Of a stretch of 42,354 nucleotides of DNA, positions 1-42,354 are shown in pieces (the first letter of the stretch is position 1; each line of letters starts with the position of its first letter). Source of the stretch: an uncultured bacterium. GTDB lineage: Bacteria > Cyanobacteriota > Vampirovibrionia > Gastranaerophilales > Gastranaerophilaceae. The stretch lies in NCBI GenBank assembly GCA_949285255.1, contig CASDXV010000015.1, forward strand, positions 1 through 42,354, read 5' to 3'. The notes below the pieces were generated by a model. The model saw nothing but the letters and a program-made list of their open reading frames with translations. It did not search any database and had not been told where the DNA came from. Both the position numbers and the translations under genes were made by a program.

Positions 1-109
1 CGCTACTGAATCATCTAACTACATTCAAAACCAAATCCTTCAACAAGCATCTGCTTCGCTGTTAACACAAGCGAACCAACAACCAAACATTGCATTGTCA
101 TTAATATAA
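1..109 (+). CDS. Flagellin, C-terminal end (partial)
   Basis: The reading frame from base 2 encodes the last 35 residues of a flagellin and stops at TAA 107-109; the rest lies outside the window. The visible residues include NQILQQASASLLTQANQQP and end in ALSLI. This is the classic C-terminal D0 helix of bacterial flagellin, which packs against the N-terminal helix in the filament core. A hairpin terminator follows 27 bases later. The gene converges on a fliW-csrA unit, which fits because FliW binds flagellin and CsrA represses flagellin translation in other bacteria. The flagellin leader, where a CsrA site would lie, is not visible. Confidence 0.9.
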   Translation, partial: ATESSNYIQNQILQQASASLLTQANQQPNIALSLI

Positions 110-135
110 TATTGGCAAATGTATTTAAATTTTTT

Positions 136-173
136 ACCCCCTTGCCTTATATGGCTTGGGGGTTTATTTTTTG
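136..173 (+). terminator. Flagellin terminator
   Basis: Arms ACCCCC-TT-GCC and GGC-TT-GGGGGT pair around a short loop (136-146 with 153-163), leaving a two-base internal mismatch, and are followed by a T-rich tract. The T tract lies on the plus side only, so it serves the flagellin gene. The last codons and stop of the convergent TPR gene lie inside the hairpin. Confidence 0.8.
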
Positions 174-755
174 CTCTATTATTTTTCTAAATTGAATTGC
201 AGGATAATAGTCTTGTACTGATTTTAGCGTTTCATTTATGCTTTTTAGTGCACTTTTATAATCTTGCTCAAGATAATATGATTGCGCTTCTATAAAATGC
301 GCCTCAGGGTCGCCATAGAAGAGTTTTTTTGACTCTGATAAAAACTTATGTACAAGATTTAGGTATCCGTTTGCAAATAACGCTCGAGCTATAAATTTAT
401 ATGTTTCAGGATTTGACCTCACTAAAATATCGCAAGCGCTTATAAGGTTTTCTGCCCAATCAAGATGTCTGCTTTGTATAAAAAGATTAATATATACTTC
501 TAAAAATGCTCTTACCTGAAAAAATGTCGGGCGTTGTTTGATTTTTAAATCAATAATATTTAATACGATAAGCCCCCATTTAGTTGCAATATCGGGGTCT
601 TTATCTTTTGTCCAGAAGTCTTTAGCAAGTTCCTTATCCCCGCACAAAAGTGAGCACAGACCGCATTGATAATTAAGGTTGAGTTCCTTAAATAATTTGA
701 GTGCTTGTTCATAATCCCCTTTGTAGAAAAAATCTTTTGCAAGTTCTTCTGACAT
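147..755 (-). CDS. Small cytoplasmic TPR-like protein downstream of csrA
   Basis: A 202-aa protein with no signal peptide, built from helix-turn-helix repeats. Examples are FFYKGDYEQALKLFKEL near the N-terminus and EAQSYYLEQDYKSALKSINE near the C-terminus, both with the spacing of tetratricopeptide repeats. TPR proteins usually hold protein partners. Its ATG lies one base after the csrA stop, so it is the last gene of the TPR-fliW-csrA-TPR unit and probably translationally coupled to it. The 3' end runs into the flagellin terminator. The context suggests a role in flagellin export, chaperoning or regulation, but that is inference and no specific family is recognised. Confidence 0.75.
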   Translation of the reverse strand: MSEELAKDFFYKGDYEQALKLFKELNLNYQCGLCSLLCGDKELAKDFWTKDKDPDIATKWGLIVLNIIDLKIKQRPTFFQVRAFLEVYINLFIQSRHLDWAENLISACDILVRSNPETYKFIARALFANGYLNLVHKFLSESKKLFYGDPEAHFIEAQSYYLEQDYKSALKSINETLKSVQDYYPAIQFRKIIEQKINPQAI

Positions 756-756
756 A

Positions 757-1020
757 TTATTGTTTATGTTTTAATTTATCTGCAATATTAAAGCTTTGAG
801 CATTTGGTGTACTTATGTTATCAAGTATTTTTACATCTGAAATTTTAGACTGCTCGTTTGCTTTTTTAATTTCTCTGTATATTTCTTCTCTAAATACTTG
901 AACATGGTTTGGTGCTTTAATGCCTATTTTAACGGCATTTTTGTATGTTTCAAGTATAACTACTTCAATATCATCGTTTATGATAAGTTTTTGATTTAAT
1001 TTTCTTGTTAAAATAAGCAT
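757..1020 (-). CDS. csrA: Carbon storage/translation regulator CsrA
   Basis: An 87-aa CsrA, longer than the usual 60-75 because of a C-terminal extension rich in Ser, Lys and Asn. The start MLILTRKLNQKLII and the central VKIGIKAPNHVQVFREEIY are diagnostic of the family. CsrA dimers bind GGA motifs in mRNA leaders and block ribosome access; in flagellated bacteria with FliW the main target is flagellin mRNA. Its ATG shares one base with the fliW stop (TAATG), so the two are translationally coupled, as expected for an antagonist pair. The flagellin gene is the convergent neighbour. Confidence 0.96.
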   Translation of the reverse strand: MLILTRKLNQKLIINDDIEVVILETYKNAVKIGIKAPNHVQVFREEIYREIKKANEQSKISDVKILDNISTPNAQSFNIADKLKHKQ

Positions 1021-1493
1021 TATTTTGCACCCTCATCAGACTTTTTTTCTTGTTTTTCAAAAAGAGGATGCCTTACGGGGAATTTTGAATCTTTTAGTAT
1101 TACCTGCATAGCGTTATTATTTGTAGTGTTGATTATAATAGGTGCTAAAAGATTTATTGTAGCTCCTTGAGGGTTGATTTGAGGTATTGTCACTATGTTA
1201 ATGGCAAGAATTTCATCTGCACTTTTAACACCTAGGGTTTGTGCGTCCTCATCGCTTAATTCAAACTGATAGTCAATATTAAAATAGCTGCATAGCGTTA
1301 CGGGAAAAGCTAAATCCATATCTTCCATTGACTGAAGCCATTTGAAAGGCGAGTCGGGCCTGTAGTCAATAAGTGTAAAGCGTTTGTGCTCACTGTAGCC
1401 TATAATCGGTGAAACAAAGTTAAACAAAAGATTGTTATCTACTTCTACCTCTCCAAAGCGACTTGTTTTGATTTTTTCTAAATTTTTTTCCAT
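1020..1493 (-). CDS. fliW: Flagellar assembly factor FliW
   Basis: A 157-aa FliW. It shows the family pattern: an early SRFGEVEVD strand, an FVSPIIGYSEHKRFTLID segment, the PFKWLQSMEDMDLAFPV block and a C-terminal INLLAPIIINTTNNNAMQVI strand. FliW binds either flagellin or CsrA. While free flagellin is scarce FliW traps CsrA allosterically, and when flagellin accumulates CsrA is released to repress its mRNA. It precedes csrA with a one-base overlap and lies 18 bases after a secreted TPR protein gene. Confidence 0.95.
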   Translation of the reverse strand: MEKNLEKIKTSRFGEVEVDNNLLFNFVSPIIGYSEHKRFTLIDYRPDSPFKWLQSMEDMDLAFPVTLCSYFNIDYQFELSDEDAQTLGVKSADEILAINIVTIPQINPQGATINLLAPIIINTTNNNAMQVILKDSKFPVRHPLFEKQEKKSDEGAK

Positions 1494-1511
1494 AATTTTC
1501 TCTATTTTAGT

Positions 1512-2309
1512 TTAAAACCCCGGCATAGCTTGATTCATAAGCATGGTTTGAATTATTTCGGGGCTTATATTTGAATTAGATGTACCGTTTTTTTGCGCCA
1601 TAAGGTATGGCAGCATATTTAAAAAGTTATTGTTATTTGTGTTTTGATTTATGCCCATCATGCTCATTTGAGCTGCCTGAGGGCTGATAAATGAGTTATT
1701 GTAAACTTGTGCTGCAGGATTGTAGCCTACTTTTGCAAGAATCTTAACAGCAGCTGCAATTTGAGCATCTGTTGGTTCAAGTTCGTCTTTTGCGTCATTT
1801 ATAAATTTGTAATCTTCCATGTTAGGAAATTTATCCGCATTAAATGTGTCTTTTATGTCTTTAAGCTCTCTTTTTTCAAGATTTTTCTTTAAATCAGGGT
1901 GCAAAAATTCTCCTGATTTAATAAATTCATCCATTTCTTTATCTTCATCGCTCAATTTTGCGCCGCAGATTTTATCATCCGGCATTTCAAGGCAAACAAG
2001 GGCTTTTTTAGAATATTTTGTAAGGACTTTTTCGCTGTTTTGGTCAACTACTTGCTGATAGTATTTTTTTGCTTCTTCTTTAAGTCCTATTTTTGTATAA
2101 ACAAGAGCCAGATAGTACTTGGCAAGTACATCGTTTGGATTTTTCTTTAGTGCTGCTTCCATATCTTGAATGCAGCCTGTGTAATTTGCTTTTTTGTAGT
2201 TAGAAATTCCCGAGTAAACCTGAGCACTCACTGACTTTGTTGCAGCGTAGCTTGTTGCAAAGCCTCCGATTATTAAAAAGCATAATATTATACATGCAGT
2301 CTTTTTCAT
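1512..2309 (-). CDS. Secreted TPR-containing protein, first gene of fliW-csrA unit
   Basis: A 265-aa protein with a signal peptide (MKKTACIILCFLIIGGFATSYA, cleavage near residue 22) and then two or three TPR helices (about residues 28-105, with NPNDVLAKYYLALVYTKIG as the clearest repeat). A charged linker follows, then an Asn/Gln/Met-rich C-terminus (about 200-265) that looks disordered. It is probably periplasmic or surface-attached. A promoter lies upstream and fliW begins 18 bases after its stop, so it seems to lead the operon. Its link to flagellar control is unexplained, and no closer family is recognised. Confidence 0.75.
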   Translation of the reverse strand: MKKTACIILCFLIIGGFATSYAATKSVSAQVYSGISNYKKANYTGCIQDMEAALKKNPNDVLAKYYLALVYTKIGLKEEAKKYYQQVVDQNSEKVLTKYSKKALVCLEMPDDKICGAKLSDEDKEMDEFIKSGEFLHPDLKKNLEKRELKDIKDTFNADKFPNMEDYKFINDAKDELEPTDAQIAAAVKILAKVGYNPAAQVYNNSFISPQAAQMSMMGINQNTNNNNFLNMLPYLMAQKNGTSNSNISPEIIQTMLMNQAMPGF

Positions 2310-2336
2310 AAAGTAAACAAACCTCTTTTTCTATAT

Positions 2337-2365
2337 TTTATAATGTTTTCTTGTTAAAAGACAAG
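2337..2365 (-). promoter_or_regulatory. Promoter of TPR-fliW-csrA operon with small inverted repeat
   Basis: On the minus strand, TTGTCT (2359-2364) and TATAAA (2337-2342) are 16 bases apart, about 28 bases before the ATG of the secreted TPR gene. The -35 box sits in an inverted repeat CTTGT-N6-ACAAG (2350-2365), a possible small operator. Confidence 0.45.
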
Positions 2366-2526
2366 TGTTTTATTTATATTTACGTTATTTTTTTTACGTT
2401 TTTAACTGGATTTTGTGAATTTTCATACAAAAAGAGTAAAAAAGTTAAAATCACTGTATTAAATTTATCCTCAACGATATAATATAACATGTTTTTGTAT
2501 AGTATTAATATCTTCGGGACATTAAA

Positions 2527-2757
2527 ATGAAAATTAAAATCAGAGAAACGGCAAAAGAAAAAAAGGGCTACAGTCTTTATAAACTGGCTAAAGAACTTAA
2601 TCTTCCGCAGCAAACGGTTTACTCCTGGGCAAACGGCAGAACACAGCCTTCCTATGAGAATATGGATAGACTTTGTGAGGCTCTGGAGTGCACTATTGCA
2701 GATTTGCTTGAGTGCGAGCCGATTCAGCATAAATTAAACTTAAGAAGCATAGGTTAG
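2527..2757 (+). CDS. Small XRE/Cro-type helix-turn-helix regulator
   Basis: A 76-aa protein that is almost entirely a Cro/CI helix-turn-helix (about residues 14-66): YSLYKLAKELNLPQQTVYSW, then NGRTQPSYENMDRLCEALE and IADLLE. There is no sensor domain. A -10-like TATAAT lies at 2478-2483 and the ribosome site is weak (CGGGA near 2515). Its last four bases overlap the end of the convergent C_GCAxxG_C_C gene. Such short regulators are often autoregulatory or accompany stress or mobile functions; the target is unknown. Confidence 0.85.
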   Translation: MKIKIRETAKEKKGYSLYKLAKELNLPQQTVYSWANGRTQPSYENMDRLCEALECTIADLLECEPIQHKLNLRSIG

Positions 2758-3167
2758 ACTTTAGATTTTTCGCGCTCTAAGATGTTATTTAGAATTGTAG
2801 CGCAACTTTCGACCATATTTGAGCAGTGTGACTTTCTTTCTTTAGAATGAAAGTCAAAGCCTGCTGTTAGCACTCTGCAGCAAGTTGCTTTATGTGATTT
2901 TTTAAACTCTTCAATGAATTCTTTAGCTAAAGCGCGAGCAGTATTTGTTTTTTCTTTACCGAAAAGGTAGCCTATAACCATTTGCGAGCCTGCAATTGCC
3001 CCGCAAAGACATCCTGAACCCATGCCGCCTGAGAATGATGTTGCAACGCTCAGAAGTTCTTTTGGAACTATATTTAGTTCAATTGCTGCCATAACAACGC
3101 TTTCTGAGCATGAGTATCCTTTATTTAAAAAATTATCTACAGCAATTTGAGCCAGTTTGTTATCCAT
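2754..3167 (-). CDS. C_GCAxxG_C_C family redox-type protein
   Basis: A 137-aa protein with the family cysteine pattern: GYSCSESV near residue 19, a GGMGSGCLCGAIAG block around residue 50, CCRVLTAGFDF around residue 97, and a late HCSNMVESCATIL. This family (named for its C-GCAxxG-C-C motif) is common in anaerobes and is thought to bind a metal or take part in redox chemistry; its biochemical role is not settled. It is a monocistronic gene on the minus strand, overlapping the stop of the XRE gene by four bases. Confidence 0.85.
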   Translation of the reverse strand: MDNKLAQIAVDNFLNKGYSCSESVVMAAIELNIVPKELLSVATSFSGGMGSGCLCGAIAGSQMVIGYLFGKEKTNTARALAKEFIEEFKKSHKATCCRVLTAGFDFHSKERKSHCSNMVESCATILNNILEREKSKV

Positions 3168-3203
3168 TTTTTACTCTCCAAATAATTACTTTAATAATAT
3201 AGC

Positions 3204-3238
3204 ATAAAAAAGGGGGACACCTAATTTGGTTCCCCCTT
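3204..3238 (-). terminator. Terminator of the SLH-protein gene
   Basis: Read on the minus strand, a stem AAGGGGGA/GGT with one bulged base closes a six-base loop (3210-3238) and is followed by TTTTTT (3205-3210). It lies about 185 bases after the SLH stop codon, giving that mRNA a long 3' UTR. Confidence 0.8.
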
Positions 3239-3284
3239 ACCTCAATGCGAGGTTTTAGCAGCGCTAAGAAGCGCAATTTTTATT

Positions 3285-3311
3285 AAAGCTCAAGATTTCA
3301 CCCTGTTTTTT
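3285..3311. repeat. 27-bp direct repeat, copy 1 (3' UTR of SLH gene)
   Basis: An exact 27-base sequence containing AGCTCAAGATTTCACCCTG, repeated at 3393-3419. The unit period is 108 bases. The 81 bases between the copies are richer in G and C than their surroundings and carry a CCGTTG/CAACGG inverted repeat with an inner GCGC-AACG-GCGC. Confidence 0.9.
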
Positions 3312-3392
3312 AGCTCCTGTGGGTATCTCGCGCCGTTGCGCTCGATTATCCTACGTCGCCTGTCAACGGTTTCATCTTTCGCTTTTTCACTA

Positions 3393-3419
3393 AAAGCTCA
3401 AGATTTCACCCTGTTTTTT
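3393..3419. repeat. 27-bp direct repeat, copy 2 (3' UTR of SLH gene)
   Basis: An identical second copy of the repeat at 3285-3311. It begins on the minus strand only a few bases after the SLH stop codon at 3422-3424, so the gene's 3' end adjoins the repeat unit. No coding sequence is supported in 3168-3421. Confidence 0.9.
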
Positions 3420-3421
3420 GT

Positions 3422-5320
3422 TTACTCTCCAAAGGCGATGGTAACTTTTTCTTTAGGGTTAACTTTAGAAATTGCCATACCGTTAGGGTCTACAAGGTAT
3501 GTAAGTTCATCAGCCGAAGTTTGAAGAGTACCTAAGGTGCCTGAAAGAGCTGTTCTTGTCAGGTCAACAGGAGCTTTGAAAGCAGTTTTTAAGCCGTCTT
3601 GATAGCTTCTGCCTGCTGCTCTGAATTTACCTGATAACAATTCGCCCGTACCTGTACCTGCTTGGTCAAACAGAGCTTCAGTTGCGTTAGCAAGACCGAT
3701 AGCCGCACCGCCGACTGTTCTTCCTGCAGTACCTATAACTGAACCTACCCAAGTGAATGGGAACTCAATAGCGCGTACAAGGAAGTTAACATCTTTTTGT
3801 TTTTGTACCATAGCGGTGTGAACCTGTCTTGGCAGCATTTCTTTGCATTTTCCGTAAGAAATTTCATTAAATGAAAGTTTAAGTGCGCCTGAGTTGCATT
3901 TTGAAGGACGTACAACTTCGGTTACTTTGCCTCTTACAGTTGAACCGCAAGGGAATGTAGTGCCGTTAATTGTAATTTCATTTAATGTTTTTGCAGCAAA
4001 TTGTTCGCCTACGTTTGCGTTTTTAGCGTTGATGATATCGTTCATTGAAAGCTCAAGAGTAGGGATTTTTACGCATTGTTCTTTTTCAACGAACATTTTT
4101 TCCGTTTTTTCGCAAGGTGCACAAGCTGATTTAACTTCATTGTCATATCCGCCTGCTACACGTACGCCTTGAAGCATTGAGCTGATTTCAGCTCTTGTTG
4201 CTTTTTGGTTAGGACGAATTTTTGAACTTGCTTCATCTTTAAGTGCGCCGTTGTCAATTGCTTTTGCTACACATTCTCTTGCCCAAGCAGGAACTTCACA
4301 ACCGTCTGTGTATTTTGACAATATTTCATCGGCTTTACACTCATCCATAGGGCAGTTAATGCCTTTTGAAAGTATTGCAAGAGCTTCTGTTCTTGTGATG
4401 TTGCCGTTAGGTTTAAATAAGCCGTTAGTATAACCTTCTATCATATCAGCACCAACACCTTTGTTGATAGCTTCGTAAGCCCAGTGAGACTTAGGTACGT
4501 CGGGGAAGTTGCCTGCTTCAGTTAAGCATTGGTCTTCAAGATTGTAGCCTTTTACAACCATTGTAGCCATCTCGGCTCTTGATACGTTTTTGTTAGGTTT
4601 AAAGAATTTATCGGGATAACCTACAACTATACACTGTTCAGTCAAGCGGTTAATATCAGCACTTGCCCAGTAGTTATCGGGAACATCGGGATACATTTGT
4701 TCGCCGATGTCGGCTGCCATACCTGTAATATTAGGTATTTCTTCTTTAATTACCTTTTTTGCATCCATACTTGTCGGTGAAGACACGTTTGGAGCAGGAT
4801 TGCAGTCTGTTTTTGGCAAATCTTGAATAATGGGTGCCGCAGCGCCTGTAGTGCATGAATCATCAACCATTACGCCGTTGTATGCTTCAAGCATGTTGTC
4901 GTTAATAATTGCAGTATTTGCACTTTCTCCGACAATTGCTTCATTGGCGTTAGAATAGATTGAGTTAGGATAAGCGTATGTTTGAGCTTTAGATAGCGGT
5001 GCTTGTTCATACGCGGGAGCTGCTGCTCCTGTGTCGCATCCGCAGTCATTTTTTGGCATATCGCATCCGCAATCCGGTGCCGGTGCTGCTGCGCCTGTTT
5101 CACAAGGGTCGCATTTGTGCTTTTTCTTCTTTTCTTTTTTGCATTTGCAAGGTGTTTGATTACATTTTTTGCAAACAGCAGTTTCAGGGGTTACTTTTTG
5201 AACCGTAGAGTCGGGGCAGCCGCAGTCGTTATTAAGAGGGCATGCGGCAAAGCTTACCGGTACGGTAAGAGCAAACACAGAGGCAGCTGTTGCGCAAAGT
5301 ACGAATTTTTTAATAGTCAT
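3422..5320 (-). CDS. Secreted Cys-rich protein with three SLH domains
   Basis: I place the start at ATG 5318-5320, because AGGAGG lies just upstream and a good signal peptide follows (cleavage near VSFA-ACP). That gives 632 aa; the frame is open further upstream but lacks a ribosome site. After the signal there is a Cys/Lys-rich stretch with three TGAAAP motifs (about residues 28-175), then three S-layer homology domains (about 210-395: YPDVPDNYWASADINRL, FPDVPKSHWAYEAINK and a more divergent third). Next comes a beta-rich region with NGTTFPCGSTVRGKV, and a Gly-rich region before the end. SLH domains bind peptidoglycan-linked polymers, so this is likely an envelope-anchored structural protein. 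It is not the SLH-porin layout of cyanobacterial outer-membrane proteins. Confidence 0.85.
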   Translation of the reverse strand: MTIKKFVLCATAASVFALTVPVSFAACPLNNDCGCPDSTVQKVTPETAVCKKCNQTPCKCKKEKKKKHKCDPCETGAAAPAPDCGCDMPKNDCGCDTGAAAPAYEQAPLSKAQTYAYPNSIYSNANEAIVGESANTAIINDNMLEAYNGVMVDDSCTTGAAAPIIQDLPKTDCNPAPNVSSPTSMDAKKVIKEEIPNITGMAADIGEQMYPDVPDNYWASADINRLTEQCIVVGYPDKFFKPNKNVSRAEMATMVVKGYNLEDQCLTEAGNFPDVPKSHWAYEAINKGVGADMIEGYTNGLFKPNGNITRTEALAILSKGINCPMDECKADEILSKYTDGCEVPAWARECVAKAIDNGALKDEASSKIRPNQKATRAEISSMLQGVRVAGGYDNEVKSACAPCEKTEKMFVEKEQCVKIPTLELSMNDIINAKNANVGEQFAAKTLNEITINGTTFPCGSTVRGKVTEVVRPSKCNSGALKLSFNEISYGKCKEMLPRQVHTAMVQKQKDVNFLVRAIEFPFTWVGSVIGTAGRTVGGAAIGLANATEALFDQAGTGTGELLSGKFRAAGRSYQDGLKTAFKAPVDLTRTALSGTLGTLQTSADELTYLVDPNGMAISKVNPKEKVTIAFGE

Positions 5321-5361
5321 TTCTCCTCCTTTATTGAAAGACATGTTTATTTTGAACATAA

Positions 5362-5398
5362 AAAATGCATAACTCATTTTTCTTGAATTATGCATTTT
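5362..5398 (-). promoter_or_regulatory. Inverted repeat in the SLH-gene leader
   Basis: AAAATGCATAA (5362-5372) and its exact reverse complement (5388-5398) flank a 15-base spacer, 42 bases upstream of the SLH start. On the minus strand the second arm runs into a T tract, so it could act as an mRNA-stabilising hairpin, a weak attenuator or a regulator site. Confidence 0.45.
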
Positions 5399-5474
5399 CT
5401 AAACTATATCTTCATTACCATAAAAGGTTATCTGAAAGGACTATTTAAATTACCTTATCTAGGCTAAAGACTAT

Positions 5475-5786
5475 CTAAATTTCAGAGATTAAGTAATTTG
5501 CAATCCATTGAAATTCGCGAGATTCCATAGCAAGTTTTCTTAAGGGGGCAATTGAGCATTCGCCAAGTCTTATAAGGCTCATTGCAATAACGCCTCTTTG
5601 AGTGCCTTTTGCATTTTGAAGTCTGTCTACAAGAAGATTTGCAATGCTATCACCCATACCAACTATACGATTTTCAACATCACTTTTTGTTTTTTGGTCT
5701 GCGTCAATAAGCATTTTAAGTAATGTATCCAATTTTGTTTCTTTATCTTCAACAATAGTTCTTGTAGGGTTTAAAACTGCTTGCAT
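5475..5786 (-). CDS. Small HEAT-like repeat protein
   Basis: A 103-aa all-helical protein with no signal peptide. Two paired-helix units are visible (about residues 42-60 and 64-98), with IGDSIANLL-type and CSIAPLRKLA segments that resemble HEAT/PBS-lyase repeats. The start at 5784-5786 has AGGAG a short distance upstream. It is divergent from enolase and shares a control region with it that holds a 22-bp palindrome. No function can be assigned; short HEAT proteins are usually protein-binding adaptors. Confidence 0.7.
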   Translation of the reverse strand: MQAVLNPTRTIVEDKETKLDTLLKMLIDADQKTKSDVENRIVGMGDSIANLLVDRLQNAKGTQRGVIAMSLIRLGECSIAPLRKLAMESREFQWIANYLISEI

Positions 5787-5856
5787 TTCATTTCTCCTGA
5801 TTAACTTCTTTTAAAGTATAATCCAAAAAAATATAAAACCCTGTTTTGTTTATACA

Positions 5857-5878
5857 ATCTTTATATCTGTATAAAGAT
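5857..5878. promoter_or_regulatory. 22-bp perfect palindrome between HEAT-like gene and eno
   Basis: ATCTTTATA (5857-5865) and its exact reverse complement (5870-5878) are separated by TCTG. It lies between two divergent genes, just upstream of the eno -35 box, and is the kind of symmetric site bound by dimeric repressors. Confidence 0.5.
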
Positions 5879-5892
5879 AATTTAAAAAGTGT

Positions 5893-7275
<1,383 letters not shown>

Positions 7276-7296
7276 TCCATAGATAATAAAGCTTAT

Positions 7297-7329
7297 AAGG
7301 TGCACTTTTAAAAAGGTGCACCTTTTTTT
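7297..7329 (+). terminator. eno terminator
   Basis: AAGGTGCAC (7297-7305) pairs with GTGCACCTT (7316-7324), followed directly by a T run, 21 bases after the enolase stop. Confidence 0.85.
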
Positions 7330-7384
7330 GAACATTTTTTATTCCATGCTCGTTATATATTTGTAGGAGTAAGGGATTTAAAAT

Positions 7385-7681
7385 ATGAAAAAAATAGCTG
7401 CGATATTTATCATTTTCGGTTTTCTTTTTGTAACTTCATCTCCCTCATTTGCAAAATGTTCTAATGTAGGCTCTGTTGTAGGAGGAGTTGTAGCAGGTGT
7501 TGCAATTGGTGCTATTGCAACAGGAGCGCTCTCAAGACCTTGCAATCATCCTGCGCCGCCACCGCCACCGCACAGGGGCCCGCATAAAAAGGGGCATTGG
7601 CATAAAGGTTATTATTATAGACCATGTTGTGCAAGTTATGCTTATCCCGCCTATATTAATTACAGTTGGAGAATAAGATAA
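7385..7681 (+). CDS. Small secreted Gly/Pro/His-rich protein
   Basis: A 98-aa protein with a signal peptide (MKKIAAIFIIFGFLFVTSS, cleavage near PSFA-KCS). A glycine-zipper-like segment follows (VGGVVAGVAIGAIATGAL), then a Pro run and a His/Lys/Tyr-rich end with a CC pair. A GGAG-type ribosome site sits near 7365. Glycine zippers favour membrane or oligomer packing, and the His-rich part could bind metal. No family is assigned. It lies alone between eno and hydG. Confidence 0.7.
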   Translation: MKKIAAIFIIFGFLFVTSSPSFAKCSNVGSVVGGVVAGVAIGAIATGALSRPCNHPAPPPPPHRGPHKKGHWHKGYYYRPCCASYAYPAYINYSWRIR

Positions 7682-7705
7682 AATTTTATTGCCTTTTTTA
7701 TTAAG

Positions 7706-7714
7706 TGATATAAT
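7706..7714 (+). promoter_or_regulatory. hydG promoter (extended -10)
   Basis: TGATATAAT forms an extended -10 (TGnTATAAT) 24 bases before the hydG ATG. No good -35 at 16-18 bases is seen, as is normal for extended -10 promoters. Confidence 0.5.
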
Positions 7715-7738
7715 GTTGCTTGTAAGAGAGGTAGTAAT

Positions 7739-9157
7739 ATGTATAATCCAAAATCACACAAGGCTGAAGAATTTATTTGTCATCAGGAGGTGTTAGATAC
7801 TCTTGAATATGCCAAAAATAACAAAGACAATCTTGAAGTAGTTAATAAAATACTTGAAAAAGCTCGTCTTAAAAAGGGTTTAACTCACAGAGAAGCTGCG
7901 GTTTTGCTTGACTGTGACATACCCGAGAAAGTGGAGGAAATTTATGCTCTTGCTCGTGAAATTAAACAGGATTATTATGGCAACAGAATTGTACTTTTTG
8001 CGCCCCTGTACTTGTCCAATTACTGTGTAAACGGTTGTGTTTATTGCCCGTATCACCTGAAAAATAAACACATACCAAGAAAAAAACTTACTCAAGAAGA
8101 AATAAGACAGGAAGTCACGGCACTTCAGGATATGGGACATAAGCGTCTTGCCATTGAATCTGGCGAAGACCCTGTTAACAATCCTATTGAGTATATTTTA
8201 GATTCTATTAAAACAATTTATGACGTTAAGCACAAAAACGGTTCAATTCGTCGTGTGAATGTAAATATAGCGGCAACAACGGTTGAAAACTATAAAAAGC
8301 TCCACGACGCAGGCATTGGCACATATATTTTATTCCAAGAAACATACAATAAAGAATCTTATGAAAAACTGCACCCGACAGGGCCAAAGCACAATTATGC
8401 ATATCATACCGAGGCTATGGACAGAGCCATGGAAGCGGGAATTGACGATGTCAGTCTTGGGGTTTTATTTGGTCTTGAGCTTTATCGCTATGAGTTTGCA
8501 GCGCTTTTAATGCATGCTGAACACTTAGAAGCCGCTTTTGGCGTGGGGCCTCATGCTATAAGTGTTCCAAGGATAAAACACGCCGATGATATTGACCCTG
8601 ATACTTTTGATAATGGTATAGATGATGATACTTTTGCAAAAATTGTTGCATGTATTAGAATAGCTACACCATATGTCGGCATGATTATATCAACAAGAGA
8701 ATCCAAAGAGTGCAGAGAAAGACTCTTAAGCCTTGGTGTTTCTCAAATTTCAGGCGGTTCAAAAACAAGCGTCGGAGGCTATTTTAAGCCTATGCCCGAT
8801 AGTGAAGATTCTGCTCAGTTTGATGTTTCAGACAGGCGTCCTTTGGATGAAGTTATAAAATGGCTGATGGAATTAGGCTACCTGCCAAGTTTTTGCACTT
8901 CCTGCTACAGGCAAGGAAGAACGGGCGATAGGTTTATGGAGATTTGCAAAAGTCAGCAAATACATAACTTCTGCGAACCAAATGCCATTATGACACTAAA
9001 AGAATATCTTGAAGACTATGCTTCAGATGAAACAAAAGCGGTGGGCGAGAAGATTATTCAAAAAGAACTGCAGACAATAAAAGATGAAAGAATAAAAAAT
9101 ATAGTGACTGAAAACCTTAAAAAAATTGAACAAGGCGGCAGGGATTTTAAGTTTTAA
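7739..9157 (+). CDS. hydG: [FeFe]-hydrogenase maturase HydG (tyrosine lyase)
   Basis: A radical-SAM enzyme that cleaves tyrosine to make the CO and CN ligands of the hydrogenase H-cluster. The 472-aa length is typical. The radical-SAM CX3CX2C motif is at C96, C100 and C103 (YCVNGCVYCPY). The C-terminus carries CX2CX22C (C386, C389, C412) for the auxiliary iron-sulfur cluster, which separates HydG from the related ThiH. Other matches are LAIESGEDP, ILFQETY and SFCTSCYRQGRTGDRFM. The ribosome site is AGAGAGG. hydE, hydF and hydA are not in the window, so this gene stands alone. It implies anaerobic hydrogen metabolism. Confidence 0.95.
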   Translation: MYNPKSHKAEEFICHQEVLDTLEYAKNNKDNLEVVNKILEKARLKKGLTHREAAVLLDCDIPEKVEEIYALAREIKQDYYGNRIVLFAPLYLSNYCVNGCVYCPYHLKNKHIPRKKLTQEEIRQEVTALQDMGHKRLAIESGEDPVNNPIEYILDSIKTIYDVKHKNGSIRRVNVNIAATTVENYKKLHDAGIGTYILFQETYNKESYEKLHPTGPKHNYAYHTEAMDRAMEAGIDDVSLGVLFGLELYRYEFAALLMHAEHLEAAFGVGPHAISVPRIKHADDIDPDTFDNGIDDDTFAKIVACIRIATPYVGMIISTRESKECRERLLSLGVSQISGGSKTSVGGYFKPMPDSEDSAQFDVSDRRPLDEVIKWLMELGYLPSFCTSCYRQGRTGDRFMEICKSQQIHNFCEPNAIMTLKEYLEDYASDETKAVGEKIIQKELQTIKDERIKNIVTENLKKIEQGGRDFKF

Positions 9158-9175
9158 TTTTATTTTTTAATATTA

Positions 9176-9207
9176 AAAAGCGAGGCATCTGCCTCGCTTT
9201 TATTTTT
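9176..9207. terminator. Bidirectional terminator between hydG and fusA
   Basis: AAAAGCGAGGCA and its reverse complement (9176-9187, 9190-9201) form a tight GC-rich hairpin with A's before and T's after, so it can stop transcription from both convergent genes. Confidence 0.9.
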
Positions 9208-9225
9208 GTTTTACCAAGTTTCAGC

Positions 9226-11313
9226 TTATGAGTTAGAAACACCTGATTTAGAGATGATTTCAGCTTCTACGTTAGCAGGAACTTGTTCGTATTTGCAGAA
9301 TTCCATTGAGAAAGTACCGCGGCCTTGAGTTTTTGAACGGATGTCTGTAGCATATCCGAACATTTCAGCCAGAGGAACGATTGCACGAACTTTTTGAATA
9401 CCTGTTCCTTCAATCATTTCCATACCTTCTACACGGCCTCTGCGAGAAGAAATATCACCGATGATATCACCTGTATTTTCTTCAGGAACTTCGATTTCAA
9501 CTTTCATCATAGGTTCAAGGATACAAGGACGAGCTTTTTTGATACCGTCTTTCATAGCCATAGAACCTGCGATTTTGAACGCCATTTCCGAAGAGTCGAC
9601 ATCGTGGTATGTACCGTCGTACAGAGTAACTTTAACGTCGATTACAGGGAAACCTGCTATGATACCGCCTTCAAGAGCTTCTTCCATACCTTTTCTGGCC
9701 GGTTCAATGTATTCTTTGGGAATAGCACCACCGACGATTTTGTTTTCAAATACAAATCCGGCATTTTCTTCAGCGGGTTCAATTTTAACTTTAACGTGAC
9801 CGTATTGACCGCGACCGCCTGATTGACGGATGAATTTAGAGTCTTGGTCAGCTGTTCCTCTAATTGTTTCACGGTATGCAACCTGAGGTTTACCGACATT
9901 AGCATCAACTTTAAATTCTCTCATTAAACGGTCAACAATGATGTCAAGGTGAAGTTCGCCCATACCTGAGATGATTGTTTGTCCTGTTTCATTATCTGTT
10001 TTAACTTGGAAAGACGGGTCTTCTTCGGCAAGTTTTTGTAATGCAATACCCATTTTATCCTGGTCAGCTTTTGTTTTAGGTTCGATTGCAACCGAGATAA
10101 CAGGTGTCGGGAATGTCATTTTTTCTAAGATGATAGGTGCTTTTTCATCGCACAATGTATCACCTGTTGTTGTATCTTTAAGACCAACTGCAGCGCAGAT
10201 ATCACCTGCGTAAACTTCTGTGATTTCGTTTCTTTGGTCAGCTTGCATTTGTACAAGTCTTGAGATACGCTCTTTTTTGCCGTTTGTAGCGTTAAGAACA
10301 TATGAACCTGATGTTAATTTACCTGAGTAAACTCTCATAAATGTTAAACGACCAACGTATGGGTCTGTCATAACTTTGAATGCAAGAGCTGAGAAGGGTT
10401 CATCATCTGAAGAGTGACGTTCAACTTTTGTACCGTCTTCAAGTTCGCCTTCGATAGCTTTAACATCAACAGGAGAAGGCATTAGCTCAACAATTGAGTC
10501 AAGCAGAAGTTGTACACCTTTGTTTTTAAATGCTGTACCGCAAGTAACGGGAACGATTTTGTTTTCGCAAACACCTTTTCTTAAGCCTTTTTTCAATTCT
10601 TCAATTGAAAGTTCCTGACCTTCAAGGTATTTTTCCATTAAATCGTCATCAACTTCAGCGATTGCTTCAACAAGAGCTTCTCTGTATTTTTTAGCATCTT
10701 CCATCATATCAGCCGGTACGTCTTCTTCTTTAATATCCGTACCTAAGTCGTTTGTGTAGATGTATGCTTTCATTTCAAGCAAGTCAACAAGACCTTTGAA
10801 TTGGTCTTCTGCACCAATCGGAAGTCTTATCGGGTGAGCGTTTCCGCCAAGTCTGTTTTTGATTTGGTCAACTACACGGTAGAAGTTAGCACCTGTTCTG
10901 TCCATTTTGTTAACGAAAACCATACGGGGAACTTCGTAACGGTTAGCTTGACGCCAAACTGTTTCAGATTGAGATTGAACACCGCCTACTGCACAGAATA
11001 CTGCAACAACACCGTCTAATACACGAAGCGAGCGTTCAACTTCGATTGTAAAGTCAACGTGTCCGGGGGTGTCTATTATGTTTACTTGGTGACCTTTCCA
11101 GTATGAAGTAACCGCAGCAGATTGAATTGTGATACCGCGTTCTCTTTCTTGTTCCATAAAGTCAGTAACTGCAGCACCATCGTGAACTTCACCGATTTTG
11201 TGAGTTTTACCTGTATAGAACAGGATACGTTCGGTAGTAGTTGTTTTACCTGCGTCAATGTGCGCTGCGATACCAATGTTTCTGATTTTATCCAAAGGTG
11301 TCTTTCTAGGCAT
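9226..11313 (-). CDS. fusA: Elongation factor G
   Basis: EF-G, the GTPase that moves tRNA and mRNA through the ribosome. The 695-aa length is normal. The GTPase motifs [13 protein letters not shown] (G1), DTPGHVDF (G3) and NKMDR (G4) are intact, followed by domain IV ([15 protein letters not shown]) and domain V ([11 protein letters not shown]). The start [15 protein letters not shown] has GGAAAA upstream. It lies outside the usual rpsL-rpsG-tuf cluster, with its own 5' leader that holds an inverted repeat. Codon use looks biased to frequent codons, as for a highly expressed gene. Confidence 0.98.
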
Positions 11314-11349
11314 ACTTTTTTCCTTTTCTAAATTAAATTACTACTATAA

Positions 11350-11373
11350 GGTTATTTTCGCATAAAAATAACC
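11350..11373 (-). promoter_or_regulatory. Inverted repeat in the fusA upstream region
   Basis: GGTTATTTT (11350-11358) and AAAATAACC (11365-11373) flank CGCATA, 37 bases upstream of the fusA start. It could be a leader hairpin or an operator. Confidence 0.4.
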
Positions 11374-11422
11374 ATTGGCAAGGAAAAAGTTGCAATGTGG
11401 AAATGGTTTTTTGTAACAAAAC

Positions 11423-11451
11423 TTGATTTTTTAATTTTTACTGGCAATAAT
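11423..11451 (+). promoter_or_regulatory. Putative promoter of the 141-aa F-G-motif gene
   Basis: TTGATT (11423-11428) and AATAAT (11446-11451) are 17 bases apart, about 57 bases before the ATG at 11508. Confidence 0.4.
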
Positions 11452-11507
11452 TTATATTTAGGTGTTTTTATTTGATTAGGTTAGATTCGTTAGGAAGGGA
11501 TTTTATC

Positions 11508-11933
11508 ATGAACAATGTCTCAAATAGCAATACACAAACTGCCAATTTATTTGGCAAAGAAGTTAGTGATTGTGCAAAAAAAGGTGCTATGGCAGGTGCA
11601 GGAGTTGGACTTGCTGCAGGTGGCGCTACATATTTATTTGAAAAAAGATTAATTTCTCCGATGACAACAAATAAGGATGAATTTGTTAAGACTGCTACAG
11701 ATAGAGTTGTAAAGATATATGAAGAAAGAGGAATTAAACCAGATGAAAAACTAATGAGTGATTATACCGAGAGAGCAGCTAAAGAGTTTGATAAAATGAT
11801 TAAAATGAGTGATGATGCACTAAAAGAGCTGAAGAAAAATTTGCCAAGCAAAATGCTCGCAGCGGCGGGAGTTTGCGTTGTTGCCGGTGCAGTTATTGGT
11901 TCTATTGTTAATCATTTTAAAAACAAAGATTAG
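11508..11933 (+). CDS. Small membrane protein with N-terminal L-F-G-K motif
   Basis: I start at ATG 11508 because GGAAGGGA lies just upstream; the frame is open 12 codons further but without a ribosome site. The 141-aa product begins with a polar Asn/Ser/Thr-rich leader ending in ANLFGKEV. A Gly/Ala-rich membrane segment (about residues 24-40), a charged helical middle (about 45-115) and a second hydrophobic stretch near the C-terminus (about 117-132) follow. No family is recognised. The leader resembles those of two other genes in this window (14163 and 30227). It is monocistronic with a strong terminator. Confidence 0.75.
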   Translation: MNNVSNSNTQTANLFGKEVSDCAKKGAMAGAGVGLAAGGATYLFEKRLISPMTTNKDEFVKTATDRVVKIYEERGIKPDEKLMSDYTERAAKEFDKMIKMSDDALKELKKNLPSKMLAAAGVCVVAGAVIGSIVNHFKNKD

Positions 11934-11954
11934 TTTTATAAATTTGCAATTTTT

Positions 11955-11987
11955 AAAAAGAACTCTGGTTTTACCAGAGTTCTTTTT
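11955..11987. terminator. Bidirectional terminator overlapping the trmD 3' end
   Basis: AAAAAGAACTCTGGT (11955-11969) and its exact reverse complement (11973-11987) form a 15-bp stem with a TTT loop, with A and T tracts on both sides. The trmD stop codon and its last codons lie inside it. Confidence 0.92.
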
Positions 11988-12696
11988 CATTTTTGATTTT
12001 ATCCTTAACCTTTTCCCACAAATCGGCTCGGCGCTCTTTTGTTCGCTTTATGCGCTCGTTTAGTCGATACTTTTCAATTTCCTGATGATTACCGTTTAAA
12101 AGTACATCAGGCACCCTCATCCCCCTGTATTCGCGAGGCTTTGTATACTGAGGGTGCTCTAAAAGCCCTTTTAATCCTTCTGAAAAACTATCGTCGACAG
12201 CGGATTCGTCTTTGCCCAAAAATCCGTGCAAATGTCTTGAAACACTATCTATAATGCACAGTGCGCCTAATTCTCCGCCCGTTAGAACATAATCACCCAA
12301 AGATATCTCTCTTGGTTTTAAACCTGTGCGTATTCTCTCGTCAAAACCCTCGTATCTTCCGCACAAAAGTATAATTTGACTTTTTTGAGAGAGCTCTTTG
12401 CTTATTTTTTGATTATAAGGCTCGCCCTGCGGAGTGAGCATAATAAACTCACTATCAGGGAGTTTTTCTATACTTTCATAAGCTTCAAAAACAGGCGGCG
12501 CCATCATTACCATACCTGCGGAGCCTCCGTATGGTGTGTCGTCCACTCTTCTGTGTTTATCATGGGTAAAATCGCGCGGGTTTGTTGTTTTTAGCACTAT
12601 TATGTTATTTTTTATGCCTCTGCCTAAAAGTGCACAAGAGCAGTAACCCTCAATTATTTCAGGAAAAAGAGTAATGACATCAAACCTTAATCCCAC
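11971..12696 (-). CDS. trmD: tRNA (guanine-37 N1)-methyltransferase TrmD
   Basis: TrmD adds the m1G37 methyl group next to the anticodon and prevents +1 frameshifting. The 241-aa protein starts with GTG (12694-12696) and shows RFDVITLFPE, the trefoil-knot SAM site (LLCGRYEGFDERI, EISLGDYVLTGGE) and LEHPQYTKPREYRGMRVPDVLL. The start overlaps the end of rimM by 10 bases, implying translational coupling. The usual partners rpsP and rplS are not adjacent. The last codons are built into the shared terminator stem. Confidence 0.97.
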   Translation of the reverse strand: MGLRFDVITLFPEIIEGYCSCALLGRGIKNNIIVLKTTNPRDFTHDKHRRVDDTPYGGSAGMVMMAPPVFEAYESIEKLPDSEFIMLTPQGEPYNQKISKELSQKSQIILLCGRYEGFDERIRTGLKPREISLGDYVLTGGELGALCIIDSVSRHLHGFLGKDESAVDDSFSEGLKGLLEHPQYTKPREYRGMRVPDVLLNGNHQEIEKYRLNERIKRTKERRADLWEKVKDKIKNEKELW

Positions 12697-13193
12697 GGCA
12701 GCAGCCCCTCTATGGGTTTTATAATGATTTTTTTGCCTTTTATATCAACAATCGGCACAAGTTCTTTTACAAAAGGAATTAAGATATTTCCGTATTTATC
12801 ATCTTGCGGCTTGATTGATAAAATATCGTTGCCTGTGCTTTTTGCAATAGAGTCAACCGTTCCTATTAAATCGTCCTTATCATCAAACACATTTAGCCCG
12901 ACTAAGTCACCTATCAGGTATTCTTCCTCTTCAAGCGTATTTTGAACCTCTTTTTTTTCAAGGTAGATATTTTCTCCCTTAAAGTTCAAAAGCTCATTTA
13001 TATCTGAAATTTCCTTAAATTTTATTATGGCAAAGTTTTTGTGAAATCTAAGTTTTTCTATTGTAAGTTGGGTGTTTTTTACAATAACTTTTTTTAGATT
13101 TTTAAGTCGTTGAGCGTCGCTAAAGCCCACTTTGGCTTCGCCCATAATGCCGTGGAAATTAAGTATTTTACCTATTGAGATTAAGTCTTTCAT
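12687..13193 (-). CDS. rimM: 16S rRNA processing protein RimM
   Basis: RimM binds ribosomal protein S19 and helps mature the 30S head. I start at ATG 13193, giving a 168-aa protein beginning MKDLISIGKILNFHGIMGE, which matches the family start. A TTG six codons upstream is possible but lies at the edge of a strong -10 box. A PRC-barrel half is seen toward the C-terminus (LIGDLVGLNVFD, GNILIPFVKELVPIVD, IEGLLPWD). There is no Shine-Dalgarno site before the ATG, and the promoter predicts a leaderless transcript. Confidence 0.93.
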   Translation of the reverse strand: MKDLISIGKILNFHGIMGEAKVGFSDAQRLKNLKKVIVKNTQLTIEKLRFHKNFAIIKFKEISDINELLNFKGENIYLEKKEVQNTLEEEEYLIGDLVGLNVFDDKDDLIGTVDSIAKSTGNDILSIKPQDDKYGNILIPFVKELVPIVDIKGKKIIIKPIEGLLPWD

Positions 13194-13199
13194 AGAAAA

Positions 13200-13208
13200 A
13201 TTATAGCA
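13200..13208 (-). promoter_or_regulatory. rimM-trmD promoter, extended -10, leaderless
   Basis: On the minus strand TGCTATAAT is a consensus extended -10. Six bases separate it from the rimM ATG, which puts the predicted transcription start on the A of the start codon. Confidence 0.6.
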
Positions 13209-13347
13209 CAAACAAAAACCCTGCTAGTAACATCGGGTAATATGTCATTGTTAAATTTACCCTTTTGGGTAATGCCCGAAAATAAAATATTGTTTTAGTA
13301 TTTTTTCATCGGAATGGAAATATTTTTATAAGGAAAGGTTAGGGACT

Positions 13348-14046
13348 ATGTCAGCACAGGCTAATTCGTATTTTGCAACAGATGAGGTAAAGGTGGTTAT
13401 AGTTGAGGATTACAAACTTACCCGCGTCGGGTTAAGATATGCGCTTAATCAAATTGAAAACATTAATGTAGTAGCAGAGGCAGAAAGCGCTGAAGAGGGT
13501 ATAGAAATTATTAAAAAAGAGCACCCCGATGTTGTGCTTATGGATTTAGGTTTGCCCAATATGAACGGACTTGAGGCAACTATAAAAATTAAAGAAATTT
13601 CTCCCGATACTCAGGTGGTTATTTTAACTTCTCATGACAGAGAAGAAGAAGTTTTGGCATCCTTAGGCTCGGGCGCTACGGCATATTGTTTAAAAGATAT
13701 TGACCCAAAGGCATTATCTGATGTTATTAAGTGCGCTGCAAAAGGGGCTTGTTGGATTGACCCCACGGTAGCAAAGCTTGCACTGAAGCTTTTTCCAAAG
13801 CCTGAGAATGCAGAGTTTTTATCAAAAGGTGCAAACCCTGACCCTAAAGGACATTTAACAGAAAGAGAACAAGAGGTCTTAAGGTTGCTTGTTCAAGGCA
13901 GGTCAAATACGGAGATAGCAAAAGAGCTTATAGTAAGTGTACATACTGCAAAAGCGCATGTGTGTTCGATTTTACAGAAGTTGTGTGTGGATGATAGAGT
14001 TCAAGCGGCAGTAAAAGCCATAAAAGAGGGGCTTGTAAAAGCTTAG
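13348..14046 (+). CDS. NarL/FixJ-type response regulator
   Basis: A two-component response regulator of 232 aa. The receiver domain (about residues 14-135) has the acidic pair E20/D21, phospho-acceptor D66 in LMDLGLPNMNG, the switch T94 and K116. The LuxR-type DNA-binding domain (about 165-225) has LTEREQEVLRLLVQGRSN and the recognition helix SVHTAKAHVCSIL. A ribosome site (AAGGAAAGG) precedes the ATG. No sensor kinase lies next to it, so its signal is unknown. A TTACCC/GGGTAA inverted repeat upstream (13257-13272) is a possible autoregulatory site. Confidence 0.93.
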   Translation: MSAQANSYFATDEVKVVIVEDYKLTRVGLRYALNQIENINVVAEAESAEEGIEIIKKEHPDVVLMDLGLPNMNGLEATIKIKEISPDTQVVILTSHDREEEVLASLGSGATAYCLKDIDPKALSDVIKCAAKGACWIDPTVAKLALKLFPKPENAEFLSKGANPDPKGHLTEREQEVLRLLVQGRSNTEIAKELIVSVHTAKAHVCSILQKLCVDDRVQAAVKAIKEGLVKA

Positions 14047-14076
14047 TTTACAAAATTTCTCATTTCCTCAAAAAAT

Positions 14077-14105
14077 AACCCCGCATTTTGGCGGGGTTTT
14101 ATTTA
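14077..14105 (+). terminator. Response-regulator terminator
   Basis: AACCCCGC (14077-14084) and GCGGGGTT (14091-14098) pair around ATTTTG and are followed by TTATTT. Confidence 0.88.
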
Positions 14106-14114
14106 GCAAAAAAA

Positions 14115-14140
14115 TAAATTCAGGTGTCTTTTACCGATAC
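14115..14140 (+). promoter_or_regulatory. Sigma-28-like promoter of the 192-aa F-G-motif gene
   Basis: TAAA (14115-14118), 14 bases, then ACCGATAC (14133-14140) resembles the flagellar sigma-28/SigD pattern TAAA-N14-16-GCCGATA. It lies 22 bases before the ATG. No sigma-70 boxes compete here. Confidence 0.5.
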
Positions 14141-14162
14141 ACAGTAAGAAAGGAATTAAGTT

Positions 14163-14741
14163 ATGCAAATAAGTAAAATCAACTCTCAGCCTGCTTTTGG
14201 TAAAAGATTAGTTGCAAATTGTCAAATAGTAGATAGAAATTCTAAAGAAAAACAAAATGCATCAATATATGAACTTAACACAAGGGATGTCAGAGACAGA
14301 GAATTTATTGAAAATAATGGCTGGTTTCCAAGCACGGTAATCGGTTTTTTCAGAGATTTTGACAAATATAGAAATTATAGAACTTATAATGCGCTTGTTA
14401 ACAATGAAACAGGGGAAATAGTCGGTATGTCCGCTACAACTAACCATTACAAGGGAGATTCCGTGAATATCCCGGGAACTTCTGTTTGCATAGATTCTAT
14501 AAGCTTAAAAAACGGCGATGGTGATAATGTTGAAGAAATTCTCGTAGCAAAAAGTGTTAACGATGCTTTTGGAAGACATTACCAGAGTGTTACCGCTTCA
14601 ACTTCGGCCTTAGATAAACCAAAACTTAAAAAAGCAAGCTTTTCTGAAACCAAAAACGGCGACTGGGTTATGCCCGAGCATAGAATGGAAGCTTCGATAA
14701 AAAGAGCTCAGAAAAAATGCGCAATTGAATTTTTAGTTTAA
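14163..14741 (+). CDS. Unknown protein with N-terminal P-A-F-G-K motif
   Basis: A 192-aa protein of unrecognised family. It begins MQISKINSQPAFGKR, a short polar leader followed by F-G-K like two other proteins in this window. The middle (about residues 75-170) has an acyltransferase-like look: NNETGEIVGMSATT, DSISLKNGDGDNVEEILV and VNDAFGRHYQSVTASTSA resemble the strand and helix order of GNAT enzymes, but no acetyl-CoA loop is clear. Two Cys are seen (SVCIDS, KKCAIEF) plus one near residue 20. It has AGGAA as ribosome site and a possible sigma-28 promoter. Its stop directly abuts the convergent typA stop. Confidence 0.7.
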   Translation: MQISKINSQPAFGKRLVANCQIVDRNSKEKQNASIYELNTRDVRDREFIENNGWFPSTVIGFFRDFDKYRNYRTYNALVNNETGEIVGMSATTNHYKGDSVNIPGTSVCIDSISLKNGDGDNVEEILVAKSVNDAFGRHYQSVTASTSALDKPKLKKASFSETKNGDWVMPEHRMEASIKRAQKKCAIEFLV

Positions 14742-16529
14742 TTACTTTTTAAAATTCAAATTAGCCTTTCTCATTCTGACGTTTTTAGGCGTTACTTCAA
14801 CAAGTTCATCTTCAGCTATGTATTCAAGGCAATCTTCAAGCCCCATAATTTTTGGAGCTTGCAGAGTTACCATAACATCAGCCGTTGCCGAGCGCATGTT
14901 TGTAAGTTTTTTAGTTTTGCAGATGTTTATTGCTAAATCCTGCGGGCGGTTACATTCGCCAACTATCATACCTCTGTAGACTTTGGTTTTCGGTGTAACA
15001 AAGAACACTCCGCGGTCTTCAAATTGATGAAGTGCATAAGGAATTGCTTCGCCGTCTTCAAAAGCAATAAGAGAGCCTGTTCTCTGGCGAGGTATGTCGC
15101 CTGCGTATTCTCCGTAGTGGGAGAATGTGTGGTACATAATGCCTTCGCCTTTTGTAATTCTTACAAAATCAGACCTAAAGCCTATCAGTCCTCTTGCGGG
15201 GATTAAAAAGTCAATGTTTGTGCGCTTTTCGCCTGTTTCCATATTTTGCATTTGAGCTTTTCTTGAGGCGAGTTTTTCAATGACGGAGCCTGCGTATTCT
15301 TGCGGCACGTCTATTATAAGATTTTCATAAGGTTCAAGTGTCTGCCCGTCAACTTTTTTAAATATTACCTCAGGCTTTGAAACTGCAAATTCATACCCCT
15401 CGCGCCTCATTGTTTCAATTAATATGCCAAGGTGCAATTCACCTCTGCCTGAAACCCTGAATACGTCAGTTGAATCGGTGTCTTCAACCCTTAGAGAGAC
15501 ATTTTTTTCAAGCTCGTAGTAGAGTCTTTTTCTTAACTGACGGCTTGTTACAAACTTGCCTTCCTGACCTGCAAAAGGTGAATTGTTGATTGAAAAATTC
15601 ATCTGCAGTGTAGGTTCGTCAATTTTTATAAGCGGGAGCGCTACAGGGTTTGTAAGGCTTGATATTGTTTCACCTATTTGAATGTCTGAAAAACCTGCAA
15701 TACCTACGATATCACCTGCGCTTGCTTCCTCAATCTCAACTCTGCCAAGGTCTTTAAAGCCAAAGAGTTTTACAATTTTGCCTTTTTGCATTGAGCCGTC
15801 CGCTTTAATGAGCGTCACCTGTTCGCCCGAATGTAAAACTCCGTTTTTAATTCTGCCTATTGCAATTCTTCCGACATAGTCGTTGTAATCAAGTGTTGTT
15901 ACTTGAAATTGCAGTGTCAAATCATCATCTGCAACGGGAGGTTCAATGTTTTCCAGTATGCAGTCAAGAAGCGGTGTTATATCTTTTTCTTCGTCGTTTA
16001 ATTCTTTTTTTGCAAATTTGTGCAATGAGCTGGCGTAAATTATCGGGAAGTCTATTAGGTCTTCTCTGTCCGTTAGTTCTGTAAACAGGTCAAATACCTT
16101 GTCAATTGTGCCGTTTGGGTCAGCACCCTGTTTATCGATTTTATTTATTACAACAATAATTTTTATACCTAAATCAAGTGCTTTAGAAAGTACAAAGCGA
16201 GTTTGCGGCATAGGGCCTTCTTGAGCATCAACGATTAAAAGGGCCCCGTCTACCATGCCTAAAACACGCTCTACCTCACCGCCAAAATCCGCGTGACCGG
16301 GGGTATCAACGACGTTAATTTTTACACCTTTATAATTTACCGAAATGTTTTTGGATAATATTGTGATACCGCGCTCACGTTCGATGTCATTGCTGTCAAG
16401 AACTCTCTCGCCTGCCTCTTGGTGCTCTTTAAAAACGCCTGTTTGCTGAAGCATACAGTCTACAAGAGTTGTCTTGCCGTGGTCAACGTGGGCAATAATA
16501 GCTATATTTCTGATATTTTTCTTTTTCAT
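14742..16529 (-). CDS. typA: Ribosome-associated GTPase TypA/BipA
   Basis: A translational GTPase that binds 70S ribosomes and aids 50S assembly and growth under stress. I start at ATG 16529 (595 aa) because AGAAGGA is nine bases upstream; a TTG three codons earlier would sit against the ribosome site. GTPase motifs are AHVDHGKTTLVD, DTPGHADFGGEVERVL and NKIDKQGA. The family-specific end has GRGELHLGILIETMRREGYE and TKGEGIMYHTFSHY. It ends base-to-base against the F-G-motif gene with no terminator visible between them. Confidence 0.97.
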   Translation of the reverse strand: MKKKNIRNIAIIAHVDHGKTTLVDCMLQQTGVFKEHQEAGERVLDSNDIERERGITILSKNISVNYKGVKINVVDTPGHADFGGEVERVLGMVDGALLIVDAQEGPMPQTRFVLSKALDLGIKIIVVINKIDKQGADPNGTIDKVFDLFTELTDREDLIDFPIIYASSLHKFAKKELNDEEKDITPLLDCILENIEPPVADDDLTLQFQVTTLDYNDYVGRIAIGRIKNGVLHSGEQVTLIKADGSMQKGKIVKLFGFKDLGRVEIEEASAGDIVGIAGFSDIQIGETISSLTNPVALPLIKIDEPTLQMNFSINNSPFAGQEGKFVTSRQLRKRLYYELEKNVSLRVEDTDSTDVFRVSGRGELHLGILIETMRREGYEFAVSKPEVIFKKVDGQTLEPYENLIIDVPQEYAGSVIEKLASRKAQMQNMETGEKRTNIDFLIPARGLIGFRSDFVRITKGEGIMYHTFSHYGEYAGDIPRQRTGSLIAFEDGEAIPYALHQFEDRGVFFVTPKTKVYRGMIVGECNRPQDLAINICKTKKLTNMRSATADVMVTLQAPKIMGLEDCLEYIAEDELVEVTPKNVRMRKANLNFKK

Positions 16530-16558
16530 TGTTGTCAATCCTTCTGTAGGTAAAATTA

Positions 16559-16587
16559 TTGTACAACAAAAAATTTTAAGGTAAAAT
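16559..16587 (+). promoter_or_regulatory. glyA operon promoter
   Basis: TTGTAC (16559-16564) and TAAAAT (16582-16587) are exactly 17 bases apart, 27 bases before the glyA ATG; AAAAGGAG is the ribosome site. Confidence 0.65.
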
Positions 16588-16614
16588 AATTTCTATGGGG
16601 AAAAGGAGTTAGAA

Positions 16615-17862
16615 ATGGAATTAAACATAGTAAATAAAGTTGATAGCGAAGTTGCAAGTCTTATTAAACAAGAACTTGAACGCCAGCAAAATACAATTGA
16701 GCTTATCGCAAGCGAAAACTTCACCTCTCAAGCCGTTATGGCGGCTCAGGGAAGTGTTTTAACAAACAAATACGCAGAAGGTAAGCCTTATAAGAGATTT
16801 TATAACGGTTGCGAGAATGTAGATAAAATCGAAGAGCTTGCAGTTGAAAGATGTAAAAAACTCTTTAAAGTTGACCACGCAAATGTTCAGCCTCATAGCG
16901 GTGCACAGGCCAATATGGCAGTATTTTTATATGCACTGAAACCGGGTGATACTATTTTAGGTATGGATTTATCAAACGGCGGCCACTTAACTCACGGCTC
17001 ACCGGTTAATTTTTCGGGACTTTATTTTAATGTCGTAAGCTACGGTGTTAACGATAACGGTGAAATTGATTATGAAGATGTTAAAAATAAAGCTCTTGAA
17101 CATAAACCAAAGTTGATAATAGCAGGGGCAAGCAACTATTCTAAAATCATTGATTTTAAAAAGTTTAGAGAAATAGCTGACCTTGTTGGTGCGTATTTAA
17201 TGGTTGATATTGCTCATATTGCAGCGCTTGTTGCAACGGGCTATCACCCCTCACCCGCTCCGTATGCGGATTTTGTTACAACAACAACTCATAAAACCCT
17301 AAGAGGTCCAAGGGGCGGTATTACAATGTGCAAGGCGCAGCACGCTCAAGGTATTGATAAAGCAGTTTTCCCCGGTATTCAAGGCGGGCCTTTAGAACAT
17401 GTAATTGCAGCAAAAGCGGTTGCGCTAAAAGAAGCCCTGAGTGACGAGTTTAAGGAGTACGGAAAAAATATTATAGAAAATTCAAAAGCCCTTTCCCGCG
17501 CGCTTATGGAAGAGGGTATTGATATAGTGGGCGGTGAGAGTGAAAATCACCTTATGACGGTTGATTTAAGAAAGCTCAATAAAACAGGTAAAGACGTTGC
17601 CAATATGCTTGAGAGAATTGGTATTACCGCAAATAAAAATACCGTTCCAAATGACCCTCAAAGCCCCTTTGTAACCTCAGGCGTCAGAATCGGCGTTCCT
17701 GCCGTTACCACAAGAGGTTTTAAGGTTGAAGATATGAAAACTCTTGCAAAAATCATTGCTGACGGTATTTTAGAGCGTGAGGACGAGGCGGTTCTAAGAC
17801 AAAGAAGTCTTGAATTGTGCAAAAAATATCCGCTTTACCCTGATATGCAATGTGGAGTGTAG
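16615..17862 (+). CDS. glyA: Serine hydroxymethyltransferase
   Basis: A PLP enzyme that converts serine and tetrahydrofolate to glycine and methylene-THF, the main source of one-carbon units. It has 415 aa, the normal bacterial length. Signatures: [30 protein letters not shown], the PLP lysine K227 in [15 protein letters not shown], and [16 protein letters not shown] near the end. Only three bases separate it from the following transferase gene, so it leads a short operon with envelope genes. Confidence 0.98.
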
Positions 17863-17865
17863 AAA

Positions 17866-18921
17866 ATGATTAAACTTACTCAAGCTCATATAATCGGCGC
17901 TATAATAGCTTATCTTTTGGGGATTTTCATTGTTCCTCCGGTGATTTATTTTTCAAAAAAGGCAGGACTTGTTGATGTTCCAAACGAAAGAAAAATCCAC
18001 CACGGACAAATCTCAAGGCTTGGCGGTATAGCTGTATGGACTTCTGTCATGCTTACCTTTTTATTCCTTGTACTATTGAGCTATTATCCAAAAGGTGTCG
18101 GGCTTTCTGGCATTATTGTCGGCGGGTCTTTGATGTTTCTTTTAGGACTTGTGGATGATATTTTCTGCCTCAATGCAAAATTTAAACTCTTTATTCAAAT
18201 CGCTATAGCTACTATGGTTATTCTTTTGGGTGTAAGAATTGAGGAACTATACATTCCTTGGATGAGCTCCCCTCTTGAGCTTGGCATATGGGGATATCCC
18301 ATAAGTTTGCTTTGGATTGTCGGTATATCCAATGCAACAAACTTTATTGACGGTATTGACGGGCTTGCAGGTTCAATTGTTACTATAGGTTGTATTGCAA
18401 TAGGTATAGTATCTCTGGTTGTGACTCCGCCATCTCCTATATCAGCTCTTGTTGCGTTTATTTTAATGGGTGCTATGCTTGCATTTTTAACATTTAATTA
18501 TAACCCCGCAAAAATATTTATGGGGGATTCAGGTGCGCTCTATGCGGGATTTTTGCTTGCAACATTATCTATAACAGGTATCATGAAAAACTCTTCAAGT
18601 GCTGTTATGTATCTGCCTTTTATAATTCTTGCGGTACCTATTTTAGATGTGGCATTTTCAAGTATTAGAAGAATTATGAAAGGTTCAAGCCCCTTTGTGG
18701 CGGATAGCGAGCATATTCACCATAAGTTATTGCACCATGGCTGCTCTCAAGATAAAGTTGTGCTGATTTTAGCTACTTTTGCGATGGGTTGTGCGGTTAT
18801 TTCAATACTTATAGCGGGTTCTTTCAGTAAATATTATATAAGCACCGTTGTTCTTGTTGCGGTACTTTTAATATTAAATATGATTTCAAAGACAATTAAA
18901 AAATCAGACAAAAATGAGTGA
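17866..18921 (+). CDS. Undecaprenyl-phosphate sugar-1-phosphate transferase, WecA/TagO type
   Basis: A polytopic membrane enzyme of 351 aa with about ten hydrophobic segments. It moves a sugar-1-phosphate (commonly GlcNAc-1-P) from a UDP-sugar to undecaprenyl phosphate, the first step of O-antigen, teichoic-acid-like or capsule lipids. Signatures of the MraY/WecA family: DVPNERKIHHGQISRLGG, GLVDDIFCL, the catalytic NATNFIDGIDGLAGS and IFMGDSGAL, and the C-terminal HIHHKLLHHG characteristic of the WecA/TagO branch rather than MraY. It is cotranscribed with glyA and overlaps the next gene by eight bases. Confidence 0.9.
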   Translation: MIKLTQAHIIGAIIAYLLGIFIVPPVIYFSKKAGLVDVPNERKIHHGQISRLGGIAVWTSVMLTFLFLVLLSYYPKGVGLSGIIVGGSLMFLLGLVDDIFCLNAKFKLFIQIAIATMVILLGVRIEELYIPWMSSPLELGIWGYPISLLWIVGISNATNFIDGIDGLAGSIVTIGCIAIGIVSLVVTPPSPISALVAFILMGAMLAFLTFNYNPAKIFMGDSGALYAGFLLATLSITGIMKNSSSAVMYLPFIILAVPILDVAFSSIRRIMKGSSPFVADSEHIHHKLLHHGCSQDKVVLILATFAMGCAVISILIAGSFSKYYISTVVLVAVLLILNMISKTIKKSDKNE

Positions 18922-19237
18922 TAATAATTTTCAAAACAAAAGATGGTACGACCTCGACCCGACAGTGAGTCTTGCCGTTAATATGCTTGAAAAATCATCA
19001 AGAGATATTCAGCTCTATTGCGCAAACTATATAATAGAAGAGGCAAAAAACAGAGGTGCACATATCAGTTTTGAAAATAAAGATGCGTTTAATTATCTTT
19101 GGAAAAGATGGCAGGATGATAATGAAACAATGTTTCAAGCCATGGAATATTTTAAGATAATTGACTTTGATACAAAAAAGCAGTTATCATTAGAAATAAT
19201 AGATTACATCAGGAATTATAAAGATAAATTGAAATAA
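18914..19237 (+). CDS. Small conserved-looking protein of unknown function
   Basis: A 107-aa, mostly helical and charged protein without signal peptide or membrane segment. It includes WYDLDPTVSLAVNMLEKS, an LYCANYIIEEAKNRG helix and a Trp-rich NYLWKRWQDDNETM block. It overlaps the WecA/TagO-type gene by eight bases, so it is translationally coupled to it and may support that membrane enzyme. I recognise no family. Confidence 0.7.
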   Translation: MSDNNFQNKRWYDLDPTVSLAVNMLEKSSRDIQLYCANYIIEEAKNRGAHISFENKDAFNYLWKRWQDDNETMFQAMEYFKIIDFDTKKQLSLEIIDYIRNYKDKLK

Positions 19238-19294
19238 AATTTTTCATGCATATACCTGATGATAATTGCGGAGGTTTTAAATAAAATACACTGT

Positions 19295-20173
19295 ATGAGA
19301 AGGACGGTTTTAAGTTTATTATTTGTTTTTGTGTTTTTAATGTTTGGCTCTCAAAGTGCTCATGCCATTAAAATCGGACTTGATGACGGTGTTAAGCAAA
19401 CATATATCGGTTCATCCAAGCCAAGTGTTGTAGTGGACGGTAAAACGGGCAAAGAGCTCTATACAATTAAATCTTTTACACCGTATACAATAAGAGCGTA
19501 CAACAATGTAATTGTTATAAAGATTGATGGAAGATACTTTAGTTTCGGAACTAACTATATAAAATTAAAACCCAAAGAAAAGAAGTGCTTTCTTGCTACC
19601 AAAAAACGCTGGTACAGGGGAGAATTTATTGTATATAACATAAATAAAAAACTTGTTGTTATTAACGATGTTCCCATTGAAGAATATCTTTTAGGTGTTG
19701 TGCCCTCTGAGATGCCATCTAAATGGAACTTTGAAGCGCATAAAGCTCAGGCAATTGCAGCAAGGAGTTATGCTATAGCAAATCTGGGTAAAAGAAAACA
19801 CAGCGGATATGACCTTAAAGATACTCCGCTTGACCAGGCATACGGTGGTGCAAGTGCAGAAACTCCTCAAACAACAAAGGCAGTTATGGCAACAAAGGGT
19901 ATTGTCCTAACTTATGGAGGAAAGGTAATTCCTGCTTACTATCATGCCTCATCAGGCGGAAAAACCGTATCTTCAGGTGCCGTTTGGGCAAGAGATTTGC
20001 CTTATATTCAATCGGTAAAAGCGTTTGATGACGGCATAAGAAAGAACGGCCATGGTGTAGGCATGAGTCAGCATGGGGCGAATAATCTTGCAAATAAAGG
20101 CTATAATGCCTATCAAATATTAAATTATTTTTACAAAAACGTAAGATTTTCAGTTGTTAAAACTCAACTGTAG
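19295..20173 (+). CDS. SpoIID/LytB-domain secreted protein
   Basis: I prefer ATG 19295 because it gives a clean signal peptide (MRRTVLSLLFVFVFLMFG, cleavage near SAHA); GGAGG lies 20 bases upstream, further than usual, and an earlier ATG at 19259 has no ribosome site. The 292-aa product holds the SpoIID domain: YNINKKLVVINDVPIEEYLLGV, EMPSKWNFEAHKAQAIAARS, YYHASSGGKTVSS and GHGVGMSQHGANNLA. In sporulators SpoIID is a peptidoglycan lytic transglycosylase that acts on denuded glycan; non-sporulators use homologues for wall remodelling. The signature is shorter than usual between the PYIQSV and GHGVG blocks. Confidence 0.88.
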   Translation: MRRTVLSLLFVFVFLMFGSQSAHAIKIGLDDGVKQTYIGSSKPSVVVDGKTGKELYTIKSFTPYTIRAYNNVIVIKIDGRYFSFGTNYIKLKPKEKKCFLATKKRWYRGEFIVYNINKKLVVINDVPIEEYLLGVVPSEMPSKWNFEAHKAQAIAARSYAIANLGKRKHSGYDLKDTPLDQAYGGASAETPQTTKAVMATKGIVLTYGGKVIPAYYHASSGGKTVSSGAVWARDLPYIQSVKAFDDGIRKNGHGVGMSQHGANNLANKGYNAYQILNYFYKNVRFSVVKTQL

Positions 20174-20236
20174 CAAGTGTTTTAACTTTTTTGCAGCTAA
20201 AAAACCAGTTATTTTAACCTTTTTATTAAAAAATGC

Positions 20237-20264
20237 TTGCCAAATGCCTATAAATAGGTATAAT
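20237..20264 (+). promoter_or_regulatory. HU gene promoter
   Basis: TTGCCA (20237-20242) and TATAAT (20259-20264) are 16 bases apart, a near-consensus sigma-70 promoter 30 bases before the HU ATG. Confidence 0.75.
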
Positions 20265-20294
20265 AAAGGGGTAAATATGGAAAGGGGTTCATAG

Positions 20295-20567
20295 ATGAAC
20301 AAAGAAGAATTAGTAAAAACAGTTGCAGAAAAAGCTAAACTTTCTCAAAAACAAACAGCAGAAGTTGTAGCTTCTATTCTTGAAACAGTACAAAAAACAG
20401 TTGCTAAAGGCAAAAAAGTTACTTTAGTAGGTTTTGGTACTTTTGAAGCTAGAAAAAGAGCAGCAAGAACAGGTCGCAACCCTCAAACAGGTAAAGAAAT
20501 CAAAATCGCTGCTAAAACAGTTCCTGCTTTCTCTGCAGGTAAAAAATTCAAAGAACTTGTTAAATAA
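20295..20567 (+). CDS. hup: HU-family nucleoid protein
   Basis: A 90-aa HU protein that binds and bends DNA as a dimer and compacts the nucleoid. It shows the full pattern: MNKEELVKTVAEKAKLSQKQ, a VTLVGFGTFEARKRAARTGR strand, the NPQTGKEIKI arm with the intercalating proline, and VPAFSAGKKFKELVK at the end. A GGGG-type ribosome site, a near-consensus promoter and a strong terminator flank it, as expected for a highly expressed single gene. Confidence 0.98.
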   Translation: MNKEELVKTVAEKAKLSQKQTAEVVASILETVQKTVAKGKKVTLVGFGTFEARKRAARTGRNPQTGKEIKIAAKTVPAFSAGKKFKELVK

Positions 20568-20586
20568 GTGTTGAATTAAATGTTTT

Positions 20587-20628
20587 AAAAAGCCGGCATT
20601 TGAGTTAATTCTTTGATGTCGGCTTTTT
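20587..20628 (+). terminator. HU gene terminator
   Basis: AAAAAGCCGGCAT (20587-20599) pairs with ATGTCGGCTTTTT (20616-20628) with one G-T wobble, ending in a T run. Confidence 0.85.
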
Positions 20629-20633
20629 GACTT

Positions 20634-20661
20634 TTGCAAATGTGCATATTTATGCTAAAAT
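20634..20661 (+). promoter_or_regulatory. infC promoter
   Basis: TTGCAA (20634-20639) and TAAAAT (20656-20661) are 16 bases apart, with TG one base before the -10 box (extended -10). It lies 31 bases before the AUU start. Confidence 0.6.
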
Positions 20662-20692
20662 TACTAAGTTACAATAATAAGGAGATAAAACA

Positions 20693-21223
20693 ATTAACAA
20701 AGAAATCAAAGCTCAAAAAGAATTAGTCAATGAAAGAATAAGAGCAAAGGAAGTAAGACTCATTGACGACGAGGGTGTTAACCATGGTCTTGTTGCCACA
20801 AGTAAAGCGCTTGATATGGCAAAAGAAAAAGATTTAGACTTAGTTGTTGTTTCTCCAAACCAATCTCCTCCGGTTGCAAAAATTATGGACTGGGGCAAGT
20901 ATAAATACGAAACGGAAAAACGTGCAAAAGAAGCACGCAAAAAGCAGCATACAGTTGATATTAAAGAAGTTAAAATGCGCTATAAAATTGACACTCACGA
21001 CTATGAAGTTCGTCTAAAAAGCGCTAAAAAGTTTTTAGCATCAGGTAATAAAGTAAAAGTTGTCGTTATGCTAAGAGGCCGTGAGATGCAGCACAATAAG
21101 CTGGCTCTTGACCTTGCAAATAAATTTTTAGGTGATTTTGAAGAAGGAACATACGCTCTTGAAAAAGCTCCGGCATTAGAGGGCAGAAACGTAGTTATGG
21201 TTCTTGCTCCAAACGGAAAATAA
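20693..21223 (+). CDS. infC: Translation initiation factor IF-3, AUU start
   Basis: IF-3 keeps the 30S subunit free and rejects wrong start codons. The frame begins at ATT 20693-20695, eight bases after AAGGAG (20679-20684), and gives a 176-aa protein. Its N-terminal domain continues without a break: KELVNERIRAKEVRLID, then GLVATSKALDMAKEKDLDLV and SPPVAKIMDWGKYKYE, followed by the linker and C-terminal domain (VVMLRGREMQHNKLALDL). The first in-frame ATG (20816) would delete 41 residues that match the family. AUU is the start used by E. coli infC for self-control, since IF-3 discriminates against it. rpmI and rplT, the usual next genes, are absent. Confidence 0.95.
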   Translation: MNKEIKAQKELVNERIRAKEVRLIDDEGVNHGLVATSKALDMAKEKDLDLVVVSPNQSPPVAKIMDWGKYKYETEKRAKEARKKQHTVDIKEVKMRYKIDTHDYEVRLKSAKKFLASGNKVKVVVMLRGREMQHNKLALDLANKFLGDFEEGTYALEKAPALEGRNVVMVLAPNGK

Positions 21224-21231
21224 AATATAAA

Positions 21232-21261
21232 GAAAAAAGCCTCTCGCTTGGGCAAAAGGCT
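21232..21261 (-). terminator. Flagellar operon terminator
   Basis: Read on the minus strand, AGCCTTTTGC pairs with GCGAGAGGCT around a CCAA tetraloop (21238-21261) using two G-U wobbles, and runs into TTTTTTC. On the plus strand the wobbles become A-C mismatches, so it is strand-specific and serves the flgL end of the operon. Confidence 0.8.
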
Positions 21262-21289
21262 ATAAAATGGTAAGTTTATATTTTATTAA

Positions 21290-22204
21290 TTAAATGTAGT
21301 TTAAAAGCGATGCTTGCTGCATAATTGAAGCACCCGCCTGAAGTGAAGCTTGAAGAGCTGTTTGATACATCATAAGCTGAGTTGTGGCTTCAGCTATGTC
21401 TGTATCTACAAGGTTTGATTTCATCTCGGTTAAACTAAGTGAGGCGTTTTCATTTATGTTGCTTGTAGCATCCAGTCTTTGAACTCTGCTTGATAGAGTT
21501 GATTGTACATCTGTTATATTTTTAATTCCTGCTTGAATCGGGTCAAGACAAGCGCTGATTGCTTTTATATCCATATCGGGATTAGCAAGTGCATCGTTTA
21601 ATTCTTTAAGAGTGGCAAATATTCCGCCGTTTTCATCACCTAAAATCTGCTCGCCATTGACATTAAGAGGCATTGTAACGCCTTCTGATATTTCAATGTT
21701 TCTTTCCCAGTTTCCGTCTTGTTTTGTGCCCGAGTATGTGACATTTAAGTCATCATCAAGGCTATAAGGAACGGTTGATGTGTTAGTGCCTGCAAATATG
21801 TATTTATCCTGATATTTTGTATTTGCAAGTTGAGCTATTGTTCTTGTTCTTTGCTCAACTTCATCTCTTATAGCATTTAAGCTGTCTTCAGAGTTAAAAG
21901 AGTTAGCAGCCTGCATTGTAAGTTCGTTTATTCTCTGCAAGTTTTCCTGAATTAGGCCCAAAGTGTCGTAAGACTGGTTAATTTCATCTTTTGCGGTTTC
22001 TATATTTTTTGACCAATCATCAATTTGAGAAAGCTGCTTGTTGTACTTCATAACTTTTGTACCGTCAGAGGGGTTTTGTCCTACTGAGGTAAGTTTTTTG
22101 CCTGAAGTTATTTGCTCGTATGTTGAGTAGATATTTGACAGATTTTTGTTCATATTTGTCAACATCAGATTAGAAGACATTTGAGTTGTAATTCTTATAC
22201 TCAT
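21290..22204 (-). CDS. flgL: Flagellar hook-filament junction protein FlgL (HAP3)
   Basis: FlgL joins the hook to the filament and sits between FlgK and flagellin. The 304-aa protein has flagellin-like terminal helices: MSIRITTQMSSNLMLTNMNK with YEQITSGKKLTSVGQNPSDG at the N-terminus, and VDTDIAEATTQLMMYQTALQ with ASIMQQASLLNYI at the end. The middle has a KYQDKYIFAGTNT segment typical of FlgL. It is the last gene of the operon, 16 bases after flgK, and is followed by the strand-specific terminator. Confidence 0.95.
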   Translation of the reverse strand: MSIRITTQMSSNLMLTNMNKNLSNIYSTYEQITSGKKLTSVGQNPSDGTKVMKYNKQLSQIDDWSKNIETAKDEINQSYDTLGLIQENLQRINELTMQAANSFNSEDSLNAIRDEVEQRTRTIAQLANTKYQDKYIFAGTNTSTVPYSLDDDLNVTYSGTKQDGNWERNIEISEGVTMPLNVNGEQILGDENGGIFATLKELNDALANPDMDIKAISACLDPIQAGIKNITDVQSTLSSRVQRLDATSNINENASLSLTEMKSNLVDTDIAEATTQLMMYQTALQASLQAGASIMQQASLLNYI

Positions 22205-22220
22205 AGTGTTTTATTCCTTT

Positions 22221-23762
22221 TTATTCACCGAGTGCCACAAGAACCTGATAGATTTCATTTGCTACGTTAAATATCCTTGCTGAGGCTTCATAGCCTCTTT
22301 GGTATTTAATCATATCCGCAAGTTCTTCATCCAGATTTACACCTGTAATGCTTTGATAATTTGTATTTTCGGATTGATTTATGGCATCTGCGGTTTCAAA
22401 TTTCCCTGCGATATCGCTTTGTTGAAGTCCTACTTCTCCGCTGAAGTAGGTTAAAAATCCCTCAAAAGTTACATTATTATCACCGCCAAAAGTGCTCATG
22501 GTGTTTTTATCTCTTAATTGTGCGGTTGCAACAATGTTGTCCGAGTTTCCTACATTATGCTCCCAGCCGTCAACTGATGTGTCAACTCGAGCTGTTGCTA
22601 TAAGGTTTGGATTATCTATAACATTTTGATTAACGCTTATACTTCCTGCAGTTATAGGGTTGCCAAGGTTAAATATAGGCTCTGTTGACGGTACTAAAAT
22701 CTGCTCACCTGTAACAGGGTCGGTACCTAATGCCATAGCTTGGATATCTCCGTCAACAAAAGTTTGGACATTGTTCACTTCTGTTGCAAAAGTATTTGCC
22801 ATTTCATCGATTTTGCTTCTCATGCCGCTTATTGTTATAAGGCCGTCATCAGATGTGTTTACTATATCAAGAATGGCACCTATTTGTCCGCCTTCTACTT
22901 CATTGTTGGCGTTTTCTATGATAACCGTACCTTCCATATTCTCAACTCTTATTATAGCCGGCGTGTCTGCATCTCCTGCAACGGCATTTAGTTTAAGCTG
23001 CTGCTCTGCACCCGATACAAGTTTTATATCTCCTACTTTTAAATCAACACTTCCGTTTTTGTTGTATTCGATGTTTAAGTCCATAAAAGATGAAAGGTCT
23101 TTGAGGAGATTTTCTCTTTCGCTTATAAGACTTGTACTTGCGCCTTCGCCTTGTATAACAATTTGTTTGTTAATGTCAGCAAGACGTTCAAGACCGTTAT
23201 TGAAGTCTTGTATGCTCATATAAATATCGCTGCTCTCTATAGTTGCAGGCTGCTGCCAGTTGCCTACAAGCTGTTCTTGAAGTTTATCTAAAGAGCTGCC
23301 TATTGAGTTGAACTTGAAAGCTACATTTTGTGCACTTTCTATATAAATTCTTCTTGCAGAGGGGTCTGTGGGGTTAGCACTTAGATTTTGTGCAGCTGAG
23401 AAAAAGTCCTTAAAGCTTGCTTGAAGCCCTTCTTCTCCAAGTTCGTCAGTAATTGAGCTCAACTGGTCCATAATTGTACCAAGAGTGTAATAATACTGTG
23501 CGTTTGAATTAGCACCTCTTAGACTGTTAGCTGCAGCGTTATTAGCGTAGCTTGTAATTTTGGCTATGCTTGCACCGTTTAGCCCTCTTATTTGACTATA
23601 TACATTATCACCGCCAAATGTAGGATTTGTCTGAAAGTCCGCACGTAATTTTATGTAGCCGTCTACATTCATATTCGCAAGGTTTTGAGACACGACGGCA
23701 AGCGCGTGCTGATAGTTGTTCATGGACTCTCTGCTAATATTCATTGTTTGATTTATCGTCAT
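22221..23762 (-). CDS. flgK: Flagellar hook-filament junction protein FlgK (HAP1)
   Basis: FlgK is the first junction protein at the hook tip. The 513-aa length fits. The N-terminus has the axial-protein helix YQHALAVVSQNLANMNVDGY. The domain with LGEEGLQASFKDFFSAAQNL and LSANPTDPSARRIYIESAQN is FlgK-specific. The C-terminus has the paired helix TGVNLDEELADMIKYQRGYE and IFNVANEIYQVLVALGE. It lies between the FlgN-like chaperone and flgL, the normal order. Confidence 0.96.
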   Translation of the reverse strand: MTINQTMNISRESMNNYQHALAVVSQNLANMNVDGYIKLRADFQTNPTFGGDNVYSQIRGLNGASIAKITSYANNAAANSLRGANSNAQYYYTLGTIMDQLSSITDELGEEGLQASFKDFFSAAQNLSANPTDPSARRIYIESAQNVAFKFNSIGSSLDKLQEQLVGNWQQPATIESSDIYMSIQDFNNGLERLADINKQIVIQGEGASTSLISERENLLKDLSSFMDLNIEYNKNGSVDLKVGDIKLVSGAEQQLKLNAVAGDADTPAIIRVENMEGTVIIENANNEVEGGQIGAILDIVNTSDDGLITISGMRSKIDEMANTFATEVNNVQTFVDGDIQAMALGTDPVTGEQILVPSTEPIFNLGNPITAGSISVNQNVIDNPNLIATARVDTSVDGWEHNVGNSDNIVATAQLRDKNTMSTFGGDNNVTFEGFLTYFSGEVGLQQSDIAGKFETADAINQSENTNYQSITGVNLDEELADMIKYQRGYEASARIFNVANEIYQVLVALGE

Positions 23763-23781
23763 TTAAAACTCCTTTGACGCC

Positions 23782-24183
23782 TTAGGCTTCTTCCGTGATT
23801 GAAGAAATATCAAGTGTGCTGTCTTGATTTTTCTTGCCCAAATGATTATAGTCTGCATTTTTTGCAGACGATATGTTTAAAATTCCCTCAAAAATTTTAT
23901 TTATAACATTTAGGGAGTGAGTAATTAATACTTCGTTATCTTTTTGAAGTTTGTTAATTCTCTCGGTTATCTCATTTAGCTCTTTTTTTTGCGATTGGTT
24001 GAGTTCAAATTCGTCTTTTTTCTCATAAATCGCTTTTATTTCATCATAAGCACAGATTAGCTTTTCATCACAACTTGCAAGCATCTCAAGGTTTTTTTCA
24101 ATGAGTGCTTTTTGCTTATCTTCAAGCAGTGTTTTTATATTTATGTATATTTCTTTTATTTTTTCAAAAGTTATACCGCTCAT
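23782..24183 (-). CDS. flgN: FlgN-like flagellar export chaperone
   Basis: FlgN-type chaperones bind FlgK and FlgL and deliver them to the flagellar export gate. The 133-aa protein is mostly long charged helices (residues about 5-110): FEKIKEIYINIKTLLEDKQK, LEMLASCDEKLICAYDEIKA and ELNEITERINKLQKDNEVL. Sequence conservation is weak in this family, so the call leans on helical pattern, size and its position directly before flgK. Confidence 0.75.
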   Translation of the reverse strand: MSGITFEKIKEIYINIKTLLEDKQKALIEKNLEMLASCDEKLICAYDEIKAIYEKKDEFELNQSQKKELNEITERINKLQKDNEVLITHSLNVINKIFEGILNISSAKNADYNHLGKKNQDSTLDISSITEEA

Positions 24184-24191
24184 TTTTCTCT

Positions 24192-24476
24192 CTATGCGCT
24201 ATAGTCCGCAAGTACACTTCTTCCGTAGGTAAGACCGTATTTAATGTCATCGTCTGTTATATCTTCGCCGATTAATTTTGCAGAGTTTTTGATGTCTTCT
24301 ACATCGACATTTTTAAACAAATCATTTTGAATAAGTTTAATATCATCTTCTTTTGTGTCGGTATTTTGCACTTCTTTAGGCGTTAAGTTTTGTGTGTTTT
24401 TTATCGCATAGTTATAAAATATGCGATTAATAGCCTGAGAATCCGCTATTTGATTTGTGTTCATTGAAATTGTCAT
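24192..24476 (-). CDS. 94-aa protein between flgJ and flgN, FlgM-position
   Basis: A small acidic protein with no signal peptide. A low-complexity N-terminus (about residues 1-45) precedes two helices and the conserved-looking end ITDDDIKYGLTYGRSVLADYSA. The slot between flgJ and flgN is where many genomes place flgM, the anti-sigma-28 factor, and the layout (disordered N-terminus, helical C-terminus) fits. However, the FlgM C-terminal signature is not evident, so I do not name it. It could be a flagellar accessory specific to this lineage. Confidence 0.6.
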   Translation of the reverse strand: MTISMNTNQIADSQAINRIFYNYAIKNTQNLTPKEVQNTDTKEDDIKLIQNDLFKNVDVEDIKNSAKLIGEDITDDDIKYGLTYGRSVLADYSA

Positions 24477-24477
24477 A

Positions 24478-24855
24478 TTAACCTAAAATATCCTTTGTAG
24501 TTATATTTTCATCCGGAAGAGTTTTTTCCATTTGTTGATAGAGTTGTTTTGCAAAGCCGATGTTTGATGTAGGCGAGTTTGCAACATCTCTGCCTATTTG
24601 ATTGAAAAGTATGGATTTAAAGTTGTCCATGTATTTTGAATCGCCAAACATCGAGTTTTCTCTGTCAACGGTTTTGTCCATTTGTGTGAGCATTTTTGAA
24701 ACAAGGATTGCCTCAAATTCTTTTGCAACTTTTTTTAACTGCTCTTTTTGCGTGCCTGATGACCTTATGGTGTTAACTACATCATAATCCGCGCCTTGTG
24801 AGTAGTTTGTTATTGTATTTGTTTGTAGTGAATAAAAATTGTCGCTCATTGTCAT
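24478..24855 (-). CDS. flgJ: FlgJ rod-binding domain protein (no muramidase domain)
   Basis: The rod-binding N-terminal half of FlgJ, which caps and assembles the rod in the periplasm. The 125-aa protein has LKKVAKEFEAILVSKMLTQM, SMFGDSKYMDNFKSILFNQI and GFAKQLYQQMEKTL, all typical of the domain. The C-terminal muramidase domain found in enterobacterial FlgJ (about 310 aa) is absent. A separate lytic transglycosylase heads this same operon and probably supplies that activity. One base separates it from flgI upstream and from the 94-aa gene downstream. Confidence 0.9.
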   Translation of the reverse strand: MTMSDNFYSLQTNTITNYSQGADYDVVNTIRSSGTQKEQLKKVAKEFEAILVSKMLTQMDKTVDRENSMFGDSKYMDNFKSILFNQIGRDVANSPTSNIGFAKQLYQQMEKTLPDENITTKDILG

Positions 24856-24856
24856 C

Positions 24857-25981
24857 CTAAATTATTTGTAGTTCTGCTTGCAGGCTGCCCGACATTCTGA
24901 GTGCCTGAAGTATAGCTATTAAGTCTGTAGGAGTTACCCCTATCGAATTAAGAGCATTTACAAGCTCGCCCAAAGTCGAGTTTGCTTTCATCTCAACCAA
25001 GCTGCCCTCTTTCTTTTCTATATCAATTTGTGCGTTTGTAACACCTACTGTTTGACCTTGCGGTGAGAAAGGTGCAGGTTGAGATACGTCATTGTATGCT
25101 TGAATTGTAACGGTAATACCGCCGTGGGCTACTGCTGCAGGCATAAGTCTGGCGTCCGCTCCTATTACAACAGTGCCTGTTCTCTCGTTTATTATTACTT
25201 TTGCTCTTTCTTGAGGGGCGCTTACTCTTATGTTTTCAAGTATTGAAATAAAAGCAATTCTGTCCGTTAAATATCTCTGAGGGATGCTGACTTTTATACT
25301 GCCGCCGTCAAGTGCAATGGCGTCTGATACGTTTCTTGAAATTATATTTGCAATTTGAGCTGCCATAGTGTAGTCAGCTTGGTCTAAGATTAATGTCAGA
25401 GAGTTTTCATCTCCTATAGCGCTTATGATATCTCTTTCAACAATAGCGCCGCCCGGGATTCTGCCTGTTGTTGTAATTGCCGTTCTTGAACTTGAACCGG
25501 CTGCTTTTGCGCTTGCACCTCCGACTGAGAGCGGGCCTTGTGCCACGGCTACAATTTCTCCGTTTGGAGCTCTCAGTTGAGTTTGAACAAGAACTCCGCC
25601 CTCAAGGCTTTTGGCGTCTGCCATAGCTGAAACAACAACATCTACCTTATCGCCGTTTTTTGCAAAAGGAGGAATGGTGGCGGTGACAATAACAGCGGCG
25701 GAAGCACCTTTTTGAATGTAGTTTGATTGGTCAATTACAGTGCCTAAATTTTGCAGTAAGAGCTGGTTTGTCATTTGTGTGTGACGAGAGTTGTCACCTG
25801 TGTTTTGTAAACCTACAACAAGACCGTAACCTACAACTTGGTTTTCTCTAACACCTTTGATGTGGGTTATATCTTTAATTCTTACGCTCTGTCCGCTTAT
25901 TGCGCTTGCAATTCCCGTTTGGAATAGGCATATCGCAAGTATTAATGCTGTCAGAATAATTTTTTTAAACACTGTTGTCAT
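24857..25981 (-). CDS. flgI: Flagellar P-ring protein FlgI
   Basis: FlgI forms the P ring around the rod in the peptidoglycan layer. The 374-aa protein has a signal peptide (cleavage near AICLFQTGIASA), then RIKDITHIKGVRENQVVGYG, LVVGLQNTGDNS, GALRLM-like SAMADAKSLEGGVLVQTQL and GTVVIGADARLMPAAVAHGG. The end has STLGELVNALNSIGVTPTDL and LQALRMSGSLQAELQII, as in the family. The presence of FlgI and FlgH shows the cell has both a wall and an outer membrane. Confidence 0.97.
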   Translation of the reverse strand: MTTVFKKIILTALILAICLFQTGIASAISGQSVRIKDITHIKGVRENQVVGYGLVVGLQNTGDNSRHTQMTNQLLLQNLGTVIDQSNYIQKGASAAVIVTATIPPFAKNGDKVDVVVSAMADAKSLEGGVLVQTQLRAPNGEIVAVAQGPLSVGGASAKAAGSSSRTAITTTGRIPGGAIVERDIISAIGDENSLTLILDQADYTMAAQIANIISRNVSDAIALDGGSIKVSIPQRYLTDRIAFISILENIRVSAPQERAKVIINERTGTVVIGADARLMPAAVAHGGITVTIQAYNDVSQPAPFSPQGQTVGVTNAQIDIEKKEGSLVEMKANSTLGELVNALNSIGVTPTDLIAILQALRMSGSLQAELQII

Positions 25982-25992
25982 CCTTTTTAAAA

Positions 25993-26607
25993 TTAGAATA
26001 TATATCTCATGAAACGATAGAGTATACCTTCGTTTTGACCTCTTGATACCGTTCCTGCTCCGCTCATTGCAAATTGCAGGTTGGCAACTTGAGTTGAGCT
26101 TATTTCACCCTGCTGGTCAATCCATCTTGGGTCAACAACCCCTGATACCAGAAGGTCTACACGCTCGTTTGCGTTAACAAGGGTCTTTTTGCCCTGTACA
26201 AGAAGGTTTCCGTTGGGTAAAAGTTGTATAACCTGTACTGCAACCCTGTCTTGTATTCCAAGGCGTCTTTGAGTGCTTGTGCTGCCTGAAACGGAGATTG
26301 TTCCGTTTGTATTGTTAAGAGCACCCTTTAGATTTGTTTTAAATATTGTATTTAGCGCACCTGTCAGGTTTTCAAGAATGCTTGAGGTTTTCTCTGTTTC
26401 ATAAACGCCTGAATCCGTAAGCGTGGGTACTTCATCGATTACAATTGTCACAAGGTCTCCGACATTTCTTGCCCTTACTGAACTATAAAGAGGTCTTGGC
26501 TCAATAAAGCTTGATTGAGTTGCATTCAGCGAAAAAAGACTCTCAGCATTTGCCTGTGGGAGCAAAAATGTCATTAAACATATTGTGAGTGCTAACTTTT
26601 TTATCAT
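25993..26607 (-). CDS. flgH: Flagellar L-ring protein FlgH, apparently not a lipoprotein
   Basis: FlgH forms the L ring in the outer membrane. The 204-aa protein matches in PLYSSVRARNVGDLVTIVIDE, in the NGNLLVQGKKTLVNANE region and in VSGVVDPRWIDQQGEISSTQ with VANLQFAMSGAG. Its N-terminus is a signal peptide cleaved near QANA-ES. There is no Cys at the cleavage site; the only nearby Cys is residue 10 inside the hydrophobic core (LTIC). Most FlgH are lipoproteins with an N-terminal Cys, so anchoring may differ here. Confidence 0.93.
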   Translation of the reverse strand: MIKKLALTICLMTFLLPQANAESLFSLNATQSSFIEPRPLYSSVRARNVGDLVTIVIDEVPTLTDSGVYETEKTSSILENLTGALNTIFKTNLKGALNNTNGTISVSGSTSTQRRLGIQDRVAVQVIQLLPNGNLLVQGKKTLVNANERVDLLVSGVVDPRWIDQQGEISSTQVANLQFAMSGAGTVSRGQNEGILYRFMRYIF

Positions 26608-26619
26608 CCTTTTATCCTT

Positions 26620-27342
26620 TTAGATTTTCACGGTCACTTCGTTTTTGTTGCTTACTGTTGCTTGATAGATTTTATTGTATTTTAGGCTTTTAACCTGTAT
26701 GTTATCCCCTATACTCCCTTCTTTAAGGGCTTTTCCGTCGACTGTTATTTTTAGATTGTCATTTGATTTAAAAATAATGTTTATTGTCGAATCTTTAAGT
26801 ACATCGGGTTTTGATTTTACGTAGTTTTTTAAGATTGGAGAACCTTTTGGAACATTTCTTGTCGCTACAAGCTCTCTTTTTGGGTATTTATCAATTGTTT
26901 GTCCCAAGTATTGTCCGATTTGCATTTTTTGAACACTTGAGTTAGAAACGCTTATTGCCTGTTCTCTAACGATAGGGTTTGTTGCGCATAAGACTTCTTT
27001 GTATACAAGGGTATTAACGCTTATAGGGAAAGACTTTATAAAGGTTTTTCCGTCATATATGCTTACTCTTTTTATGTCACGGCTTAAAAAACCGTTTGTA
27101 TTTGATTCTACTTTAATTTCAACCTTGTCTTTTGCAGTTATTTCTCCTTGAGGCATATTTAAAATTCTTACCTTAATTTCACCTCCGCCTAAGCTGTCAA
27201 CTTGTTTTTGGGCTTGTTTTGTTATTTTCTCAATTATTGCAGCCCTAAATTCTTCTTCACTTAGGGTTTGCGCGCTGCAAACCGTGCATATCAGAAGCAG
27301 AGAAAAAAGTACTGTTAAGATTTTAGTTAGTTTGTTTTTCAT
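26620..27342 (-). CDS. flgA: Flagellar P-ring assembly chaperone FlgA
   Basis: FlgA is a periplasmic chaperone for P-ring (FlgI) assembly. The 240-aa protein has a signal peptide (LFSLLLICTVCSA) and the SAF domain near the C-terminus: ATRNVPKGSPILKNYVKSKP, then STINIIFKSNDNLKITVDGK and NIQVKSLKYNKIYQATVSN. Its place between flgG and flgH agrees. It is two bases after flgG and 12 bases before flgH. Confidence 0.9.
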   Translation of the reverse strand: MKNKLTKILTVLFSLLLICTVCSAQTLSEEEFRAAIIEKITKQAQKQVDSLGGGEIKVRILNMPQGEITAKDKVEIKVESNTNGFLSRDIKRVSIYDGKTFIKSFPISVNTLVYKEVLCATNPIVREQAISVSNSSVQKMQIGQYLGQTIDKYPKRELVATRNVPKGSPILKNYVKSKPDVLKDSTINIIFKSNDNLKITVDGKALKEGSIGDNIQVKSLKYNKIYQATVSNKNEVTVKI

Positions 27343-27344
27343 TT

Positions 27345-28130
27345 TTATTGAAGATTATTTGTTACCTGTAAAATATTTGAAGCTGAAGTAATGATTTTTG
27401 AATTAGATTCAAAAGCGCGTTCTGCTTTAATTAGAGCAATCATTTCTTCTACCGTTTGTACGTTTGAACCCTCAACAAAGTATTGTTGAATTGTTCCGTA
27501 TCCGTCTTGTCCTGCAATACCCGGTACAGGTACGCCTGAAGCGGGTGTTTCAAGGTAGAGGTTGTGTCCTGCCGCTGCAAGTCCTGAGTTGTTTTGGAAT
27601 TTTACGATTTGTAACTGTCCTACCTGAGTTTGCTCGATTTGGTTGCCGACTTTAACAGATACCATACCTTGAGGAGTGATTGTAATTTCTTTTGTGTTTT
27701 GAGGAATTTGAATAGGAGGCATAAGTTGATAACCATCTGTTGTGGTCAGTGTTCCGTTAGCATCCATTTTAAAAGAGCCGTCACGGGTGTAGGCTATTGT
27801 ACCGTCATCAAGAGTAATTTGAAAAAATCCATCCCCCTCAATTGCAACATCCAGGTTTCTGCCTGTTGATTGCATAATACCTGTAGTAAAAATTCTTGAT
27901 GTAGCGGCTGTTTTTACACCAAGACCTATTTCAACACCGACAGGCTGGTATGTGCCCTGTCCCATTTGAGCACCTGCGGCGCGCTCTGTTTGATAGATTA
28001 AATCCTGAAATTCTGCACGCACTTTTTTGTAACCGTAAGTGTTGACGTTTGCCATGTTGTTGGCTATAACATCAAGATTGGTTTGTTGTGCAATCATACC
28101 TGTTGCTGCTGTGTGTAGTGATCTTAGCAT
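27345..28130 (-). CDS. flgG: Flagellar distal rod protein FlgG
   Basis: FlgG builds the distal rod. The 261-aa length matches the family. Signatures: MLRSLHTAATGMIAQQTNLD with VIANNMANVNTYGYKKVRAE at the N-terminus, GDGFFQITLDDGTIAYTRDG in the middle, and SNVQTVEEMIALIKAERAFE with KIITSASNILQVTNNL at the C-terminus. It follows flgF by 18 bases. Confidence 0.97.
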   Translation of the reverse strand: MLRSLHTAATGMIAQQTNLDVIANNMANVNTYGYKKVRAEFQDLIYQTERAAGAQMGQGTYQPVGVEIGLGVKTAATSRIFTTGIMQSTGRNLDVAIEGDGFFQITLDDGTIAYTRDGSFKMDANGTLTTTDGYQLMPPIQIPQNTKEITITPQGMVSVKVGNQIEQTQVGQLQIVKFQNNSGLAAAGHNLYLETPASGVPVPGIAGQDGYGTIQQYFVEGSNVQTVEEMIALIKAERAFESNSKIITSASNILQVTNNLQ

Positions 28131-28148
28131 TTTATTTCCTCAAATTCC

Positions 28149-29024
28149 TTATCCTCTTATAACTCCCAAATCAATTGCTTTTGATACGGTGTCGCCTTGT
28201 GTTTTAACTATCTTTGCCATCGCTTCATATGAGCGGGTGACTGTAATTGTATTTATCATTTCATAAATAGTATTTGTATTTGAACTTTCAAGAAATCCCT
28301 GTTGTAGCGCTGCCCTGTTGTTGTTCTGATACATTCCGGCGTCTACTCCCTCGGGTTGTACAAATTTCCCTTCGCCCTGAGCTGAGATTTTTGTTTTATC
28401 TGTAAAATCAACGATTTGTATCTGCTGCAGAGTTCTCGGGTTGTCGGGGTTTGTAATTTGAATAACCCCTCTTTCTCCTATATCAATATCTTTAAGAGAA
28501 TCTATTCTGTTGTTTGGATTGTTTTCTTCATCTTCAGGATTAAGGACTATTCTTATTCTTCTGTTTCTGGTGTCCATAACCCAGTCACCCTCTTTTGTAA
28601 CAAGGTAATAATCATCGGTTAATTGAAAATTACCGGCGCGGGTGTAGTAGTAATCTGCTTCGTTGTATTGAACATTATCAGGAACTTCCTGATGTCTGAT
28701 TTTAAAGAAACCGTCCCCTTGAATACCTACATCAAGCTTGTTACCTGTTGTTATAAGCCCGCCTTGAGAAAAGTCTATATATGTTCTATCAGCTGCGTTT
28801 CCAAGGCTAAGGTAGCCCACTTTCATAAATTGTGTATCTTTTGGGTTGTTTGTTATTGGAATTTGTTTTACTTCAACTTGCGCGTCCATAAGGTTTTTAA
28901 AAGTTATATTTGTCTTTTTAAAACCTACGGTATTTACGTTAGCAAGGTTGTTTGCGTTAACATCTTCTTGCTTTAGAAGTGACATCATGCCTTTTGTAGC
29001 GGATTCAAGCCCTCTTGTTATCAT
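28149..29024 (-). CDS. flgF: Flagellar proximal rod protein FlgF
   Basis: FlgF is a proximal rod subunit. The 291-aa protein has the axial-protein start MITRGLESATKGMMSLLKQE with NANNLANVNTVGFKKTNITF, a central GDGFFKIRHQEV and YTRAGNFQLTDDYYLVT, and the C-terminal NTIYEMINTITVTRSYEAMA. It is longer than E. coli FlgF (251 aa), with an inserted charged segment around DEENNPNNRIDSLKDI. The start overlaps the transglycosylase stop by four bases (ATGA), with AAGGAGG upstream. Confidence 0.93.
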   Translation of the reverse strand: MITRGLESATKGMMSLLKQEDVNANNLANVNTVGFKKTNITFKNLMDAQVEVKQIPITNNPKDTQFMKVGYLSLGNAADRTYIDFSQGGLITTGNKLDVGIQGDGFFKIRHQEVPDNVQYNEADYYYTRAGNFQLTDDYYLVTKEGDWVMDTRNRRIRIVLNPEDEENNPNNRIDSLKDIDIGERGVIQITNPDNPRTLQQIQIVDFTDKTKISAQGEGKFVQPEGVDAGMYQNNNRAALQQGFLESSNTNTIYEMINTITVTRSYEAMAKIVKTQGDTVSKAIDLGVIRG

Positions 29025-29617
29025 ATTTTTCCTCCTTTCATAGCTTCATAGGAGGATAAAATATTTTTAACATAGTTTTGAGTTTCTCTGTATGGCGGGA
29101 TATCTCCGTATTTTTGAACTGCTGCAGGGCCGGCGTTATACGCGGCAAGTGCGAGTTTAGGGTCGTTGTTAAAACGATTCATCATACTTTTTAAATACCT
29201 TGTGCCGCCGTCAATATTTTGCTCGGGGTCAAAAGCATCAATGACACCAAGCCCTTTTGCGGTTTGAGGCATAAGCTGCATAAGCCCCATAGCGCCGCAT
29301 TTTGATTTAGCGTCAGGGTTAAAGCCTGATTCTTGTTTAACTACGGCCTTTATAAAATCAGGGTCGAGGTTGTTTTTTTGAGCGTATTTATTTATTAAAT
29401 TTTCTATGTCTTCTCTTGAATTTTTAAATGTAGTTTTCTCAACCGTTTCTTTTTTCTCGCCCATTTTTTCATCAAGAATGGCTTTAAACTCTTTTGCAGC
29501 AGATTTATCGGGCACAGAAATACTATCATCCGTACCTAAAATGCGGTTGAAATTATTTTCAATCGAACTTAACCTTCTTAAAGTCAAGTCAAGACCTGTT
29601 ATTAAGCCCTCACTCAT
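29021..29617 (-). CDS. Lytic transglycosylase (SLT domain), flagellar operon leader
   Basis: A peptidoglycan lytic transglycosylase of 198 aa. The SLT domain (about residues 72-195) has the catalytic Glu at E96 in VVKQESGFNP, then GAMGLMQLMPQTAKGLGV, NIDGGTRYLKSMMNRF and LALAAYNAGPAAVQKYGDIP. The first 70 residues are helical and lack a signal peptide. As FlgJ also lacks one and travels through the flagellar export gate, the same route is likely here. It heads the operon, and it probably replaces the missing muramidase half of FlgJ to let the rod pass the wall. Confidence 0.9.
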   Translation of the reverse strand: MSEGLITGLDLTLRRLSSIENNFNRILGTDDSISVPDKSAAKEFKAILDEKMGEKKETVEKTTFKNSREDIENLINKYAQKNNLDPDFIKAVVKQESGFNPDAKSKCGAMGLMQLMPQTAKGLGVIDAFDPEQNIDGGTRYLKSMMNRFNNDPKLALAAYNAGPAAVQKYGDIPPYRETQNYVKNILSSYEAMKGGKI

Positions 29618-29640
29618 TTTATATAAACCTACCTCTTACC

Positions 29641-29664
29641 ATTTTATAAGTGTTAAATCACTTA
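29641..29664 (-). promoter_or_regulatory. Flagellar operon promoter with overlapping palindrome
   Basis: On the minus strand a TATAAAAT -10 region (29641-29648) lies 24 bases before the transglycosylase start. TAAGTG-N6-CACTTA, an exact inverted repeat (29647-29664), overlaps its upstream edge, and TTGTAA sits as a -35 with a short 15-base gap. This is a likely repressor or activator site. Confidence 0.5.
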
Positions 29665-29765
29665 CAATATAAATATACCCTCACTCTATTTGTGTTCTCA
29701 TCAATCATACGGTGTAATTTTTTCTAAAAATTAAATCTTTAGATTGATTTTTTATTATTTATAAA

Positions 29766-29791
29766 AAAATCGGCTTTTTTGAGCCGATTTT
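29766..29791 (-). terminator. Terminator of the 80-aa gene
   Basis: AAAATCGGCT (29766-29775) pairs with AGCCGATTTT (29782-29791), and a T run follows on the minus side. It overlaps the stop codon of the 80-aa gene. Confidence 0.82.
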
Positions 29792-30032
29792 ATTCAAAAA
29801 CTTTAGATATAAAACAAATCGCATCCAAGAATGTTTCTTTTACAAATTCCTTTGCAAGTTTATCCAGCGGTTTATTATCAATATGTTCAAAAGCAAGGTT
29901 AATAGGGTCTTTTGTTCTTCTAAACGATGGTACAATACTTCTTGAATCCATATAATCAAGTTTTGATTTGAGGTCTTTTGTGTCTTTAAATATACAAACT
30001 TGTTCTTCTACATCAAATATGGTTGCACTCAT
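29790..30032 (-). CDS. Small protein of unknown function
   Basis: An 80-aa protein, mildly acidic, without a signal peptide. It begins MSATIFDVEEQVCIF and ends in a helical LAKEFVKETFLDAICFISKV. An AGAGGAAAA ribosome site precedes its ATG. It lies just upstream of the flagellar operon but ends in its own terminator, so it is a separate transcript. I recognise no family. Confidence 0.6.
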   Translation of the reverse strand: MSATIFDVEEQVCIFKDTKDLKSKLDYMDSRSIVPSFRRTKDPINLAFEHIDNKPLDKLAKEFVKETFLDAICFISKVFE

Positions 30033-30147
30033 CTTTTTTCCTCTTATTAAGTATATCGTATTTATATAAAAAATATATTCTTAAAAAAATTGCCTTTTTG
30101 AAAAAAATTTGGTTAAATTTTGTTAACAAATAAAAATATTTTATTTA

Positions 30148-30162
30148 ATTACCTTGGGTAAT
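30148..30162. promoter_or_regulatory. ATTACC-TTG-GGTAAT palindrome upstream of 478-aa gene
   Basis: An exact 6-bp inverted repeat with a 3-base spacer lies 65 bases before the ATG at 30227. A related TTACCC/GGGTAA repeat, also followed by ATG, lies upstream of the response-regulator gene (13257-13272). The rest of 30033-30226 is AT-rich with only a weak promoter-like TATAAA at 30209-30214. Confidence 0.35.
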
Positions 30163-30226
30163 GGCAAATTTTTTTATTTTCATGTTTTATGTTTGTAGTG
30201 TTGTTTAGTATAAACAGGGTTAGTAA

Positions 30227-31663
30227 ATGAAAGTAAGTGCAATTAGTGGCGGATATAATTCTCTAAGCTTCGGCAGGGCTCTAAAGCCAGATGAGATGGA
30301 GCAGGCATATGAGAGTGCTAAAAATGTTAGAGTGTTAATGGGGTTTAAAGAAGGCAAGGGGGTTTTATATATTCCATCAGAAAAAATACCCGAGCCTACA
30401 GCTGAAAACTCTGCAAAAGAAAGTATAAGCCGATTTTTTGAAATGGCAAAAAAACTTTTCGGCATAAATACAGTTGAAATTTCTCCTGAAGTTACAGGGG
30501 GCAATAAGTCCGTAGTTGATGAAGCACTTAGTACTCAAGGAATTAAAAGAGTTGCAAAATTTGATTTTCAAACAGAAAACCTTGAAGAAGCAATTGAAAA
30601 TGCTGCAAAAACTTATGACGGTCTTAGGGTGGTTAATCCTCATCAGTATTCTGAAGAACAGCTAAATCTGTTTGCTGAGATTTTTCAAAAAGTTAAGGGT
30701 GAGTCTTTTGACCCTAAACTTCTTATGTTTCAGGTAGATGACGCAGGAGGTGTATATGATTGGGATGCAGGCAAAGTTTTTGGAAAATTTCAGGGTAAAA
30801 ATATAATAGGTTCAAGTAACTACATTAACGATAACGGTGGTAACTTATGGGGCTCTACAAGTTTTTATACCGATAGGATGCATTTGCCTCAGGGTGATTT
30901 TACCCATGGTGTAAGAAAAGCAGGAGAGCCATCTTTAGCTCAGCAAATAAAAGACCTTGGTCAGGTAAATCAATCAATACATCTTATAGAAAAAGATTTA
31001 AGACTTCAGGATGAAGATTTTATTCATCCTGCCAGATACGCGGCTGCAAAGCGTGGTGAAGTTGCTTTATCACAAAACTTTTATAAGCATTTTGATGATT
31101 TAACACCTGAAATTGCAACTGATATAATGGGTTTTGAAAAAGCTTATCAGGAAGCGCTTGAAAAAGGCCTTGGCGATAACTATTTTGACTCTCTTGCAAA
31201 AGCTATGAAAGCTCGCGGTCTAAACGAGGGTGATGGCGCTCAGTTGTATGAGCAAATTTGTAAATACAGAAATGCCCTTTATTCTTCAGGTGAAGATGCG
31301 CCAAAGACTATTAAAGATGCCCTTAAATTAACAGCAGAGCAGATTGAAGCTTCGTATAAAGATACCAAAAACGTAGCTCTGCAAGGTTTTGAGGTAAGAC
31401 AAAGAGATATTCAAATACAACTTGAAGAAGCTGCAAGAAAGAAAGAAGTGGCCGAAGCGTTAGAAAGTCTTAACCCGCTTAATCAGCATTTCTTTGATAA
31501 GGCAATTAATTTTGCAAGAGAAAATAAGAAAGCTCTTATATTCACAGGGGCAATTGCAGCTATAGCTGCTGTTGGCGGCACAATGTATTCTTACGGTAAG
31601 GAAATTGCAACAAAATCTAAAGCCGTAACTCCAAAATCTGAAAGATTAGATAAAAAAGCTTAG
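30227..31663 (+). CDS. Large unknown protein with N-terminal L-S-F-G-R motif
   Basis: A 478-aa protein of unrecognised family. It begins MKVSAISGGYNSLSFGRALK, closely parallel to the MQISKIN...AFGKR leader of the gene at 14163. The body (about residues 80-270) mixes strands and helices, with a compact Asp/Gly-rich block QVDDAGGVYDWDAGKVFGKF. A long charged helical region (about 340-430) leads to one membrane segment (about 446-466: ALIFTGAIAAIAAVGG) and a short basic tail. This suggests a protein anchored by its C-terminus. Its 3' end overlaps the convergent prepilin peptidase gene by 18 bases. Start choice is mildly uncertain because the ribosome site (CAGGG) is weak. Confidence 0.75.
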   Translation: MKVSAISGGYNSLSFGRALKPDEMEQAYESAKNVRVLMGFKEGKGVLYIPSEKIPEPTAENSAKESISRFFEMAKKLFGINTVEISPEVTGGNKSVVDEALSTQGIKRVAKFDFQTENLEEAIENAAKTYDGLRVVNPHQYSEEQLNLFAEIFQKVKGESFDPKLLMFQVDDAGGVYDWDAGKVFGKFQGKNIIGSSNYINDNGGNLWGSTSFYTDRMHLPQGDFTHGVRKAGEPSLAQQIKDLGQVNQSIHLIEKDLRLQDEDFIHPARYAAAKRGEVALSQNFYKHFDDLTPEIATDIMGFEKAYQEALEKGLGDNYFDSLAKAMKARGLNEGDGAQLYEQICKYRNALYSSGEDAPKTIKDALKLTAEQIEASYKDTKNVALQGFEVRQRDIQIQLEEAARKKEVAEALESLNPLNQHFFDKAINFARENKKALIFTGAIAAIAAVGGTMYSYGKEIATKSKAVTPKSERLDKKA

Positions 31664-32590
31664 AATTTTTTGCGAAAAAAATATCATTAAAAAAGCACTA
31701 AATACAAGAGCAGGGCCAAAAGGCATATAACTTAGGTTCTGCTCTTGTTTTTCGGTTTTTATCCCTTTTAATATAATCAACAAACAACACAGAAGAACCA
31801 TACAAATCCCTAAAAGATAAAAAATATAGGAATTTGAATTTGTATTTAAAAATTTTAACGCCGCAATTGAGCAGACAATGACAGCTAACGCCCAGCAGGT
31901 CTTATAGTTTTTGTTTTTTAAATTTTTTATAAAAAGAGCAGGAATGGCAAAAAGTGCCTGAACAACAACACTTATAAAAACAACCAAAATAAGCATTTTA
32001 TACCCGAGCAGTGCCCCGATACCCATAGCAATTAGGGTGTCGCCCTCGCCAAAGGCTCTTGTTTTAAGCGTTAATGTGCCAAAATGCGCCATAATTTCAA
32101 AAATCAAATACCCCGCTGCAAGCCCTAAAAGGCTATCAATTGGGGATAATGAGCCGAGTTTTAAGATATTATACAACACTCCTGTGCCCATTAATATATA
32201 AGTATGCACATCAAGTACAACGCGCTCTTTAAAATCGGTTATACAAATAAGTACAAAAATTGACAGGACGACCCAGATAAACAGGGTTTTTAAACTTAAG
32301 CCAAAATTAAGATAGGTAAATAAATATAAAATAGCATTTGCTGCTTCAACTATAGGATATTGAAGAGAGATTTTTTCCCTGCAAAACTGGCATTTCCCCC
32401 CTAAAAAAAGATAAGAAATAACGGGAATATTTGTGTACCAATTTAGTTTTTTTCCGCATTTCGGGCATTTTGAGGGCGGATATACTATGCTCTCGCCGCT
32501 AAGGCCTCTTAGAGCAACAACATTTAAAAAGCTTCCTATACAAAGTCCGATAAGCGCGCTAAATATAGCATAGAGGGTATTAACGCTCAT
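31646..32590 (-). CDS. pilD: Type IV prepilin peptidase (A24 family)
   Basis: A membrane aspartic peptidase that cuts and N-methylates type IV prepilins and pseudopilins. The 314-aa protein has about eight membrane helices. The N-terminal domain has PPSKCPKCGKKLNWYTNIPV and GGKCQFCREKISLQYPIVE, with two CxxC pairs for zinc. The catalytic aspartates are in CITDFKERVVLD and FGEGDTLIAMG. It begins inside the end of the sigma gene (11-base overlap), so the two are coupled. No pilin or pilus genes are in the window, so its substrates lie elsewhere. Confidence 0.93.
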   Translation of the reverse strand: MSVNTLYAIFSALIGLCIGSFLNVVALRGLSGESIVYPPSKCPKCGKKLNWYTNIPVISYLFLGGKCQFCREKISLQYPIVEAANAILYLFTYLNFGLSLKTLFIWVVLSIFVLICITDFKERVVLDVHTYILMGTGVLYNILKLGSLSPIDSLLGLAAGYLIFEIMAHFGTLTLKTRAFGEGDTLIAMGIGALLGYKMLILVVFISVVVQALFAIPALFIKNLKNKNYKTCWALAVIVCSIAALKFLNTNSNSYIFYLLGICMVLLCCLLIILKGIKTEKQEQNLSYMPFGPALVFSAFLMIFFSQKILSFFI

Positions 32591-33398
32591 ATTTATGTAT
32601 ACCTTTTTTGGTAATAAGGTTAAAAAGCTTATCCAGAGCTTTTTTTAATTTTCTTGAAACCTGCATTTGTGACATATCAAGCCTTTGAGAGATTTCACGC
32701 TGGTTTAAACCCTCAAAATAGTTAAGGATAATGAGCTGCTGCTCGTCGTTGTCCAGTCTTTTTATGGCGTCATTTAAGATTAATCTGTTCTCAAATCCTG
32801 TTATAATGTCTTTTTGGCTTTCATCAACCAATCTGTCAGAAAGAGTAGAGTTACCGGAGTCCTCGTTACCTACAATCTGGTCAATTGAAATAGCTGTTGT
32901 ACGTCTGTCCAGCTCAAAAACTTCTTCAATTTTCTTTTCGCTCATCTGAAGTGCTTGAGCAAGCTCTTTATCAGATGGTGTTGTACCCAATTTTTCGGTT
33001 AATTCAAGTGTAATTTTATGCACACGGTAGGAAAGCTCTTTTATTTCTCGCGGAGCGCGGATAATTGTGCTTTTATCCCTTAAATAGTGCCGAATTTCAC
33101 CTGTTATTAAATACGTTGCATAAGTTTTAAAGTTTGAACTTATCTCGGGTTTAAAAAGGTCAATGGACTTAATAAGCCCCAAAGCGCCAACTTGAGTGAT
33201 ATCTTCAATAGGGTCGGTAGAACGCCTTGCAAGCGAGCGTGCGACTTTTTTAACAAGCGGCATATACGCAAGCACTATAAGCTCTCGAAGATGCTTTTTT
33301 GTAGCATCGTCGTTGGTTTCTTTGTACTCCTGAAGCCACTGATTAACTCTGTTCTCAGGGTCAATTATATCGTTAGTGTTTGTCAATTCTTGCGCCAT
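32580..33398 (-). CDS. RNA polymerase sigma factor, SigB/SigF/FliA group
   Basis: An alternative sigma factor of 272 aa without region 1.1, as in the SigB/F/G/FliA group. Region 2: AYMPLVKKVARSLARRSTDP, VGALGLIKSIDLFKPEISSN and FKTYATYLITGEIRHYLRDK. Region 3: APREIKELSYRVHKITLELT. Region 4: RLDNDEQQLIILNYFEGLNQ with REISQRLDMSQMQVSRKLKK. The closest style is the cyanobacterial group-3 SigF, known to control pilin and motility genes; a FliA-like role is also possible. It is translationally coupled to pilD. There is no ribosome site before the ATG, and a strong -10 box sits just upstream. Confidence 0.9.
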   Translation of the reverse strand: MAQELTNTNDIIDPENRVNQWLQEYKETNDDATKKHLRELIVLAYMPLVKKVARSLARRSTDPIEDITQVGALGLIKSIDLFKPEISSNFKTYATYLITGEIRHYLRDKSTIIRAPREIKELSYRVHKITLELTEKLGTTPSDKELAQALQMSEKKIEEVFELDRRTTAISIDQIVGNEDSGNSTLSDRLVDESQKDIITGFENRLILNDAIKRLDNDEQQLIILNYFEGLNQREISQRLDMSQMQVSRKLKKALDKLFNLITKKGIHKYER

Positions 33399-33405
33399 AT
33401 GTGCA

Positions 33406-33414
33406 ATTATATCA
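33406..33414 (-). promoter_or_regulatory. Sigma-factor promoter, extended -10, leaderless
   Basis: On the minus strand TGATATAAT is a consensus extended -10 seven bases before the sigma-factor ATG, so the predicted start of transcription is at or next to the start codon. It lies between metG and the sigma gene. Confidence 0.55.
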
Positions 33415-33437
33415 CTTGTTTTACTTTTAATCTATAC

Positions 33438-34991
33438 TTATTTTTTTACGGCAAACTCCGAATCCAGCCTTAAAAATACAGGCTGAATTTCTGATTTTTC
33501 AATTAATTTACCTGCTTTAATCATTTTTGGCTTTAGTTCATCAAGTTTCATATTAATATCGATTTTTAGCTGCTGCGCCATATTTGCCGCAATATTAGGG
33601 CAATAAGGATAAATAAGTATTGCAACTTTGCACATTAAATCAAATATTGAATATAAAACCTCGCCGCACTCTCTCATTTTGCCTTCTTTTGCAAGTGTCC
33701 AAGGAGCGTTGTCGTTAATGAATTTATTTGCTTCATCTACGATATTTATTATCTCAGAGGCAGCTTCTGATATTTCAACTTTGTCAAAATGAGCTTTTAC
33801 TTTTGCTATAGCATTCATAGAGGACGCAGTTAAAATATTTTCGCAAATGTGTTCTTCTAAAATATTTCCGTCAAAGTATTTGCATAGCATATTTAAAGAG
33901 CGATTTAAAAGATTGCCCATGTTATTTGCTAAATCAGCATTTACACGTTCTTTAAAGTCCTCATCCGAGTAGTTGCCGTCTTTTCCTGACGGTGCGCTTA
34001 CGCACATAAAGTATCTGAATGCGTCAGGTTCACTAAGTTCAAACGCGTCCATTACTGTCTTTGGTGAGATTACATTACCTGTTGATTTTGACATTTTGTT
34101 TTTGTCAATTGTAATCCAGCCGTGCGCATAGATTGTTTTTGGCAGTTCAACCTCAAGCGCCATAAGGATTGCTATCCAATAAATTGAGTGGAATTTTAAA
34201 ATATCTTTTCCTATTATTTGAAAATTAGCGGGCCAGAAAGTCTTGAAGTTTTCGCCGCTTTCGCCGTTTGGATTGTAGTTAAGAGCCGTAATATAGTTGC
34301 TAAGTGCGTCAATCCATACATATATTACCTGCTCGGGGTCGGATTTTACTTCAATACCCCAGTTTACATTGCTTTTTGCCCTTGAAACAGAGATATCTTC
34401 AATATTTTCAAGCTGATTTAAAACTTCATTTGCTCTAAAAGATGGCATAATAAAGTCGGGATTTTCTTTTATGTATTTAATTATAGCGTCTTTGTATTTT
34501 GTTAATTTAAAGAAATAATTTTCTTCGCTTACAAGTTCGGGCTTTTTGCCATGTATCGGGCAGCAGCCGTTTTCATCCAAGTCTTTTGGACTTAAAAAGC
34601 TCTCGCAGCCGCTGCAGTATAGACCTTCGTATTTGTGCTTGTATATGTCGCCCTTTTTAAGGAGTTTTTCAAAAATTTCCTGAACGATTTTTTTGTGTTG
34701 TTCATCCGTTGTTCTTATAAATTTATCGTAATTTATATCCAAAAGCGCCCAAGCGTCTTTGAACTTTTGAGAATTTTCATCACACAACTGCTTAGGCTCA
34801 ATACCCATAGTGGCTGCTGTTTTTTGGATTTTTATACCGTGCTCGTCAGTTCCTGTTAGAAAAAATGTTTTGTCACATCTTTGTTTAAAATGACGAAAAA
34901 GTACATCCGTTAATATTTTCTCAAACGCATGACCTATGTGCGGGGCTCCGTTTACATAGTCAATTGCAGTTGTTACCATAAATTTATTCAT
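33438..34991 (-). CDS. metG: Methionyl-tRNA synthetase
   Basis: It charges tRNA-Met and initiator tRNA. The 517-aa protein has the HIGH-type motif in NGAPHIGHAFEKILTD, the zinc-binding insertion with YCSGCESFLSP and CCPIHGKKPE, and the catalytic KMSKSTGN. It ends after the anticodon-binding helical domain (NDNAPWTLAKEGKMRECGEV) and lacks the C-terminal tRNA-binding (OB-fold) domain present in longer versions. AGAGG precedes the ATG. It follows deoA by 41 bases on the same strand. Confidence 0.97.
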   Translation of the reverse strand: MNKFMVTTAIDYVNGAPHIGHAFEKILTDVLFRHFKQRCDKTFFLTGTDEHGIKIQKTAATMGIEPKQLCDENSQKFKDAWALLDINYDKFIRTTDEQHKKIVQEIFEKLLKKGDIYKHKYEGLYCSGCESFLSPKDLDENGCCPIHGKKPELVSEENYFFKLTKYKDAIIKYIKENPDFIMPSFRANEVLNQLENIEDISVSRAKSNVNWGIEVKSDPEQVIYVWIDALSNYITALNYNPNGESGENFKTFWPANFQIIGKDILKFHSIYWIAILMALEVELPKTIYAHGWITIDKNKMSKSTGNVISPKTVMDAFELSEPDAFRYFMCVSAPSGKDGNYSDEDFKERVNADLANNMGNLLNRSLNMLCKYFDGNILEEHICENILTASSMNAIAKVKAHFDKVEISEAASEIINIVDEANKFINDNAPWTLAKEGKMRECGEVLYSIFDLMCKVAILIYPYCPNIAANMAQQLKIDINMKLDELKPKMIKAGKLIEKSEIQPVFLRLDSEFAVKK

Positions 34992-35032
34992 AATTTTTAC
35001 CTCTGTTTTTCAAGACGATTATACTATGAACA

Positions 35033-36337
35033 TTACCCCTCGTAAATAAGAACAGGGGGAGTTACTTCATTATTACTCAATTTAAAGGAGTTTTTAGTAT
35101 GTTCAATTGCTTCTTTTAGTTTTTCTTCTTTAACATCGTTATAATAAAGTGTTAAAACAGTTTCGCCTTCTTGGACTTTGTCTGATATTTTTTTAGATAA
35201 AATGCAACCTGCACTAAAATCTATAGAGTCGGATTTTTTATCTCTTCCTGCGCCTAAAAGCTTGCAGGCATGGGCTATTTCAAGGGCATCAAGGTCGGAT
35301 ATAAAACCTTGATTTTGTGCTTTTATTTCATATTTGTTTTTTGCCTGTTTAAATAGACTGTAATTATCTACTACATCAGGATTTCCGCCTTGATAAGATA
35401 TAATTTTTCTAAGCATTTCAAGAGCTTTTTTTGATTTTATGCTCTCATCCATTTTTTCTTTTACCTCATCTTTTGTTTTGCAAAAACCGCCTGATATAAG
35501 GGTTTTAGCTACAATTTCTAAGATAACGTCATAGAGGTCTTGAGAATAGTTGCCCTTTAGAAACTCTATACTTTCAATAATTTCAAGACTGTTACCGATG
35601 TTTTTGCCAAGAGGCTGCTCCATAGAGGTAATAATAGCTGAGATTTTTCTATTGAGCAGTGCTCCTGTTTCAATCATAAGCTTGGCAAGCTCTTGAGCTT
35701 CTTCTTTTGTTTTAATAAAAGCGCCGGAGCCGAATTTGACATCTAAAACAATTGAATTTGCACCGCTTGCGATTTTTTTGGACACAACAGAGGCGCAAAT
35801 AAGAGATTTGTTATCAACAGTAGCGGTTACGTCACGAAGAGCGTATATTTTACCGTCAGCAGGGGTAAGATTTGGACTTTGAGAAGAAATAGCGGCGTTG
35901 ATTTCTTTTATTTGCTTCATAAAGTCATCTTTTGACATCTCGCATTTAAAATTTGGTATAGATTCAAGCTTGTCAACCGTTCCGCCCGTATAGCCCAAGC
36001 CTCTGCCAGATAGCTTAGCGCAAGTTACACCTAAGCTTGCAAGCAAGGGGATTAAAACTATTGTTACTTTATCCCCTACGCCTCCTGTAGAGTGCTTATC
36101 TGCAACAAAATTACTTATTGAAGAAAAGTCTAAAATTTCCCCTGAGTCAACAAAAGCCTCGGTGAGATATGCGGTTTCTTCCTTATCAAGACCCTGAAAG
36201 CATACCGCCATAAGCCAAGCTGACATTTGATAGTCTTCGATTTCTCCTTTTGTGTACCCCTCAACAAGAGAGTAAATCTCTTCACGAGTGTGTTTTTGAC
36301 CGAGTTTTTTCTTTTGTATTAAATCAACTGCTCTCAT
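35033..36337 (-). CDS. deoA: Pyrimidine-nucleoside (thymidine) phosphorylase
   Basis: It splits thymidine or uridine with phosphate into base and (deoxy)ribose-1-phosphate for nucleoside salvage. The 434-aa length matches the family. Signatures: VDLIQKKKLGQKHTREEI, DKHSTGGVGDKVTIVLIPLL, and SGRGLGYTGGTVDKLESIPN, which is the family hallmark. Whether it prefers thymidine or all pyrimidine nucleosides cannot be told from sequence alone. AGGAG precedes the ATG, and it follows rlmH by nine bases. Confidence 0.94.
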   Translation of the reverse strand: MRAVDLIQKKKLGQKHTREEIYSLVEGYTKGEIEDYQMSAWLMAVCFQGLDKEETAYLTEAFVDSGEILDFSSISNFVADKHSTGGVGDKVTIVLIPLLASLGVTCAKLSGRGLGYTGGTVDKLESIPNFKCEMSKDDFMKQIKEINAAISSQSPNLTPADGKIYALRDVTATVDNKSLICASVVSKKIASGANSIVLDVKFGSGAFIKTKEEAQELAKLMIETGALLNRKISAIITSMEQPLGKNIGNSLEIIESIEFLKGNYSQDLYDVILEIVAKTLISGGFCKTKDEVKEKMDESIKSKKALEMLRKIISYQGGNPDVVDNYSLFKQAKNKYEIKAQNQGFISDLDALEIAHACKLLGAGRDKKSDSIDFSAGCILSKKISDKVQEGETVLTLYYNDVKEEKLKEAIEHTKNSFKLSNNEVTPPVLIYEG

Positions 36338-36345
36338 TATTACTC

Positions 36346-36762
36346 CTATTTATGATACGGTTCATTGTTTAAAATTCTATAAGCTCTATATATTTGCTCA
36401 ATCAGGATAAAAGTCGCCTCCTGATGTAAAAATGTAAGCTTTGACATTGAAAATTTAAAATCCGACATGTCACAAACTTCTCTTCTAAGACCTTCTGCTC
36501 CGCCTATTAAAAATAGTATTTCATTAGCTATACCGCTTGTTTCAATCTCTCTTATTTTGTTTGCAAATTCAACACTTGAGAGCATTTTGCCCTCTATTTC
36601 AAGGGTAATTATATACGCTCCTTTTTTGCCTTTTAAAAATTCATAAATGTCTGAAACTTCAAGAACCTCAACTTTATTCAGCAGTCTTTTTTTAAACTCG
36701 TCTACTCCTGCCTTAAAGTAAGGTTCTTTGATTTTCCCTTCAAGTATTATTTTTATATTCAT
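36346..36762 (-). CDS. rlmH: 23S rRNA pseudouridine-1915 N3-methyltransferase RlmH
   Basis: RlmH methylates pseudouridine 1915 in helix 69 of 23S rRNA on assembled 70S ribosomes. The 138-aa protein is somewhat shorter than usual and carries the SPOUT-fold signatures LFLIGGAEGLRREVCDM and FSMSKLTFLHQEATFILIEQ, ending in IYRAYRILNNEPYHK. Its start shares one base with the stop of gltP (TAATG), so they are coupled. Confidence 0.95.
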   Translation of the reverse strand: MNIKIILEGKIKEPYFKAGVDEFKKRLLNKVEVLEVSDIYEFLKGKKGAYIITLEIEGKMLSSVEFANKIREIETSGIANEILFLIGGAEGLRREVCDMSDFKFSMSKLTFLHQEATFILIEQIYRAYRILNNEPYHK

Positions 36763-38084
36763 TAAACGATTTCTTTGTAGCCGTCAGGGTTGTTTAGAAG
36801 GTCATAGTTTATTTCATTTTCGTTATCAGCTATTATTGCCGCAACAACGGCGTCAGAAGCTACGTTAACGGTTGAGCGAAGCATGTCCGCAAGTCTTTCA
36901 AGCGCAAACAGGAACGAGAAACCTACAACCAAGTGCTCCGGAGTAAGTCCTATGCCGTTTAGAACAAGTGCTATGGTGATTAAACCGGCACCGGGGATAC
37001 CTGCTGATGTTGAAGAAGCTATCATTGCTAATATTGCAACCTGAACTATCATACCCAAAGAAAGCTCAATACCGTATGCTTGAGTCAGGAATATAACCGC
37101 AACCGTTTGCACAAGTGCAGTTCCGTCCATATTAAGAGTAGCACCCAAGGGCAGTACAAAAGAGCAGATTTTATTTGAAATACCTCTTTTCTCGCAACAT
37201 GTAATTGTCAAAGGCAAAGTTGCAGAGCTGGATGCGGTACCAAAGGCTACCATAATAGCCTCTGTAATTGCAGTATAGAGTTTACCTACAGGAACTTTTG
37301 AGAATATTTTCATTAACATCGGATAAACAAAAAAGAACTGAATTGCAAGACCTAAGCAGATTACAAGGAAGTATTTCCAAACTTCGGAGAACATCTGCAT
37401 ACCAAAGCTTGCAACCGAGCTTGCAGTAAGGGCAAATACACCGGGTGCTGCAAGGTACATAATCCAATCGGTTACTTTCATTGTTGCCGCAAAAACGCTT
37501 TCAAAGAATGAAACAACGGGACGGTTTATTTCGCCTACTTTTGCAAGAGCAATTGCAAAAGCAAGTACAAAAATAATAATAGGTATCATTTGTCCTTGAG
37601 CAAGAGAGTTAAACGGGTTTTTAGGTATCATATCAAGAACCATACCTGCCATATTGGCTCTTTGCTCTGCTATTGCACTTGCCACAAAGCTTTGCATTTG
37701 CTGAGCAACATCAGAGTTGATAAAGCTTTGCGCGCCGATACCGGGTTTAAATATCAAAGCAAGAACAGCACCTATTGTTACTGCGCAAACGGTAATTATG
37801 AAATAATAAAATATCATTTTCTTGCCGAATTTAGCAAGCTGCTTGTTGTCGCCTATGTTTGAAACACCGATTACAATGGCGCTTATAACAAGCGGTATAA
37901 CAACCATTTGTATAATGTTAATAAAGCCTTGGCCTATAAAATTAAGGACTTTGTGTATCATAGGATAACTTGCGGAGGGGAAAAGTATCCCTACCACGAT
38001 ACCTGCTATTAAACCGAAAAATATATGCCAGTTTCTTTTTATACCTAAAAGCACCGCAATCAGTATCTGCATGTGTATTCCCAT
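36762..38084 (-). CDS. gltP: Dicarboxylate/glutamate:cation symporter (DAACS family)
   Basis: A sodium- or proton-coupled uptake carrier for glutamate, aspartate or C4-dicarboxylates. The 440-aa protein has eight membrane helices and the two re-entrant hairpins: the Ser-rich TASSSATLPLTITCCEKRG (HP1) and SSTSAGIPGAGLITIALVL (HP2). The NMDGT motif lies in GATLNMDGTALVQTVAV. The family is clear; the exact substrate is not. The ATG has AAAGGA upstream and a good promoter with a palindrome over the -35 box. Confidence 0.92.
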   Translation of the reverse strand: MGIHMQILIAVLLGIKRNWHIFFGLIAGIVVGILFPSASYPMIHKVLNFIGQGFINIIQMVVIPLVISAIVIGVSNIGDNKQLAKFGKKMIFYYFIITVCAVTIGAVLALIFKPGIGAQSFINSDVAQQMQSFVASAIAEQRANMAGMVLDMIPKNPFNSLAQGQMIPIIIFVLAFAIALAKVGEINRPVVSFFESVFAATMKVTDWIMYLAAPGVFALTASSVASFGMQMFSEVWKYFLVICLGLAIQFFFVYPMLMKIFSKVPVGKLYTAITEAIMVAFGTASSSATLPLTITCCEKRGISNKICSFVLPLGATLNMDGTALVQTVAVIFLTQAYGIELSLGMIVQVAILAMIASSTSAGIPGAGLITIALVLNGIGLTPEHLVVGFSFLFALERLADMLRSTVNVASDAVVAAIIADNENEINYDLLNNPDGYKEIV

Positions 38085-38123
38085 AATATAAAATCCTTTA
38101 TCCGCTAATTCATTATTAAATTA

Positions 38124-38152
38124 ATATTACAACTATTTTTTAACTCTGACAA
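38124..38152 (-). promoter_or_regulatory. gltP-rlmH-deoA promoter
   Basis: On the minus strand TTGTCA (38147-38152) and TAATAT (38124-38129) are exactly 17 bases apart, 39 bases before the gltP ATG. Confidence 0.6.
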
Positions 38153-38164
38153 TACATGTATTGT
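38149..38164. promoter_or_regulatory. 16-bp perfect palindrome over the gltP -35 box
   Basis: ACAATACATGTATTGT is a perfect palindrome overlapping the -35 hexamer of the gltP promoter, so a bound dimer would block RNA polymerase. The rest of 38085-38311 is AT-rich, with a TATAAT at 38281-38286 before the TPR gene on the other strand. Confidence 0.55.
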
Positions 38165-38311
38165 TGTACTTTTGGCTTTATTGTTGCATTTTGAATATTT
38201 TTTTTAAAATTTCAACCTTTTGGATGATTTTTATCCGTTATATATAAAGCACAATTCCTATAACCCGTTAAAATAATTTGTATAATCAAATTTAGTCCAA
38301 AGGAACATAAA

Positions 38312-39970
38312 ATGTTCAAACAGAAAACTCCCGATAATTCGCATGCAGACTCGCACAGCGGGTCAAATCGTTCTATGCAGCTTGCGCAAGCTGCTCATCA
38401 GAGGTACCTTTTACACTCTTCAAGTGAAGATTTGACCACTGCTATAAATTTTTATATAGAAGCACTTAAAAATAACCCTGACACACCAAATGCCTATTTT
38501 AGACTGGCAAGCCTTTTACATGATAACGGACAAATCGGGATAGAATCTGCTATTGAACAGTGTAGAAGAGCGGTTGATATTGACCCTAAAAATCCTAATG
38601 CACATATGTATCTTGGCTATTTTTTATCTCTTAAAAATGAATTTGTTGAAGCAAGCGAGCACTTTAAGACCGCCATTAAGCTAAAACCGCTTAAATCTTC
38701 AAGGACAAGACTTGTTTTGGCGCTTACTTTACTTGAGAAAACAAAAACGAAACAAAAATCATTTGCGGATTTTTCTTCCGCAATGTACTACATTTTCTCC
38801 GGCTCACTGTTGTTTTTGTTTGATAAAGCCAATATAAAAATGTTTGCCAAAAACTTGGCAGATGATTTGAGTTTTATTAAATACAGAGCGTTTGGCGAGA
38901 TTTTAGAGAAAACTCATAATGAAGTATCAGCTTATGATATGTATGCAAGTGCTCTTGATAAAACAAAAAACAAGGCTGTTTTCTATGAAAAAATGGCGCA
39001 AATTGCAAAGAAGAAAAAACGCTTTGAAGTTGCACTTGAATGTTACCAAAACGCAGTTGCACTCTCCAATGCTAATCCGATGTGCGTAGTCAGTGCTATA
39101 GAATTTATTGAAGAGCATTTCCCCGATAAAACCGACGAGTTAATAGATTTATATACGGTTTTGACTGCTCAAAACCCTGATATTCCTCGCTGCTACTATG
39201 AGCTTGGACATTTATATCTTAAAAAAGAAGATAAAATGAGTGCGGTTAACGCTTTTAAACTTGCTCTTGAATACGAAAAAGAAAACCCGTTTTATCTTAA
39301 CTCTCTTGCTTTTGCATATGTTCAACTTGAGCAGTATGACAGCGCTATAGAACTTTATCAAAAGGCGCTTAATCTAAATCCTGACAATGAATGGTCGGCA
39401 GTTGTTGCTCAAGCCCTTGCAGCTATTTATCATCAGGTTAAGGGTAATTTTGATGCTGCAATATCAATGCTACAAAACGCTCTGCTTTTGACAAAAGATA
39501 AAGCTCCCATATATCAAGCGATAGCTGATGTTTATTATGATATGGAGGACTTAGATAAAGCAATAGAATTTTACAACTGTTCGCTTGATGGCGATTGTGC
39601 TAATCCTAAGGCTTATTCAAGACTTGCAATGGCTTATTGGGAAAAAGATTATATTGAAAAAGCAATTATTTACTACTCAAAAGCAATAGATTTAGACCCT
39701 GAATATGATATAGCCTACAACAATCTGGGTGTAATTTTCCTTGATGGTTTGGGTGATGCGAAGCGCGCGTTAGCATATTTTGAAAATGCGGTTGATATTA
39801 ACCCTAACTATGTTCTGGCGCATTTTAATATCGGACGAGCTTATGAAGTTATGGAGCAGAAAATCGACGCTGCTAAAGAATATCAAATAGCGCTTAACTT
39901 AAATAAAATTAACCCCGAAATTGAATCGCAGATGATAGAAGATATGCTCTATAAGTTGTTTGAAGCATAG
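38312..39970 (+). CDS. TPR-repeat protein, cytoplasmic
   Basis: A 552-aa protein made of about ten tetratricopeptide repeats, with no signal peptide. Repeats near the C-terminus are textbook: NPFYLNSLAFAYVQLEQYDS, APIYQAIADVYYDMEDLDKA, PKAYSRLAMAYWEKDYIEKA and YDIAYNNLGVIFLDGLGDAK. The first 30 residues are Ser/His/Asn-rich. Residues about 145-190 form a divergent stretch (a hydrophobic FSGSLLFLF). The ribosome site is AAAGGA. It is likely a scaffold, and the gene is 15 bases before a second TPR gene. The process served is unknown. Confidence 0.85.
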   Translation: MFKQKTPDNSHADSHSGSNRSMQLAQAAHQRYLLHSSSEDLTTAINFYIEALKNNPDTPNAYFRLASLLHDNGQIGIESAIEQCRRAVDIDPKNPNAHMYLGYFLSLKNEFVEASEHFKTAIKLKPLKSSRTRLVLALTLLEKTKTKQKSFADFSSAMYYIFSGSLLFLFDKANIKMFAKNLADDLSFIKYRAFGEILEKTHNEVSAYDMYASALDKTKNKAVFYEKMAQIAKKKKRFEVALECYQNAVALSNANPMCVVSAIEFIEEHFPDKTDELIDLYTVLTAQNPDIPRCYYELGHLYLKKEDKMSAVNAFKLALEYEKENPFYLNSLAFAYVQLEQYDSAIELYQKALNLNPDNEWSAVVAQALAAIYHQVKGNFDAAISMLQNALLLTKDKAPIYQAIADVYYDMEDLDKAIEFYNCSLDGDCANPKAYSRLAMAYWEKDYIEKAIIYYSKAIDLDPEYDIAYNNLGVIFLDGLGDAKRALAYFENAVDINPNYVLAHFNIGRAYEVMEQKIDAAKEYQIALNLNKINPEIESQMIEDMLYKLFEA

Positions 39971-39985
39971 TAGATTAGCCCCAAA

Positions 39986-41068
39986 ATGAAAAAAATACTT
40001 GAATTTTTCAAAAACACAACAGTTAGAATAGTAAGTATTTTATTGCTTATACTTTTTTTGCTGAGTATTTTTTTATTTTTTGATGCTTATGTAAGACAAG
40101 TTAAAAAAGGCGTAAGTTTTTATTGGGTATACAAGGGGGATAGATATTACAAGCAAAATAAACCTCAAAGAGCAATTAACTGTTATAAAAGAGCCCTTGA
40201 ATATCACCCTAACCACTACAAGGCGCGCTATAACCTTGCAAATATTTATGTAACTTATGAGGATTATTACTCTGCACTTGGTGAGTATTCAAAAGCGCTT
40301 GAAATAAAGCCTGACTTTATGATAGCTCGTATTGACTACGCTCTTGTGTTATCTGAAGCTACGTTTAATCATGACAGAGCCATTGAAGAGTATCAAAACG
40401 CTATAAAAAACAGGCCGGCTTGGGTGTATATTCCATTTTTTATTAACAACAGAAAAACATACAAATATAACTCAGGTATTGCCTACTACAATATGGGTCT
40501 GGCGTGGCGCGCGAAGTCTTTGCTTGTCGGGGAAAATAAATTTTCCGCAAGAGAATATTTATACAATGCAATAGAATCATATCAAAAAGCGCTAAAAACT
40601 CTTAAAAGTTACGATATTTACTACAATCTTGCCCTTGCAAATCAGCTTTTGAGAAACAATGAAGAGGCAGGAATTAACTACTGTAAGGCAATTGAACTTG
40701 CTCCTCTTAATTATGAAGCGCACTACAACCTTGCTATTCTTTTAAGGGATATGAAACTCTACAGAGATTCTATAGAAGAATTTAAAAAAGCGGGTTTGAT
40801 TTTAGATATAGACGGTGATAGTGTAAAAACAAGATATATTTATGATGTCCTAAGTGAAGTAACGCAAAAAATGGTTCAGCAGGGTGATTATAAATATCTT
40901 GTCGAACATATTGATGAAGAGGGGCATAAAGACGGTTATAATCAGGCTGAACTTACTTATGTCGGCGGCAAGCTTGTTGTAACCGATGAATTTGACAGAG
41001 CTGTTTTGAAAAACTTTAAAACCTGCTCGGCAAAGGTTCACTTTAAAACGCTTAATGAGGAAAATTAG
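39986..41068 (+). CDS. Membrane-anchored TPR protein
   Basis: A 360-aa protein with one N-terminal membrane helix (about residues 14-32, VRIVSILLLILFLLSIFLFF) followed by TPRs: YYKQNKPQRAINCYKRALEY, ARYNLANIYVTYEDYYSALG, YNLALANQLLRNNEEAGINY and AHYNLAILLRDMKLYRDSIE. The first basic residues place the TPR part on the outer (periplasmic) face. It pairs with the cytoplasmic TPR protein before it and overlaps the GTG start of the next gene by one base, so the three form an operon. Confidence 0.85.
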   Translation: MKKILEFFKNTTVRIVSILLLILFLLSIFLFFDAYVRQVKKGVSFYWVYKGDRYYKQNKPQRAINCYKRALEYHPNHYKARYNLANIYVTYEDYYSALGEYSKALEIKPDFMIARIDYALVLSEATFNHDRAIEEYQNAIKNRPAWVYIPFFINNRKTYKYNSGIAYYNMGLAWRAKSLLVGENKFSAREYLYNAIESYQKALKTLKSYDIYYNLALANQLLRNNEEAGINYCKAIELAPLNYEAHYNLAILLRDMKLYRDSIEEFKKAGLILDIDGDSVKTRYIYDVLSEVTQKMVQQGDYKYLVEHIDEEGHKDGYNQAELTYVGGKLVVTDEFDRAVLKNFKTCSAKVHFKTLNEEN

Positions 41069-41541
41069 TGGATTTTAAGACTTTTTATAATTTTATGTAT
41101 AAACTCACCTGTTCTTTTGAAAAATCAAAGTGCAGGACGGATTTTATCGAGAGCCTTGAGAGCGCTTTTTCAAAGATTTTAAGCGTAGAAAAAATAAAAA
41201 TATACGTGCTTGATGAGTTTTCTTTCGTCTTAAAGGATTTTGAAAAGCCTTGGGAGAATATGTCTGACGGGGAAGAAAACCAAAAAATTCAAAGCGTACT
41301 GAATTCTTTTGTAGGTTCAAAAGAAAACGCAAAACTCGTTGATAATATTATATATATGCCGATTTATGAAGAAACAAAAATCTTAGGCGCTATAAAAATC
41401 ATCCCCGATGAAATAACGGATGAGCAAAACGAGATTTTCCAAATTGCTCCCCTTGTGCAAAAGCAGATTTCATACGCTGTACTGAATTTTAAATCCCGCG
41501 AGAAAATGCAGCTGAATACCAAGTTTTATCAAACCATCTGA
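41068..41541 (+). CDS. GAF-like domain protein, probably truncated
   Basis: A 157-aa product starting at GTG (41068-41070), coupled to the TPR gene by TAGTG with GAGGA upstream. It looks like one GAF sensor domain: helices at the start, a VEKIKIYVLDEF strand, IIYMPIYEETKILGAIKII, and a closing helix QIAPLVQKQISYAVLNFKSR. The frame stops soon after KFYQTI, where GAF-containing kinases or cyclases usually continue to an output domain. A separate gene of different character ends in the same bases on the other strand, so I think the 3' part is lost to an insertion or an assembly join. Confidence 0.6.
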   Translation: MDFKTFYNFMYKLTCSFEKSKCRTDFIESLESAFSKILSVEKIKIYVLDEFSFVLKDFEKPWENMSDGEENQKIQSVLNSFVGSKENAKLVDNIIYMPIYEETKILGAIKIIPDEITDEQNEIFQIAPLVQKQISYAVLNFKSREKMQLNTKFYQTI

Positions 41542-42189
41542 TACAGATTTCCCAATCTCAGCGTATTTACCTTCATCACCCTTAGATGCTTCTTTGCGAT
41601 ATTCTCTGTTTAACCCCTTTGTGTCGAGTTTAATTTCTTTTTCAAGCGGGATATATTTTAGGTAGTCTAGTGCAAAAAATACTCTATCTATTACCTTTTC
41701 CTTCATCTTAGGGTCTGTCAAGTCTTCTTCTGCATCTAGGCACAAATTAATCAAATCAATTACTACTTTATCACGTGCTATTACTTTCAGCGCGCGCTTC
41801 TGTAATAATGGATTGGTAGATGTGATATGCTGGCAAATCAAGTCTATATTTGGCACGCATAGATACCCGAGGTTTGCGATTCTACCGAAAGGGCCATCTA
41901 GAGAATATGTATCCATGTAAGCTTTTGCAATATTTTTAGGAACTTTGCCCTCAGCTATGAGCAAAAGTGGCTTGCCATATTCAGGTGGGCGATAATTATT
42001 AGGGAATGGGGTAGTAGGGGGAGTGATTTTATCATTTCCTCCATAACAGTAGCGTTTGTTTGCTATCAAAAAACTAGTCTTTTGAGGGCAAAAAAGTAGC
42101 TTGTCCAGTGGGCCAAACATATTGCTCTTATATAATCCTAGACCATTGATTAAGACTACACCAACGCTTGATTTTGGTAAATCAGCCAT
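41470..42189 (-). CDS. Unrecognised protein at a possible island edge
   Basis: A 239-aa protein with no signal peptide and no recognised family. Visible segments are VGVVLINGLGLYKSN, a KRYCYGGNDKITPPTTPFP block with PNNYRPPEYGKPLLLI, FGRIANLGYLCVPNIDLICQ, and a helical C-terminal half with IARDKVVIDLINLCLDAEED. The start has AGAGAGG upstream and a near-consensus promoter. The last two dozen residues are antisense to the GAF gene and look like a read-through tail rather than original sequence. An isolated gene of this kind is typical of mobile or island DNA; that is inference. Confidence 0.6.
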   Translation of the reverse strand: MADLPKSSVGVVLINGLGLYKSNMFGPLDKLLFCPQKTSFLIANKRYCYGGNDKITPPTTPFPNNYRPPEYGKPLLLIAEGKVPKNIAKAYMDTYSLDGPFGRIANLGYLCVPNIDLICQHITSTNPLLQKRALKVIARDKVVIDLINLCLDAEEDLTDPKMKEKVIDRVFFALDYLKYIPLEKEIKLDTKGLNREYRKEASKGDEGKYAEIGKSVSDGLIKLGIQLHFLAGFKIQYSV

Positions 42190-42216
42190 AGTTACACCTC
42201 TCTTGCTATTTTTATG

Positions 42217-42245
42217 ATTATATCATAGAATTAGGGCTTTTTCAA
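42217..42245 (-). promoter_or_regulatory. Near-consensus promoter of the 239-aa gene
   Basis: On the minus strand TTGAAA (42240-42245) and TATAAT (42217-42222) are exactly 17 bases apart, 27 bases before the ATG. Bases 42246-42354 are very AT-rich, with nothing else recognised. Confidence 0.8.
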
Positions 42246-42354
42246 GAGGGTATGCTGATTTTATATGGTTAAACAAAACTAAACTAATTCATTAAAAATA
42301 ATACAAATAAAGCAAAAAATCTATTAAACTAGCAAAAATAAAAAATGATGAATT

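What the first reader, a model, noticed from the sequence alone, without database searches (positions are those of the whole stretch)
11508..31663. Three unrelated proteins share a short polar leader ending in F-G-K/R
The products at 14163 (MQISKINSQPAFGKR), 30227 (MKVSAISGGYNSLSFGR) and 11508 (ANLFGKEV at residues 12-19) begin with 10-15 polar Ser/Asn/Gln-rich residues and then F-G-K or F-G-R. The first two also share M-[QK]-[IV]-S-x-I at the very start. The bodies are unrelated. Two have membrane segments and none has a classical signal peptide. A shared N-terminal tag on different bodies suggests a sorting, processing or docking signal special to this lineage. Its role is inferred; I know of no description.
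Basis: partly seen in the sequence, partly recalled or inferred. Interest (0 to 1): 0.72.

Follow-up and report, generated by a model that had tools for sequence, protein, structure and literature searches.

The report
Shared N-terminal tag on unrelated proteins
In a group of non-photosynthetic gut relatives of cyanobacteria, a number of unrelated proteins begin with the same kind of short floppy tag around a conserved phenylalanine; it may be an address label for a flagellum-like protein-export machine that these bacteria keep even without flagella, but that function is untested.

Summary
The three N-termini exist as described. It is a corner of a wider leader in Candidatus Gastranaerophilales: M-x-[IVL], polar spacer, then [ILV]-[SN]-F-x-[GASKR]; F at residues 7-20 in 34 of 46 curated cases. 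In two-fold cross-validation, one protein per family, core and start co-occur above own-shuffle expectation (5 of 43 against 1.3; 7 of 47 against 1.2). In the 30227 family the F is kept in 20 of 20 genes. Bodies differ: GNAT-like, GH77-derived, phosphoglucomutase, isoamylase, nucleotidase, AvrB-like, ankyrin, mTERF. One strong GH77 copy lacks the tag; six diverged copies read carry it. These genomes also hold a second flagellar-type export system, kept in flagellin-less relatives; tagged genes border some of its genes. I propose export or docking there (about 0.4). Against: a strict regex failed on held-out data, the core does not fit flagellar gate-recognition motifs, own-genome copies of the machine have no clear tagged neighbour, and an untagged GH77 lies near it too. 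Protein 11508 is a doubtful member.

The parts
14163..14207 (+). leader MQISKINSQPAFGKR
   Evidence: F12 and K14 invariant in 3 of 3 aligned sequences; residues 1-12 pLDDT below 50
14163..14741 (+). 192-aa leader protein, GNAT-like acetyltransferase fold
   Evidence: no Pfam hit; best AlphaFold model pLDDT 79.5, the other four 44-51; Foldseek top hits GNAT/HAT enzymes, E from 5e-5
30227..30277 (+). leader MKVSAISGGYNSLSFGR
   Evidence: M1, F15 and R17 among 15 invariant columns of 17 sequences; F kept in the homologues left out of that alignment; residues 1-14 pLDDT below 50
30227..31663 (+). 478-aa leader protein, GH77-derived, catalytic motifs not found, C-terminal hydrophobic segment
   Evidence: homology to L017/L018; L017 matches PF02446; catalytic motifs absent
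11508..11564 (+). doubtful leader MNNVSNSNTQTANLFGKEV
   Evidence: F-G-R in genus homologue L049, no F-G in L050
11508..11933 (+). 141-aa small membrane protein, Gly-zipper-like
   Evidence: below cut-off
21290..29617 (-). flagellar cluster (FlgL/FlgK-like, FlgI, FlgH, FlgA, FlgG, FlgF and others): the genome has flagellar genes besides the second export system
   Evidence: flagellin-N match at 21779-22192; Flg_bbr_C matches at 22236, 27351, 28167; other names read from the sequence

Best explanation
The three N-termini are examples (two good, one doubtful) of an N-terminal leader widespread in Gastranaerophilales: a hydrophobic residue near position 3, a polar, probably disordered spacer, and a core [ILV]-[SN]-F-x-[GASKR], added to unrelated bodies. 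Most likely mechanism: it is an export or docking signal for the second, filament-less flagellar-type (type III) export system that these genomes encode. The unfolded leader would be recognised at the cytoplasmic face of the export gate (C-domain of SctV/FlhA or FlhB, or the free FHIPEP C-domain paralogue) and the body passed to the envelope or gut lumen. Shown: the leader, its conservation in several families, its presence on diverged GH77 copies, the second export system and its retention without flagellin, and adjacency of tagged genes to some of its genes. Inferred: recognition by that system, export, destination.
For: Cross-validated link of start and core. Core kept while bodies diverge. 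Leader of low model confidence, as expected for disorder, in two models. Absent from the strong GH77 of G002 and from L142 of the same body cluster; present on the six diverged GH77 copies read (L017, L018, L115, L171, L179, L182). Second export system: FliP in 20 of 20 chosen genomes; the 13 with flagellin have a long, higher-scoring and a short, lower-scoring copy, the 7 without only the latter. Own second FHIPEP is 79% identical to that of flagellin-less G021 and 38% to high-scoring FHIPEPs of class relatives; own second FlhB is 68-69% identical to those of G021 and G015 and 34% to the own flagellar FlhB. Operons FliE-FliF-x-FliH-FHIPEP and FliO-P-Q-R, each bordered by a tagged gene (L117:9575, L168:16035). 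The diverged GH77 is next to the FHIPEP C-domain gene in 7 of 9 family genomes outside the genus (coordinates); leaders read in 4 of those 7. One tagged protein matches AvrB_AvrC, a type III effector family by recall. Precedent: N-termini of chlamydial glycogen enzymes, including MalQ and a phosphoglucomutase, are read as type III signals in Shigella assays (PMC4829429 passages, PMC9251005 abstract).
Against: No export experiment. The core does not fit the flagellar gate-recognition motif: F+4 is hydrophobic in 15 of 46 against 488 of 1476 controls, and the median F is at residue 15, not 36-40. No curated tag next to own-genome copies in L038, L040 and L029 (flanks partly cut off at 20 kb) or to FlhB in L186 and L187. 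The untagged strong GH77 of the own genome also lies about 0.9 kb after the second FlhB (coordinates), so nearness to the machine is not peculiar to tagged copies. With tags on a few percent of genes, two flank hits could be chance, and the FHIPEP C-domain cluster may be one inherited arrangement. Several tagged bodies look cytosolic (AAA, RelA/SpoT-like, mTERF). A strict regex failed on held-out data. One look-alike (L123:1949) occurs in family f8, where FHIPEP was not found over cut-off. The 30227/GH77 alignment at 16-24% identity is weak, so placing of its F there rests partly on the aligner.
Confidence: 0.4

Rival explanations
1. Intracellular docking tag: the leader, a short strand-like peptide, binds a cytoplasmic scaffold (for instance the free FHIPEP C-domain paralogue or a storage body) and gathers glycan and other enzymes there without export.
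For: Several tagged bodies are glycan or sugar-phosphate enzymes (GH77, isoamylase, phosphoglucomutase, NTP transferase) or look cytosolic; conserved adjacency of a tagged GH77 to a soluble FHIPEP C-domain gene; the core has hydrophobic residues at -2 and 0 between polar ones.
Against: A metallophosphatase/5'-nucleotidase and an AvrB-like body fit export better (inference); no scaffold identified.
Confidence: 0.25
2. Sorting or insertion signal for another route (inner membrane, surface, vesicles), unrelated to type III export.
For: Some tagged proteins have a hydrophobic segment soon after the leader (window 11508, L171:1674, L182:4770, L183:5489; by eye), and the 30227 family ends in one.
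Against: By eye many tagged proteins have no membrane segment; no machinery points to it.
Confidence: 0.15
3. No common function: composition bias of AT-rich polar N-termini plus inheritance within families produces look-alikes.
For: Strict regex 0 of 248 on held-out data against 10 of 1014 internal; a reversed motif also enriched in the genus set, p=0.019; F-to-Y control in excess in the own set, 6/262 vs 16/1556; held-out core >=7 counts near shuffle level when starts are ignored, 15 against 11.5; seeds picked by eye; some cross-validation thresholds not significant.
Against: Own-sequence shuffles and family collapse in cross-validation still give an excess confined to leader-like starts; F kept in 20 of 20 genes of the 30227 family.
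Confidence: 0.15

Closest known systems
Dual export signal of early flagellar subunits (N-terminal hydrophobic residues plus gate-recognition motif; PMC8983047)
   Same: two-part N-terminus with a hydrophobic residue near the start and a downstream short motif; an export gate of the same family is encoded here
Type III signals on chlamydial glycogen enzymes (PMC4829429, PMC9251005)
   Same: N-terminal signals on metabolic enzymes (MalQ, i.e. the GH77 reaction, and phosphoglucomutase); acquired by a housekeeping protein in CT295
   Different: no common linear motif reported in the passages and abstract seen; shown by secretion assays in Shigella, which is lacking here
Incomplete flagellar gene sets of Gastranaerophilales (Soo et al. 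2014, PMC4040986, passages seen)
   Same: partial flagellar gene sets in this order were noticed
   Different: read there as loss of flagella; here the 13 flagellin-bearing genomes hold a second FliP kind, so the set looks like a separate retained system
Microcompartment encapsulation peptides (recalled)
   Same: short N-terminal tag on different enzymes
   Different: those are amphipathic helices (recalled); this core looks strand-like and no shell genes were sought

Membership tests
Early flagellar type III export signal (gate-recognition type) | hydrophobic residues at the extreme N-terminus | tested here: inconclusive
   residue 3 is I/L/V/M in 34 of 46 against 429 of 1742 others, but the set was chosen partly on its start
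Early flagellar type III export signal (gate-recognition type) | gate-recognition motif F-xxx-hydrophobic (pattern recalled), at FlgD residues 36-40 and about 30 or more residues from the start (PMC8983047 passages) | tested here: not met
   F+4 hydrophobic 15 of 46 vs 488 of 1476; median F at residue 15
Type III export substrate | export dependent on the export gate | not testable with these tools
   needs experiment
Non-flagellar (filament-less) type III export system | export gate FliP, FliQ, FliR, FlhB, FHIPEP, separate from the flagellar set | tested here: met
   FliQ and FliR of this system confirmed by Pfam in one genome only (L168)
Non-flagellar (filament-less) type III export system | no flagellin in some carriers | tested here: met
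   7 of 20 genomes lack a PF00669 match; all 7 have Flg_bbr_C rod/hook-type matches
Non-flagellar (filament-less) type III export system | ATPase, secretin, needle or tip | not tested
   not searched
GH77 4-alpha-glucanotransferase (window 30227) | family match and catalytic residues | tested here: not met
   no Pfam match, catalytic motifs absent; relatives L115, L171, L182 meet both, L179 by motifs
GNAT acetyltransferase (window 14163) | GNAT fold | tested here: inconclusive
   fold match on a 3-sequence model, 1 of 5 models confident; no Pfam or NCBIfam match

The most novel reading that the evidence does not exclude
Gastranaerophilales use a second, filament-less flagellar-type export machine, kept in flagellin-less members, whose cargo carries a conserved linear N-terminal motif ([ILV]-[SN]-F-x-[GASKR] after a polar start). 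That would be a sequence-readable type III export code, placed on glycan enzymes and effector-like proteins of gut bacteria.
Probability: 0.33. Interest if true: 0.87.

Novelty: new variant of a known kind. Interest (0 to 1): 0.62.

Why it matters
If the tag is an export signal, the cargo of an overlooked export system in gut bacteria could be read straight from genomes. Type III substrates are said to lack a shared sequence (PMC8983047, introduction), so a conserved core would be a rare handle on how the gate recognises cargo. If it is a docking tag, it points to an unknown intracellular assembly. Either way it marks a set of mostly unannotated proteins.

Tried and rejected
(a) F-G alone and FG[KR]: not consistently enriched. 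(b) Gapped-pattern enrichment: dominated by membrane segments; after their removal FSG and SF.G are among the top patterns beside many others. (c) Strict regex [ILV][STN]F[TSKGRQ][GSA], defined on earlier data, failed on the held-out set, 0 of 248; by eye that set still held leaders of the same kind, so a score matrix was used. (d) F-xxx-hydrophobic gate-recognition pattern: not met. (e) Pair comparison within body families: uninformative. Over 18 partly redundant pairs, leader identity 140/332 and downstream identity 214/540 are alike; the F is kept in 13 of 18, some of these by chance alignment with untagged phosphoglucomutases. (f) Foldseek for 30227: weak TIM-barrel-like hits only. (g) Literature in the held library: 'Gastranaerophilales + N-terminal motif' (none), 'Melainabacteria + hypothetical proteins + N-terminal + signal' (none), 'type III secretion system + Melainabacteria' (two listed, neither on this by title and abstract start), 'Gastranaerophil + type III secretion' (two listed, unrelated by title); some searches gave general lists of which only parts were shown. 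No description found in these searches. (h) Tag sets of 39 and 46 were curated by eye from regex output; of the 39, L056:14857 and L072:19178 were left out of the 46 as family duplicates, and L171:9225, L179:14983 and L182:1751, though on the list of 49, were not in it.
Full report
What was checked.

The wider leader. In stretches of own, genus, family and order genomes, a number of N-termini read M-x-[IVL], polar spacer, then a core with S or N, F, any residue, and G, A, S, K or R. In the first samples [NST]F[KRSTGQ][GA] in non-membrane N-termini was 34 of 882 (own, genus, family) against 67 of 4946 internal segments, p=1e-7; order 4/177 against 11/1008; class relatives with FHIPEP 1/129, class family f8 without it 1/47, same-phylum genomes without it (presumably Cyanobacteriia; unnamed) 1/120. 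These patterns were shaped on the same data, and an F-to-Y control was in excess in the own set (6/262 vs 16/1556). On a fresh family set a strict regex failed outright (0 of 248 against 10 of 1014), and a reversed control was enriched in the genus set. A score matrix from 39 curated examples gave, on that held-out set, core >=7 in 15 of 248 N-termini against 11.5 from shuffles; 4 of 13 with a leader-like start against 11 of 235 others. Two-fold cross-validation with bodies collapsed to 775 families from 1307 N-termini gave, at core >=8 and start >=1, 5 of 43 (1.3 expected from own shuffles; other starts 9 of 308, 6.2 expected; p=0.019) and 7 of 47 (1.2 expected; others 15 of 521, 11.5 expected; p=0.0011). 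Over all nine threshold pairs p runs from 0.0016 to 0.4 in one fold and from 0.00097 to 0.011 in the other. So the two halves go together, but the numbers are small and the seeds were chosen by eye.

Outside the order. Among 129 N-termini of class relatives with FHIPEP, 2 have leader-like starts; both have cores scoring 6.5-6.6 and look like leaders by eye (L148:11906, L156:14770). In f8 one of 47 looks alike (L123:1949, start score 1.5). Among 120 same-phylum N-termini 3 have such starts, none with core >=7. The sample is too small to say where the tag arose.

Conservation. One search found 20 genes of the 30227 family in 19 of 39 genomes (some in two pieces); the F is present in the N-terminus of 20 of 20, as F-G-R in 18, F-R-R in one (L018) and F-G-A in one (L021, by eye). 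An alignment of 17 sequences, 14 from that search and three GH77 relatives, with identity to the window protein from 87% to 16%, has 15 invariant columns, among them M1, F15 and R17; the GH77 relatives read F-R-R, F-Q-R, F-Q-R, and L182 F-E-R. In the 14163 family F12 and K14 are invariant in 3 of 3. 11508 has one homologue with F-G-R and a distant one without.

Bodies. The leaders have low model confidence, as for disorder. 14163 resembles GNAT acetyltransferases, on a three-sequence alignment with one confident model of five. 30227 is related to GH77-like proteins but lacks the catalytic motifs that L115, L171, L179 and L182 keep: there the leader seems to have outlived the enzyme. Of 30 proteins given to Pfam (29 of the 49 listed, plus L017), 11 match a family at E<=0.001: 5'-nucleotidase, AAA, RelA/SpoT (below cut-off), AvrB_AvrC, isoamylase, NTP transferase, phosphoglucomutase, mTERF, GH77 (two) and ankyrin. 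Each of 14 chosen genomes has a strong GH77 (221-240 bits) and at least one weaker match. The strong copy of G002 has no leader, nor has L142 of the same body cluster.

The export system. FHIPEP is over cut-off in 44 of 58 class genomes. FliP is in 20 of 20 chosen genomes, flagellin in 13; the 13 have a long, higher-scoring FliP and a short, lower-scoring one, the 7 only the latter. In the 7, FlhB is single and Flg_bbr_C proteins are present; three f8 genomes have neither. The own second FHIPEP and FlhB resemble those of flagellin-less relatives (79%; 68-69%) far more than high-scoring FHIPEPs of class relatives (38%) or the own flagellar FlhB (34%). Operons: FliE, FliF, an unassigned protein, FliH, FHIPEP; FliO, P, Q, R. 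Soo et al. 2014 (PMC4040986, passages) saw incomplete flagellar sets and read them as loss; paired copies in flagellin-bearing genomes suggest a separate system instead.

Link between the two. A tagged gene borders each of these two operons. A gene for a free FHIPEP C-domain sits directly beside the diverged GH77 in 7 of 9 family genomes outside the genus (not in G021 and G023; coordinates); in the four read, the GH77 is tagged and further neighbours have leader-like starts, though one (L171:8400) lacks the F. Own-genome copies at L038, L040 and L029 have no curated tagged neighbour within the stretch held, and the untagged strong GH77 is near the own second FlhB. The link is suggestive, not proven, and shared ancestry confounds it.

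Mechanism. N-termini of chlamydial glycogen enzymes including MalQ and a phosphoglucomutase act as type III signals in Shigella assays, a parallel to tagged GH77, isoamylase and phosphoglucomutase here. The flagellar dual-signal model (PMC8983047: abstract, introduction and passages) suggested testing the core as a gate-recognition motif, which failed. I therefore put export or docking at that system at about 0.4, with intracellular docking the main rival.

Noticed in passing
L029:12641-14086(+); A free FHIPEP C-terminal domain without the membrane part is encoded in many Gastranaerophilaceae-family genomes searched, often beside a diverged GH77 gene.
   Followed up: partly
G000:C13:18512-19537 and 20484-22109: The own strong GH77 gene follows the second FlhB by about 0.9 kb on the same strand; in L186 and L187 FlhB is followed by a sigma-factor-like gene that in G002 (L051) adjoins the strong GH77.
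   Followed up: no
L107:2600-4435(-): A tagged bacterial protein with an mTERF domain, a family best known from mitochondria and plastids (recalled).
   Followed up: no
L054:7907-8719(-): A tagged protein matching AvrB_AvrC over Pfam's cut-off, over about 75 residues.
   Followed up: no
L173, L174: Arrays of similar, by eye prepilin-like genes (MTVPSLMQNHQRK...).
   Followed up: no
L099:18028, L140:3643, L036:14025: Similar-looking small proteins; L099 and L140 have a D-x-D-x-D-G-like segment.
   Followed up: no
L171:1677-2291(-): A leader followed by what looks by eye like a Sec signal peptide, so possibly two signals in tandem.
   Followed up: no
window 3422-5395(-): Large protein with three SLH-domain stretches (Pfam) and a Cys/Pro-rich part.
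   Followed up: no
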